From assembly GCA_012845835.1 (NCBI GenBank), contig JABAKD010000023.1:15992702-16056701 (forward strand): a stretch of 64,000 bases of DNA. Reading direction: 5' to 3'. The stretch comes from Undaria pinnatifida. Its lineage: Eukaryota > Sar > Phaeophyceae > Laminariales > Alariaceae. Both the position numbers and the translations under genes were made by a program. Positions 1 to 64,000 of this stretch are shown here, in pieces (position 1 is the stretch's first letter; every line of letters starts with the position of its first letter). The notes below the pieces were generated by a model. That model made no database searches. It was not told the DNA's origin and saw nothing but the letters and a program-made list of their open reading frames with translations.

Positions 1-319
1 ACCTAACCATCGTGACATTGGGTTAGAGAGGCGGATGGAGCAGGTCGCGGCGAAAGGCGGTGGAGCGCCGTGTGTGGTAAATCGGCAGGAAGCTCGAAGC
101 TCGTTGCATATCAAGCGCAGGTCTTACGTTTTGAGCTCTGTAGACTACTGTTTTGTAGAGCACGGCGAAAACTTTTTTTAAAATATTTCCAAATTAAAAA
201 TTCTGGAAGCACGCCCCGACCATGAGCAAGAGCATTTTCACTTTGGTTTCCCTTTTTATTTCAGAAACTCTATTATTATTATGGAAAAAAAAATGGTCGA
301 TATTTCTGGCGATTATTTT
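1..319. other. Intergenic, AT-rich
   Basis: No gene or repeat was recognised. The segment is rich in A/T runs, and the short reading frames in it have no recognisable features. It directly precedes the first copy of repeat A, whose true left boundary could lie slightly inside this stretch. Confidence 0.4.
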
Positions 320-959
320 TTTTGTTTTGAGGCTCCAGAAGTAACGAAATAACTGCATGAGAAATAAAGGGCGTCCATTATATGGGTTCTGATTTTTGGA
401 AAGTGGTTTTATTGTCAAGTGGTAGGTCTTGCTTTCCCGTTTGCGTTTAATCTTGAAAATCTGGCACGTACACTGTCGCCGGCGACGCTAGGTCACCACC
501 GCCTTTGCTGCTGTCTCTGCTTTTGTGCTGCTGCTGTGTTGCTGGTATAGTGCTGCTGTGGCGGTTTTGAAGGTGGCGCTGCTCCTGTCGCATTTGTATG
601 AGGACGAAGCTCTGTCTCGCACACAACAAGCGCGGTATGCTGTAGTGTGTTGGTGATTATTTGTTGTGGGTGATGGGTGATGTGTACAGCAGACAGGTAT
701 CATACCAGGTACAACGTTGGCAGTGGTGACATGTGATACTTGGTACGAGTAGTATCCCAAAGTCAAATAATCCCAGTGTTGAGAGGATGGAAGAGCTGTT
801 ATATCTGGGCTTAGAAATCACCAATAAAAAATCGATTTCTGGCCTCGATTATTTCTGAACCCAGAAATAACTATGATTTCTGGTCCCACAATGGATGGTT
901 TTATTTTTGGCGTCGGAGATCCCTGTTAAAGAGAGAAGTTATCGCTCAAAATATTTCCC
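320..959 (+). repeat. Dispersed repeat A, copy 1
   Basis: This segment matches 11254-12062 in the same orientation over most of its length. Shared blocks include TTGAGGCTCCAGAA, CTGGCACGTACACTGTCGCC, CACAACAAGCGCGGTATGC and GATCCCTGTTAAA. The right part holds several inverted copies of an ATTTCTGGG / CCCAGAAAT motif. This copy lacks the SINE-like insert seen in copy 2. No coding capacity is visible; it is probably a non-autonomous transposon of unknown class. Confidence 0.8.
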
Positions 960-987
960 ATAGTGTAGAGGTCTTGTTTTTTTCTGG

Positions 988-2291
988 GTGGCAAGCGGTG
1001 TAGTCGGGCTTTTTCAGGCGCGAGCAGTCAGACCCATGTACATACTGTTTGACATGTTTTTCACGGCACGGCGGTACTGCGTGTGGCCGAGAAACGCTAC
1101 CTCGCTGATGCAGATGCAGCCATCACGAACAACATGGTGCAGCTCGAACGAAAGGAGAAAGGCGAGAAGAAGGGCCTTTCACGCACAGGCAAAGTCGACG
1201 GGCGGGGGGGGAAGGAAGAGGAGGAGGTGCAGATATTGTGGGGTGTGCTGTACGCTGACGACGCGGGCATCGTATCGCGATTATCAAAAGGGCTGGAGAG
1301 GGTGATGGCGGTGATCGTGACTGCTCGGCGTTCGGGCTTACGGTCTCCGAGTCGAAAACAGATATAATGTGCCTGCAAACCAAAGGTGGGGGGAAGGTGT
1401 CGTTCACCATCAATGCAGCCGGCCAGGTACACAAGCAAACAATCAAGTTTGTGTACTTGAGCGGGGCTATCACCGCAGACAGAGAACTCTGCATCGAAAG
1501 AACGCGGCGTCTTCAGAGGGCCTGGGCGTTGCTTCCAGCGGTACAAGATGGGAATCTTTGATCGCCCGGGTGTGCGCTTAAGGTTGAAGGTGCGGTTGCT
1601 GAAAGCCGAGGTGATCGAGACACTACTCTACGGTTGCATGACGTGGAGCCCGAACAAACCTGACTGTGACAGGCTACGACGGGTTCACCATTCCATGCTC
1701 CTCCGATGCCTCGGATGGCGAAAACGGAAGCGCGACGACCACACCCTATCGTACGCCGACGCGCTTGCCAAGACAGCTTCCGAGAGCATAGAGGCGATAG
1801 TGCGCAAACGGAGGATATTGTTTGCAGGATTCGTAGCACGTATGGGGGAGGAGCGTCTGCCACAGACGGTGGTGTTTGGGGAGCTTGTTGAGGGTAAGGG
1901 CTACTCAGGGGGGCAAGATAAGGACTGGTTGGTGCACCTGAAGGAAGATATGTCGGTCTTTGGAATGAAATTCGAAGGGTGGCGAAAGGCTGCTCAGAAG
2001 GCCGGCAGATGGTTTCGACGGGTAGAGGAGGGAGCCGAGTTTTTCATGCGGAAATGGCATGAGGCAGAGAGACGCAGAGCTGAAGAGCGACACGCAAAGG
2101 CCGCGGCAGCGCCATCCACCGTCGGCATCCCTAAACGGCCAGGGGGAGGGGGGGGGGGAGATGGGAGGGGGGGGGGGGGGGAGGGGGGAGGGGGGAGGGG
2201 GGGCGCCCTGCCCAAGAGACTGAAGTCTGGGTCTGGCCATCATCGTCTTGAAGTTTTCGGGCCTTCCAATGGTCGTCACAAGCTAGCGTAA
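988..2291 (+). pseudogene. LINE-1 type reverse transcriptase relic (C-terminal part)
   Basis: This is the C-terminal portion of a non-LTR retrotransposon reverse transcriptase. The catalytic YADD motif, in the context GVLYADDAGIVS, lies at 1251-1262. After it come the LINE-typical stretches FVYLSGAIT (about 1446-1475), RLKVRLLKAEVIETLLYGC (about 1570-1640) and HHSMLLRCLGWRKRKR (about 1686-1730). The reading frame changes near 1310-1340 and again near 1540, and the region before 1083 is scrambled, so no functional protein can be made. The last intact frame runs 1548-2291 and ends in a glycine-rich tail encoded by a G-run at about 2143-2206. The N-terminal endonuclease and the upper RT motifs are missing. 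Element identity is certain at the RT level; the clade is not determined. Confidence 0.88.
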
Positions 2292-2566
2292 GGCCGCCCG
2301 GACTTCTTCGCCTTGTTGCGTTCTCCCGCCGTGCCATTGATGCACTCGACACCCTCTATGAGCCCAATGCCATCTTTAGTTAGTTCCTAGGGTCTGTTAG
2401 TATGACGTTTTTTCCTTTTTCCTTCCCTTGCTTCCTCTTCTTGTCTTGTATTTTCTTGTCTTTTTTTTCCTTTCCTTTTTCGCTTTCTTTTCCTTGTCTT
2501 TTTTTTTCCTCTTCTTTTCCGCTTTCTTTTATTTCCTTTCTTTTATTTCCTTTCCTTTTTCGCTTT
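2292..2566 (+). mobile_element. LINE-1 3' untranslated region and pyrimidine-rich tail
   Basis: The segment follows the RT frame directly. Its first half (GTTGCGTTCTC, GCCATTGATG, CCCAATGCCATC, TTCCTAGGGTCTG, TAGTATGAC) recurs in reverse complement at about 7475-7585. Both copies then pass into an irregular T/C-rich stretch. This identifies a shared 3' UTR followed by a pyrimidine tail rather than poly(A). Confidence 0.75.
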
Positions 2567-2724
2567 CCTTTCCTTTCCTTTCCTTTCCTTTCCTTTCCTT
2601 TCCTTTCCTTTCCTTTCCTTTCCTTTCCTTTCCTTTCCTTTCCTTTCCTTTCCTTTCCTTTCCTTTCCTTTCCTTTCCTTTCCTTTCCTTTCCTTTCCTT
2701 TCCTTTCCTTTCCTTTCCTTTCCT
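2567..2724 (+). repeat. (TTTCC)n microsatellite
   Basis: About 30 nearly perfect copies of a TTTCC pentamer follow the irregular pyrimidine tail of the LINE 3' end. The long open frames in this tract are artefacts of the repeat. Confidence 0.97.
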
Positions 2725-2830
2725 GTGACACGGACTTGATTATGCGAGTTAATGTGAGAACAACAACAACACCAACAACTGCTACTACTACTACTCCTGC
2801 TACCACTACTACTACTACTGCTACTACTAT
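2725..2830 (+). mobile_element. SINE-B 3' end with trinucleotide tail
   Basis: The block TGTGACACGGACTTGATT, ATGCGAGTTAATGTGAGAAC is the 3' module of SINE-B (compare 11840-11875 and, reversed, 6957-7000). It is followed by an (AAC)/(ACT)-type trinucleotide tail. The body of the element is absent, so this is a 5'-truncated copy attached to the LINE tail. Confidence 0.7.
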
Positions 2831-3110
2831 GTGGCATATCATGTTATCCTCGAGCCTGGTAAATGTCAGTTTCGTGAGTTCGAATCCCCCCGAGTGCATA
2901 CTCGTAAAGAAACGTGGGGACTTTTTCTTTTGCACAAATTAACTTGCGGAAAGCGCGAGAGCGTGAGTTAGCAACACTCGATGAAAGTCAACGAGCAGTG
3001 GGATTGCTGAACCCTATGCGCGAAAAAAATTGAAGGCAAGAACCGAGGGGGAGAAGGGACGACACCTGTCACCACGGCTTGTTCAGAAGCTGGAAAGTAG
3101 AAGTGTGAAA
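2831..3110 (+). mobile_element. SINE-A, tRNA-derived, copy 1
   Basis: A near copy lies on the minus strand at 53200-53480. The head resembles a tRNA: GTGAGTTCGAATCC at about 2873-2887 is a good pol III B box (GGTTCGANTCC), and GTGGCATATCATG is an A-box-like start about 40 nt upstream. The non-tRNA body includes AGCAACACTCGATGAAA and GCTGAACCCTATGCGCG, and ends near CACCACGGCTTGTTCAGAAG. There is no coding capacity. Two dispersed copies with a B box make a tRNA-derived SINE likely. Confidence 0.78.
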
Positions 3111-3121
3111 CATACTACCTC

Positions 3122-4374
3122 CGTTTCCCTTGCCGCCTCGGTATGGCATGCTGTGAGGTGTGCCCTAGCAGGCTTGTAGCGTATGGGGGGGGGTCTTTCT
3201 GGCGGGTGTAAGGCCGGACTCACCCTCAAGGAGTGATACCTTCTTGCTGCTGCGTGTGGCCGCGAGGCTTAAGGTGTGGCGGTAGAGTTGGGTCGTACGT
3301 GGTGCGTTAGGCGTGGTTACCTACGATTTGCGCGTCTTTTTAGGCAGCAGCGGCGGAGTAGCAATGCTTAATCGAGATGCTCCTGTGCGGAGGCAGGCGC
3401 CACCACGAGCCACACTACGGCGCAGTCTCGGTGTGGAGGGAACTGCGCCGGCAGGAGGCTGGGTTCGACGAAGGAGGAGGGCGACTGAGCGTCGACGGGC
3501 GGGGAAGAGACGGACTGAACCCTCCCTGAACGAGAGTTTTTGTTTTTCAGATCAGCACCGCAAGCTGCGAGGAGCATTTTATTTCTCGGGACGGGGGACA
3601 AGGGGAACCGGTTAAAGTTGAGTGTCAACGAGTGCAAGTGCGAAGGAGCGGGCCGAATGGACTAAGGCGATGAGGCGGCAATGGAGAACCACAGCAGGAG
3701 GATGGCACACGGAGACCCACGACCCGCACGCACACCATCATCACGAGAGCAGCGATCGTTTTTTTTCATTTTTTTTCACGAGGCAATAGTACAACATGTT
3801 ACTTACGTCACTGATTTTTGTAGAGTTGGTAGAGCTGTATACCCTTCATGGGGAACGACCCCCCCGCATTTTTCAATGTTCAGGGACAGGCGTCGTAGCT
3901 GCGCTGCAACCTGTCAGATAAACCGGGAAGACGGGGCGATCATTGATATTTGTATGGTGGTTTTTGGTTCGATTGCTCTTTTTTCACTGCATGCCCGCGG
4001 GTCGTCACTCTGACAGTATGCCAGACAGCAGGCGCGTTCGTCTGTGCTCACGATTTCCGTGCGGTTCGTACGGTGCAGGCAGCCCGACCGCTGTAGTTTG
4101 TGGCCGCGAGTTTGTTAGTTGTGGGAACGGGTGAACTCTGTGATGCTGTTGTGGGAACGGGTGAACTCTATGATGCTGTTGTTGAGCGGATACCCGCGCC
4201 CATGTGAGTTCAGTTTGCTCATTGGATCATTTCACTTGTGCGCCTTCTTCGTAGTATTTCCCGGACGAATTTTGATTTAAGTTGGTTTTTCGGATCTTAT
4301 TAAGGCTCCAGCACCTTTGTGTGACCACGGACTCTGGATTTTTGACAAGAGTTAGTGTGAGATAACAACAACAA
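3122..4374 (+). repeat. Dispersed repeat B, copy 1 (1.25 kb)
   Basis: This is closely similar in sequence and orientation to 24652-25905. Shared landmarks run from CCTTGCCGCCTCGGTATGG to GTGTGACCACGGACTC and the GTGTGAGAYAACAAC end. The open frame 3313-3615 (MVTYDLRVFLGSSGG...) is also open in the second copy, but it is arginine-rich and not a recognised protein. A 30 bp unit (GTGGGAACGGGTGAACTC) is duplicated at 4121-4181 only in this copy. The 3' module matches the SINE-B tail, so the unit is probably a retroposed element. Confidence 0.8.
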
Positions 4375-4389
4375 CAACAGCAACAATCA

Positions 4390-4455
4390 GTGGTATGAAC
4401 CTGGCACGTCGTAGGCTGAATCCCGATTTCATTTTATTTTTTTCTGGCGGGGGCA
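4390..4455 (+). mobile_element. SINE-B 5' part (fragment)
   Basis: GGCACGTCGTAGGCTGA, then TCCCGATTTCA and TTCTGGCGGGGGCAT, correspond to 11665-11730 and to the reverse complement of about 7085-7160. It sits directly after the CAA-rich tail of repeat B and lacks the rest of the element. Confidence 0.6.
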
Positions 4456-5621
4456 TTAGGGCCCGAACCAACGAGGAACTTGCCAAATCGAAATTCGATT
4501 TTTTTCAGAATTGATTTTAGTTTGCATTCGATTGGTCAAAAAATGAATAACCAAGCAGACATTCTCAAAATCAAAACGAAAAATCAAATTGAACGAATAA
4601 CGAATAAGCAATCAAACACTTTATTTGGTCGAATTTAACAGTTTCGGAAAACGTTTTTTTCCAGAATGAAAAAAATCCAGAATCATTGGAAACAATCGCG
4701 TTTCATTCTGTTTGTCGCCCCCAAAACCAGCGGAATTTTTGGAGCTCTCGTTCTGGAAACTACAGTTCCGGTTCGAAACCAAAATGAACCGGGCCCAAGA
4801 TAGGGTGTATCAGTGTTTTAGTGTGAAGAGCTCTCTGATGTGCATTACCCACACCACGTACCTACAGCAGTAGTACCCGGATCCGGACACACATCAGACA
4901 TGAATATAGCGCTTCAACCAATAAACAAAGCACACCCCGTACCACCAGTAGCTAGCCGCAGCAGCAGCAGCGAGACACGCATGCGGTGGCGAACGGCGGC
5001 AAGGATGTGGGCCCCCTCAACGAAGGTTCGAATCGGTGCTGGCACGCTACAATGGGCAAAGGAGAGAAGAGCTGGGAGAGGAGGTGCTGGGTGCTGGGGA
5101 GAGAGGCTTGCCAAGAGGATCAGCTACAGCGACCGAGAAGCACAAAAGGGCTTCCGAACATGAGGGTATCGTCTTACTCGCCATGCACTCCCGCTGCGTG
5201 CTTTGTTGCTTTGGGAGCCTCGGCACAAGCCTGTGCTTGGCAGGGTCGTCGATCTCGCGACATAGCGTACCTGCTGTTGAAAACAACACCGGGTACCTGG
5301 CACGCGAATTCGCGCACACCCACATATACAGCTACGTTTGTGGGAGTTGATTTTGATTGCTGACAACCACTGACACAGAGTCACTGCCTTATTTCAAGTT
5401 TGAGCCGACCACGGGTACGCAGGTCCTGGCCACGCGCTGCTGCTACTGCTGCGTGCTTCGTCGCACACGCATACGCAGTCTGGTTAGCTGTTTACATTGG
5501 TTGTTCAGCTATTAATAGCTCTCTCCTGCTGACGTTCGTTCGTTCCTCGGCCAAATGCCAAAAGCTGAAAGACAGAAAAAAAGCACATTTTGAAACCTTT
5601 CTAAACGCAGCCGAAATTTAC
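4456..5621. other. Intergenic, no gene recognised
   Basis: The first 350 bp are AT-rich, with TCGAATTT-type motifs and an imperfect palindrome around 4650 (TCGGAAAACG / TTTCCAGAA). The rest is of mixed composition. Open frames such as 4986-5363 show no family features. Confidence 0.4.
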
Positions 5622-5990
5622 CAGGGCTTTTCACGGTTCATGACCCGACCCGCGGGTCTGGTCAAGGGGGGTTCAAAATCTCGCGGGTCGGGTCGGGTCG
5701 GGTCACAATGTTTTCAAATCCCACGGGTCGGGTCGGGTCAAGAGGTTTCAAAATCCCGCGGGTCGGGTCGGGTCGGGTGGTTTTGAAACCTCGCGGGTCG
5801 GGTCGGGTCGCGTCAAGAGGTTTCAAAATCGCGCGGGTTGGGTCGGGTCATGACCCGCGAGATACGGGTCACTCGCGGGTCAAGCCATCATGACCCGCGA
5901 GTTGTCTCGGATCCGCCTACTTTCAACTTACAGGTGAGGGCCATTGCCGTGCAGGTGCCCCGCGGGTCGGACCCGCGGACCCGTAAATAA
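5622..5990 (-). repeat. GGGTC minisatellite, copy 1 (possible hAT-like end)
   Basis: Runs of (GGGTC)2-4 alternate with a TTTCAAAATCTCGC spacer. The left edge, CAGGGCTTTTCACGGTTCA at 5622-5640, is the reverse complement of the sequence that ends both downstream units (about 9060-9080 and 9385-9405), so this copy is inverted relative to them. The right edge decays near 5990 without a matching inverted terminus. Translated, it gives only RVGSGR-type repeats. Confidence 0.85.
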
Positions 5991-6119
5991 TACTTAACTC
6001 ACCGCTTCCTGCCTCTCCCGTGCGGATGCTCCGATCATATGTCATCACAGCGTGTAGAACAATCACCAGGCAATACCTTTAGCTACTCGTACCAAAGCGT
6101 ACAGTGTGACGCGAATCCC

Positions 6120-6375
6120 GTACCGGCTGAAGCCGTAGACAGCAGTAGTAATACGGTCATACCAGTACGAAACGTGGCCAAACGTAAAAAGGCGAGGGCA
6201 GTCGTCGTCGAAGCAGCAGCAGCAGCACTGGCAGCAGCATGCACCAACAGCAGACCTCGGATCCTCGCGGATCGCAGCCCCTGCTGACAGATCCACCGCC
6301 CTCTGTGGGCTTGCTGCCTGTGGGGGCTCAGCTAGGCTGCTCGCCGGGGCCGGAGACTTCATAGATAGATGGATA
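6120..6375 (+). repeat. Dispersed repeat D, copy 1
   Basis: This is similar to 8285-8490 in the same orientation: GTGGCCAAACGTAAA, GTCGAAGCAGCAGCA, CTCGCGGATCGCAG, CCCTGCTGACAGATC, GCCGGGGCCGGAGACT. The two copies bracket the hAT-like element at 6387-8246. A (CAG)n run lies in the middle. No product is recognised. Confidence 0.75.
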
Positions 6376-6424
6376 GAAGAATATAGCAAGGGTGTGTTCG
6401 GTACGGCACGTACTGATAAATACC

Positions 6425-6610
6425 GGCGGTATATGCCGCCGGTATTACCGGTACCGGATACTTCGGTAAGTTCGGTGCGACATCAATACCAATACCGGAC
6501 TTTTCGTTAAGTTCGGTACGACATCAATACCGGTACCGGACACGTCGGTAAGATATGCAAAACATCTACCCGGTACAGGGCACTTCGGTACGTTTAGCAC
6601 GATATCAACC
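6425..6610 (+). repeat. GGTACC minisatellite, left array
   Basis: Four degenerate units of about 40 bp contain TACCGGTACCGGA and TTCGGTAAGTTCGGTACG. The array is introduced by the inverted pair TACCGGCGGTATATGCCGCCGGTA and ends in ATATCAACCC...CCACATTTTGACGTCA, an end shared with the array at 21.9 kb. Confidence 0.85.
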
Positions 6611-6894
6611 CGATTCCACCACATTTTGACGTCATCCCTTAGAGCTTTGGCTCCAGGCAGCACTCCAAGCCACACACCCCGGCCCCCAAGCATCTCCCAG
6701 CACACTCGGTATACCGAGACTCTGAGCGCGCATGAGCAAGGGCGCAACTTCCGAGAATGAGGTGGCCTCCAGCAGTGATGCCACCGCTTCTGGTGGCGGG
6801 TCATCTTCGCCAGCTCCCACACACACCAGCGCTGGCGACAGAAGTTACGACGTGGACGTGGCAAATAAGTCCGTGCCGGCGATTTTGCCTGCTC

Positions 6895-6912
6895 CTGTGT
6901 TGTTGTTGTTGC

Positions 6913-6958
<46 letters not shown>

Positions 6959-7260
6959 CTCACATTAACTCGCATAATCAAGTCCGTGGTCACAGGACAG
7001 GCTCCAGTCACTCTGGAGCTGAGGAATACCCCAGGGAAAAACACACACAACCCAAGGTGGTACACGCATATATCACAGCTGACGCAATTCATGCCTCCAC
7101 CAGAAACATATAAAAGTGAAATCGGGAGTCAGTCTACGATGTGCCAGGTCCATGCCGGTGCATACGCCTCATTACTCACGCCTGGAGGAACCAACTATTC
7201 CGATTGCCACCCAAGGAAGACTACCACGTATATATTACACCTAGTATCTATCACTACGCA
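6895..7260 (-). mobile_element. SINE-B, nearly full-length copy
   Basis: Read on the minus strand it runs GACCTGGCACATCGTAG, CTGACTCCCGATTTCA, GGAGGCATGAATTGCGTCAG, GTATTCCTCAGCTCC, GAGCCTGTCCTGTGACCACG, GACTTGATTATGCGAG and an (AAC)n tail of about 19 units (6899-6957 on the plus strand as GTT). The stretch GTAGACTGACTCCC resembles a weak B box, but a full pol III promoter is not convincing. Parallel copies: 11660-11880, and fragments at 2725, 4390 and 35035. Confidence 0.72.
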
Positions 7261-7289
7261 TACGCACGACAGGCGTAAGTCAATTGGAG

Positions 7290-7585
7290 AGAATAAACAA
7301 AGAAAAAAAAAGAAGATAAAGGAAAGGAAAGAAAAGAAAACGAAAAAAACGAAAAAGGCAAGAAAAGAGAACAAAAAGACAAGAAAAGCAAGGAAAGACA
7401 AGACATGAAGAGGAAGCATGGCAAGGAAAAAAGAAGAAGAGAAAAATGAAGAAAGAAAAAGAAAAGAGAGAAAAATGTCATACTAGCAGACCCTAGGAAC
7501 TTGCTAAGGATGGCATTGGGCTAACAGAGGGTATCACGTCCATCATCAATGGCACCTGGGAGAGAACGCAACATGGCGAAGTGTA
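7290..7585 (-). mobile_element. LINE-1 3' end, copy 2
   Basis: Read on the minus strand it carries GTTGCGTTCTC, GCCATTGATGATGG, CCCAATGCCATC, TTCCTAGGGTCTG and TAGTATGACATTTT, then an irregular pyrimidine tail. This matches the segment downstream of the RT relic at 2292-2540. No RT sequence is attached, so it is a 5'-truncated insertion. Confidence 0.75.
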
Positions 7586-7924
7586 CAACTCGCTCACGGG
7601 AGACGTAGGAGTTGCCGGCGGAGATTGGCGTGGACGTCGAAACGATCGACGAGAAGACGGCGCCCTGCTGATAAACCAAAGGGTACCTCACCCTTTGAAC
7701 AGCATATCAAGACAAACAAATATGAGAAAAATTATGAAAATATTAGAACCAAATATAATTGAATTCAATTATATACCTCAGCGGGTACCCCCAGTCAATA
7801 CCGGATTTGCTCTGTACATGTACCGCCAATTTATGTCCATTTTATGTACCTAAGCGCAAGTGTGCGTCGGTATCTTGCCGGCGGTATATACCGCCGGTAC
7901 TGCCAGTATATGTATTCAAGTGTG

Positions 7925-8235
7925 TGCCGGTACCGGTGGTACCGGTACAGACTTTCGTACCGGTACCGGACGCTTCGGTAAGTTCAGTTCGACATCAATA
8001 CCGGCACCGGAAACTTCGGTAAGTTCGGTACGATATCAGTACCGGTACCGGAAACTTCGGTAAGTTCGGTACGACATCAATACCGGTACCGGAAACTTCG
8101 GTAAGTTCGGTATACCTCCAATACCGGTGCCGGACAATTCGGTAAGTTCGGTACGACGTCAATACCGGTACCGCACACTTCGGTAAATACGGTACGACAT
8201 CTATACCCGTACCGAGAATACCGGTACCGTACCGA
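7925..8235 (+). repeat. GGTACC minisatellite, right array
   Basis: About seven units of 40 bp carry TACCGGTACCGGA-AACTTCGG and AAGTTCGGTACGACATCAA. The palindromic cores TACCGGTA and GGTACC recur in each unit. The orientation is the same as in the left array at 6425-6610. Confidence 0.9.
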
Positions 8236-8284
8236 ACACACCCTTGGAAGATAGGTACCTGTACAGCAGCAGTAGTAGCTAGCT

Positions 8285-8490
8285 CGATAATTATCATACC
8301 GGTACAAAATGTGACCAAACGTAAAGAAGCAAGAGCAGTCGTAGTCGAAGCAGCAGCACCACCAGCAGCAAGCACCAGCAGCAGACAATGCATTCTCGCG
8401 GATCGCAGGCCCCTGCTGACAGATCTACTGCCCCAGTTGTGGGCTTGCTAGGCTGTTTGCCGGGGCCGGAGACTGCATAGATAACTAGCT
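8285..8490 (+). repeat. Dispersed repeat D, copy 2
   Basis: Counterpart of 6120-6375. It lies immediately outside the right end of the hAT-like element and ends in GCCGGGGCCGGAGACTGCATAG. The identity to copy 1 is imperfect, with several small indels. Confidence 0.75.
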
Positions 8491-8724
8491 CGCTCGTCGG
8501 ATCGCTCGTCCGGTCGACCCGGTGCACCCATGGTCTAACGTTACGGGCGTGGCTAATTGTCCGTGCGTGGGTTGCGGTCTCTTTCTCATTTTTTCGCTCG
8601 CACACCCCACAATAATGCTGCAAACAGCCGGTAAAAAAGCCAGAGAGCACGACATCTTGGGAAAAGTACGAGGGACCAAGGACCAACCAACCGACCAAGG
8701 TACATATATATCCAGATATGTTTG

Positions 8725-9498
8725 ACCCGTGACTTTTTGAGTTTGACCCGTGAGATATGTCACGGGCCCAGTCGACCCGACCCGCATGAAATCCGAACCT
8801 CACGGGTCAATCGGAATATGGCGGGTCTGGTCGGGTCGGATCAACAGGCTTTCACAATCTCGCGGGTCGGGTCAGGAGGTTTTCAAAATCTCGCGGGTCG
8901 GGTCGGGTCGGGTCAAAAGGTTTTAAAATATCGCGGGTCGGATTGAGGGTCGGGTCGGGTCGGGTCGGGTCGGGTCGGGTCGGGTCGGGTCGGGTCGGGT
9001 CAAGACGTCTCGAAATTCTCGCGGGTCGGGTCGACCCGACCCGACCCGCGAAGTTGACCTGAACCGTGAAAAGCCCTGATTTTTACACCAATCAGCATAA
9101 AACGTCATTTTGCCATTTCGTTCTGGAAATGTTGATTCTGATTCTGGAAAACGTTTTTTTTTCCGAAAGTGATCAACAGGCTTTCACAATCTCGCGGGTC
9201 GGGTCAGGAGGTTTTCAAAATCTCGCGGGTCGGGTCGGGTCGGGTCAAAAGGTTTTAAAGTATCGCGGGTCGGATAGAGGGTCGGGTCGGGTCGGGTCGG
9301 GTCGGGTCGGGTCGGGTCGGGTCAAGACGTCTCGAAATTCTCGCGGGTCGGGTCGACCCGACCCGACCCGACCCGCGAAGTTGACCTGAACCGTGAAAAG
9401 CCCTGATTTTTACACCAATCAGCATAAAACGTCATTTTGCCATTTCGTTCTGGAAATGTTGATTCTGATTCTGGAAAACGTTTTTTTTTCCGAAAGTG
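8725..9498 (+). repeat. GGGTC minisatellite, tandemly duplicated 330 bp block
   Basis: A block of about 330 bp occurs twice in direct tandem: 8839-9170 and 9171-9498. Each contains GATCAACAGGCTTTCACA, a (GGGTC)7-11 run, the hairpin CGCGGGTCGGGTCGACCCGA... (about 9020-9050 and 9342-9378), and a unique tail ACGTCATTTTGCCATTTCG. The units differ mainly in the number of GGGTC copies. The upstream edge (8725-8838) holds more degenerate GACCCGTGA motifs. Confidence 0.92.
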
Positions 9499-9506
9499 TC
9501 CATATT

Positions 9507-9994
9507 TTAGACCTACTTTATGGGAAAAAATATTTTTGGCTCTCAAAACTGAATTCTGGGCCAATTATGCCAGTTTTACTCGGCTGGGCTGTCGAAAACA
9601 CGGATACACTCTTTAAGATCCATCATGTAGTTTTACGAGGGCTTTCTGGAGCAGTTCTCCGTTTCTCTAGGGTCTCCTTTGGATTTTTGGTGCAACAAAT
9701 TAGTTTTCGGAAATATGCAATGTTGCTCAAAACTGGGGCCAAAAATAATGGATTTTTGAGAATATTTGGCTAAAAATCATGAGGTTGTCAAAACTGGCAA
9801 ATTGGACGAACAGACACACCACGAGTCTGGAGAAACGGATAAGTGCATCAAAAAGCTCTCGGAAAATTACGGAGAGCATTCTGAGGAGTCTATAGGTGTT
9901 TCTGATGTCGTCCCGCCGAGTAAATCGCGTATGATCAGCCAAAAATCTCAGTTCTGAGGGCCCAAAAATAATTTCCCATAATAGTTGGTCTTAG
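9507..9994. repeat. Foldback: long diverged inverted repeat
   Basis: The left arm (about 9507-9735) aligns in reverse complement with the right arm (about 9766-9994). Examples are TTAGACCTACTTTATGGGAA against TAAGACCAACTATTATGGGAA, TTTACTCGGC in both, and TCTCCGTTTCTC against TATCCGTTTCTC. Conceptual peptides of both arms keep matching patterns (RFSRVSFGFLVQ against RFSRLVVCLFVQ). The arms are clearly diverged, so the inversion is old. No functional gene is implied. Confidence 0.75.
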
Positions 9995-11253
9995 TCGAAA
10001 ATCGAAATTCAATGTGGGGAGTTTGTGCTACTAGGCGTGGCATGTTGTATGTAACCGAAGCCGGCCACGCCAATTGGTGCCATGTCGTCGGCTGATTGAA
10101 AGGCGAAGAGGCGAGAAGCCACCATTGCGAGAGGTAGGACCACCGGAGCAGCCGCAGCGCGGCCTCCTGAGGCCCTTAGCACAGCCTAGACCGCCTGCGA
10201 CGCTTCGAAAACAATCGAGACCGCCGCAAACCCAGTTTTTCGTCGCGCTGCACCTGGAAAGTTACACGACCAACTACCACATCACGACTTCGCTCAGAAG
10301 TTCGACCGCTGTATCCCCGTCGCTGCTGCCCGTGTCGGGCGGCGGGGTGGCGCCAGCCCATCCAAGAGACGCCTGAAGCCATAGCCTCCTAGCCGCTGCC
10401 GGCAAAAACAATCTGCCGCTAGCCGCGGCGCTCCGGGGAGGACGCGAGCCATCGCTCGCCTCGGTCGTTGCCCACGGGTGTTCGTTGACCCTTTTGCGTT
10501 TTTTTCTTTATTTTTGACCGCACTACGTCGTTCCTTGGTAAGAAGCAGTCGATTTTTTCGTGTATTTTTGATGAAATCTACTGAGAAAAATCGGATTACG
10601 GTTCCCCGTGCTCTTCGTTAATCTGGGCTCTACTATTATGTGAAAAATTGAGCGATTAGGCCACTGTTTGTGGTACCCCGATGTAGACCATAGATCTTGA
10701 TATATACAAGATTCGCCTACAATAAGATCTGTGGACACTGCATGTGGAGACGAATGTTGGTTCTGACAATTTCCAAGATCGAAAAATCCACCGGAAAGGG
10801 ATGTTTCGTCCCGATCTCAGGCTGAAATCCGGATAAGTTACTTCTTCTCCATATTTCGTCACGATGTTAGGCCGCAAACTTGCCCCCGCGCGCACACACG
10901 CACAGAACAGCAGTATCTCGCGAAGGTGCGACAGCCCCGTGGGCCATTTGCCGAGCAGCTTCCGCTTGACCCTCGCGCACCTCGATCGCCATGGTCTGTA
11001 GCGTGTTGTGGCGCTGCGGCGTGTTTGTGCGTGTTTCGACTTTTCGAAATCGTACAACCACCCCTCTGAAAAATGCTAACGAAGATTTTTAACATTGCTG
11101 TTAGCTTCCGCATCTAGACTCGTTTTTACCATGCTTGTTTGGAAATGTTACGTCGGCATCTTAATCTTGAGGCGGCAAAACGAATGTCAGGAACATCTGT
11201 GACCTGGTTCGGGGTACCATAAATAACGGCCTTGATTTCTGGTGATGAGTGTT
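9995..11253. other. Intergenic; one weak coding candidate on the minus strand
   Basis: 10020-10500 is GC-rich with proline/arginine-rich open frames only. On the minus strand, 11061-10867 gives a 64-residue frame with a hydrophilic helix-like stretch (TLQTMAIEVREGQAEAAR) resembling genuine coding sequence, but no family is recognised and no splice context is established. Nothing else was found. Confidence 0.3.
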
Positions 11254-12062
11254 CTTGTTTTGAGGCTCCAGAAATAACTGCATGAGAAATAAGGGGCGTC
11301 CATTTTACGGCTTTTGATTTTTGGGGAGTGGATTTTATTTTGAATTGGTAGGTCTCGTTTTCCCGTTGGCTTTTATTTTTAAAAAATCTGGCACGTACAC
11401 TGTCGCCGGTGACGTTAGGTCGCCACAGCCTTTGCTGCTGTCTCTGCTGCTGTGTTGGTTTTGATGGTGGCGGTGCCGCTGCTGTCGCGTTTGTGTGAGG
11501 GCGTACTGTCTCGCACACAACAAGCGCGGTATGCTGTAGTAGTTGTGTTTGTGATTATTTGCTCTGCGTGTTGGGTGATGCCTACAGCAGACAGATGTCA
11601 TTCCAAGGTGTCATACCAGGTACCAGTAGGCAGTGGTGACATGTGATAGTTGGTGCGGGGAAGGAGTGTGGAGTTGGCACATCGTAGGCTGACTCCCGAT
11701 TGTACTGTTTTATATTATTCTTCTGGCGGAGGCATGAATTATGTCAGTTATGATATATTCGTGTACAACTTTTGGTTTTGTTTGTGCGTGTTTTCCGTGG
11801 GGTATTCCTCCACTCCGGAGTGACTTAAGCCTGTCCTGTGACCACGGACTTGATTGTGCGAGCTAATGTGAGAACTATAGTAGTTCTGAGAGGATGGAAG
11901 AGCTGTTATTTCTGGGCTCAGAAATCACCAAATCCGCTGATTTCTGGGCTCGATTATTTCTAAACCCAGAAATAACGATGATTTTTGGTCCCACAATGGA
12001 AGTTTTTATTTTGTGGCGAGGAGATCCCTGTTAAAAGAGAGAATTGTCGCTCAATATTTGCC
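11254..12062 (+). repeat. Dispersed repeat A, copy 2, with internal SINE-B
   Basis: Counterpart of 320-959. Relative to copy 1 it carries about 210 extra bases between GACATGTGATAGTTGG and GAGAGGATGGAAGAGCTG, which correspond to SINE-B. The order of events is clear: repeat A was in place first and the SINE inserted later. Confidence 0.8.
11660..11880 (+). mobile_element. SINE-B inserted in repeat A
   Basis: The copy runs from GTTGGCACATCGTAGGCTGA through TTCTGGCGGAGGCATGAATT, GGGGTATTCCTCCACTCC and CCTGTCCTGTGACCACGG to GCGAGCTAATGTGAGAAC. It has lost the (AAC)n tail. It aligns along its full length with the minus-strand copy at 6957-7160. Confidence 0.75.
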
Positions 12063-13500
12063 GTAATAGTAGTTCTGATACTAGCGTTTCCCAAGCGAAA
12101 AGTCTCAAAAGTAAATGCCAGCAGACATCTAATGTATGATACAGGGCCGACAATAACTCTCAACTGCGACACTGCCACCGCACTTCGTGGGCTCGTATCC
12201 CGTGTGGGCCAAAGTTGTGTACTATTTGCGTCTGGGCCTGTCTAGACGTGTAGTACCTGTGAGTGTGGTGTTGCTGTTGCATACGCGGGTGCACCCTGTA
12301 AATGCTCGATGTAGTAGGCGTTGCTGTACTTGCACTGTACCCCTACCTGGTAGGTAAGTAATATGCTGTCTATGCGCCGCCCGACAGCGTCGTATGATAC
12401 CATACATACAGCAGTAGTAGCAGTACTGCGACACTCTACTCCATGCTGTAATCGTGAATACGTTCATCTGTACCTTGTGCACGAACGTATAACGCTGTCA
12501 ACGAGGGTCGGCCATTATTGTCTTCTATTTTTGGTCTACAACAGCAACGTCGAGAACGGCAATCAGTACTATACAGTAGCAGGAAGTACGTAAAACATAG
12601 TAACAAAGCATGATAGTTTGCAGTGCGCGTGGTTGAGTTAACTCGAAGCAGCTTGTCAAGGAAACCAACCTCACGGACTGGTGTGTGCCTATCCGCTTCA
12701 GTAGACCCTGGGTTCATGGGAATCGGTGCTCCATATACAGATCCCGCACTGCTGTAAAGCATTAATCTATCTTTCGGCTCACGGGCAAACGCCCTCACAC
12801 AGGCACACAGCCGAAAACAAATAAATAATTGAAGCCTCAGGTACCCGGCCATCAAGAGGCATGCACCCGGCTTTTGTAGAGATGTTTCAGCCAAAGGCAT
12901 ACGCGACCTCGGTCGCTGCGCTTCCTTGGCATTGCCTCATCACAGTACATCGTCATTGGTATGTTTGCCGTCCGACAAAATAAATGCAGTTAAAACAAAA
13001 GCGACAACGAACACAAGTCGTATTAATATATCCCCTTCGGGATCGAGATCAATCGAACCCAAACGCGACAAGTGCGGTTTGATTAACCTTGTACGAAGTG
13101 AGTGCCACAACCAAAAGTATTGCCATGCTCCGCGCGTGTCGTAAATATCTTTCCGTTGCACTTCGAACACGCCCTCTACCCCAGCCGCCCGGGCTTCTTC
13201 GTGTGGTCTACGTTGTAACCGTCACATTTCTTCGACACTTTTCTCTCTTCATTTCCTACATCTACTCTAGCAAGCTGTTGCACATACTGAAGCTCATCAT
13301 TGGAGCACATACACACATACGTCTATACCACACCAGACAGCTATATTCCAGGTACCATATAGCAGGTTCTGGTATAAATCATCACAAGGAAGCACCATGG
13401 TGTAAGAGTACCGAGCACCCGGAACAACGAATAAAACTGCAAAACGCCCACCCGACAATAATGCAACAAGCGCAACCAATAGAAATAGACACACCAAATG
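12063..13500. other. Intergenic, no gene recognised
   Basis: The longest frame (12436-12900, minus, 154 codons) has mixed composition with cysteine and arginine clusters and no recognisable domain, so it is not called. Short CCTGGTA/TACCAGG motifs recur at 12345 and 13350. Confidence 0.35.
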
Positions 13501-13501
13501 A

Positions 13502-13715
13502 GAAGAATCATGCCGCGTCCCTCCCTACACATCACAACAACGAGAGAATGCGACGCAACATGGTCGTCGGATACATACATCCACATTGTGAAAAGTACAC
13601 TGTCACGAAATGAGTGGAACCGTGCCGCGTCCCTTCGTATGCACCACAGCAACAAAGCTTGAATGCAATGCAACATGCATGCTCGTCGGTTACAAAGATA
13701 CACTGTACTACCAAT
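13502..13715 (+). repeat. Degenerate tandem duplication (about 109 bp unit)
   Basis: TGCCGCGTCCCTCCC, AACGAGAGAATGCGACGCAA and GGTCGTCGGATACAT (13510-13575) reappear as TGCCGCGTCCCTTCG, AACAAAGCTTGAATGCAATG and GCTCGTCGGTTACA (13622-13695). Open frames through it, including the 199-codon minus-strand frame 13532-14131, change composition abruptly and are not called. Confidence 0.6.
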
Positions 13716-14091
13716 ACTTCGAAGTATACCTGAAAGTGTGCCTGCCCAGCAGTCAAACAGCCAGCAACCAGCCGACAGCTCCTGCAAGGTTCACACGGAC
13801 CTAAAAACTCCCTGACAACTATTTCCCCTTTACCACCCCCAGACCTAGAATCCTTTTCCAGGCGATTATCACCAGTACTATTGATACCTCCATTTCTACC
13901 ATCCGCTCCGTGGGCTCGGGGCAGGGTGGATGATAGCTGCGCTGCCCTCGCCCCCGCCCCCTCTCCTGCCCCCGCCGTGAATTCGGCCATGCCGCTCTCT
14001 TGCAGGGTTTGCGTTGGCTGGAAAACAGCCATCTCTACCAACGCAGCCCCCGGCTCCCACCCCAGCTCCCGCCCACGCTCGCCCCTCCACC

Positions 14092-14720
14092 TCACCCCCA
14101 GCTCACCCCCAGCCCCCGCTCGCACCCACACTGCCGCTTCATGAGCCCCTTCGCTGCCGTGCTCTGATTGACGAAATGGAAGTGGAGCTTGGCCACGATG
14201 GCCTTGAGCAGTAACTTCACGTACCTGCGTAGTTGAGTGAAGGTGTTGTGGAACGTGCTGTTAACACTGTACAGTAACTGCCATGCTGCGAAAATCAACA
14301 CAAACGGGGGGCATGGTGAGCACGACGATTTGCACTCGATCCGGCAACCTTCTCCCGTAGCGCTTTGTTAGCTTAAGCTTCGCGATCGCACCCCACAACA
14401 CGTTACGCATACCACCATGGTCACAGATGTCAGATATTTGGCGTCGAGAGTGAATGCCTGTTTTAATCTCTTTATAACCGGTTTCTCATTTTCATTAGCT
14501 CTTTACAACTTTTGCCAATTATGCCGTTGCGCGTCGTTAAGCTTAACGTTCATTTGCACCCAACAACGAACACCCAGGTCACATGCGTCAGCTCTTTGGC
14601 GTCGGGGCTCAATGCCTTAATATTTGTGCACACCATCTGTAATATCTTCAAGAACGGTTTCTTGTTTTTGCGAGCTCTCTGCGAGCCAGTGCACTTTTAA
14701 ACGGCAGTTTCTGGTTCTCT
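14092..14720 (-). pseudogene. Uncharacterised coding relic with an internal duplication
   Basis: On the minus strand, two stretches about 150-200 bp apart encode related peptides: KPFLKILQMVCTNIKALSPD followed by AKELTHVTW (about 14660-14560), and KPVIKRLKQAFTLDAKYLTS (about 14480-14420). Downstream a third open segment (14301-14092) encodes the amphipathic stretch NTFTQLRRYVKLLLKAIVAK. Stops separate the pieces. The pattern suggests a decayed gene or transposon protein with an internal repeat; I recognise no family. Confidence 0.35.
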
Positions 14721-15021
14721 GGTCTTTCATCAATCGCTGCATGTGTTATAGGGCATATTCTTACCTCTATCCTCAAAACTCGTTGTCCACGGTTCTTTCC
14801 ATGCCGCTTTGAGACTTATCTCTTGTGGACGTCGATGGATGCTGTTTGTTTCTTTCTATTTCCTTTATTTTTCGTTGTTGGCCAGCCTGAAGTGTATTTC
14901 TTGCATTGAGTTTCTAATATGCGGGAAAGGAATGAGCCTCAATTTCTTAACGCCACGGACCAAGCGAGTACAACCACAACAAACAAAAGATGCTCTGATT
15001 CAGCGAGATCGCTCGAGGTGT
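14721..15021. other. Intergenic, no gene recognised
   Basis: T-rich sequence with no repeat or coding signal that I can support. Confidence 0.3.
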
Positions 15022-15324
15022 TTGACCATCCACGTACACGGGTGGTAGGTGCATGGCTGGGTCACTCACGGAGACAGAAGTCACGTAATCCGGAGAGCCA
15101 TCGAGCTGAGAAGAGAAATAGAGTAGGGTTTCGAAGTGCGGCTGAGGTGCTTTTCTTCCCCAGCCACGTGGTGACCCCAATCATGAGAGATTGGAGACCA
15201 CATACAATTTTATTATTAGTTCTCGGGGAACCAACCTGGTTCCGCCGCATCTCCTCAGATGCGTTACGGTTTCACAAACCACAAATAATATCCCAATCAG
15301 GCTTTGATACAAGCACAAACCAAC
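15022..15324 (+). repeat. Dispersed repeat F, copy 1
   Basis: About 300 bp is nearly identical to 19289-19591, with shared edges at TTGACCATCCACGTACACG and ACCAACA. The unit begins TG and ends CA, like a solo LTR, but the 5 bp on either side do not match in either copy, so LTR status is not established. There is no coding capacity. Confidence 0.85.
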
Positions 15325-15379
15325 ATTCCCCCTACTTGTAACACAGTCATGATAACGCCCATTCAAACCGCCAAGCGAA

Positions 15380-15705
15380 ATTCAATACTCAAAACCAACC
15401 ATTATTGTTCCCCCAAAATTAATATACTCCAAGTCCATCAACCGAATTTTCAATGCCGAAATCAAGATAGAAAATATCAAATTTCATCATTCAATACTCA
15501 GAAACAACCTATATTGTTCCCCCAAATTAATATACTCCGAACTCCTCCATCAACCGAATTTTTGATGCCGAAATCAAGATGAAAATCTCAAAATTCATCT
15601 TCTAATGCTCCAAAACAATCAATATTGTTTCCCCAAATTAATATGCTTCCAAACGTTCGATCAAGCAAAATTCTGGTGGAAGTATAGATACTCCCGTTTT
15701 CAACA
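15380..15705 (+). repeat. Three-copy tandem repeat, 110 bp unit
   Basis: TATTGTTCCCCCAAATTAAT recurs at 15403, 15512 and 15623 (spacing 109 and 111). Each unit continues with CATCAACCGAATTTT, GATGCCGAAATCAAGATG and TTCAATACTC. The unit is AT-rich with no coding potential. The third copy is the most diverged. Confidence 0.9.
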
Positions 15706-16240
15706 TGCCCCAGGCAAAATTTAAAAAGTACAACTATAAGTATCAACACAGACCCGAGTTCGATACTGATGGCATGCCCACCCAGCACATACATTGTGAA
15801 TCCTGCATCACATAGTGAATCCTACATCCCTCCTGCTCGTGAAAACTATCACGATAATGTTCATCACATCCTAGATTAATGCAAACTCGAAAGTAGAATC
15901 CTCGAATTAAAACAAAGTGGAAGGGCATCGCTTTCAACCGTTATTTCATGATCTAACGAATAAAATCAGCTAAGATATAACTCCTCCACTCCGGAGTCGA
16001 GCCACATTTTGTCTAATCAGCTTTGCTCTGGTTTTGTCCATACCAAGCTCTCAACATGCGTTGGTATTACAGGACACCCTGATTAGGATATGTGCTTCTT
16101 CAACTAACTCTGGAAGCCAGCATTCATCACACACTAGTGGTACTCCCGAAGTTTGCCAGTTGCCGGCCGGTATGGCGGCAAAAAACAAATTGGTGCTGTA
16201 TCCTTTATATGTAATACTACAAAAACAATATAATAACAGG
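15706..16240. other. Intergenic, no gene recognised
   Basis: Mixed sequence with no supported gene or repeat. The (CAG)-rich tandem region starts just downstream. Confidence 0.3.
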
Positions 16241-17300
16241 GCAGCAGTACGGCAGTGCAGCAGTACGTACGGTAGTAAAGGACAGAGGTGTAGAGGTATG
16301 CAGCAGTGGGGACGGTGGTACTCTCAAACACCAGTGGGAGGCCGATATTTTATATTAAAAAAAAAAGGTTCATCTCCCACAGGACGAAAAAAGACTCCAA
16401 CGTACGGAACGGCCCACCCACCCACCACGGACGACGCAGTGCACCCTCCACCCACCCACCGACCAAACCTTTATTACATGCAGCAGTACAGCAGTGCAGC
16501 AGTACGTACAGCAGTGCACCTGCACCCGAAAAAAAACGAAAACGGTGCTGTACCATCCTCAGAGCTCTCTATGTAGACTGAGTACGAAGAAAACAAAAAA
16601 ATAACAAGCCACCCACCCACCACGGAAGACGCAGTCAGTGCATCCTCCACCCACCCACCGACCAAACCTTTGCTACATACAGCAGCACAGCAGTGCAGCA
16701 GTACGTACAGCAGCACACCTGGTACGCGGGGAGCAGTTAGTGGGTTGGTCTTGAGGACCTTGTATGAAACAGGAAACAAAAAGTGCAGCAGCACGTACAG
16801 CAGTACACCTGGTACGCGGGGAGCAGTTAGTTGGTTGGTTCTCGAGGACCTGGTACCCAGGTATGAAACAGGAAACAAACGGGGGGGGTTTCATTTTTTG
16901 ACGATACTCGGCCATCTCGGGGAGCGAGCGACTACATACAGCAGCACAGCAGTGCAGCAGTACGTACAGCAGCACACCTGGTACGCGGGGAGCAGTTAGT
17001 GGGTTGGTTCTTGAGGACCTTGTATGAAACAGGAAACAAAAAGTGCAGCAGCACGTACAGCAGTACACCTGATACGCGGGGAGCAGTTAGTTGGTTGGTT
17101 CCTGAGGACCTTGTACCCAGGTATGACAGGAAACAAACGGGGGGAGTTTCATTTTTTGACGATACTCGGCCATCTCCGGGAGCGAGCGAGCCGCCATCCA
17201 CCACCCACCCACCATCCACCACCCACCCACCATCCACCCACGGACCTACCCAGTACTGCAGTACAGCAATGCAGCAGTACGTAGAAGAACACACCTGACA
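16240..17300 (+). repeat. Nested tandem array built on GCAGCAGTACGTACAGCAG
   Basis: A unit of about 259 bp is duplicated (starts at 16681 and 16940). Each unit itself contains two diverged halves with CACCTGGTACGCGGGGAGCA, TTAGTTGGTTGGTT and ATGAAACAGGAAACAAA. Shorter copies of the palindromic motif (CAGCAGTACGTACAGCAG) lie at 16245-16275, 16480-16515 and 17262-17285, separated by CCACCCACCCACC stretches. Many open frames cross it in several phases, as expected of repeats. Confidence 0.9.
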
Positions 17301-18641
17301 GGCGAGCAGCAGCCGATTCGTTGGTTACAATGCTCTCGGGCTGGGCGGGATTTGCAATTGTTTGCTATTCCCCGCCACGCCGGGGGCCAAGCGAGCCGTC
17401 CCCGGGAGGGCGATTTCCACGTTGCCTCCTCGCCGAGGTGGGGCACCGACGCCCGTTCTTTCGCCGGCACGTCGTAGTGCTGCTGTGCGGATGGGACGTG
17501 GCGGCACCGCGAGGCCGCCGGGGGCCGAGTGGAGCTCGGGAGTCGCCGCTTTTTTGGGGGGGGTGTTATAACCAAGAGATTTTCAAACATCCAAAAAAAC
17601 GTCACGACCACCTTAGCGTAGTATATAATAAGGATACCTACCTATTTTATCTGTTCAAGACAAATACCAGGTATGTCATTTCTCAAAATGATTTTTTCAT
17701 CAAGCATCCTACCAGCTCGCGCGGGTTTCTCCTACCTTATCTCGCAGTATGAGTACAAACGTGGATAAAATAGCAATCTCACATACCGGGTTCTACAGGT
17801 ATTGATGCATGCATAACACCAGGCAGGGTTGAAAATTCAGTTGTGTGGTAAAAACACAACCACCCTACCCATCACCTCTCGTTTTTGCAATACGTGCAAA
17901 GAAGAATAGTTTGCATATACCTGTGACCTGGTGGCAGATACTCGGATCAGTACTTCGTAGCTACCGGATTATTAATGTTTCCTGAGTTCCGTACCAGGTA
18001 CAAAATACATACTTCCATCCCGACTTCGAATATACGTCCAAACGCCACCATTGTAAGAGTGCCCGATTTAAGAGCACAACAGCAGTATTATGCTTACTAG
18101 CTACTGGGCGTGAACACACAGCAATGCCTCATAGTACCAACATTAATACCTAACCAAGAACCGAACCAAACCCCGAATCTTCAAGCCAAAAATATATATA
18201 TGAAAGCAATATGTGCCTTTTTGAACACGTGCTCTTGCGGCAGACGACGATCTTATCTTTCTCACGTAGACGCTCTCGCAGCGGACAGCGCCTTCTCCGC
18301 CGTCCATGCTCCTCCCCAGGCCCCGCGAAGAAGCCGAACCCCATTCCACCAAGCCTCCGACTCTCCCAATCATCATCCCGCCTTTTTCCACGGTCTCCAC
18401 CCTCCTGCGCCACTGTCTGAAATATCCGCCCACGTTGCGCATCGCCGGCCTGACGGTGCATACCGTCAACGACGGCCCGACACGAGAACGTCAGATGTGT
18501 ACCCGATAATGCTCCCCCCGGCGGCGACGATATCGGCTGTTCTCCACCGGTATCATCGTCTTCGTCGAGCCAGTCCGGCGGCGGTGATCCCTACTGCTGC
18601 TTTTCCACCACCCCCAGCTCAGCTACCACCATTTTGTTCCA
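17301..18641. other. Intergenic; GC-rich island with a diverged second copy
   Basis: 17380-17460 (GCCAAGCGAGCCGTCCCCGG, GAGGGCG) has a diverged inverted counterpart near 54650-54730, visible also as peptides PPRRGPSEPSPGG and PPRRGESEPSPGG. 17580-18200 is AT-richer and unremarkable. The plus-strand frame 18110-18856 is proline-rich and lies opposite the better minus-strand candidate, so it is not called. Confidence 0.4.
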
Positions 18642-19331
18642 CTATTGCTCGTCATCCACGTCTCCCAGCTCTTCCCAAAAACAAACTTGCTCTTCCTCCT
18701 TTGCTCCGTTTTGTTCAAGCGGGAGCTGTTTCGCTTCCTTCGCGGGCGGGAGAAGCTGCGGCGGCGGTGTCGATTGTGGCGGTGGCGGCGGTGGCCCCGG
18801 CGGCAGTATTTCCTGTTCTACCGCCCCCGCCTCCTCTTCACCCATGTAACCCATAACAAAAGCAATATATCTCGCCTCCAGAATGTCGCCCTCTATTTCA
18901 TCAAATAATCCGGCAGTCCAAGACGTCTGTTTTGTGAGCTGCCGCTCGTGCCACCAAACAGCAAGACCCCCAAGCGCCTCCATGCTCTCAAGGCGTCCCT
19001 GTGTCTGGAACGCGCGGGTCGTAGATCTTTCTTGGCCCGGCGCTGATCCTTGGACATCATGGGAACTTGCCTTGTTGCGGTTTGCGTCCCTGTGGGCTTT
19101 CCAAGCCCTCAAGGTTCTTGCTGCTGTGGCGCGGACTTTGCACATTTCGATTTCTGTGGGTGCTTCCATGGTGGCTTTCCTGATGTAGTCTATATGCTGC
19201 TCCAGCGTGAGGCCGGCGTATGACGTCTCCATCCTTGCGCTCACCCTGTGCACGAGATATCTGGATCGATCCTTATGTACTAGTATGTTGACCATCCACG
19301 TACACGGGTGGTAGGTGCATGGCTGGGTCAC
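18642..19331 (-). CDS. Uncharacterised acidic protein or exon
   Basis: This frame of 229 codons is one of the best host-gene-like candidates in the window, but no family is recognised. The likely authentic part starts at the internal Met of METSYAGLTLEQHIDYIRKA (about 19231), because the first 30 or so codons come from the edge of repeat F. Residues roughly 35-110 of the long frame are helix-prone and rich in charged residues. They are followed by AGLFDEIEGDILEARYIAFV, a polyproline stretch (PPGPPPPPPQSTPPP), and an acidic end CFWEELGDVDDEQ. The composition, with balanced charged residues and few Cys or Ser runs, differs from chance frames nearby. Splicing cannot be excluded. It could also be a transposon accessory protein. 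Confidence 0.45.
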   Translation of the reverse strand: MTQPCTYHPCTWMVNILVHKDRSRYLVHRVSARMETSYAGLTLEQHIDYIRKATMEAPTEIEMCKVRATAARTLRAWKAHRDANRNKASSHDVQGSAPGQERSTTRAFQTQGRLESMEALGGLAVWWHERQLTKQTSWTAGLFDEIEGDILEARYIAFVMGYMGEEEAGAVEQEILPPGPPPPPPQSTPPPQLLPPAKEAKQLPLEQNGAKEEEQVCFWEELGDVDDEQ

Positions 19332-19591
19332 TCACGGAGACAGAAGTCACGTAATCCGGAGAGCCATCGGGCTGACAAGAGAAGTAGAGTAGAGTTTCGA
19401 AGTGCGGCTGAGGGGCTTTTCTTCCCCAGCCACGTGGTGACCCCAATCATGAGATTGGAGACCACATACAATTTTATTATTAGTTCTCGGGAAACCAACC
19501 TGGTTCCGCCGCATCTCCTCAGATGCGTTACGGTTTCACAAGCCACAAATAATATCCCAACCAGGCTTTGATACAAGCACGAACCAACACG
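19289..19591 (+). repeat. Dispersed repeat F, copy 2
   Basis: Nearly identical to 15022-15324. Its left edge overlaps the 5' end of the open frame at 18642-19331, so it may have inserted into, or provided the start of, that transcript. Confidence 0.85.
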
Positions 19592-20554
19592 AGGGGTATA
19601 ACATAAACAGCCTCTATTTTCTGAGCAATACAGCGGCCGTAGTCCACAACTAGGGCTAGCCGGGCGGGTTTGCCTTGCTCGATTTACTTCTACTGTTGTT
19701 GTTTTCTCTGCTACAGCTGTCACCTGTAACTTCTGTGCGCACGCCATGTGTACTCGTAGAAGACGATCGTACCCGTAGATTAGCGCAGGCTGTTCGTGTG
19801 TTTGCTGATGCTCCTGTGTAACCCATATCATATGCACAAGGGTAACAAAGTCATACCTCCGTAGCGTTCACAAAGTTGAAACCCAACATTGGCCGGGTAT
19901 AGACCTCACTGCAAGCTTATAACCTTTACTCAAGATTAGGCAAGTGGGCGTGTTGCACTTGCCTTCTGGAAGCGCTTCAGGCTCCAGGCAGGCCAGTCCC
20001 CCAGTGACACACCTACGTGTAGGTGGTCGCCCTGACGACTTTTGCAGCGGAGCTCCATCAATGTATTGTGTGTCCCAGCTCTTCATTTAGAGAATGGCTG
20101 GCTTGGGCTGCAGCGCTGCAATCGCCCTGGGACAGGCCAGATATGATGTGAACTTCCACCACGGGTTCATGGCCCAGGCGTAACAGGCCGGCTGAGGTGC
20201 GGCCATCCGTAGATCATGCCGCATTGCCTCTCACGACATGTGATCTCTTTCAACTTTGGCTCCGTTCATTGCACAACTTTCGTGCCCATTTGCTGATGGG
20301 CACCATATTTCCTGCCTGCTACACAAACAGTCAGTCATTCGTCTCCCAGAATCTTTAGTTCAGTGTTGGGCCGATGGTTGGTCTGCAGCAACTGCATCAG
20401 GCCGGGGAGAGGGGACCCCTATTGCTGTAAATTGAATCATCTTTCACGCTATTTTGGGTAATAGAACGCCACACAGCTTGTTGTCCTGTTCTGCGGTAAC
20501 TTAACGCCGGAATCTGGTGCTCATTGTTTTCTGCTACAGAATCGATACGGCAAC

Positions 20555-20687
20555 ATGGAGAGCAAGACCTCGTCGCCAAGGCAAGGAAAGATCGAAGACG
20601 TGGAATGCCTTGCAGATGAGGAAACCGTGGATACGATGCCTACGACAGGAGCATGCCCGAGAGGAATGCGCCGACTGAACGCCTCAG
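20555..20687 (+). CDS. Possible first exon of an unidentified gene
   Basis: ATG in good context (CAACATGGAG) opens a short hydrophilic frame (MESKTSSPRQGKIEDVECLA, then DEETVDTMPTTG). It reaches CTCAG|GTTAGC, a possible splice donor, and the unspliced frame stops two codons later. Only codon composition and the ATG context support it, and no matching downstream exon could be identified. Confidence 0.22.
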
Positions 20688-20882
20688 GTTAGCCCTCATG
20701 CGAATATATAACTACTTTTATAGAACTTCCGGTGACAATGGAAGGCCAATAGTTTAAAATTTCCGAAGATCCAAGCAATACTTTGGCTGAACGGTCGCCT
20801 ATGGGCCCAATTTTGAAGAGTTTGTTTTTGGAAGTTTTCAATATCTGGAATTAATTGATTTCTGGCGGCGATCTTCGCCAAC

Positions 20883-20909
20883 ATCTGCTTGAGAAATTCT
20901 CAAGCAGAT
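20883..20909. repeat. Near-perfect 27 bp palindrome
   Basis: ATCTGCTTGAGAA and its exact complement are separated by a single A. The stem is 13 bp with almost no loop, so it would form a cruciform rather than a transcriptional hairpin. Its function is unknown. Confidence 0.9.
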
Positions 20910-21366
20910 CTTGGATCAGACGCGGCGTGATTTCGTGTTCTCCACACACTTCGTTCGACAAAATCAACGACAGCGTCGTGAACCCTGAACGTAGCGAGCT
21001 CGCTAGGGGCTCAGATCCTCCCTTGGTGTACAGTGCTCACTCCACGTTCGTTGATTTGTGGCGGGCGCCGCTCAGGCTTCTGTTAAGACGCGGCTGTTGC
21101 GCAGAAAACTGTGACAAAACCTCTCTTATCGTCTCCCAACGGGAATAAAACAAAATTTTGAGAGGACTTGACGAAAGACCAAAGGACAACACAAGCAAGC
21201 TCTCACGCCCTAGGGCATGGGTCGGGATGAACTCTTCAGCGCTGTCACCTGCACTCGTGTGACCTCGCCCGGAACGAAGAGGAGCGACCATGGGTTGTCT
21301 CTATCTCGAGATCGAAGGTAGACCGTCTTTGGTGGGCAAGGGTTGATCAAGGCTTGATGAAAATAG

Positions 21367-21955
21367 CTTGAGGGTGTTTTGGGTACGGTACGTACCGAGG
21401 CATACCGCCGGTATATTCCGCCGGTATTAGCTCAAGGGTGTGTTGGGTACGGCACGTACCGAGGCATACCGCCGGTATATTCCGCCGGTATTACCTGTAC
21501 CGGACACTTCGGTAAGTTCGGTATGGCATCATTACCAGTACCGGACACTTCGGTAACTTCGGTACGACATCAATACGGGCACCGGACACATCGGTAAGTT
21601 GGGCACGATATGGATACCGGTACCGCCGGTACCTGTACAGAATTTCATACCGGCACCGGGCGATTCGGTAAGTTCGGTACGCAATCAATACCGGTACCGG
21701 ACTCTTTGGTAAGTTCGATACAGCATCAACACCGGTGCCGGACACTTCGGTGAGTTCGGTTCGCCATCAATACCGGTACCAGACACTTCGGTACGTTCGG
21801 TACGTCAATACCGGTACACCGGGTACCGGTATGCCGTTACCGGTATGGAGGTTTGTACCGGAGTTGGTACCGGTATCGGCACGACAATCGATGCCGGTAC
21901 CGGACACTTCAATAAGTGTGGTACCATATCAACCCCGTACCGCCACATTTTGACA
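21367..21955 (+). repeat. GGTACC minisatellite array, second locus
   Basis: Two head units (GGGTACGGTACGTACCGAGG at about 21389, and again after CAAGGGTGTGTTGGGTACGG at 21433) are followed by about nine degenerate 40 bp units of the family seen at 6425 and 7925. It ends with ATATCAACCC...CCACATTTTGACATCA near 21955, the same end as the array at 6610. The left edge resembles the hAT-like terminus. No matching right terminus or target duplication was found nearby. Confidence 0.85.
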
Positions 21956-22444
21956 TCAAAAGAAGGTTGGGTTGCTTCCTATAACATCCGATTCCGAGCT
22001 TCAGATTTTTACTCTTCTATCTGAGAAATTGATCGGTGTTTTTATGCAATCCGATATTGTTGCAAAATCGGACGGGAAAAATCTGATGTGAGAATCCAAT
22101 GGCCTCAAGTCGTCAGAATTTATCTGATGATTCGGCCTGTCGGATTCTCAAATCGAAAATGGCATCAGTCTTTCATCACGTAAAGATGTAACTGAGCAAA
22201 GCCTGGTGCAGCAGCAATACGGGATTCACACAAATGTACGAGTAACAATCGCGATATGTCGGACTACGACTATACCCACGATGCGCGAACGCAGTCGACG
22301 CATCTCTCCGCAGCCACACACTATCTAGCTGCTAGCTGTCGGCGGATGCGGGCTCGGACCTAGAGACCAAGAGGGGCAGCGCACCCCGCGCCCGGCTTTT
22401 GTGGCTACGTATCGTATATATATACGAGAGTACACCACAGCAGC
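21956..22444. other. Intergenic, no gene recognised
   Basis: AT-rich first half with repeated ATCCGAT/TCGGAT words, then unremarkable sequence up to the next array. Confidence 0.3.
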
Positions 22445-22674
22445 AGCAAACACGGTACGTACCGAGACATACCGCCGGTATTACGGATACCGGAAGCTTC
22501 GGTATGTTCGGCATGACATCAATACCGGTACCGGACACTTCGGTAATTTCGGTACAACATCAATACCGGTATCGGGTACTTCGGTAAGCTCGGTACAAGG
22601 TCAATAACGGTACCGGATACTTCGGTAAGTTCGGTACGACATCCATACCGGTACCGTACCGAACACATCGTTGG
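22445..22674 (+). repeat. GGTACC minisatellite array, third segment
   Basis: Starts GGTACGTACCGAGACATACC and holds about five units with TACCGGTACCGGA and AAGTTCGGTACGACATCC. It ends in CCGTACCGAACACATCGTTG, a degraded version of the right terminus at 8246. Confidence 0.85.
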
Positions 22675-22710
22675 CAAAAATGACAGGGCCCGTCCAAAAG
22701 GGGAAAAATC

Positions 22711-23898
22711 CAGCGATGTGTACGGAGTGAAAATACACCCGCGGAGCGGTTTTTTGCGGAGCGGTTCGATCAAACCGCACCGTTGCGTGACATTTGTAGC
22801 GGATGATATCCGCTCCGCGACAATCCGTGACTGTTCCCAAAAGCGGATATCCGATCCGCTCCCCTCCGAAACACACTATTGAAAAATCCGCTCCGCTCCG
22901 TGACATTATACAAAAAATGCTCACCTCCGTATGGATTATACCTGCGCTTTTCAAACCGTGAAAAGCGGTTGTTCTGTAGAGCGGTTCGACCCACTCCGCA
23001 GGTACTGCGTAGCATATCTCATGGATCAAACCGTTGAAAGTCACGGTTTTTCCACGGTCGCAATTGTTCAGAATGCTGGATAACCTACCGTAGAAGGACT
23101 TGCATGGCATCCATAGCAACGGCATCCGCCGCCCGCCCTGCGTAAACAATTTATGAACAGGTGGTCGTTTTGGTGTTTGTACACTGTTGGTTTCACGTTT
23201 TCACTGTTTTGGACTTTTTTCATGGTGGGTCAGACCCTGTTGCCGTCGCGCGTCTGCTGCCCCGGCCCCCGTCACTCTGTGCTGTATGATCAGCAAATAC
23301 ACTTTCAAGTACCTAGTAGTCAATATTCACTAGTCTCGTCTTTGTTTTGTTTTCTCGGGGGACGCAACGTTTGCTTGTGCACCTTTCTCCTTTAGTGCTG
23401 GGCGTTGGGCGCCACAAGGTTGCTCAAACAGCAACGTCCATTTTTTCCGCCAGTACACAACGCATCCTTTCGTACCTACTGGTATTTACTCACGGACACC
23501 CGTATCATGTTTACGGTTAACCTATCATTTTAACGGAGAATTGGTACGGTGCGCCGTGGGGAAAGGCCGCGGTTTTGTGCGGTTTGCTCGATTTGCTCGA
23601 CGGAGCGAGATAAACCACTCCGTGAAAAACAACGTGCGACGGATATCCGGTCCGCAACAATCCGTGACATATGTAGCGACGGATACCCGCTCCGCGACAC
23701 ACTCGAAAACATCCCCTCCGCTCCGTGACATATTCAAAAGCGGATATCCGGTCCGTACTAATCCGTGAAGTATGTAGCGGCTGATATCCGCTCCGTACTA
23801 ATCCGTGACTTTTCACACGGGCGGATATCTGCTCCGCGAGATTTTGAGAACACAAGAAGCCGCTCCACGGAGCGGTTCTTACTCCGTACACATCCCTG
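22711..23898. mobile_element. hAT-like non-autonomous element, GCGGATATCCGC family
   Basis: Left end CAGCGATGTGTACGGAGT (22711-22728) and right end, read inward, CAGGGATGTGTACGGAGT (23898-23881) differ at one of 18 positions. The flanking 8-mers GAAAAATC and GAAAAGTT agree at 6 of 8. Both flanks of the interior (22740-23060 and 23560-23880) hold repeated GCGGATATCCG-C and CTCCGCGACAATCCGTGAC units of about 50 bp, many palindromic. The middle 450 bp is non-repetitive and codes for nothing recognisable. No transposase is present. Confidence 0.65.
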
Positions 23899-24469
23899 GA
23901 AAAGTTTGCGGGAAAAAAACGAACATATGAATATTCTTTAGTTTTTTTGGAAAAAAGGCATGTTCATTCCGAACGACCATCCAAAAATATCTGAAAAAAG
24001 CTGAAAATTATTGATCTTTCATGCTAAAACTCGCGGGGCAACCTGACAGAATGATATCAACCGCCACAGCACACCGATTCGAGGCGAATGCACCCAACGA
24101 CACAGCTGAACACGCCCAACTCACACACCCGAGGCACCCCTGAGAGTAGGCGGTGCAGGTGGTCCAACCCGCTCCCCGGAAATGCTGTAGAAGTTGTGTT
24201 TTGCTCATGGTGTTTTGTCGGCAGCCGTTGGATTACCGAGTGGCACCCTCATCGAACAATATATCGCCACAACCACGTCCTGACCCTCTGGTTTCTTGCA
24301 TAGCCACCGCTTGGTCATATCCGACACATATATGCTGGCTTCAACGGCGGACAAGCACCGTGGCAGCCTCACGCACTGCCCTACCCACCGTGCGCCTGCG
24401 AACCGGTCACCCTATGTTCCTCTTCGCGCTGTTTATACCATATGTATACGTATATATATATATATTTTT
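23899..24469. other. Intergenic, no gene recognised
   Basis: Mixed sequence ending in a short (TA)n / poly(T) tract at 24450-24475. Confidence 0.3.
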
Positions 24470-24640
24470 TTTTTCTTCGGGCACATCTCTTCGTACTCGC
24501 ACCTTTGTCCGAAACGTCGGATGGGGTGGGCACAATTCGACCGTTGGGGTCACGTTGCCGGAGGTTTAGGCGCGATCCATGCGGTGTGTCTTGCGTGGCA
24601 AGCCCTTTAAACGTTTTTGGCCTTGAGCACACTTGAGGAA
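24470..24640 (+). repeat. Dispersed repeat G, copy 1
   Basis: TTCTTCGGGCACA, TCCGAAACGT, ACGTTGCC, AGGTTTAGGCGCGATCC and ATGCGGTGTG correspond in reverse complement to about 55930-56100, both next to a poly(T)/TA stretch. No coding product is supported. Confidence 0.7.
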
Positions 24641-24651
24641 AAATCGCACCT

Positions 24652-25905
24652 TCGTTCCCCTTGCCGCCTCGGTATGGTATGCTGCGAGGCATGCCCTAGC
24701 AGGCTTGTAGTGAGTGGGGGGGGGTCTTTCTGGCGGGTGTAAGGCCGGACTCACCCTCAAGGAGTGATACCTTCTTGCTGCTGCGTGTGGCCGCGAGGCT
24801 TAAGGCGTGGCGGTAGAGTTGGGTCGTACGTGGTGCGTTAGGCATGGTCACCTACGATTCGCGCGTCTTTTTAGGCAGCAGCGGCGGAGCAGCAATGCAT
24901 AATCGAGATGCTCGTGCGCGGAGGCAGGCGCCACCACGAGCCACACTACGGCGCAGTCTCGGTGTGGAGGGAACTGCGCCGGCAGGAGGCTGGGTTCGAC
25001 GAAGGAGGAGGGCGACTGAGCGTCGACGGGCGGGGAAGAGACGGATTGAACTCTCCCTGAACGAGAATTTTTGTTTTTCAGATCAGCACCGCAAGCTGCG
25101 AGGAGCATTTTGTTTTGGGACGGGGGACAAGGGGAACCGGTTAAAATTGAGTATCAACGAGAGCAAGTGCGAAGGAGCGGACCAAATGAACATTAACTAA
25201 GGCGATGAGGCGGCCATGGAGAACCACAGCAGGAGGATGGCACACGGAGACCCACGACCCGCACGCACACCATCATCACGAGAGCAGCGATCGTCTTTTT
25301 TCAGTTTTTTTTTACAGGGCAGTAGTACAACATGTTACTTACGTCACTGATGTTTGTAGAGTTGTAGAGTTGATAGAGCTGTATACCCTTCATGGGGAAC
25401 GACCCCCCGCATTTTTCAGTTTTCAGGCACGGGCGTCGTAGCTGAGCTGCAACCTGTCAGATAACCCGGGAAGACGGGGCGATCATTGATATTTGTATGG
25501 TGGTTTTTGGTTCGACTGCTTTTTTTTCATTGCATGCCCGCGGGTCGTCACTCTGACAGCACTCCAGACAGCAGGCGCGTTCGTCTGTGCTCACGATTTC
25601 CGTGCGGTTCGTACGGTGCAGGCAGCCCGACCGCTGTAGTTTGTGGCCGCGAGTTTGTTAGTTTTGGGAACGGGGCAACTTTATGCCGTAGTTGAGTGGA
25701 TACCCGCGGCCATGTGAGTTCAGTTTGCACATTGGATCATTTCACTTGTGGCCTTTGTATCGTGCGTTTTTGGGCGGGAAAGCGTAGTATTTCCCGGGCG
25801 AATTTTGATTTCATTTGGTTTTTCGGATCTTCCTAGGGCTCCAGCACCTCTGTGTGACCACGGACTCTAGATATTTGACAAGAGCTAATGTGAGACAACA
25901 AGGCA
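24652..25905 (+). repeat. Dispersed repeat B, copy 2
   Basis: Counterpart of 3122-4374 with few differences: a lost duplication near 25690, small indels, and an insertion around 25760. The internal frame 24844-25200 is open and longer than its equivalent in copy 1. The end reads GTGTGACCACGGACTC, AGAGCTAATGTGAGACAAC. Confidence 0.85.
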
Positions 25906-26052
25906 AATCCCCGGGTTTTCGCAACATCCCCGGGGATTGGATTTCTGCATCTCCTATCCCCGTGTACGCACGTAATATTTGGATACAAACCGGGTTTTCT
26001 GCTCTTATAGGGTACACGTACATTTCCCTAGTTTTGCACAGAGCACCACGCT

Positions 26053-27115
26053 ACGATCCTGCCGCCCAGCAGCAGTCCAGCTCCCTAGCAGCAGCCTGCA
26101 ACTCTATGCGCGTTTGGCTACTGTTGTAGTAGGTGATTGCTTCGATCGGAGCGTGCCATTTGTCACCCCACTATACCCCATTTTTCTGCTGTGTGCTGAC
26201 GTTTCGTGCGCATATCCATAGCTTGTCAATAGATCGCGCTAATTTGGGCGGTAACATAGGAACCTTTTTGACACTAATTTATATACCAACCCATCCTTAC
26301 TTTTACGTCCACATGCTTTGTGTCGAAAATTTCGCCCACACCACAGATGACAGGCACCAGACAATATGAGGACAACACAACGCTACATGTACAACCCTGC
26401 CGCACAGCGGCAGTAGTAGGATACATCATGTACGTGCGCGTGGCGAGTCCTCGCTATGCTGCGGCGAGTTGCTTTTATCGGAGCCTGTCATCTGTCACTC
26501 CACCATACCGCATATTTCTGCTGTGTGCTGCCGCCTGTCGGATGTGCTACGATCCTGCCGCCCAGCAGCAGGCCAGCCCCCTAGCAGCAGCCTGCAACTC
26601 TATGCGCGTGTGGCTGCTGTTGTAGTAGATGATTGCTTTGATCAAAGCGTGCCATTTGTCACCCATCTATACCCCACATTCTGCTGTGTGCTGCCGCTGC
26701 GTGCGCATGTCCATAGCATGCCCATAGATCGCGCCAATTGGGCGGTAATGTAGGAACCTTTTTGATAGTAATTTTCATACCAACCCATCCTTACGTTTAC
26801 GTCGACAGATTCTGCGTCGGAGATTTTGCCTACACCACAAATGACAGGCACGAGATAATACGAGGACAGCACAACGCTACATGTACAGCCCTGCCGCATA
26901 GCGGCAGGTGTAGGATACATCATGTACGTGCGCGTGGCGAGTCCTCGCTATGCTGCGGCGAGTTGCTTTTGTCGGAGCCTGTCATCTGGCACTCCACCAT
27001 ACCACATATTTCTGCTGTGTGCTGCCGCTGCTCGGGTGTTCCACGATCCTGCCGCCCAGCAGCAGTCCAGCCCCCAAGCAGCAGCAGCCTGCAACTATAT
27101 GCGCGTGTGGAGGAC
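26053..27115 (+). repeat. Tandem repeat, 495 bp unit, about 2.1 copies
   Basis: ACGATCCTGCCGCCCAGCAG begins at 26053, 26549 and 27043 (spacing 496 and 494). Each unit contains an older internal duplication: TCGGAGCGTGCCATTTGTCA against TCGGAGCCTGTCATCTGTCA, each followed by CTGCTGTGTGCTG. Frames such as 26738-27226 cross unit boundaries in different phases and carry no recognisable domain. Confidence 0.92.
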
Positions 27116-27886
27116 TGGGTGGGGTCGGCCGGAGCGACGGAGTTCGACCCGGACGCCGCTGCCATGGCGGCGAACGATGTTCAATCCGCTGCTGACGGGT
27201 GTGAATCGGGCACGCGAAGCTGGTAGCCCACTTTAAGTACTGTAACGATAGGAACGAGGTCAAGTGGTTCAAAAGGGCATCATATTGATGTTCCCCTGAT
27301 GTTGGTGTAGGTGAGGTGTGACACCAGCCTGTAGACATTCAGTAACTCTACGTGTTGGAAAGAAAATTGTGCTCGGCGTGTAGATTTGTTTGGCTGGGTA
27401 CTGGCTGGCGGTGCCAGTATTTCCCACCAAGCGTGCTGGCTCCTCCCCCTCTGGTTTGCCTCTTTGTTTTTGTGGGATTTTCAGTTGTATGGGATGGCGG
27501 TTTGTGGAAAGTGCCCTCGGGCACGTGATAGTGAATGATTATGCAAGCGTCAAGAAACCGTGCCACCTACATGCTCTTTCAGCCAGTATTAGTATACTGT
27601 CAGCAGACTCGCACTGGCAGCACATGCTGCGGCAGTACCAAGCCCATGCGTTTCACATGTCGTTCGTGGTACTGGTGAATTCCCAGTAGGTATGCATTGT
27701 GTGTGTTTTATCCCCTGCGTGCACGTTTTTTTTCGCGTGATTATAGAAGTCGCATGTTCATCTTCCCCCCGTCCACCCGTTCAAGATTGTTCGTGTTTTT
27801 TTTTCTCTGTTTAAATCCTTGTGTCACTGCAAACACGTTGGTTTTCCCCGTTGGTTCGCATCATGCTGATTGTTGAAGGTTATGTC
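27116..27886. other. Intergenic, no gene recognised
   Basis: 27116-27226 continues an open frame with exon-like composition (AGATEFDPDAAAMAANDV), but it is attached to repeat sequence and has no independent support. The rest is unremarkable. Confidence 0.3.
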
Positions 27887-27959
27887 GCGTACACGTGGGG
27901 TGGTTGCAGACATTGACACAAAAAAAGGGTCAACAATTAAAACCAAGAAAGCGTGAAAA

Positions 27960-28217
27960 CTAGTTCTGGTATGGGACTTCTGACAACGATGATGACGACA
28001 TCTTTTTTCTTCGTGTCCGGGCTGAAGCATCATAAAACACTGCTGGTCGGGGCGAAAAAGCCGGAACGCCTATTGCATTCTTGCTAGCAAACTCCGATAC
28101 TTGACGCTCCACCGCTCGTATCCTTGGAGCTGGAGCGCTCTTGGCAGCAAACAAAACATAAAAGCAAATAACTTGAAAACATATTTGGACGAAAAATGAC
28201 CCGAAGAGCAGGCCCAT
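27960..28217 (-). CDS. Small ORF with signal-peptide-like start, tandem copy 1
   Basis: The 85-codon frame begins MGLLFGSFFVQICFQVICFY, followed by VLFAAKSAPAP. This is a hydrophobic start with an AXA-type boundary, as in a secretory signal peptide. The second unit (28277-28633) encodes a related peptide. The many amino-acid replacements between copies in the hydrophobic core argue against strong selection, so this may be chance preservation. No family is recognised. Confidence 0.25.
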   Translation of the reverse strand: MGLLFGSFFVQICFQVICFYVLFAAKSAPAPRIRAVERQVSEFASKNAIGVPAFSPRPAVFYDASARTRRKKMSSSSLSEVPYQN

Positions 28218-28276
28218 CTACAAAGAAACGCCAAACGCTGTAAAATGTCATAACTAATATATCTCCTCTCAGATGT

Positions 28277-28633
28277 CTACCCCTCTCTCGCGTACACGTG
28301 GGGTGTTTGCGGACATCGACACAAAGAAGGGTCGACAGGTACAACCAAGAGAACATGACAACTACTGTAGTTCTGCTGTAGTTCTGGTATGGGACTTCTG
28401 ACGATGATACTTTTTCGTCTTTGTCGTGTCCGGGCTGAAGCATCATAAAACACTGCTAGTGGAGGTGAAAAAGCCGAAGCGCCTGATGCTCTCTTCGTAG
28501 CAAACTCCGATACTTGATGACACCCACCGCTCGTACCCTTGGGGGCTGGAGCGCTCTTAGCAGCGAACAAGGCACAAGAGCAAAGCACCAGAAAGCGGAC
28601 ATGGACGAAAAATGACCCGAAAAGCAGGTCCAT
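28277..28633 (-). CDS. Small ORF with signal-peptide-like start, tandem copy 2
   Basis: The 118-codon frame starts MDLLFGSFFVHVRFLVLCSC, continues LFAAKSAPAP, and shares QVSEFA and AVFYDASARTR with copy 1. In both copies the start codon follows TTTGTAG, which could be a splice acceptor. Function unknown. Confidence 0.25.
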   Translation of the reverse strand: MDLLFGSFFVHVRFLVLCSCALFAAKSAPAPKGTSGGCHQVSEFATKRASGASAFSPPLAVFYDASARTRQRRKSIIVRSPIPELQQNYSSCHVLLVVPVDPSLCRCPQTPHVYAREG

Positions 28634-28964
28634 CTACAAAGCAACGCCAAACGCTATAAAATGTCAACACTAATATATTTCTACTCTTAAGACGTCCACC
28701 CCTCTCTCCTCTCTTCGCCCGGCACTCTCTGATTGGCTTCTGGTCAGGCTATATGGCGACGTATGAAGTCACAGGAAACTTATTGGCACAGCACCGAGCA
28801 TGCCTCATTCACTAGATAGATACTGACAGTGTATAATGTTTGTGTGCGCGGCTCTACTGGCCGAAAACACAACGTGCCCCGTCCGGGCAGTGTAGAGGTG
28901 CGACGGTCTATGAGCGTACGGACTACGGCCATGCATGACACCGTGATTACTCCCCCCCTCCCGC

Positions 28965-29125
28965 AGGAAGGGGATAGGATAAGCAAACAGTTTCTATGTG
29001 ATATATGGAAGAAGCGTAATGAGCGCCCATATGTTGGAGGCGTCTCTATTAGGAGTAGGAACGGTGCCCCGTCTCGAAAGGGATGCGTGGTCAATGGTCA
29101 AATAACCAATGCAAGCAACAAATGA
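28965..29125 (+). pseudogene. LINE-2 ORF2 extreme C-terminus, fragment 1
   Basis: The frame RISKQFLCDIWKKRNERP, then SIRSRNGAPSRKGCVVNGQI and NASNK-stop matches the fragments at 30095-30231 and 63690-63864. Upstream, 28845-28960 resembles the LINE-2 3' UTR-like block found at 30258-30350 and 63520-63610, so pieces of neighbouring copies are joined. No RT domain is present. Confidence 0.75.
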
Positions 29126-29539
29126 GTACGCCCCCCCCCCCCTCCCACCCCACATGGTCTTATAGACAACAGCAATGCGTGCTGACGATCACCCACGCAC
29201 CCATGCACAAACACAAAACGAGTCTCCCCCCTCCCCCATGGCATTATAGACTACAGCGCTGCATTGTAACAATGACCCCCTCCGCGCCCACCTAAAGTTA
29301 GAACACCCCCACCTAACCCCTATGCTCGAACAGACTACGGCCATGCATGATAAGGATTACCCTCCCCCCCTGTCCCTATGGTCTTGCAGGCTACGGCCAT
29401 GCATACCATCGATTTCCCCCCACACAACACTGCCGACAGCAGCTAAACAGATACCAGGTACTAGGATGCTCAAGTACGACGAGTAATGAAGTATTAAGAG
29501 CAGAATCAGGAATGTACCCGCTTTGAAACAAATAGAGAC
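29126..29539 (+). repeat. Poly(C)-rich degenerate repeats
   Basis: About four degenerate copies of an ATGGTCTTATAGACTACGG...CATGCA motif (near 29155, 29240, 29330 and 29380) are separated by C-runs. They resemble the GACTACGGCCATGCA block of the LINE-2 3' region. Confidence 0.55.
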
Positions 29540-30231
29540 GTGAGAATGTTGAAATGTCAATATAAAGAATATGGCAGAAAAGAGGTTGCCAGCCATTGTT
29601 GATAGGACTATGGGAGAAAATAACAACAGGGCGAGCTGGAATAAGATGGGATAGTTAAGTCGAGAATATATGGCGGAAGGATTTAGGGGGAGACGAAGAA
29701 GAGGTACTGTCTACAGAGCATTTTGGCGGGTACAGAAGTAAAAGAAATAATAGAAGAAAGGGAAAGGCAAGCGCTAAAAAATATGGTGAAAAAGGAGAAT
29801 CACAGAGATATACGGGGGGTTGAGGGAAGATATTGGAATGAAAACGTATCTGCACGGCCCAATGGACTACGCGAAAAAGCTGAAACTGCGATTTCTACAA
29901 ATATGTGCGCGTGTGGCACAACAATAGAGAGTAGGACTGACATAGTAGGAGAATGTGAAATATACAAGGAGGAACGGGATGCGTTAGAGGAGATGAGGAA
30001 ACTGGACGTATGTGACGTGGAAGCGTTTGATAGACTAGAAAGTAGCGAGAAACTATCGCTATCCTAGGAGATGGGTGGTGGCCGCAGACGGCGAAACGTT
30101 TTTATGTAGTATATGGAAGAAGCGCAATGAGCGCCCAAATGTTGGACATGCCTCTATTAGCAGTAAGGACGGTCCTGTCTCGAAAGGGATGCGTGATTAA
30201 TGGTCGAATGACTAAGGCAAGCAACAAATGA
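29540..30231 (+). pseudogene. LINE-2 reverse transcriptase ORF, C-terminal relic
   Basis: Frameshifted remains of the C-terminal part of a second non-LTR retrotransposon. Recognisable pieces in order: LWEKITTGRAGIRWD and WRKDLGGDEEEVLSTEHFGG (about 29605-29735), EVKEIIEERERQALKN (about 29735-29790), the cysteine cluster MCACGTTIESRTDIVGECEI with KEERDALEEMRKLDVCD (about 29905-30025), FDRLESSEKLS, and finally KGCVINGRMTKASNK with a stop at 30231. Frame changes occur near 29735, 29840 and 30065. The C-x-C...C cluster resembles the zinc-knuckle-like C-terminus of many LINE proteins, with D in place of the expected H. The catalytic core is not in this window. Confidence 0.8.
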
Positions 30232-30370
30232 ATACGCCCCCGCCCCCCCCCCCCCCACGGCCTGGTTGGTGAAAACCCGACGTGCTCCGTCCCGGCATAG
30301 TAGGGGTGGGAGGGTCTATGGTCATACGACTACGGCCGTGCACAAATCGACCCCCCCCACCACCCCTCGC
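30232..30370 (+). mobile_element. LINE-2 3' UTR block
   Basis: A C-run is followed by GCCTGGTTGGTGAAAACCC, GTGCTCCGTCCCGGCATA, GGGTCTATGGTCATACG and ACTACGGCCGTGCACAAAT. The same block occurs at 63520-63610. Confidence 0.65.
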
Positions 30371-30603
30371 CGCCGCCGCTCCGTGCGGCCGCCCATGCTA
30401 CGACTGGTAGCCGAACAGCACAGAATCATGCTAGCCCACACATGTTCCGCTAAAATTCCAGTGGGCTGCACAATGCAACATTAAATTCATACGCGCACGT
30501 TGTCCCCACCATCTCGACGACAGATCGTTCTGTTACCACGCTCAGCACTGCTGGTTGAGCTGGGCTTCGAGGTCAGCTTTGACGATCGCGGGGTCTCCAA
30601 TGC

Positions 30604-31200
30604 CTAGCAGCAGTTCTTTTCCAATGCAAAAATGCTCGCCTCACGCCTATCTTTCGCGGCCCCCTCGTCCGCCTGCTCCACCATCCTATGAAGGTTCGCC
30701 CCGATGTTTTCCACATGAGTGTTGGCCTTCTCGAGGACGATCAGCTGCGCCTTCCTCGTCTCGATTGAGTCCTCACTCGTTTCAAGCGTTTTCCTCCTCA
30801 CCTCCTTGTTCTCCTTGTCGGATTGCTGCTTCTTTTGCTCTCGTTCTTTGTTGACGGCCGCGTGGTGCTGGCGACGACTCACGGCGGGCGTTGAGCCGGC
30901 CAATTGGCGAGGGGTTGGAGATAGGGGTTGTTGGCGTCAAGAGTAATTCGTCCAGCGGCCTCTTGCGCTTCTTAGGCCCCTCGAAGACATAAAATGTTTC
31001 CACTCGGACGGGGTGTTGCCACCCCACGACGACCAAGCGCACGCAAGAAGGATGTATGGGTAGACGCAGTCACGGGGCATCTCTATCTTTTCTGACTCAC
31101 CACCGTTCGGGTAACCCGCGGGCTGGGAAAGATCGGCGTTTATTCCCGCCAAGGCCGCCGGCTCCGGGGATGCCGAGGCCGCCGGCAGCTCCGGCCCCAA
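30604..31200 (-). pseudogene. Frameshifted coding relic with basic and coiled-coil parts
   Basis: Three overlapping minus-strand frames appear to be pieces of one protein. The upstream piece reads ...WSSWGGNTPSEWKHFMSSRG (31200-30937). The middle has a nuclear-signal-like KKRKRPLDELLLTPTTPIS (30960-30900). The last has a long charged helix, NKEREQKKQQSDKENKEVRR, TLETSEDSIETRKAQLIVLE and ANTHVENIGANLHRMVEQAD, ending FALEKNCC-stop (30860-30604). The layout resembles DNA-binding accessory proteins of transposons such as the Myb/SANT-like partner of PIF/Harbinger, but no SANT motif could be confirmed. At least one frame change near 30880-30890 is needed to join the pieces; splicing is the alternative. 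Confidence 0.45.
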
Positions 31201-33179
31201 AAGTGCATGCGCATGGTCGCTTGCTTCCTTCTCCGCCTTCTTGTACTGTTCGAAATATGCACATGTCCGATTCCAGCGTCAGTAGGGCGTCCTGCGTGTT
31301 TTTTCCTGGTGGAAGCCCCTCGGCAATATCCTGGTGACTGCGAGCAAAAGCCTTTGTGTAAAAGGAGGGATTCCGTGTTACGGAAATCAATAATGCCAGC
31401 GTTTGGTGGACACAAATATGGAGTAGCCTCGTTAGAGCTTTGCTGCCATCATGTTTGTAACGTTTTACAGTGACCCGGATACATACCGGCGCTTCGCCGT
31501 GGGGGTCGTTAGTATCTATGTAGTGAACACCAATTATAAATGAATATAAATGCAATTATGGGCATGTGGCGCCAGCGATATGTTGTTGTAATTTCATCCT
31601 TGCTAGCTTATTTATGAACTCGAACTACTGTAATGTGTAGTACTTGATACCGTGGCCTTCGCGCGTCAGCAAATTCCACCCCTTCGATTAAACGACGTGG
31701 GCTGTCGATAATGTCATCTATCCAACTGGGGTCTCGGGGTATTTTTAACGGCGTAGAACCGAACAGCGGCGGGTGTTTTATGCTTGCGGAACCCTACCGT
31801 GCGGCACTGTGAGAACAACAGTGCTGCCAACTGTACGGTGCGGCGAGGGTTATTTTATGTATTTAAGTTCCATGTGATGCTAATTTAAAGAAGACCGTGC
31901 GGTGGGATCCTGTAAAAGCCGATCATAAACCGCATAGCGCCGCGCCTGCAACATACCGGGTAGCGAACTACTTGGTGTTGCAGACCACCTGGCCGTTTCA
32001 CGTTTCCTTTTCGTATGAGGTAGCAGTAGATCGTAACGGCTCTATGCTTGTCATGTTTTGAATTGTACGGTGCGGTGAAGTGCATGGTTTTAAGTGTTAA
32101 CATCGTACGGTGTACTGTGGTGCGGTTTTGTTGACGGGAGAAATGTGTTTCATGGCGTTTTGCCGTACGGCACGAAACCGTAAGACAACAATCCGCGCCG
32201 TAAAAAAGAGTACAAAATAACGGAGTGCGCACGGGAAGCTGGAGCATTTCATTGTACCTATGCCTTCTTCCCCTCCCACCCCTTCCCCCCCACCCCTGCC
32301 GCCGCCCTGTCGAGCCTATTTTCTCCTCGTTCGTATTCACGTTTTTTATTACTGTGGACACAAAGCTCAAGAGGAGCACACAAGGCGGCGTTCCCCACTA
32401 CATTGTTGTGTACCCGTTTGAATTTTGGTCCGGGTAGGCGCTCTACTGTCGCCTTTATGTAGCGTTACGCACTGCTTGTCCATGCATGGAGGAAGGGGAC
32501 AGTATCAGGTAGTCTCTTCCCCCCCCCCCCCCCCCCCATAGCATCCAAGTTGAATGAAGAGACGTCGCGTCGGAAAAACAAAACCCTGGTATACCTGTCC
32601 GTCTTCAAGTTGAAGCATCAAAATAGGTATGTATCCGGTCGAAATGTGCGTGAATACGGAGCTTACACCGACGTACAACGTGAGCACGCAACGGTTCTTA
32701 TTAATATTTATGGAGACATGATGCCACCAATTGCGAGCCTTGCGTACCAGATCACGACGTACAATATAAGCTGCTCAGTACAAGAAAATCGTCGAACTCA
32801 CAGCTGACGTCATTAGACTTATTTTACAAACTAGCCACAAGAACCCTACGTCGCGAACAACAACTGCACCCGCATGGTGTACTCCGTCTTGATTGGGGAG
32901 AACTTGTTGTAGACGGTTTCAGGCTTTTCCATATACGTTTCCGCGGGCGATTTCCTTGTACATGTGCACGCGATAATAACACGGCAAGTAGAAGAGCTCA
33001 GGTGACCACACATATATATGCTTCAAAATATGGACGATGATGAATAATGGACGGTATAACCCAAGCCTGTAGGTACACGGAAAGTTGATGTCGCACAGCA
33101 GAATAACGTGTAGCCAGTATAACCCTAACCCTACAGGTAACTGTCAGCTTCTGAGCGTGGGTGAATCATGGACGGTAGT
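31201..33179. other. Intergenic; GTACGGTGCGGT motifs
   Basis: 31740-32210 has several CCGTGCGGCAC / GTACGGTGCGG words and an inverted pair around CACTGTGAGAACAACAGTG (31805-31825), perhaps another non-autonomous element with palindromic internal repeats, but its ends were not found. A C-run lies at 32518-32538. TAACCCTAACCCTA at 33121-33134 is only two telomere-like units. No gene is supported. Confidence 0.35.
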
Positions 33180-33600
33180 CGCTGCTGTCTCGCCGCCACT
33201 GAATCTAGTTGGCCATCACAAGACAGGGTCTAGGAAAAAGCGTTCGCCCGTAGCTGCAGAAACGACGGCGGCGGCGGTGCCGTGGGGGTGGCGACAGCGG
33301 TGGTGGTAGCGAAGGCGGCTGAAAACACACACAATACCAAATGTGTACGAGCACGCACGACGGCAGTATCTTAAACACGCTGTCGCTCGTAACAACAGCA
33401 ACACCAGTAGCAGTAGCGGCGGCAGCAACAGCAACAACAGCAACACTCGTAATAACAGCAGCACAGCAGCAGCAACAACGGCGGCGGCGCCGTGGGGCCG
33501 GCGAGAGCGGTGGTGGTAGCGGTGGCGCCTGAAAAGAGGTGTCGAGAGCAGTGGTGGTGACGGCGGCGGCGGTGGCTGGACGAAATACGTCTATATAAAA
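33180..33600. repeat. Trinucleotide-rich repeat H1
   Basis: GGC, CAG, AAC and GGT trinucleotide runs surround TGTACGAGCACGC, AACACGCTGTCGCTCGTAAC and AGCAGCACAGCAGCAGC. A related block in similar order lies at 36380-36730. The long low-complexity frames here are not genes. Confidence 0.7.
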
Positions 33601-34009
33601 TTATTCTTTGGTTTCACGGATTCGGCCAGCAGTTTTTTTTGTCTCGGCCTAAGTATGCGATTCGCGTAACTGGAATTCTCGGTCGAATAGATTCGTTCGA
33701 GCGCCGCGTTCGGGGGGCGGCCTCAACGCCCTTCGCCCTGTCGTGTCCGTTTCGCTCATCGACGTAAACGCGGACGGATGCCGAGCGAGACAAGCGAGAA
33801 GTTGCAAAAATACCGCATGTCGAGGAGGTATTTCGGAGATTTTGGTTGTATCTTAATATCTGCAGCGCCTGGATGATTTACAAAGTTCGCATCGTTGCCA
33901 AACGGTACTTGATACTGTTTGGAATTTTGCTGTGGCATACTCTCAATTTTCCGGTGGCATACTCTCAAGCGTTTGTTTCTTGGCTGTACTTTTTTACTAG
34001 TTCGTTTGG
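33601..34009. other. Intergenic, no gene recognised
   Basis: Mixed sequence; TACTCTCAA(T/G)..CCGGTGGCATACTCTCAAG is a short local duplication at 33935-33970. Confidence 0.3.
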
Positions 34010-34310
34010 TTTCTTGCTCGGCCTTTATTGTTTTTGTTTCTGCTCGTTTTGCCAGTTGTTTCTTGACCTTTTAGCTGCTTTCTGCAATTTTGGTTTTCCT
34101 GCCAACGTAATGTTGAACTTTTTCGCGATTTTTTCTTCCTCTTTGTCTAGTGACTTGAGCTTTCTACCATTTGCCGCTATTTGCCGCCTGTGCATTAGTT
34201 GAGGAACGGTCCAGCTTTAAGTTTTCTTTGATTCCCAGTATTTGTTTTGTACATAACGAAGTTTCATCAGCTGAGATCTGGGCTTGGCTCATCAGCTCCA
34301 CACCCCCGAG
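34010..34310 (+). repeat. Dispersed repeat I, copy 1
   Basis: T-rich segment with TTTCTGCTCGTTTTGCCA, TGTTTCTTGACCTTTTAGCTGC, TTTGCCGCCTGTGCATTA, GGAACGGTCCAGCTTTA and GAAGTTTCATCAGCTGAGA. It matches 59845-60120 in the same orientation. The minus strand reads as lysine/asparagine-rich peptide in both copies, with stops. Confidence 0.75.
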
Positions 34311-34469
34311 CACCCCATCGCAGCGCTATGAATGGTTATGATGGCTGGTAGTGTTCTCCTGAGTACTACTAACTGTGGTACGTGGAGAGGGGAAAGCTCC
34401 GGAGATACCTATTACGTAAGTCGGTGAGAATTCATCAACGAACTCAAGAACGTATTTGGTTGGTATTTA

Positions 34470-34740
34470 GCATATCCCACTGAGTTACTGAGTCACGTGA
34501 CAATGGGTATAGTGCTATGTGCCGTGAGTTCGATTCTCACCGCCTTCATATTTGTCTTTTTCGAGCGTGCGCGCTGACGACTTCATGAATGGTTATGTTG
34601 GTAGTTTAACATATTTTGTAGCACTACCCACTGAGCTACCGAGTCAAGTGATTAAGTAGCTCAGTGGGCAGTGCTGTAGGATTTCTCTGTCAAGTCACGT
34701 TGTTCGAAGGGCATTGTCCAACGCCTTCTTTATCCTTCCC
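34470..34740 (+). other. tRNA-like fragments, two in inverted arrangement
   Basis: GTGCCGTGAGTTCGATTCTCACC at about 34515-34540 contains a B-box-like T arm. Further on, GTAGCACTACCCACTGAGCTAC (about 34618) and GTAGCTCAGTGGGCAGTGCT (about 34656) are near-perfect inverted copies of an A-box-like tRNA D-arm region, separated by about 16 bp. Neither forms a complete cloverleaf. These are probably tRNA-derived SINE pieces. Confidence 0.45.
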
Positions 34741-35034
34741 CTATACCTGATCGTGAACGCGTACTACGTACGGGAGGTAAGAAACACATCCGAGAATAGC
34801 GGGGACGATTTTGAATTTTGGATTCCTGGGCAGTTCTTTTTCCGAGAGCGGGTCAACGTGTGGCGTACTTATCGACGACATAGCAGCAATCTTTAGTAGT
34901 AGTAATAGGTATCTTCTTGACTACATATGTGCGCGAGCAATCGATGATACAGCAGTAAATAATCTGTAATAATATTCGACGATATATACGCGGTACGCTG
35001 TTTTTAAAGTACGAGTTTCAAGAGCAACAGTTGT

Positions 35035-35097
35035 TGTTGTTGTTGCTGTTCTCACATAACTCGCATAATCAAGTCCGTGGTCACCGGACAGGCTCCA
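35035..35097 (-). mobile_element. SINE-B 3' end fragment
   Basis: Read on the minus strand: GAGCCTGTCCGGTGACCACG, GACTTGATTATGCGAG, TTATGTGAGAACAGC and a short AAC tail. Only the 3' module is present. Confidence 0.65.
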
Positions 35098-35238
35098 TCA
35101 GTAAACAATAATGTTAACTGACACCACAGGCAACACCTCTCTGGGTAACGCGGCGTCAACCATTGTAATATCATACAATATGGGGAATGTAACTTCGATG
35201 CAAAGATCCTGTTTTGTTTTAATCAATTGTCAGCCGGC

Positions 35239-35312
35239 CGCCCCTGTGGTCTAGTGGTTTTACCCTCGAATACTACTAACGTTTGTTTGTCCTTGAGTTC
35301 GATACCCACCAC
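35239..35312 (+). other. tRNA-like sequence (SINE head or tRNA relic)
   Basis: TGTGGTCTAGTGGTTTTACC is a good A-box region, and TTGAGTTCGATACCCACC is a B-box region at the proper distance. The acceptor-stem halves do not pair, and the anticodon stem is not convincing. An A-rich stretch follows at 35335-35355, as after a retroposed SINE. It is not called as a functional tRNA gene. Confidence 0.5.
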
Positions 35313-35355
35313 GATGAGATTTGACTTTATTTGCAAAAATGCAAAAAAAAAAATG

Positions 35356-36379
35356 GATCAACTGCTGAAGCGCCTAGCAGCGTGGGTAGGTACAATTCGA
35401 CCCGCGTCGACGAGGGAAGAAAATGCTGGCTTCTTCTCGCGATAAAAATGAAGGCACGTGCCGAAGTTGGGAGGGAGGAGGAGGGCCCGCTATGTTACCC
35501 CGGATCTGAGTTACTACTGGGAGGGAGCGCGAGAGTGGTGCGAGGATAATGAATGGGATGAATTAAAAAAAAATGTTGCGAAGGTATATTATTACTACCA
35601 GTAAATAATATGTCAAGTCTCTAGGAAATACGCACGGCGCTGTCAGCAGTCGTCATGGTAGAGACACTCCGGATATTATGTATTGAGGGGACGCGTCCGA
35701 TTTCGACAACGTGAAAGCACTCGCAAAGACAGCAGACACATATCCCGCCTTCCCGAGTAAAAACAGAGAAGAAGCGCTGCGCCAACCTCCCGTACGAGCA
35801 AAGCCACCCCCGCACCTATCTTGGACAATGCCGCCGCAACGCGAGATCGCTCTCCTCTTCTTTGTTTTCCTCCTCGCCCGTGACCACGCAGACCAATCAA
35901 TGCGACAGCCTTCAGGTAGCAAACAAAGCTCGCTTCTTCCAAAACCTCGCCGGCTGACATGGCCCCATGTCGACGTTTGATGCAAATCGACTTCGCATCC
36001 TGTCGACTTCGAACCTCCATTGCCCCGGGGACAGCAGTGCAGTCTCTTCATTAATGCCAAGTCCTTTTTCGTTTCGTCTAGAGGCGACGCAGGTTCTCAA
36101 TACTCTTTTCGGTATTTTTGTTTGCAATACGCCAACTTTTACTTGACGGCGCATTTGACAACAGTGTGTTTCGCCTATCGTTGCCTTTTTTGTTGCATAT
36201 TACGTTTTCCTTCTGTCGAAGTATGGCCTTCATAATCCCATGTTCGTATTAAACTCTTGACATTACTTTAAAGTTCAATGAATGCCAAATCGGACAGGTA
36301 CACTTTTTAACTTGTCGAAGTGCTGCCCTGCCCTACCCGAAGCATGGGCACCGGCGAATGCCGGCGCCCTTTCGGAGCC
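35356..36379. other. Intergenic, no gene recognised
   Basis: Overlapping frames on both strands at 35653-36060 are open, but neither has recognisable features. A poly(A) run lies at 35340-35352 and an A-run at 35563. Nothing is called. Confidence 0.3.
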
Positions 36380-36730
36380 CTGGTATAGCAGAAAAACGTG
36401 TACGAGCTTGTACGAACACGCGCGATAACAGTAAACACGCATTCGCTTGCGATAACAGCAGCACAGCAGCAGCAGTACCGGCGGCAGCGCCGGTGGGGCG
36501 GCGACAGCAGTGGTGGTACCAGTGGCAGCGGCTGAAAGAACACACCGTAAAGAAACCATGAGCGGGCTAGAACAGTAGCAGCGTACACGCCGCCTCTCGT
36601 AGCAGCAGCAGCAGCAGCAGCAGCGGACGCGCCAACGAAGGCGGTGGCGGCGGCGGCGGTGGCGGCGGCGGTGGCGATAACCATGGTAGCTGCGGCGGCT
36701 GCTGAAAACATGTGACTAATTTGACAGCAG
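36380..36730. repeat. Trinucleotide-rich repeat H2
   Basis: (CAG)n, (GGC)n and (GGT)n runs with GTGTACGAGCTTGTACGA and AAACACGCATTCGCTTGCG are related to 33340-33540. The alanine/arginine-rich frames, including 145 codons on the minus strand, are low complexity. Confidence 0.7.
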
Positions 36731-36902
36731 TACCGGCAGGACACTATACCATAAAAAGCGGTGTGTTTTTTAACTGATTTTTTTAAATTACTGACGTTTT
36801 ATGTTGTCCATGCTCGACCCATGTTCACGCACACAACCGAAGCGCTGACATCGAACGAGCACTACAACTATGCACCTCTGCAAGCAGATGTCCTGGTGGA
36901 CA

Positions 36903-37310
36903 TCAACAGCAGTACGTGCCCCCTAACATTACACCCGATGAACCCCGATAAGCCATCGGCACACACACACCTGTCCTCAGCGTGTAGTAGAGCCTCTCCC
37001 TGAAATCCGGAGAGAAACGCAAACCTTCCGTCTCCGCCTCCTCCAGCACTTTGATCCCCCCCGGGACGGATATTTCTTGCATGCACTTCGACATCGCCGA
37101 GTTGCGGGTTGTCGCGGACATCTCCTCCGATTCCTTCACGGCTTGAGCCGCGTGCACGATCGGGATCGCCTGCAGGCATTTCAGTCCTCCCTGAGTCACC
37201 GGTTTTCCGCCGTATTTCTCGCAAACTCTGCCTAGCCCGTGCATCATGTCTCCGTCTAACTCCAGTTGAAGGATTGTCGCACTGGCGGAAATCGCGTAGT
37301 TGATGGCCAT
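36903..37310 (-). CDS. Uncharacterised 135-residue protein or exon
   Basis: An ATG in strong context (AATCATGGCC) at 37310 opens a 135-codon frame of even composition: MAINYAISASATILQLELDG near the start, then MHGLGRVCEKYGGKPVTQGG, AAQAVKESEEMSATTRNSAM and VPGGIKVLEEAETEGLRFSP. It is helix-prone throughout and has no membrane segment or signal peptide. The frame stays open upstream for another 61 codons, but that part lies in dispersed repeat J, so the internal Met is preferred. The protein could be a host exon or a small transposon protein. I recognise no family. Confidence 0.42.
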   Translation of the reverse strand: MAINYAISASATILQLELDGDMMHGLGRVCEKYGGKPVTQGGLKCLQAIPIVHAAQAVKESEEMSATTRNSAMSKCMQEISVPGGIKVLEEAETEGLRFSPDFRERLYYTLRTGVCVPMAYRGSSGVMLGGTYCC

Positions 37311-37389
37311 GATTGTGTGTTCTTTTTCGGGAAGTGTGTGTTTTTCTGTTGTGGTAGCAAGCGTTAGCGTTGCGTGTACGTGCTGGCGC

Positions 37390-37690
37390 TGTGTTACAGC
37401 AGCGTGATGCCCCTTGGTACTTATCAAGATCTGTCTCACCTTGATGTAGCCGGGCGTTCGTACTTTTGAGCTCAAGAAGTAGCTTGTAGCCACGTTATGG
37501 TCCAGAAGACCACGACGTACAGGGTTGACGTTGCCGGAACGGGTACATGCGGTTTACGGGCCGGTAGGTTGCGGGTGGTGCAAGAGCAACGTACTTGTGA
37601 ATGACACGGTGTTGGGACACACTTGGTGGTTTGGACTGGTGGTATAACTTTGATCTCTCGGTAGCGGCCAGGATAAGCAGCCCCGAGGCG
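37390..37690 (-). repeat. Dispersed repeat J, copy 1
   Basis: TGTTACAGCAGCGTGATGCC, TGATGTAGCCGGGCGTTCGT, AGAAGACCACGA, GTTGCCGGAACGGGTACA and ACACTTGGTGGTTTGGACTG recur at 59320-59615 in the same orientation with about 15 percent visible differences. It lies just upstream of the frame at 36903-37310 on the minus strand and could act as its leader. Confidence 0.8.
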
Positions 37691-37891
37691 AATAGGCGAA
37701 TACCCCCCGAGAGGGGTTTCCACGTTTTCCTGGAAGGATTCCTCTGCCGGGGGCATCCTTCTTTTTCCTACAGCGTGCATTGAAGTGCCAATCGGACGGT
37801 AAGTCTCCACTTTACACGATGCACCCTCCTCGTAATACTGGTCCGGTCAGCTCTCACGTATATCAGAATAACCCTGGCGCCTCGCGCGCCC

Positions 37892-38210
37892 TGTGGACAG
37901 TGGAGCACCAGAGTGTAGTGTTGATGGTAAGACAACGGTTGATATTTTTGGTGGTGATTGACTGTTGAGGATCTGATGCGGTGTGTAAGCGTTATTTAGA
38001 TCTTAAGACGGGGGTTTCTACTTATCCTCCTCTGGATTCTGATATGGGGATTCGGGGATGAAGTTAAGATTGCTAGTTTTCTTGTGTTCGGAGCTAATAA
38101 AACAACTTCTCTATCTTTTTAGCACTTGAATGGTGCTGACCAACCTCCGTTTGGCCAAAGGGGGGGCAACCTCTGGTCGATAGACCTTGCTTGGCCCAGT
38201 ATTGTCTATA
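37892..38210 (+). repeat. Left terminal direct repeat
   Basis: Shares TGACTGTTGAGGATCTGATG, TTTCTACTTATCCTC, GGGGATTCGGGGATGAAGTT, GAATGGTGCTGACCA and CAACCTCTGGTCGATAGA with the right repeat, with small indels. Confidence 0.85.
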
Positions 38211-38639
38211 ATTACCGATAGTTCTGGTGAACACACCGACGTTAGTCAGGAATTTTTTCCGGTACGATTGCGACAGCGGCAAGCAGGTGTGGATTGGGCC
38301 TCGTTTCGGCAGGAAACCATCTGATCCGATGAAGGCGGTGTCCTCATGCTGCATCAGGACTTCGAACGAGGTCTGCTGTGGTCGTACAAAGTGTCGCTAG
38401 AGGCGATGTCCCAGCATCGCACCCAGCGTGGAGGGGCTGCAGCAGCAGGCTCCACATCTATCTGCTGATGGCGAGGTTTAAATCGGGTTGGTTGACTTGG
38501 TTCTGTGAAATCTCGCAGTATAGGCACGATTTGATCCGCTGAAGGTTCAACTCGGGCAGCAAAGACACACCCGCCGATCACGAGGGCTCAAAATTTTGGG
38601 GGGGCATGCTGGCGAGATTAACACACCGAAATGCGGTAA

Positions 38640-38969
38640 TTAAGGGGTGCCGACTGAGGGCTGTCGCGTCGCGCGTCCCGAGGGGGAAGGCGCGGCATCA
38701 CGTGCAAAGCGTGTGATTGTGCCCAACGCAACGAGATGCTTCAATCTCCCTTGTTGGGCTTCTAGATCATCGCGAGGATATCCTCTTGGAGCGAGGAGTG
38801 AGGAAATCACACGTGCATACAGCCGTTCGAGAAGGCGGTTGCGCTCTGTATTTATGAATAGGAGGAGCTGAGGTGCCCCTGAAAGGGGGTGGTTAGTAAC
38901 TCGAATGCTTCCAGGCGCTGAGAGCTGGGCTCTTGTTTTTCGAACGCTAGGTGCTGACTTTGCCTCCAT
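38640..38969 (-). other. Open frame inside the LTR-type element
   Basis: A 109-codon frame with basic composition (SAPSVRKTRAQLSAPGSIRV...) is the best open frame of the interior. It shows no gag, protease or pol motif and has no independent support as a gene. Confidence 0.2.
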
Positions 38970-40469
38970 TATGGAGCCCGCGCACGTCTTGCTTTCAAGG
39001 TGTGAGTTTGATTTGTTTTTGAAGATACTGCTGCTGTAGTTGTCGCGTGCTTTGTCGTGTCGTATGTTTGAGTTATTATTAGGGGTAAGTGTGCTTTGTG
39101 TTTTGCTTGTTAAATTTTTCCCCCGTCCTGGTTTGTGTCATGCTGATTGCCTATACAACAGTATGCGCATAATGCAACGCGTGCTTTGCGACTGGTGTCA
39201 ATCTGGTTTGAGTGCTTGTGGGTAGCAGAATAACCATGTCGCGCCGCAAAGAACCTGGTACTTGCTTTCCCCGCTGCATATGAACGAGACAGCCTGAAGA
39301 AGCTCGTGTTCTAAATCGTATAAAACCGTAATTTGAGTTCGAAGATTTTTACACACACATGTGCATAAGCATATCGTTTTCACAGATAAGTTGAAGCGAG
39401 CGCGTGGGGTTTCGTGGTGCGTCCGCGAAACGGATGCAAACCCCCTATTGCCGTCGCGCGTTGTATTGAGCGTTTTGCCACACACATTGAATGCAGAGTG
39501 GAGTATGCACGGAGTGTGCTCTGCACCGTGCGAGAAAACAAAACGAATCGTTGATTGCGTTTGACGTATTAGCGTGTTTCTTAGGCAGACTCGTGTTGTT
39601 TTTGATGAACAGAGAGGAGCAGCATGAGAGTCTATCGCTATGTGCATTCCGATGTATTCTTAGTGAAAAATTAAGGAACCTTTCCAGTTGAAAGAAACTG
39701 CTTAGGGGCCAACTGATTGGCAACAGAACCCGATGCTCAAGTTTGTTATAAAGCGGTACATATGTGCTTGTTGTGTGTACGACTAGTAGATATTTGTGTC
39801 TTCCGTATTTTTTTGTATTGATCACTTTCGTGGGGTCATGTGTGCTATCTGTTTTTGGGCGCATGAGACGATTGTCTTGTTCTGTCGTAGTACAATGAGT
39901 GCTCATGTATCGCTGCTGGTTTTTGTCTCCAAACAAGCGAGGCTTCCTGAATGCGTGATGCATGTTCTTGTGATGTCAGTGAATTGCATATAAGGACAAA
40001 GCGGAAGCAGCAATATGGTATTACGCTGTGAATTTCTCTTAGGTTTTCGCGTGAATTGTGCGAAGGTCGTCTTGGAATGTTTCGACGGTATTTTTTCTTT
40101 GGTTTTCTGTGCGTTATATTTTGATAAACGTTATTTTCGCCTGTTTTATGCGCGTCTATATAGCATGAATATTCTTGTATTTACCTTGAGGTATTCCTTG
40201 TGAAAATGACGGTTGCCCATGTAGTATTTAATGATATTGCTATGTTTAAATGCATGATTTGTGCCTGGCGATCGTGTGTGCATGTTTTTGTAAAGTATTG
40301 TAATGTTTCATTACTCGTAATCATTGGGTATGCTATCTAGATGTATGTAGTCGTTTGTCATTCAAAAACGACATGTATGTTTTCTTCGATGTTTTTGTGT
40401 AGCTGGTGCTCACGTTTGATCAAAGCTTGTTGACGAACTACTTTGAGTAGGAACGCGCTTTTGGGGGAT

Positions 40470-40793
40470 TGTGGATAGTGGGGCACCAGAGAGTGTGTAG
40501 TGTTGGTGGTAAGACACGACGGTTGATTGGTGGTGATTGACTGTTGAGGATCTGATGTGGTGTGTAAACGTTATTTAGATCTGAAGACAGTAGGGGTTTC
40601 TACTTATCCTCTTCTGGATTCTGTTATGGGGATTCGGGGATGAAGTTAAGATCGCTTGTTTTCTTGTGGTCGGAGCTAATACAACAACTTCTCTCTCTCT
40701 TTCTAGCACCTAAATGGTGCTGACCAGCCCCCGTAGGCCAAATGGGGGACAACCTCTGGTCGATAGATCTTGCTTGGCCTAGTAGTGTCTATA
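40470..40793 (+). repeat. Right terminal direct repeat
   Basis: Counterpart of 37892-38210. It differs by a (CT)n expansion (CTCTCTCTCTTTCTAG) and scattered substitutions, which implies considerable age. Confidence 0.85.
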
Positions 40794-42480
40794 GCCCTGG
40801 CGTTCGTAGCGCTGCATCACCCCCCCTGCCCGACGCATAATTATCGTCGGCACAAAGCGGGCGTACCCAAACCTGACCCGCCGTTTCAGCGAACGGTTCC
40901 CGTAGACGCTGGTAGACCGGCAATCTTTAAACTTCCCCTCCATTCTAGGACAGCAGGTGCGCTCCATCCCCGTAGACGGACAGACTTGAAACTTCTCCTG
41001 CCTTCCAGGAAGCGGTAGACGTTGCAAGTTGTATTTCCCCCCTCCCCCCCCCCAATTGGGGCATCTCCGGAAAGTTGAGCTTCTGGGGAAGAAGGGCGTG
41101 GTCTTGGTAAATAGGCGATGAGATCGTTCTTGATCGTCTCACATTATGCCGGCCTGTTGTGAGGTCGTTCTTCGTTCTTGATCGTCCCAGATTATGCCGG
41201 CCTGTTGTGAGGTTGTTCTTGATCTTCTCACTTTTCACCAGCGTGTTGTTACGTTGTTCCTGATTTTTGTCATCGACAAATCTTCTCCTTTTACACATGC
41301 ATTCTCCACGTTTATTCACCCCCCCCCAATGCTTGAAATCCTTGGGAGGGGGTGCTTTGAACTTGCTGGCCAGTCTTGGTTCAACTTCTATTCCTCCCAA
41401 AGTGTGGTCTTCCTTCCCAGAACGCGTGGCAAGCTACCACTGCGTTGAGGATGTGGGAGCAAATTCTCGGCTATCATGACTGTTGGCTCAGTCTTGATAT
41501 ATTTGCTCTTTCTATCTATCCCTCCACTCTTTATACTCTTCTTGAACGCTCGGCTAGGGCCTTAACATTAACCTCGCGGTGGGCGGCGGTACACTTGTAA
41601 AGTTGACGATTACCATTTCCACTTCGAGCATTCATACTAGTCAAGACATTTGGTCGCCTGTATAAAACGGGAAGAGCGGTTGTATCGTCACTGTGTCTGT
41701 ACGCCTGGAATTGCCCGTTAAGAATGTGCTGCATGGCTGGTTGGTCTGTTGCCTAACGGTAAACTGAGCGTGATCAGAGTAAACCCGCTCTGCCGTGGTC
41801 GGCGCATTGGTCAGGTGATGACGGTAATATATGGTGAGGTGCCTGCGCCGTCCGAAGCAAACCCTACGATGGCGTCATGGGCGTACGTTAGACCGTTATG
41901 TATGACGCTGTGTATGGCCAATGGTGAGGTTGCATCCTCAGGTCAGGGCCGGCGTCGCTGTAGCATCCGGACTACGTGATACCCCCACCGTATTATTTTC
42001 GAAGCAAACGTCTAGCAACACTGTTACAGTACAGTAGTAGTGTCCTTGTACAATGAACAACGTGTATTAATTTTTTTGTATACCTTTTTGATGACACCGG
42101 AAATTGTTGATCGTCTCCCAAGTATATGGGGTGGAAGACGAAAGGGCTTTTCCTACTCTACGGCTGATGAATTGACGCTGTGAATGCGGAGGCCCGCATT
42201 GACCAAGTGTAGAACTTCGCGGCAACTGGCTCTACTGGCTGCTGGTGCCCATTACAATATTATTGTAGTTTTGGGTTTAACAATTTGTTTGATCATGAGG
42301 CATGCTGGCATTGGTTTGTTGACGAACAGTCATGACTTCGATCACGAGATCAAATGAGCAGCTCAGCAAATGCGAAAGATGATCATGTACACGGGTCGGA
42401 CGAGCAACGGACGGACAGGGCGCGGGCAGTGGACGTGCCTGCGTGTAATTCAAGACCGAATATAGAGCTGTATTCGAATA
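40794..42480. other. Intergenic; short tandem repeat at 41125-41260
   Basis: Three degenerate copies of a TTCTTGATCGTCTCACATTA...GCCTGTTGTGAGG unit (about 50 bp) occur at 41125-41260. A C-run lies at 41040-41053. The frame 41749-41979 has no recognisable features. No gene is supported. Confidence 0.4.
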
Positions 42481-42524
42481 TTCTTGTAAACAAAACACAC
42501 CCCTGGTGATACATTTGAGCGCTT

Positions 42525-42960
42525 GAAAATATTATCACCGGGTGTGGTATCCTGTGGGGGGTGTGGTATCTTGTGTAGCCCCGGTGATAAGAGTGCTGGT
42601 CGCGGCGGCCCCCAGGAGGTGTGATGAACCAGGGGGTGTGATAGCACGTCCGACCACCCACAGGGTACGTTTGGGGGTGTGATAAATGTGGGGGTGTGCT
42701 AAACCAGGGGGTGTGATAGCACGTCTGAACACCCACAGGGTGTGTTCGGGGGTGTGATAAACCAGGGGGTGTGATAACCTCCGAACACCCACAGGTCGTG
42801 CTTGAGGGGGGATACCGAAACGCTCCTTGTATAGTTGAGCCGCTGCTGCCGCACACTTGAAGGGGTGTGGGATTCCGGGGAGGTGATACCTGTCCGAACG
42901 ACCGCACACACGGAAGGTTCTTGTGGGGACAAAATTCCTGAGCACATTACCTCGACAATG
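42525..42960. repeat. Repeat K array: GGGGTGTGATA motif with inverted ends
   Basis: The unit ATTATCACCGGGTGTGGTAT...GTAGCCCCGGTGATAA at 42531-42594 has inverted ends of about 12 bp. It is followed by about seven copies of CAGGGGGTGTGATA and ACACCCACAGGG words. Related copies lie at 46570-46730. Confidence 0.75.
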
Positions 42961-43323
42961 ACTGACCCCCCTCAAAGCCGAGTAAGCTCGAAAAAAAAAT
43001 GTCAGCTCTCTTGGCTTGATGGAGCATCAAAAAGTGGAAATTAAATCGAAGAAACCTCGCCCGATATGACGCGAGACGGCGCCACAGAGTGCGCCATCTG
43101 TCCTGCCCTCTTCAAAAACGTACCAGGCTGCTGCAACGGTATCTACATTGCTCGTGGGCACCACCAAAAGAGTCAAGCAAGGTCACGACCAAAAGTCCAA
43201 GACCACGAAACACAACGTTGCACTTTACGCGGCTAAGAAAACAACAAACAAAAGAGAAACGCGAGGAAACATGAGAAGGACAACACCAATCATTTTCTCA
43301 ACACCAGCATCGCTGTCGATGCC

Positions 43324-45638
43324 TCACAGCCCCTCGCCCTCGTCATCGCTGATATCCACCACCAGCACGCCCGTGTCGTCGTCGTCGTTGATTTCCAGCA
43401 CCTCCAGCAAGTTGCCGGTTCCCGACGACGAGTTTGCCATGTCCGCACCGGCCGATGGCGCGTCGAGGGGCTCCCCCTGGGCGTTGGAGCCAAGCTCCTC
43501 GTTGGCCCAGGCCTCGACCTCCGACCCGTCGAAGGGAAGCAGCAGGCCAGCCTTCCTCTAGCTCGAGCGGATCTCATCCGCGGTCAAGGCATCCCACGCC
43601 TTCTTCACCCACTGTGCCCCCAACCCCCGCGAAGGGGCCTCCGGGTAGCCGCGTTCGTCGTGCTTGGCGTCCTTGGAAGCCATGTGGTCGTCGTACAACT
43701 TGGACAGGTTTCCCTTGAAAAGCTTGTTGACGAGGCCATCGCACGGCTGAAGCTTGGGAGTCAGGCCTCCCGGGATGTGAAACAGCGTCGTTTTGGACTC
43801 TGCCATCGCCTCCTTGGACGCGTCCGTCTTGTGGACGGTGTAGTCGTCCCACGCAAGCAGGGTGTCAAGCTGACGGTAGCCGCCCAGGCGGCCCTGCCGC
43901 CCCGGGCGCTGGTTCCACACCTGCGGCACTCACACGTCGTCGAACACCCGCTGGGAGTGCCATCCCTTCGGGTCCACGGCGTAGGCAACACCTCGGGGGT
44001 ACGGGCAGCCCTTCTTGTCCTTGTAGTTCTTGAACTCGCGCTCGATGCTGTTGGCGGCAGGGGGCTTCCTTTCGGCGTGGGCTGGCCCTTGAAGATGAGG
44101 AGGGGCGGCAGCTTGCTGCCGTCCGCGAACACCGTCAGGACCGACGTGATGCGCATCTTCTCCTTGCCACCGGTTTTGACAGCAACCTCCGACTCCCCGG
44201 TGTTCTGCGAGGTTCCGTAGAGCAGGGAAAAGCGACGGCAACGTGGGGTTTGTAGAAACGATTTTTTTGTCAAGATTCGGAAAGTGACAGCAGTGGTCGT
44301 AAGAAAACATCACCAAAATCCGCGGAGACCAGGACACGAAGCAAAACACGGAGACTACGTACATGTAGGTAAATACCCCATCACAAAAAATAGGTGGCCC
44401 GAGAAATCGTTGACGCATGAAAAAACAGGAACTGCTACATCTTACCCAGTAGGAGCGAAACGAGGACAACATTATACTCAACGTGCACAGTGTCCTTCCC
44501 CGGGCTCTCGAACCACGTAGGAGTTTAGTCCATGTTGCCGATCTGCGCCAAGGGGAACTTGGGCTTCGGCCCCGAAGGCACTCCAGCGCCACTCCCGCCC
44601 GCGCTGCCGCTCGCGCTGCCTCCCGCCCCTGCTGCAACCCCCAGGCATTCGACTCCGTCCGCAAGTTCTTGCGCGGAAGGCACGTCATACTTCAGCCTCC
44701 TCCACTCCTTGATGGCCTGCCTGGCCACGGTCCAGCCGGAAGGGAGCTTCTGGCCTTGACGGGTGACGGCTCGCAAAGAAAAGCGGTACTCCCGGAGAAA
44801 CCTTTTGCACCACGCCGTCTGCCTCTTCTTGTACCTGACGTTGCCCTGGAGGTCGGATGCCGGCGGCCTCACCCCGAAGAAGGTCGGGTTGAGCTTGTTG
44901 GCCTTGTTCTTGATCATCCTCGTCGAAACACGGGCAGAGATGCCCTCAGAACGCAGGTCATTTATCCAGTCCACGATCTCACGCTCGGCCTCCACGTCCG
45001 TCCTCACTCGTCCAGTGTTCAGCGACATGCGGTTGTTGGCCTTCTTCCTGCCCTTCCGTCCCTTGAGCTTGTCCTCCTGCGCAAGCGCGGCTTCGTACTT
45101 GGCGATGTCCCTGACCCACGCCGCCAACGTAGCCTTGTCGGGAATCCCCAGGGCTGTGCTGGCGTAAGATATTCCGACCGTGCCGTCCGGCCCTTGCGCC
45201 CCCTTGACGCGTTTCTTCGAGTACCTCACAGCATTCACCGTGAAGCCCAGAGGGTAGCGCTTCCTTTGGCTTCCACCACCGAGGTCGGGAATCGGGAAGT
45301 CCGGCGGCTCCAACTCTAGCTGCCCTTTCTTCCTCTTGCCCTTGTTCTGCGCCGGCGTACCGAAGAGAACGTCGCCGAGCCCATCTCCCCACTCTGTCTC
45401 TCCGGGAAACATGATGTCCCCGGACGAGCCATCGTTGGCCACCGTTGCTCCTGGCGCTGGTGCTGGAGCTGTTGCTGGAGCCGATGCTGGACCTGGTGCC
45501 GCTGGTGCCGGTGCTGAAGCCGGCGCTGGAGCCGATGCTGGAGCTGGTGCCGCTGGTGTCGGTGCTGGAGTCGGTGCTGGTGCTGGAGCTGGTGACGGTG
45601 CTGCTCCAGATAGAGGCGCCCCTGGCTTGCCGCCAGCC
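43324..45638 (-). pseudogene. Pogo-like (Tc1/mariner superfamily) DDE transposase, inactivated
   Basis: This is a decayed cut-and-paste transposase. Exon 1 (45638-44483) follows a pyrimidine-rich splice acceptor (TCTCTTCTAG). It encodes a Pro/Ala-rich N-terminus, an HTH-like part (GISYASTALGIPDKATLAAW), a CENP-B-type HTH (EREIVDWINDLRSEGISARV), and the start of the DDE domain, where the first Asp sits in GNMD at about 44528. A GT-AG intron (44482-44205) then joins in frame to AVKTGGKEKMRITSVL and LPPLLIFKG. The second and third catalytic Asp are visible in LLAWDDYTVHKTD (about 43850-43815) and LQPCDGLVNKLFKG (about 43750-43710), followed by an acidic tail. Inactivating changes: TAA at 44525-44527 directly after GNMD, a frameshift near 44080, TGA at 43930-43932, and TAG at 43558-43560. 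The upstream first exon was not identified. Confidence 0.85.
44205..44482 (-). other. Likely intron in the pogo-like relic
   Basis: The donor GTTGAG follows codon CAC (ends 44483) and the acceptor CCTCGCAG ends at 44205. Removing 278 nt joins DTVH to NTGESEVAVKTGG in phase, which matches the spacing expected for pogo-like DDE domains. Translation of the intron itself gives unrelated sequence. Confidence 0.6.
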
Positions 45639-46400
45639 CTAGAAGAGACAAACGGAGACAATCATGTCCGGGATGGCACGAAGCGGTCAATGTTAGAACG
45701 CACAAAAACATGTGTCGTGTGGGCAAAAACCAAATCATGCTTTCGCATAAAAATGTGCTGGATAATTTTGAATTATCAAGGGCACCGTTTCGAATTTTCG
45801 TAATGCCGTTTGCGGTTGAAAGTACCGTTGTGGTGCACGACACATGTGCAAAACAGGCCGCGGCTGCATCATAATCATAATCAGCCGCAACAAATCAGCG
45901 ATAATTTTACGACGAACACACATGATATTTCAAACATGTACATATAAAATTGGTAAATGCGGGGTGTCGTAGTAAAAAGTAAAAAAACATGTGCAAAGCA
46001 GGCGTCCCATCGAACATTGGAACATTCCTCATGTACGGTATGTATGCGAGCTGGAAAGAAAGCTGCTGCATTTCTGCAACATAAATCATACGCACACGAT
46101 TTTCATCGTAAAATTACCTACTACGGTAACCGGCAACGTGTGGCCCAAAAAGCTAGAGGTACACAAGCAGCAGATTAAAAAAATGTCTACCGAAAAGAGT
46201 GGCGAAAAAAAAAAGAAAAGCTACACTCACAGCAACATCTGAAAAAATGTCTACCGCGAACGTGTGGCTAAAAAAAACGTGAAAAAAAAGTCGAACCCTG
46301 GAGTGCGGGTGGCGCAAAAAGCCAACCCACAATTCGGGTGATTGCACGTTTCGACACCAGACGCGGATCGATACTACGCCAAATCCACGAAGCACACACA
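45639..46400. other. Upstream flank of the pogo-like relic
   Basis: Probable intron or 5' region of the transposase gene. AT-rich with A-runs at 46200-46220 and 46270-46290. A local duplication occurs: AACATGTGCAAAGCAGGC at 45987 resembles ACATGTGCAAAACAGGCC at 45842. No other gene is visible. Confidence 0.35.
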
Positions 46401-46735
46401 AATTTCTCACTTGGATCGTTCTCCCGTGCCGACGGAAGTGTTGCGCCCCTGGTTTCCACACGGGGTGTTCCCCCCGCACACAAGGTGTGGTGTTGTGTGC
46501 CCACGCGGCAGATGTTCTATGACCCCGGTGGTATAAAGGAGGGGGCCCGTAAATGTATGAGGCGTAACTAAAATTATTACCGGGGTGTGGTATCTTGTGT
46601 AGCCCCGGTGGTAAATCGATGGTTGCAAAAATGCGCCCAAAATTATCACCGGGGTGTCGTATTCTGTGGGGAGTGTGGTATCTTACGTGGGTGTGTTATC
46701 TGGTGTAGTTTACGGTATGCTCTCGTTACCCCGGC
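46400..46735. repeat. Repeat K, second cluster
   Basis: ATTACCGGGGTGTGGTATCTTGTGTAGCCCCGGTGGTAA-like units (46573-46613) and ATTATCACCGGGGTGTCGTAT (46652) match the K unit at 42531. With the first cluster it brackets the pogo-like relic at roughly 0.4 and 0.9 kb, so K may form the subterminal part of that transposon or be separate insertions. Confidence 0.65.
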
Positions 46736-47009
46736 ATATAAGTGAACATTCATACATACGTAGCAACACACACCCTCTCCTCTTTGTGCGTGTTATTGCA
46801 TAATATTACGCACAAAGAAGGTGAAACGAAACGCATGTTGCGCTGTTACGTTTTAGTTTGGGCTAAACGGTCGCAAATTTCTTGTTTTCCGGGGCATATA
46901 ATCCCTACTCGTTGTACGTACCACAAATTTTATGTTGCTGTTTATTGTGTATACCCACCGCGATCGTAGATGTAGATGGGTGGACATGTCAGTTTTAATG
47001 TGAAGAACA
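46736..47009. other. Spacer between repeat K and the Copia LTR
   Basis: AT-rich, no gene. ATGTGAAGAACA at 46999-47010 is repeated at 52939-52950, just outside the other LTR, and may be residual flanking similarity. Confidence 0.3.
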
Positions 47010-47479
47010 TGTCGATATAATGTGGATTTGTGTGGAACCTGTGGGTGGCAGCCAGCAAGGACTGATCCAAGGGCTACAGTAAAACAGATGTCTGCGTGTG
47101 TGGGGGGATACCACAGCTGCAATAAACAAAGAGAACCAGAATGCTGGTTGAAGCACGATGTCTTGGTGTCTTCATTTCACATTTACAATAAATTAATCTC
47201 GATAATGCACCTGCGGTAACTCTCGTCCTGTGGCAATGTAGTAGAGCCGCAAGGTTGAGCTAGATGTCCCAACCAGGAGAAAAGATAGACGATGCACGTC
47301 GCAATCTCAGGGTACGCGGACAAAGAACTGAGGTCGATATCTGGCCAAGAACTATCCTCGTACGTATCTGAAAATACCCGTTACACAAAAATGCGGTACA
47401 ACCTAATTCATATGCGGTGCAATTTGAACCACTGAGATTCAACACATGTATAGAATATGTTATAGCGTAAGATCTGACA
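47010..47479 (-). repeat. Copia 3' LTR
   Basis: Matches 52441-52906. Its outer end (minus-strand 3' end) lies near CACATTATATCGACA, and its inner end begins TGTCAGATCTTACG at 47479 on the minus strand. The two LTRs differ at roughly one site in ten by eye plus several indels, so the insertion is old. Confidence 0.88.
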
Positions 47480-47937
47480 CGCCCCTAGCTGAACAGAATC
47501 GCGGCATGGGTAATCGCAAAACACGTATGAATAGTAGGAACAAGTAATGCTAATCGTAAACATAAAAATAACAATGAACAAAGGTCCCGGCAAGCGCCCG
47601 ACATCACCAGAAATTCCTACCCCTCGCTATATCTCAGGGTTGCTGTCGTGGTGAACGTCGCTAGCATTTTGTACAACAAAGACCAATTAATCAGAACCTG
47701 TACTTCAGAAACTCATGTCGGAGTGTATCTGGTATAAATCGCAAATAACGAAGACTTGAAATTCGTGTGTATGAGCACAAAATCTGCACCATAAACAATC
47801 GTTGAACATACAGCGCATACAAAATCTATAAAACAACCAACACACTTCCCTCAATACAAGTGATGATGCAAATGTTGAAGATGATCTCTGGCAAAGTAGC
47901 GCAAGAAGTGAAATTGGTTATCTTGCCCAGGATGGCC

Positions 47938-48470
47938 TTAAACTTCCGGTAGTCCAACATTTTGGTGAAAATGTCGGCCGGCTGATCTGTTGTATTGACA
48001 TGAGATACGATTATTTTTGTTCAATGCAACCAACTCGCGTAGAAAATGGTATCTCGTACAAATGTGTTTGGCCCTTGACGAGAATACTGTAGTACCTGAT
48101 AGCTGGAGAGCTCCCATGTTGTCCTCGTACGTTTGCGCAGGAGAAAACCGAGGAAACGTTGATTCGCTCAACAAATCAGACAGACATACGGCTTCTTGGC
48201 CCGCGTATGCTAGTGCGATATTCTCCGATTCGCATGACGAAAGAGCAACCGCTGCTTGTTTCTTCGAGCTCCACGTCACTGGTCCTCGTGCGAACACGCA
48301 CAAGTAACCTGAAACGGAGGGATAATTGTTGGGATCGTCGCCGTGGCTAGCATCTGGGCATCCGTGAAGGGAAAATACTTCGAGTACCTCACACAGAGAT
48401 CCGGCGTTCCCTTATGGTGTCTGAGCACCCTCTTCTCGGCCACCATATCTTCATCCCTCGGATTGCTCAT
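47938..48470 (-). pseudogene. Copia RNase H region
   Basis: On the minus strand: EKRVLRHHKGTPDLCVRYS (end of the RT connection; 48430-48370), then after a frame change GPVTWSSKKQAAVALSSCES and ENIALAYAGQEAVCLSDLL with downstream EDNMGALQLSG and RAKHICTRYHFLRELV (48300-48010). These are characteristic Ty1/Copia RNase H landmarks. The end of the frame after KNNRISCQYN is altered, and the region 47480-47937 up to the LTR has no frame. Confidence 0.85.
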
Positions 48471-48487
48471 CGACCGAGTTAGCTACA

Positions 48488-49446
48488 TTACGGAGGAGGT
48501 AATGTCCCAGCGTGTACACGTAGATAAATGTATTTGACTTCGCATACCTTTTGGTAAATCTGCTTATTGCTATCGTCCAGCAGAGTTTCGAGTTTTAGGT
48601 CCAGGGGTTTTCCAGTGCCCGGTGTGCTTACCGATCTGCTGTCGACAAATCCGTATCGCTGGAGAAATGCGTTGACATATGTTCCTTGATTAATGTCTAG
48701 AGTGCCTTTCAGACGATCACGGGACACATGCATTCCTAACAGTGAGGAAACATCTCGCAGGTCCTTCATTGCGAATTTGGTCACCAGGAATGCCTTGGTC
48801 TTGGTAATACCTGCTTCTGACGATCCGGTAACGAGTGAGTCGTCGACTTATAACACAATGAACACTTTTGACGAGCTGCAATCCTTGACGTAGGCACAGG
48901 GATAGCACATGCAAGCGTTGAATACTTCGGTGATAAGTTCATGTTCGATAGTTCCATGCCAATTGCGGGGTGACTGCTTGAGTCCGTACAAGCTCTTCTT
49001 CAGCTTGCAGCCAGATGGTTGTCCGTTCAGGTCTAGTTTTTTAAAACCGACCGGTTGTTTGACGTTATCTCTTCCTTCGTCTCACTCTGAAGAAATGCAG
49101 TCTAGACATCAAGCTGAATCACGTTTCAGTCGTAGCTGGCATTGATGGCCAACGCAATGCGGACACTTGGGATGCGACAGACGGGAACGTACGTACTTCA
49201 AACGTCTGTTTCGGCTACGTGAGAAAAACCTTGTGCACAGAATCGAGACTTGAAAAAAACGTCAGACTTAACCTTAAACACCCACATTGAACCATATTCT
49301 TGCGCTCCTTCGGCGCGGGAACCAATTCGTAGACGTCGTGCTTGGACATGCTTGCGAGCCCCCTTCCCATTGATGCTTGCCACTCCAGAGCTTGCGCTGA
49401 CGCCATGGCTTTCCTGTGGTTTCTTGGCGCGGATGAGGCTTTGCAC
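48488..49446 (-). pseudogene. Copia reverse transcriptase region
   Basis: Pieces in order on the minus strand: EWQASMGRGLASMSKHDVYE with LVPAPKERKN (49390-49300), FKVKSDVFFKSRFCAQGFSH (49280-49215), a heavily stopped stretch at 49200-48790 that still contains AINASYD and QLDV-type remnants, and FAMKDLRDVSSLLGMHVSRD with YVNAFLQRYGFVDSRSVSTP (48775-48600). The catalytic YVDD motif is not intact. Many frameshifts and stops make this non-functional. Confidence 0.85.
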
Positions 49447-49566
49447 GCGTTTGGCGTGTCAAGGAGCGGATGGCCGATAACATATGCGTAGTCGAGAGTA
49501 GACGGATAAAATCGCTGCTACGTTGGCCGATGCGGGCCCCTTGTTATAGTCTCCGAGTTGCCCGCG

Positions 49567-50728
49567 CTATTTGTTTTGCTTTTTCCGCTTCGCTTGGTCC
49601 ACTGTCAATATTGCTATCCCTTTCCTCGTCGACGTCATTATCACTTTCCTCCTCGACGCTTCTCGTTGTTCCCCCATTCTGGCTTTCACCGCTGTCCGGT
49701 TCGGTATCGGCTTCTGTTTCCGGCATCTCTTGGGTACCAATGAGGTAGATGACTCCAGATCGAGAAAGGTGTCATCATTGCCGTCGTTGTGATCGTGGTC
49801 GAAAGCGTTAAGTTCAGCAGGAAGAGCCTCGATGAATGTTACATTTCGGGACTCGGCGATCTTGGTCCCAGACTCCCAAATCCGGTATGTCTTTGAATCT
49901 TTCCCGTACCCTACCATGTGCCCTTCCCATGCCTTCATGGTTAGCTTCTTGACGTATCGCGCTTCATGCACGAACACTCGGGCACGAAAAGTTTAAAGGT
50001 GCTGAAGTTGCGGGGCTATTCCACCGTTCGACATCGAGAAAGGCGTTTTCCCTCCCAGCGGAGTGGACGGGACACGATTTGCCTGGTAAACTGCCTTGCG
50101 GAAGGCCTCCTGCCATGGATATTTTTGGAACACCTGACTCTGCCAGAAAATATGTGGTCATGTTCCATAGAGACGCCCACTCACGTTCTGAAATGCCTTT
50201 TTGCTGCGGTGTATCCGTTGCCGCAAATTGCTGCTTGATTCCGGTCTGTAGGCAGTGCTATTGATATTTTATCCCGGTGTACTCGCCCCCACGGTCCGAG
50301 CGAAGACGCTGAAATCGATGCCCACAAGGAATCACCACGTCTCGGGTGTAATTGATTTAGGCGTCTATAGCCTCGTGTGTCTTACACAGAAAGTACACCG
50401 ACTTTAGGCGCGTATGTTTGTCAGCGAATTTGTCCACATAGCAATTGCCTGCTCCGGATGCTGGGCTTGTAGGTCCGGATAGGTCTGTGTACAACAGCTC
50501 TAGAGGCTGCGTGACTTCAATACGTGCCACCTGCGGGTGGTTCTGCTGCTTGCTCCTCGCTAGGGTGCATGTATCGCAGTCTGAGACGGAAAAATCTGTG
50601 CCCTTCGCAACCATTCCTTTACCTTTTTTTTCCGCGAGTTTCTTAACACTTTTAGCGTTAATGTGGCCTAGAGGACGTTTCTCCAACGTTGGCATATTCG
50701 CTCGGCAGTTCCGGTAGGATTGCGTCAA
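49567..50728 (-). pseudogene. Copia integrase region
   Basis: The zinc-binding GAG-pre-integrase part, RPLGHINAKSVKKLAEKKG and SDCDTCTLARSKQQNHPQ, leads into the integrase core start LELLYTDLSGPTSPAS (50680-50430). Core remnants continue at 50240-50100 (ATTYFLAESGVPKIS-type). The integrase C-terminal domain is FVHEARYVKKLTMKAWEGHM with VGYGKDSKTYRIWESGTKI (49975-49870), followed by a charged linker to 49567. At least three frame changes separate the pieces. Confidence 0.85.
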
Positions 50729-52370
50729 GAAATACCAGGTGGAGGTTATGGTCGGCTCTTAAAGGGAAGCGTTCTCCCTTGGCTCTCAGCGCAGGAAACG
50801 CAGATATTTTTTGTCTACCCCGTTTGCTAACGCGGCTGACGAAGATAGCAGATTGCGTCCAAGGCCAGGTACCAACATAACAGACACATTCACCTCTCGT
50901 TGTTTGCCTGCAGTGTTCTCGACACCTTTTGTGAGCTTCGCCGTTCCGGTGGCTAACAACTCGTGCGATCCGGCTTCGTAAACATTTTTTGGTGGTTGAA
51001 ACGCCTGGTATTCGCAAAGTTGCTGGTCTGGTTTGGAATGATCTCGGGGTCGACCATATGAGATGAATAGCCGCCGTCGACCAGTAGTTGTTGCTCGCGT
51101 TTCTTAACGGACGAAAATGATCACTTGCCACGAAGGTAAATGAACAAGTCTCTGTGGCAGGGGAAATGCAGAAACAGGGGGTAGATTGAGGGGTTGCCTG
51201 CTGAGCCATGCGCTCATTTTCTGAATGTGACCGCGTCTTGTAAAGGGAGTACCACTTGGTGGTGGTGTCTCCAGGGAGAGTTTTTTTAGCCGGACATTTG
51301 TTGGCACAGTTACCCTTCACCTTGCAGTTGTGACAGACAACTTCGCTCATGTCTCGTTTTTTGCCCGAGTGCTTTGCCGTAGTGGTCGTTGTCATAGCTG
51401 CCTCCCTTCGATATCCGTGTAGAGGGTTTGTCTTAGCTTTCTTGGGCAAAATATCGTTTGCATACGCTTCTCGTAGCATTTTGTTCACCATGGTCAAGTC
51501 TAGCGACTGCATAGTGCGCAGCTGGTTCAACGTGGGAATATACTCGGCTGACAGTCCCGACAAGGTATTCGCTTTTAGTTGAGAGTCATCTATTGTGCAA
51601 ACAACCTGCTGTAGTTGTAGTTTCAGGCGATACAGTCTTGCAAAATAAACGTCAGGATCCTCGCCAGACTGGAGGGTGCAGCTCTGCATTTCTGGCAGTA
51701 GGCTACGTACCCGCGCTTCCGACCTGCCCTCGTACCTGTTGCGTAGGAGATTTATGCCTCCTGACCGTTGCCGCGGGCTCCACTGCCGTCGACCGGACGG
51801 AGTTGTTGAAGCAAACTGTGTGCAACATTCTTGCGCGTATGATATAATATTCGAAACAATTCGTCGTTTTCGCGATCCACGGCTCACATGCAGGGTTCTT
51901 CTTCATGAAACTTGTTCCTGGTGCACTTCCCGTTATAACTTAAAATCTTCCTCGGAACCCCAAGGGCTTTGGCAAGGTAAGGTCCATATATCCGACCACA
52001 AAAGCTGCGGTCGGTGCAGCAGGCGTTACTGGCCCTGCGAGTTCTGCTGCTGCTCGTGCGATATCCTGACTTGCGCTCCATTGGGCCTCTCTCCCGGCAT
52101 TCCTCTCCATTCCTCGGGAATGGGCTGTGCCTCGTAAATCGGTCGTCGGAGCTCTGAATACACTGGAACTACTGTCGTGTCATTTTGCACGTACTTCTTT
52201 GGCCGCGCTTGGCCTTGCAATATGTCCCGTAGAGAAGTGCTGTGGAAGAAAAGGATGTCATCCAGTTTTTCCTTGTAGTCTACCCAGTGTGCCTGTTCAC
52301 CGCTAAATCTGGGTGCATCTCGTAGGATATGCGTTCGACTAAATTCCGTCGGTTTTCAGCCATTTTTGGA
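50729..52370 (-). pseudogene. Copia gag and protease region
   Basis: Gag begins MAENRRNLVERISYEMHPDL (52362) and shifts frame into HWVDYKEKLDDILFFHSTSL (about 52290). It continues through EDPDVYFARLYRLKLQLQQV (about 51660) to a CCHC-like knuckle CHNCKVKGNCANKC at about 51338-51297, where N replaces the usual H. The protease motif reads DGGYSSHMVDPE near 51080-51045 (DSG type with G in the second position). It is followed by ELLATGTAKLTKGV and VPGLGRNLLSSSAALANG (50960-50810). Stops and frame changes throughout make it non-functional. Confidence 0.85.
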
Positions 52371-52440
52371 AATAACAATGAACAAGAAGAGAGAGGACAA
52401 ATAAACTTAGGGTCCTCGCGTAATACGAGATCTCGCAACC

Positions 52441-52906
52441 TGTGGATATAATGTGGATCTGTGGGACCTGTGTGTAGCAGCCAGCAAGGACTGATCCAAG
52501 TGCTACAGTAAAACAGATGTCTGCGTGTGTGGGTGGATACCACAGCTGCAATCAAGGAGAACCAGAATTCTGGTTAAAGCACGAAGACCAGATGTCTTGA
52601 CTTCACTTTTATAATAAATTAATCTCGTTGATATACCTGCGGTAACGCTCGTCCTGTGTCAATGCAGTAGAGCCGCAAGGTAGAGCTAAACGTCCCAACC
52701 AGGAGAAAAAGGTAGACGATGCACGTCGCAATCTCAGGGTACGCGGACAAAGAACCGAGGTCGATACCCGACCAAGAACTATACCCGTAGGTATCTGAAA
52801 ATACCCGTTACACAAAAATGCGGTACAATCTAATCCAAATGCGGTGCATTTTGAACCACTGATATTCAACACATGTATAGAATATGTTATAGCGTAACAT
52901 CTGACA
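52441..52906 (-). repeat. Copia 5' LTR
   Basis: Starts on the minus strand with TGTCAGATGTTACGC at 52906 and ends with ATTATATCCACA at 52441, giving TG...CA termini. The adjacent primer-binding position reads GGTTGCGAGATCTCG, which is not the common TGG-initial site. The outer flanks show no exact 5 bp duplication (GAACA against GAGCG). Confidence 0.88.
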
Positions 52907-52994
52907 GAGCGCATGTGTGAAACCATTATACGAGTTTGATGTGAAGAACACCCGTATGATGCGTACGTATGAATGCTTTCCTACCTATATCGCC

Positions 52995-53152
<158 letters not shown>

Positions 53153-53199
53153 TACACGAGCACATGGCGAATCTCAAGCGATTTCACTGCCCTTTTTTT

Positions 53200-53480
53200 T
53201 CACACTTGTACTTTCCAACTTCTGAACAAGCCGTGGTCACAGGTGTCATCCCTTCTTCCCCCCGGTTCTTGCCCTCAGTTTTTATCGCGCATAGGGTTCA
53301 GCAATCCTACTGCTCGTCGATGTTTCATCGAGTGTTGCTACCTCACGCTCTCACGCTTTCCGGAAGTCAATTTGTGCACAGGATAAAGTCCCTACGAACT
53401 GATACGAGTATGCACTCGCGGGGACTCGAACTCACGAAGCTGACCTATAACAGGCTCGAGGATAACCTGATATGCCACCG
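53200..53480 (-). mobile_element. SINE-A, copy 2
   Basis: Read on the minus strand: GGTGGCATATCAGGTTATCC, a B box GTGAGTTCGAGTCCCCG at about 53435-53419, AGCAACACTCGATGAAA, GCTGAACCCTATGCGCG and CCTGTGACCACGGCTTGTTC. It aligns along its full length with 2831-3110, except for a CATCGACGAG/AGTCAACGAG difference and a few indels. Confidence 0.8.
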
Positions 53481-54526
53481 GGCGACTCGGTATACCACCG
53501 CGACAGTGACGTTTGAATCGCCTAAACTGGCGGAGCGATTGCTGGGAGCATACAACATGCATACATACATACGCAGCAATGACACAAAACTATACACTAT
53601 GTGGCCGCAGCACACCCGAATTCTCCACTCTTAGCAAGACAAAAGCCAAACCAACCACCAACTGTACACGTCAGACTATAAGATGACTTGGTGGGGTTCC
53701 TACGGGCGTGGTGCGTCGTTTGAAGGCTTTACTGGGGAGCGCGACCCCGGTGAAAGACTTAATGTTTTCACTCCCCACCTATGGACCGTGTCCGGTATCT
53801 AGGTGGGTACGCATAGAGTGGATATCAGAGCAGCAGTAATAGCATAGGTTTACTCCTGCCTCTGCTATGATGCACGATCTTGATCTGCTACTTACAGTTT
53901 CATATGTATAACTGAGTCTTCCTTTTCTCGTCAATAGCGGTGTAAAGTTTCCGTACTACAGCCGCGATCACATCCACCCACGGAAGCAACAATCAACAAT
54001 GTGTCGCCGCATGCATTGCTCTGTTGTCAGCCCTATTGAAACATACCTGGTACCATGTAGTGGAGGGTAAATATGTTATAGGTTGTATTTCTCCTGCGAT
54101 GTGTGTGCTGTCTTCACATTGGTGTATCCGTATGAAATACCATCTCCTATGAATTATATCATACCAGGTATGGTTTAATGCGAAGACACTCTGGCTCTGC
54201 TCAGTATCGTCCGCTTGTATTTTGGAATAATCAACACACTGGTTTTCGAAGCATCCTTGCATTTTTTTGGTGAACGATCATGTGGAGTGACAAGACACAA
54301 ACGGGCAGCACAGCGACGGACAGGGCGCGAGCAGCAGACGTGCCCGCATGCTATCGAAGACCAGATGTGGGGATGTTTCCAAGTACAAGCCGACGCATGC
54401 TTCGCAGGATCCAGGTAGTGACGTACACGAGGTACTGCACTAGTATTAATGACATTAACTACGGAGTAATATCTTTTTGCGTCACATTCTCTTGAACACC
54501 TGTCGTTTGTTTTGTTATATATATAC
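53481..54526. other. Intergenic, no gene recognised
   Basis: Contains scattered CATACCAGGTATG and TACCTGGTACC palindromic words (about 54045 and 54165) but no gene. Confidence 0.3.
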
Positions 54527-55138
54527 TTAGAACAAAGTTCCCCTCCGGGAAGTGCCTAGGGGAGTGGCACAAGAGCGAAACCTAAGCATCCAACATCTGA
54601 CTGCCTGTGGGCAAATAAGATTTTTTTGGTTGTGGTGAAAACTATGTTCTTGTCCGCATCTCGAGAAGCGGAGTGTGGGGAGGCGCCCTCCTGGGGACGG
54701 TTCGCTCTCTCCGCGTCGTGGTGGAAAACCGTAAAGACATGGTAATCCTATCAGTACGTGTCCAGCACGAGTACTCGCACGATGTGGACTTTTTGTACGG
54801 GCGACGCTTGCGCAGTAAAATTTGGAAGTTTTCGTCGTGAAAAGTATATGGACGAAAGGTGGGTTTTCAACCGGCAAAAAAAAAACAGCAGTTGTTCCGC
54901 GCGCGGTCTTTCTGTCGTGGTTGGTTTTGATGTTTTTTTCTTTATTTCGTATGGGATTCAGCCATTTCAGATTAGGTACTCTTTTTGTCTTGTTGAGCCA
55001 GATATTGAATTTCACTACGAGTGATCCACGCCAGGATGGGCAATCATCTCCCTTCACCAGCTCGTCGCAGACAGTGCACGGAATGATAAATTGCTGTATC
55101 GCGTCATATGTCGCTGAGATAGAGAAGCCCTCTCTCAT
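54527..55138 (-). CDS. Uncharacterised 203-codon ORF (doubtful)
   Basis: It begins MREGFSISATYDAIQQFIIP, then CTVCDELVKGDDCPSWRG, a Cys-containing hydrophilic start that looks coding, but the second half overlaps the GC-rich repeat related to 17380-17460 (PPRRGESEPSPGGR). No domain is recognised. If real, only the first 60 or so residues would be authentic. Confidence 0.22.
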   Translation of the reverse strand: MREGFSISATYDAIQQFIIPCTVCDELVKGDDCPSWRGSLVVKFNIWLNKTKRVPNLKWLNPIRNKEKNIKTNHDRKTARGTTAVFFLPVENPPFVHILFTTKTSKFYCASVARTKSPHRASTRAGHVLIGLPCLYGFPPRRGESEPSPGGRLPTLRFSRCGQEHSFHHNQKNLICPQAVRCWMLRFRSCATPLGTSRRGTLF

Positions 55139-55929
55139 GGAGCATCAGCGCCGATATTATCCACTGCTGTTTGCGTTTTAGAGTCAAGGAAAATCACGCT
55201 GAATTGTTTTTTGATCGTCGTCCGATTCAAAATCGTCCCCTCGAGGAGACGAATTTACTTTGCCTATCAACGGCGAAGTTCGAGTACCAACCAAACCATC
55301 GATTTGCTCTTGTACGTATACTGCTGTACTGCTGTATGTAGTACTGTACACCACGTATGGGTATGCCACACGCGCGTGATGATGTTGCCTGCTGTTGCTT
55401 GTGTTGCTGGGCACGGTTGCAGCGTTGTCTGTGTTATCTGTATGTTCACTGTTGTTGCGTGCACATGGCTGGGTGCGTGCTCGCGGGGGGGTAGAAACAC
55501 TAATTCATGATCGGAAATTTAATATGATAACAATCATTGATGCAAAAGTCTTAAAATCCAACGGTCCTAACATTTTCGTCCAGAATGGCGATGCCGCCTA
55601 CACCAGCAGCAACAGACAGGTAATCGATTACATATACGAACCAGGCCCCGAAAAAATCAACTAGCCACACGAGTACGGCGCAGATGGATGTTCCACACAC
55701 GCACGGTGTTACCTGCTGGTGGTGCTGCTGGTCGGCAGTTTTTTAACGTTGCTGTGCTCTCTGCGTATTGGCTGTGCTCATGGCTGTGTTCATGATAAGA
55801 CAAGAAACAGACCGAATGTCAATGTTACCTCTGGGTTTGGTACGCGCGCAAAGGGTATAGTACCATAAAAAAGTATACCCTTTGTACGCGGGCACGATGT
55901 TGGATGTTGCGGCAACCCGAGAATTTGCC
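55139..55929. other. Intergenic, no gene recognised
   Basis: CTGCTGTACTGCTGTATGTA near 55320 is another instance of the GCAGCAGTACGTA word seen at 16-17 kb. Nothing else is supported. Confidence 0.3.
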
Positions 55930-56100
55930 TTATCCGTGCCCAAAGCCAACAATTTTTAAATGGCTTGCCATGCGCGGCACACCGCACGGATCGCGCCCAA
56001 ACCTTTGGCAACGTGACCCCAACAATCGAAAGTGCCCACCCCCTCTAACGTTTCGGATAAAAGTGCGAGCACGAAGAGGTGTGCCCGAAGAAAAGCAATA
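55930..56100 (-). repeat. Dispersed repeat G, copy 2
   Basis: Reverse complement of 24470-24640 with about 20 percent visible differences: GGATCGCGCCCAAACCT, GGCAACGTGACCCCAAC and TTTCGGATAAAAGTGCGAG. It is followed by a T-rich tract at 56148-56185. Confidence 0.7.
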
Positions 56101-56943
56101 CGACAATTATACGTCTACATACATCGAAATATATATTCAAGTATATGTTTTTTTTCCTCTCTTTTTCCCCTTTTTTTATGGTCTGGCTTGTTTTGTTGGG
56201 TTTTTCCATACCCGGGACGCTAGCATTTCACTTGCTTTACCTTGATGAATTGCAACTGTGTGGTTTACCCTGTCGCACAGTCTGTGACCACATAATTTGT
56301 ATGGTAATTTTCATCTCTGGGACGCAAGGACAGCACGAGCACTGGGTGTGATGATGTCGTTGGGCGAAAAAACATAACATCTGATTTACGGCCTGATACC
56401 TGTAATACTTACTGCTGTGCCAGAAACGTTCTCGTACCTACAGAACATTATACAGGTATAGAGTAAAAGCCAAGTACACGCAGAGTGCATGGCGATAAAT
56501 GAAATCTGACGATCCCGTGCACGACTGATGTGTGGTGGAACATGAGTACGCCCGGTATAAAGAAGAAAGCTCGCCTACATCCTTTTCTGCGATAGAATGG
56601 TCAGCGCCAACCGTCGCCGTCACGATACCACATGCATGAACAGCCATCTCTTTTTTGTTATCGTGGACAGCTCAAGCAGTGTCTGGTGCTGGTACCGCCA
56701 CCGCTGTCGCACCCCCTCCCCTCTAACAGGACAGGGACAGAAATTGAAAAAAAAAGGAAAAAAAAACAAAAAGGAAGACGGGGAGGCCGGTACGACTCTT
56801 TGAGAATCGTATCGCCCGCTGTACGCCTCCTTTCTCGATGGGTAGCGATCGACCCCAGGTTTCGATCGACAACTGCTGAGGCAGCTGCTCCTCGCGTTTT
56901 TACCTGATATCATACTCTCATACCATGCTGTGGTGGTATTTTT
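56101..56943. other. Intergenic, no gene recognised
   Basis: T-rich tract, then mixed sequence with an A-run at 56746-56770. GTATTTTT at 56936-56943 is the left target duplication of the next element. Confidence 0.35.
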
Positions 56944-58114
56944 CAAGGGCTTGCATGGGGCCGAAGCCCCATGCAAGTGGGATGGGAGGGTTTCGCTCGC
57001 CGCAGGCGGGAAACTTTTGGGTCCCATATTTGTGTGGGATGGGATCCCATGGTCATTGTTGCCGCTCCCACTTTAAAAAATGGGAATGGGACCACTTGCG
57101 TTTTACTTGGGATGGGAATTGGACGGGAAGTTGGAATGTTTTGCAATAGTGGGACCAAATGGGATTCCACAAAAATCGAGATGAGGTGGGCTGGGACTGT
57201 TGTGTCATAGGGGAGATGGCGGGACGCCGCCGGGAAATGTGGGATTTAACATGGGATCCAGTATGGGACAACACCGGGCAAGACAATCTGGGAACCTGCG
57301 CGGGAGTAGGTAGCCCTTCCCCAGCATACATACACTACATGGACCAAAAGTGGGGCTTGCAAACAGACCAACAAAAGCACGTTCGTGGTCGTCTTATTGT
57401 CTTATTAATTGATTAATTGGTAGCCCAAAACGAAAACAACGATAAATCAAGAACCAACCCCGATCGAAAAGCAAACAATGTTTGCAGAGGTGTGTTAACT
57501 TGTGTTAACTCCAAGGATCAATGAACATGCCCCACCAACCTTAAACAAAGTAGACAAGAAAAAAATGAAAAAATGGGTACATGAATGCATCCAATGGAAA
57601 AATGAAAAATGAACACGGACAAAAGTCGGGTATCTGTGACAAAGGCTGAGAGCCGCCGAAGCCGGTAGGGTCCGACATAGAGTTGTGTGTGTGCCCTGCT
57701 GCCTGCGGCACAAAAACAAACGTGTCAAGATCTTTTTTTTTTTTACATTTAGATTCAACCCGCGTGCGTGGGTGTTGGCCCAGTGGCCCGGGCGCTGCGG
57801 GACATTCTATTTGGAATAAAATGGGGAACTGACATATGGGAAGTCTTGCGCTCACAGTGCACACTGGGACGGGAGTGGCTACTTTTACAGTGGGATTGGG
57901 ACGGGAGTAGCTGTGCCGATGGTGGGATGGGAAGCAGGTGGGATGGGAGCGGTGCTATATCGGTTATGTGGGTGTAAGTGGGGCAAGAATTTTAGATGAG
58001 ATGGGACTTGGTGGGATGGGAAGCGGGTATCCCACTGTGGGATTCCCATCCCATTCCCATCCCATCCCATATTAGATGGGATTCCCATCCCATTTGTTCC
58101 CATGCAAGCCCTTG
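56944..58114. mobile_element. hAT-like non-autonomous element, GGGATGGGA family
   Basis: The termini CAAGGGCTTGCATGGG (56944-56959) and its exact complement (58099-58114) form a perfect 16 bp inverted repeat. The flanks GTATTTTT (56936-56943 and 58115-58122) are a perfect 8 bp target duplication, the hallmark length for hAT. Both ends of the interior consist of TGGGATGGGA-type repeats, many palindromic (GGGATCCC). The middle (57330-57770) is unique and codes for no transposase, so movement would need a transposase supplied in trans. A 12 bp-stem hairpin lies at 56949-56976. Confidence 0.85.
56949..56976. repeat. Perfect 12 bp hairpin at the left end of the element
   Basis: CTTGCATGGGGC and its exact complement GCCCCATGCAAG flank CGAA. 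The terminus has been duplicated in inverted orientation right next to itself. Confidence 0.9.
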
Positions 58115-58122
58115 GTATTTTT

Positions 58123-59319
58123 ATAAGGCACGGTGCGCTCCATCACCACTAACACTACCAACGAACTGCGCTACGCCGGGTGCACCAAAACGCAGGGCAT
58201 GGAGCACCCCCCTCCTTTTTGCTAGATATTGACAGTACCGGATAAAGAGTGCAAACCCATCGGCGAGATTGAGTAATGAACAAAATGGATGAAAATACTC
58301 TAGATCTCGCTCGCCCTCATGGGTCCGAATATATTGACGGGTGGCTTTGCTGTGTCTGGTGCCTGGTGTGTAACTATGTGGGTGTGATGATTCGACGACG
58401 GATTGTGCATGTCGGTTTTACTTGCGCTGGCCCACATCTGATCGAGTGTGTATTTGTGGTTGGCGAGATGATACTTTGTGTTTCTTAGTGAGATTATGGG
58501 TACGTGGCTCTCTGTGTCCCTCGGTGTTCTCGTTGTACGTTTTATACCACGGACCAGCTCTGTTTTTTTTTTGTGTAAGATCGGAAATCGGATCCCCCAT
58601 CGCTTGTTTTCTTTCTTTCTGTTCGGGCCTAGCTTGGGCTGTGCCTACCCCTCGCTGCTACCGAAGCTACTTGCATCACCCACGAGCTTCTCGATCTGCA
58701 GCGGTCGCCTTCATACGTATCCTATGTTTCGATCGACGGCTAGCGGGCCAGGTAGTTAGTTGCGATCGACATGTTTACTCTCTATTTTTCTTACTGTACT
58801 CACCCGGGTCTTTTGGACCACCCCCATATATGAGATTCCGCAAAATCCTGAAGACTCTCGCTGTAGCCTGCGCTGCTGTATAAAACGTTACCAGGCTCTA
58901 GATGTCGTTTTCCTATCTCGTGGTCTCCCTGGTCCTCACCAGGGTGTCCTAGTTTGATCTCACGGGCGTCACCAGGCGAACGTAAAATGACACGCCGGCC
59001 GTAGACACCAATTTCTGCGCAATCAGGTTCGTACAATGGAGAGAGGGTTTGCCAGGGTCCGCCCATTTTAATCAGACGTCCAAATTCCAAATCCATCTTG
59101 AACACATTGGACTTATCTTATATAGCATGCACTGCTGTATGTGACATCACTCTTCCCAGGCTCCAGGCCCCGGTCCCCCTGGTTTCATAGACTGCACTGC
59201 TTTATGTGATATCACTGTTCCCGGGCTCCAGGCTCCAGGCTCCTGTCCCATTGGTTTCCAGTTCTATCCCCTGGTTCATCAACAGGGTGTTCCGTGGTTC
59301 GATCTCTCTGGTCATCACC
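58123..59319. other. Intergenic; short tandem duplication
   Basis: GCATGCACTGCTGTATGTGA, CATCACTCTTCCCAGG and CTCCAGGC (59125-59172) recur diverged at 59191-59250. The frame 58422-58883 (153 codons) has no recognisable features. No gene is supported. Confidence 0.4.
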
Positions 59320-59615
59320 ATGTTACAGCAGCGTGATGCCCCTTGATACCTGTCAAGACCTGTCTCACCTCGATGTAGCCGGGCGTTCGTACGTAGAGCT
59401 CAAGAAGTGACTTATAGCCACGTTATAGTCCAGAAGACCACGAAAGACGGGGTTAACGTTGCCGGAACGGGTACACGCTGTTTACGGGCAGGTAGGTTGC
59501 GAGTCGGGCGAGAGCAACGTACACGTGTAATGACACAGTGTTTGGACACACTTGGTGGTTTGGACTGGTGGTATAATTTTGATCTCTCGGTATCGGTCGG
59601 GATAAGTAACTCGTA
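59320..59615 (-). repeat. Dispersed repeat J, copy 2
   Basis: Counterpart of 37390-37690 in the same orientation. The minus-strand frame that is open in copy 1 is interrupted here, so there is no shared coding constraint. Confidence 0.8.
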
Positions 59616-59799
59616 GCGCTGCAACAGCTGTGCTTGCCTCGGCGCGTTCAAAAACACAATACCTCCCCCTCCCCCTCCTGCAACCCCCCCTCCCAAAATA
59701 TAAACATACCTATAGATATCTTTCTGCTGAAAGTGCTCGGTTGGTGAACCCCTGGCATTTCCGGGGGTCCCACTTGGACACCGCCTCCGTGCATTACTT

Positions 59800-60125
59800 G
59801 CGGAACAGTCCAGCTTTTCGTTGGTTTCATGCTCCGTCTTACTGTTTTTATTTCTGCTCGTTTTGCCAATTGTTTCTTGACTTTTCAGCTGCTTCCTGCA
59901 AATTCGGTTTTCTGCCAGCAACACGATTGATTTTGAACTTTTTCGGGATTTTTTCTTCTTTTTTGGGTAGTATAAGTTGAACTTCCTACCCTTTGCCGCT
60001 AATTTACCGCCTGTGCATTACTTGCGGAACGGTCCAGCTTTAGCTTTTCTTTGATTTCCACCAATTGTATTATACTTGCACGAAGTTTCATCAGCTGAGA
60101 CCTGGGCTTGGCTCATCAGCTTCGC
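59800..60125 (+). repeat. Dispersed repeat I, copy 2
   Basis: Counterpart of 34010-34310: TTTCTGCTCGTTTTGCCA, TTTGCCGCTAATTTACCGCC, GCGGAACGGTCCAGCTTTA and GTTTCATCAGCTGAGACC. Confidence 0.75.
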
Positions 60126-60500
60126 GCCGCCCAGCAGCGCAGTGCCGTGCAGTGCCGTGCCCTGCGATGCCCTGCAGCTCAGCTCAGCAGCGCACCGCAG
60201 CGCTAGCTCAGCAGAGCACAGCGCTGTGCTTTGCCGTGCTTTGCTATGCTGCGTGCTTTGCTGTACTTTTATTTACTAGTTCGTACATGCCAGTAATATT
60301 CGAAGTATCATATCACGTACCGGTACTAGTAATACTACACCAGGTTTGTACATATCAGGTTGTTATTGGATCACAAACAATGCACATCCAGCTCAGGTTA
60401 GCCCGGCTTTATATATATAATTCAGCAGCGCAGTGCGGTGCCGTGCCTTGCCCTTCGTTTTGCGGTGCTGTGTCGTGCGGCGCTGTGCGTTCTTTTGAAC
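60126..60500 (+). repeat. Short-period GTGCCGTGC / CAGCGC low-complexity sequence
   Basis: Runs of a GTGCCGTGCAGTGCCGTGC type (60145-60170) and a related block at 60425-60490 (GCAGTGCGGTGCCGTGCC), separated by TACCAGG/CCGGTAC words. Not coding. Confidence 0.6.
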
Positions 60501-60654
60501 ATACAGAAGCAGTTACTAGTAGTAGTTGTAGTACCAGGTATGATACATGTACCAGGTTTATGTACGTGTTTTGTGTACTCGTCTTTTTCTTTCTTTAGTT
60601 GATTGTCCTCTTTCGGTCCCCATGCCCCCCCCCCCCCCGCAAATATCACACGTA

Positions 60655-61220
60655 CTGCCGTTCAGAACGTGACATCAACAAGCACACAGCACAGCGCATT
60701 GCAATTAGCTCTGCACAAGCACCTCTTGGCATCATTATCAATTCGCTATTCACACCAAATAATCACGGGCCTCTTCTCCCTGCCCTATTTATTTACATGT
60801 TTCAGTTTGTTGCATTCTTCTTTGCGCAAGCGTAGCAGGCGGCGTCAGCAGCCTTGCGAAGCGGAGCCCTGTGCTTCTTTAGAACCACACAGAGTATCAC
60901 CAGGTATTGGGCGAAGTACCAGGTACCAGGTACCGGTAGTACGTGTGTGTAGCCGTCCTTTTGCTTTTTCGTCGTTGATTTTGTTCTCTATCTCGGTCCT
61001 CTTCGCGATTTTTTATTCGCAAATTACACCTGTACTACTGCCGATCAGAACATGACATCGCCAACATACAGCACAGCACAGGCAGGGCAATCAGCTCCGC
61101 ACAAGCAGCTCTTGGCATTATGAAATCGCTAGTTGCACTTAATCACGGGCCTCTTCTTTCTGCTCGTTTCACGCTCAGTTGAAATCTTCCTTGCGCGAGC
61201 GTAGCGGGCGGCGTCCCTGC
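60655..61220 (+). repeat. Diverged direct duplication (about 180 bp)
   Basis: GCCGTTCAGAACGTGACATC, ATTAGCTCTGCACAAGCA, CTCTTGGCAT, AATCACGGGCCTCTTCT and GCGCAAGCGTAGCAGGCGGC (60657-60845) recur as GCCGATCAGAACATGACATC and so on at 61040-61214. No coding product. Confidence 0.75.
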
Positions 61221-61269
61221 GTTTTCCGAGCCCCAATCACATTGGCCGAGGGTTCCCCCCCCATCCGCC

Positions 61270-61940
61270 CTCGGCCAATCATGGGGCGAGGCACGCGCGG
61301 CTGGAGTTGCCCCTCGGGGTAACCCCACCCCCCTCTCCCCCCAGTTTTGCCGCACCCGGGGATGATTTTGCCCCATCCCCGGTACAGACATCATTCCATA
61401 TATCTACAACTCCAACACTCCGGGGACGAAAATTGATTTCTCCCGGGTCGACACCGCCGCGCACGGTGTGGAAACACGAATCTCACGGATCGCTGATTGG
61501 CTGGGGCGCGTAGAGCGAACGCAACACGCGGAGGATAGGGCCCCGTCCTCGTTTAACCCCCCCAGTCCAGCCGCACCCGGGGAGGATTGGGTCCCATCCT
61601 GGGTTCAGACGTCCTTCCATATCTTTACAACTTGGACACCCGGGGACGAAAATCGAGTTCTCCCGGGTGCACAATCTCCCGCACGGTGTGGAACCCCAAT
61701 CCCACGGGCCGTTCGCTGATTGGCTGGGGCGCGTAGAGCGAGGGCAACCCGGGGAGGCTAGGGCCTCGTCCCCGTTTGACCCCCCCCCCAGTCCTGCCGC
61801 ACACGAGAAGGATTGGGACCCATCCTCGCTTCAGACATTCCATATATATACAACTCGGACACCCCGGGGACCAAAATCGAGTTCTTCCGGGTCGACACCG
61901 CCCTGCACGGTGTGTAAATATCAATCCCACGGGCTTCCAC
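61270..61940 (+). repeat. Three-copy tandem repeat, 223 bp unit
   Basis: GCTGATTGGCTGGGGCGCGT occurs at 61492 and 61715, with a diverged equivalent (CGGCCAATCATGGGGCGAGG) at about 61272. Each unit carries GCCGCACCCGGGGA, TTCCATATATCTACAACT, CCCGGGGACGAAAAT, TCTCCCGGGT and GCACGGTGTGGAA. The stretch is GC-rich and its frames are shadows of the repeat. Confidence 0.92.
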
Positions 61941-63519
61941 TTTGCCGACCAAACACCACTTACGCACCGCACGACACTCCCACCCACCGACCCAGCCATC
62001 CACCCATCAACCAACCCACCCACCATGCCACAGCTGTACAGTAGCAAACGGGTGCGTTGGTTTGTACTCGAACTTCGCCAGAGCAGGTCGGTAGATATCG
62101 GAGAGAAAGGCATACATACTGTACCAAATATAATGACAGCTCAACTTCCAACAGGCACGAAAGCACTCACCCACGAACGAAACCGCGGCACCAACCCACC
62201 TAACGAACCACCTGCCAACGGGCCAACCCCTCTTACCACCCAACACTTTAACCGACATCTGCTACAGCAGTACAGCAGTACGTACACCAGCAAACAGAGG
62301 TGTTGGAATGTACTCGTGTTTTATCTTGAAAACAGTTTATCTTGAAAACACAATCATGGGTACGTTGCACTTCCAGCGGAGTACAATTACGTGTTAACCA
62401 CCCAATCTCGCCCATCCACCGACCCACCACCCACCCACGAACCGGTGGTACTGGTACCTACTGCTGCACGTTGAAGGTACACGTACCGGCGATTATAACG
62501 CCCACGGCAAAAATAAAGCACCCTCGGTGAGTTTTTAGTATGGCGTGGTCCGTGAAAGTAAGTATAATAGCATATCGTTCGTGAATCTGGAAAACATCGA
62601 CCCCACGACTATCAACTCTTCGTTTTTTGAGCTTGCCTCTGGTCTCTTTGGGTTCATCCTACACCCAGACAATTCTCTGTGGTGTTGAAAAAATGTATAA
62701 AGACAGGTTCGTATAACTAGTCCACAACTAATGCTACGATATTCCAGCCGTGAGCATGTACCAGTCCTGCTAAAAAGGATGCTTGGTTGTCGGACGTGTC
62801 TGTAGTTACAACAACACACCTGCACGAAGGCCGCGCTTCCGTTGACTGGCAAATCGCCCAAGCAACAGCAGCACAAACAGGCACCACAGCGACAGCACGC
62901 CTTTCACACCTACCTCTACCGCTCCAACGAGTCTGGGACTAAAGCGGCAATTGTAATGCAACGGTTTCCGTGGATACCATAGTCGACCTTCGCTTGACGC
63001 AGCCCAATAAGAAAAAATAAGACTCGCGAAGCGCACCGATTTTTGCGCTTGTATATATAATAGTTGGCCTCGGTTGGCACCGACGCCGTAAAATATTTTA
63101 TTTATATCAAGGTTGCCGTCGGTTGGCAACGACGATGTATAATATGCCAGTGATTGCTTGATCTAGACAACCAGGATGCCGTTTTTATTTCATTTTATTG
63201 GCGGTCACCATGATGGTTATCGGGTTGGATAATTTTGTGCGGGGTGGAGAACCCTAACTCCGCACAAGAGGAATGATCGTATCACGTAGTGTGAATATGG
63301 TAAGGCACACGAGGCAGTTCCGTAGTAATACCCTCTGCTATCTCTGGAGTGGCCGCAACAGTAAACAAAGTAACTCATTGGCGCTGTCATCCTTAAGCCT
63401 GAAAGTATTCACAAGGTGCCGAAGTCCGCCTTACGAGCGATTCTTGGAAGGATGAAGTTCAACCCGCATGAGACTCGCCGAACACCTCACGGCGCTTCGC
63501 GCTTGGTGCACGCAATGTC
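61941..63519. other. Intergenic, no gene recognised
   Basis: CCACCCACC words and CAGCAGTACAGCAGTACGTA (62263-62283) recall the 16-17 kb array. TTGGC(A)CCGACG words repeat at 63065-63135. No gene is supported. Confidence 0.35.
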
Positions 63520-63639
63520 TGCCTGGTTGGTGAAAACCCTACGTGCTCCGTCCCGGCATATTGGGGATGCGAGGGTCTATGGTCACACGACTACGGCCAT
63601 GCACAAATTGAGGACCAGGCACACACCCCCGCAAAAATC
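63520..63639 (+). mobile_element. LINE-2 3' UTR-like block
   Basis: GCCTGGTTGGTGAAAACCC, GTGCTCCGTCCCGGCATA and CGACTACGGCCATGCACAAAT match 30258-30350. Here it lies upstream of a LINE-2 C-terminus, implying two adjacent or rearranged copies. Confidence 0.65.
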
Positions 63640-63864
63640 CTAGAGACTAGCGAGAAAACGATCTCTATCCTAGGAGATAGATGGTGGCCGCAGACGGTGA
63701 AACAGGACGGGGTTAGGATAAGCAAACAGTTTCTGTGTAATATTTGGAAGAAGCGTAATGAGCGACCAATTGTTGGCGGTGTCTCTATTAGGAGTAGAAA
63801 CGGTGCTACGGCTCGAAAGGGATGCGTGGTCAATGGTGAAATGACTAAGGCAAGCAACAAATGA
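63640..63864 (+). pseudogene. LINE-2 ORF2 extreme C-terminus, fragment 3
   Basis: An uninterrupted 74-codon frame: LETSEKTISILGDRWWPQTV, then QDGVRISKQFLCNIWKKRNE, SIRSRNGATARKGCVVNGEM and TKASNK with the stop at 63862-63864. It is the cleanest of the three C-terminal fragments but has no upstream RT. A C-run follows the stop, as in the other copies. Confidence 0.78.
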
Positions 63865-64000
63865 GTACGCCCCCCCTCCTCCTCCCCCCCCCCGCAAAAG
63901 CCTTCCAAGACGTGGCATATTTGAAAAAAACATGAACGTTTTGTTTTCCCCAGACCGACGTTACCCGCAATCTTTCAGCTAATAACCCAAGAACAAAACG

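Follow-up and report, generated by a model that had tools for sequence, protein, structure and literature searches.

Four hAT-like transposon families with family-specific subterminal repeats in a 64-kb window

Introduction

Tips of the CA-R-GG type and an 8-bp duplication are characteristic of the hAT superfamily, which includes Ac/Ds, Tol2 and Hermes; the tip rule of the superfamily is also written CA-R-NG, and its classic form combines 16-20-bp tips with 8-bp flanks. Inside the tips, the AAACGG subterminal hexamers of Ac bind transposase cooperatively (PMC3260210), while in Hermes the BED domains are described as binding repeats of the subterminal region, one of them a quasi-palindrome that adjoins the tip; these repeats are in antisense at one end and in sense at the other (PMC10368747). 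We read this order as placing all repeats on a common strand, which is also how the GGTACC arrays described below are arranged. Multiple binding sites have been discussed as a feature that seems to have arisen convergently and could be under positive selection (PMC3573991), and a similar growth scenario, linked to satellite DNA, was suggested for Tetris (PMC4079207). The idea that repeat arrays grow because more sites favour mobilisation, offered as one explanation in a preliminary description of the present locus, is already in print for Galileo and Tetris (PMC3573991, PMC4079207). In the brown alga Ectocarpus, hAT elements are reported as rare (4 families, 128 copies, 0.05%) and KDZ elements, which include some with 8-bp duplications, as common (6403 copies, 1.80%) (PMC12477816).

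Subterminal repeats acting as transposase docking sites are a known design, and several families side by side are unusual. The present analysis adds well-delimited families to this design and, as it stands, no new principle.

Materials and methods

The window is the whole stretch of Undaria pinnatifida DNA that was analysed (64 kb), numbered from its first letter. Elements were sought as CA..TG inverted ends agreeing at 15/16 positions or better and bordered by 8-bp flank repeats agreeing at 6/8 or better. Stop-to-stop ORFs of at least 100 aa numbered 181 in the window, and 172 of them were scanned against Pfam. Word sharing between tips and arrays was scored with 6-base words against 2000 shuffled tips and 2000 random places.

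Results

Elements with inverted ends and 8-bp flanks

The scan yielded only four elements, belonging to the GGGTC, GGTACC, GCGGAT and GGGATGGGA families, and so confirmed the preliminary description, which had named the same four families with CA-G-rich inverted ends and 8-bp flanks. Inverted pairs of at least 15/16 numbered 57 in the window, and flanks of at least 6/8 accompanied five of them, namely the four elements and a further pairing of the left end at 5622 with the right-end duplicate at 9405. The remaining 52, mostly CAA/TTG microsatellites, had flanks of 3/8 at most and were dropped. Across 500 dinucleotide shuffles, 130 inverted pairs reached 15/16 and none also had flanks of 6/8 or better; among random CA..TG pairs, flanks reached 6/8 in 963 of 199,726. 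The short terminal inverted repeats follow the CA-R-NG type of hAT (CAGGG, CAAGG, CAGSG and CAAGG, with 15-16/16 between ends), and the flanks agree at 8/8, 7/8, 6/8 and 6/8 across the four elements, as expected of 8-bp target site duplications in hAT; the same flanks suit the 8-bp duplication of Zisupton, so that this feature does not separate KDZ from hAT.

A scan allowing other flank lengths returned four rows: the 6387 element, the 56944 element twice (once shifted), and an inverted-repeat pair with 4-bp flanks at 7090-11736. Candidates at 26344-26494 and 26344-26988 were dropped as tandem repeat (14/16), as was 56974-58096 as a separate element, since it lies inside the GGGATGGGA element (13/16). 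The interval 5622-58114 cited earlier for the whole system is merely the span from the first element to the last.

The GGGTC family comprises the following features:

5622-9078, + strand: GGGTC-family element; tips CAGGGCTTTTCACGGTTCA, inverted repeat 16/16 (19/20), flanks 6/8
5614-5621, no strand: its left 8-bp flank AAATTTAC; right partner ATTTTTAC at 9079-9086 (6/8)
5653-5849, + strand: left GGGTC array; TRF periods 35 and 75
8832-9048, + strand: right GGGTC array; TRF periods 31 and 41, including (GGGTC)11 at 8947-9001
9171-9498, + strand: tandem duplicate of the right end together with some 92 bp of flanking DNA; its tip, the second right one, ends at 9405

The element is interrupted by a nested GGTACC element (6387-8246). 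Its duplicated right end differs from the original by 2 substitutions in 322 aligned bp, and carries (GGGTC)9 against 11 and four GACCC against three; unit spacing changes in 5-bp steps. The two right-end copies arose by local duplication, not by transposition, and 11 versus 9 units in copies this similar means that arrays change length in place.

Two elements represent the GGTACC family:

6387-8246, + strand: first GGTACC-family element (element 1), lying within the GGGTC element; tips CAAGGGTGTGTTCGGTACGG, 16/16 (20/20)
6379-6386 and 8247-8254: its flanks GAATATAG and GAAGATAG (7/8)
6446-6608, + strand: its left array, four 41-bp units
7958-8203, + strand: its right array, six 41-bp units on the same strand as in the left array
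21433-22673, + strand: GGTACC-family element 2; tips 17/20
21492-21932, + strand: its left array, eight 41-bp units, incompletely contiguous
22482-22645, + strand: its right array, four 41-bp units

No 8-bp flank repeat was seen by eye around element 2 (21433-22673), the left end of which bears a 64-bp tandem duplication at 21364-21493. All 22 of the 41-bp units lie inside the two elements, on a single strand throughout. Their similarity is 0.781 within arrays and 0.785 between arrays, which indicates that the array was already present before either insertion and travelled with its family. Local homogenisation was not seen, the within-minus-between difference taken by element being even lower (1983/2000 permutations as high). 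Column-wise constraint was absent from the units (912/5000 permutations as uneven), and a split into core and spacer (1.97 versus 4.17 mismatches per column) was rejected as a signal of selection, as it was drawn post hoc and the variance test gave that same 912/5000. TRF also reported non-family tandem repeats in element 1, A-rich at 7299-7475 and TGT at 6898-6958.

The two remaining families are each represented by one element:

22711-23898, + strand: GCGGAT-family element; tips CAGSGATGTGTACGGAGT, 15/16 (18/20)
22703-22710 and 23899-23906: its flanks GAAAAATC and GAAAAGTT (6/8)
56944-58114, + strand: GGGATGGGA-family element; tips CAAGGGCTTGCATGGG, 16/16 (17/20)
56936-56943 and 58115-58122: its flanks, GTATTTTT on both sides (perfect, 8/8)

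Repeats of GCGGATATCCG and CCGCTCCG are scattered at both ends of the GCGGAT element, in which TRF found no sizeable array; GCGGATATCCGC, earlier given as a family word, has 0 exact matches, the actual words there being GCGGATATCCG-like and CCGCTCCG. In the GGGATGGGA element, GGGATGGGA repeats are likewise scattered and the TRF array is limited to one 29-bp row. One-strand repeat order fails in both. Interiors with family-specific repeats, as previously proposed, are thus found in all four families, but sizeable tandem arrays (TRF) only in GGGTC and GGTACC.

Confinement of family repeats and their relation to the tips

The family-specific repeats are nearly confined to their elements. Occurrences inside versus outside were 46 and 0 for GTCGGGTC of the GGGTC family (the duplicate right end counted as inside), 41 and 1 for CCGGTACC/TTCGGTAA, 14 and 3 for GCGGATAT/CCGCTCCG, and 10 and 1 for GGGATGGG, the words having been chosen from the elements themselves, so that these counts describe confinement and not independent discovery. 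Arrays independent of inverted termini, which the preliminary description would have held against its proposal, do occur: of the 5601 bp covered by TRF arrays, 3098 lie outside the elements, but they consist of other units.

With the better of two tips set against single-tip controls, which favours the counts by up to about twofold, and with random places falling in elements skipped yet kept in the denominator of 2000, a GGTACC repeat word was also present in the terminal inverted repeat (as good in 0/2000 shuffled tips and 3/2000 random places), sharing was weaker in GCGGAT (15/2000 and 28/2000) and GGGATGGGA (17/2000 and 31/2000), and it was not significant in GGGTC (179/2000 and 250/2000). 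Words of 7 bases gave, for shuffled tips and random places of 2000, 0 and 4 (GGTACC), 25 and 31 (GCGGAT), 19 and 44 (GGGATGGGA) and 247 and 284 (GGGTC); the interior of the GCGGAT element contained 45 6-base matches to the GGGTC tip, against 26 in the interior of the GGGTC element itself. The GGGTC, GGTACC and GCGGAT tips are alike, GGTACC and GCGGAT agreeing at 12 of the first 15 positions (counted by eye). Uncorrected permutation p values for these three pairs were 0.02-0.04 ungapped and 0.04-0.05 gapped, against 0.08-0.29 for the other three of the six pairs, which is no more than suggestive of a common tip ancestry.

Palindromes near the tips are supported as a group: mean stem length was 8.3 at ten ends, which are not independent (five elements contribute them, and two of these share a family), compared with 4.55 in 1500 controls, and 0/5000 random sets were as high. 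The strongest adjoin the right tip of the GGGTC element (15-bp arms, within 8832-9048; 0/1500 controls as long), the left tip of GGTACC element 1 (1/1500) and the left tip of the GGGATGGGA element (12-bp arms; 1/1500). Those of GCGGAT are modest (76/1500 at the better end), and five of the ten ends are unremarkable (246/1500).

Transposase search and a fifth, pogo-like element

Among the scanned ORFs (172/181), Pfam matched no hAT or BED domain anywhere in the window and no transposase within the hAT-like elements. In a fifth element, absent from the preliminary description, a pogo-like transposase gene has GGGGTGTGRTA repeats to either side:

42539-42872, + strand: repeat tract flanking the gene on one side; 9 units of GGGGTGTGRTA at no more than 1 mismatch, TRF 42612-42810
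43561-45661, - strand: pogo-like transposase gene (Pfam), broken or intron-split
45961-46680, + strand: other part of the element (42539-46680)

The Tc5-type HTH and DDE_1 domains lie in separate ORFs, HTH_Tnp_Tc5 (PF03221) at 44528-45661 (E 4.3e-5) and DDE_1 (PF03184) at 43561-43929 (E 2.4e-8); a further DDE_1 hit at 43764-44309 (E 0.26) falls below the cut-off. No convincing terminal inverted repeats with TA duplication were found for the element at 42539-46680. Its repeats flank a pogo-like gene, and the repeat-end design is therefore not confined to hAT-like ends.

Three tips (all but GCGGAT) gave 0, 3 and 20 loci in a viral contig collection for words of 19, 17 and 16 bases. These 23 loci were rejected as outside copies, being about the number expected by chance on a rough estimate, and none contains GGGTCGGGTC or GGGATGGGA. 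A 23-base stretch taken from the 41-bp unit had 0 matches in the prokaryotic and viral contig collections and the DDE_1 piece had none in the viral one, absences that mean little there.

Discussion

The CA-R-GG-type tips, 8-bp flanks and family-specific subterminal repeats support a hAT-like anatomy for the four families, and suggest membership of hAT itself. They are probably old, non-autonomous cut-and-paste DNA transposons of this type, whose repeats inside the tips would originally have been subterminal sites recognised by the BED-type DNA-binding domain of each family's transposase, as is the case for Ac, Tol2 and Hermes; cleavage would be the role of the tips, while specificity and assembly would depend on the repeats. 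Some of the arrays later changed length without moving, probably through slippage or tandem duplication, and so became minisatellite-like. The earlier proposal of co-evolution with transposase sites holds in so far as this anatomy comes with nearly confined family repeats, and binding to the repeats and any advantage from extra sites are inferences. Selection as the only cause of array growth has evidence against it, in the local duplication behind the 11 and 9 GGGTC units and in unconstrained, unhomogenised 41-bp units.

The classic hAT combination of CA-R-GG tips of 16-20 bp and 8-bp flanks speaks against assigning the four 8-bp-flanked elements to KDZ (Zisupton-like) instead, their subterminal repeats still serving transposase recognition. 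This assignment is possible yet unlikely: no transposase among the scanned ORFs ties the elements to hAT, Zisupton has 8-bp target duplications and Kyakuja CA..TG termini (PMC12730594), and KDZ far outnumbers hAT in Ectocarpus (6403 versus 128 copies; PMC12477816). Kyakuja is, however, described as having no inverted repeats and 7-bp duplications (PMC12730594), and the Ectocarpus KDZ elements include giants, generally above 10 kb, though short derivatives are possible (PMC12477816).

It is rather doubtful that unrelated hAT-like and pogo-like superfamilies convergently expanded family-specific subterminal repeats, on one strand in the arrayed families, with copies competing for transposases by site number and routinely shedding minisatellites. 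Decidedly improbable is neutral hitch-hiking, in which the repeats would be ordinary slippage products within inert copies and never binding sites. The differing array lengths of nearly identical local GGGTC copies (11 versus 9, 3 versus 4), the 41-bp units without constraint and the non-family tandem repeats of the GGTACC element would suit it, but the units are family-specific and present at both ends, units and tips have words in common in three of four families, and the equal similarity of 41-bp units between and within arrays places the array before both insertions. It overlaps with the favoured hAT-like reading, which itself includes later neutral growth. That the arrays mainly form hairpins or foldbacks for replication or repair of the ends, and not for protein recognition, is highly improbable, since the strong palindromes by one tip in three families are offset by modest ones in GCGGAT, five unremarkable ends and GGTACC arrays of direct, one-strand repeats.

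Should the arrays be binding sites, the word recognised by each transposase could be read directly from end sequence and array unit taken together, copies of differing array length would form a natural dose series for site number against mobilisation, and the lineage would be one where minisatellites are seeded by several transposon families simultaneously.

Among known systems, KDZ elements share the 8-bp duplications (Zisupton) and CA..TG termini (Kyakuja) (PMC12730594); no transposase was matched within the present elements among the scanned ORFs. The fifth element has the HTH_Tnp_Tc5 and DDE_1 domains of pogo/Tc5-type transposons, and differs in its GGGGTGTGRTA repeats on both sides. In Tetris/TIR-220 and the MITE-borne satellites Xstir and miDNA4, transposon-borne tandem units likewise seed satellite DNA (PMC4079207, PMC9659126), whereas no free-standing array of family units was seen within the window. 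Galileo (P superfamily) and Foldback-like elements resemble the present ones in tandem end repeats with extra transposase-binding sites and in gain and loss of units (PMC3688188, PMC3573991), but the Galileo repeats sit within long terminal inverted repeats, whereas the GGTACC arrays run on one strand at both ends. Ac/Ds, Tol2 and Hermes share short inverted tips and several family-specific short motifs near both ends, and in Hermes and Tol2 the tip adjoins a palindrome, as here (PMC10368747, PMC3260210). Rigid repeat phasing is reported for Hermes, whereas GGGTC spacing varies by 5-bp steps, and the motifs of all three are interspersed words of 4-6 bp, whereas two families here have true tandem arrays, with up to eight 41-bp units in GGTACC and up to 11 pure GGGTC units.

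Inverted ends and 8-bp flanks

All CA..TG inverted pairs spaced 80–5,000 bp apart were scanned in the window, with cut-offs of ≥15/16 for the ends and ≥6/8 for the flanks (putative 8-bp target duplications). Flanks at this level accompanied five of the 57 pairs with ends ≥15/16, and these five correspond to the four elements of the preliminary description, one being counted twice owing to its duplicated right end. The elements and their relatives are the following, each family being named by its repeat word:

5622–9078, GGGTC element
9171–9498, tandem duplicate of the GGGTC right end
6387–8246, GGTACC element, nested in the GGGTC element
21433–22673, second GGTACC element
22711–23898, GCGGAT element
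56944–58114, GGGATGGGA element
42539–46680, pogo-like element, missed by the preliminary description

The four inverted-end elements originally described were therefore recovered by the scan, and 500 dinucleotide shuffles yielded 130 inverted pairs in total, none with flanks ≥6/8. Flanks of at least 6/8 arose in 963/199,726 random CA..TG pair draws. With looser ends (13/16) and at most one flank mismatch, flank lengths 4–12 gave 6, 1, 0, 0, 2, 0, 0, 0 and 0 matches, chance matches being easy at length 4. The tips of the second GGTACC element match at 17/20, and no flank repeat was seen there by eye; its left end is tandemly duplicated (64-bp, 21364–21493), leaving two left tips, one of them degenerate.

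Family repeats and their relation to the tips

Family words were almost restricted to their own elements, with 46 vs 0, 41 vs 1, 14 vs 3 and 10 vs 1 occurrences inside vs outside, counts to be read in the light of the words having been chosen from the elements themselves. The word GCGGATATCCGC, reported earlier, has no exact match in the window. Repeats are present in all four families, as had been claimed, but sizeable arrays were limited to GGGTC and GGTACC (TRF), those of the other two being scattered. Array coverage was 2117/7454 bp in the element spans, 386/4231 in the pogo-like span and 3098/52,315 elsewhere, the figures for both kinds of span including tracts other than family units. 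All 22 GGTACC units lie on the same strand, and GGGTC lies mostly on one (left 19 +/6 −, right 23 +/8 −). The +/− counts at the two ends were 3/0 and 3/4 for GGGATGGG, 1/1 and 2/1 for GCGGATA, and 3/2 and 4/2 for GCTCCG; one-strand order thus belongs to the arrayed families and not to all.

The GGTACC tip contains TCGGTACG, which has six interior occurrences, and its sharing with the interior was equalled by 0/2000 shuffled tips and 3/2000 random places. For 6-base words, the corresponding values were 15/2000 and 28/2000 for GCGGAT, 17/2000 and 31/2000 for GGGATGGGA, and 179/2000 and 250/2000 for GGGTC. The GGGTC tip had 45 such matches in the whole GCGGAT interior vs 26 in its own, a count that speaks against strict family specificity and may reflect kinship between the two families. 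Separately, the GGGTC-tip words TTTTCACGG/CCGTGAAAA were placed by eye in the GCGGAT element at 22940–23060.

Near the tips (within 80 bp), palindromes had a mean stem of 8.3 vs 4.55 in 1500 control stretches, and 0/5000 random sets reached that mean in a group test of the ten ends; taken singly, the ends were equalled by 0 to 246 of the 1500 controls, five of the ten being unremarkable.

Array history in GGTACC and GGGTC

The 22 GGTACC units, 41 bp long, are all on the + strand within the two GGTACC elements, and no others were found outside them on either strand at ≥25/41 across the window. Unit similarity was 0.781 within arrays vs 0.785 between them (1289/2000 permutations as large); since units are no more alike within than between arrays, the array predates both insertions and was carried by the family. 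Mismatches were not spread over unit columns more unevenly than by chance (912/5000), and differences were equally frequent at CpG (26/220 site-units) and other positions (81/682; hand-computed). The pattern resembles neutral decay from a more homogeneous array that the copies formerly had in common. The nested element is flanked on both sides by a 77% direct repeat (6157–6367/8294–8483), at distances of about 20 and 47 bp from the tips; the element may have inserted close to the junction of an old tandem duplication.

The GGGTC right end and its flank are present as a tandem duplicate. Across 322 aligned bp, 2 substitutions separate the two copies, which nevertheless carry (GGGTC)11 vs 9 and (GACCC)3 vs 4, so that array length here evolves faster than sequence, without transposition.

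A pogo-like fifth element and the surrounding repeats

The window contains 14 copies of GGGGTGTGRTA (≤1 mismatch) vs 1.89 expected (maximum in 100 shuffles, 6). Thirteen of the 14 sites fall at 42539–46680 on one strand only, nine on one side of a gene and four on the other. In this gene, a Tc5-type HTH and a DDE_1 domain are encoded by different ORFs (Pfam); it is not hAT. In none of the other four cases does a transposase gene separate two repeat halves. A search for its tips gave no resolved ends. Left of the gene lies an 11-bp inverted repeat, TTATCACCGGG (42532–42542)/CCCGGTGATAA (42580–42590), with an imperfect counterpart, by eye, at about 46578–46616.

The window has a eukaryotic character and is transposon-rich, with copia-type and pogo-type domains (Pfam) and no tRNA genes (ARAGORN). 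A LINE-like ORF lies at 1461–2288, and its look may point to a brown alga. Copia-type domains occur among ORFs of the second half of the window, and direct repeats at 47006–47479/52437–52906 (89.5% identical, 5.4 kb apart) are probably the paired long terminal repeats of an element of this type. Another pair (15022–15325/19288–19589, 96%, separated by 4.3 kb) is a possible young LTR-type element. A dispersed 1.25-kb repeat (3117–4368/24648–25901, 89% identity) adjoins a stretch with an inverted copy (2831–3110/53198–53478).

Superfamily and comparison with known systems

By their anatomy, the elements of the four families fit non-autonomous hAT-like transposons; no hAT or BED domain was found in the 172 scanned of 181 window ORFs (Pfam). 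The 8-bp-flanked elements may instead belong to KDZ (Zisupton), as 8-bp duplications are also made by Zisupton (PMC12730594) and KDZ is far commoner than hAT in Ectocarpus (PMC12477816).

Four to five families of the same design within 64 kb is striking, in this single window. No published description of this set was recognised in the available parts of the literature searched, which is weak evidence of absence. Growth of arrays as transposase-binding sites, the mechanism proposed earlier, had already been published for other superfamilies: multiple binding sites have been proposed as a convergent, possibly selected trait (PMC3573991), and for Tetris the idea was carried on to satellite DNA (PMC4079207). 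Several MITE-borne satellites are listed in a review (PMC9659126), and the tandem repeats of Galileo hold additional binding sites (PMC3688188).

By analogy with Ac and Hermes, the family repeats near the ends are probably transposase-recognition sites in origin. Ac transposase binds cooperatively at subterminal hexamers (PMC3260210), and Hermes subterminal repeats, two of which form a quasi-palindrome, are bound by BED domains (PMC10368747). Hermes repeats are described as running in the antisense direction at one end and in the sense direction at the opposite end (PMC10368747), which we infer to mean one common strand; the direct, one-strand GGTACC arrays fit this end asymmetry.
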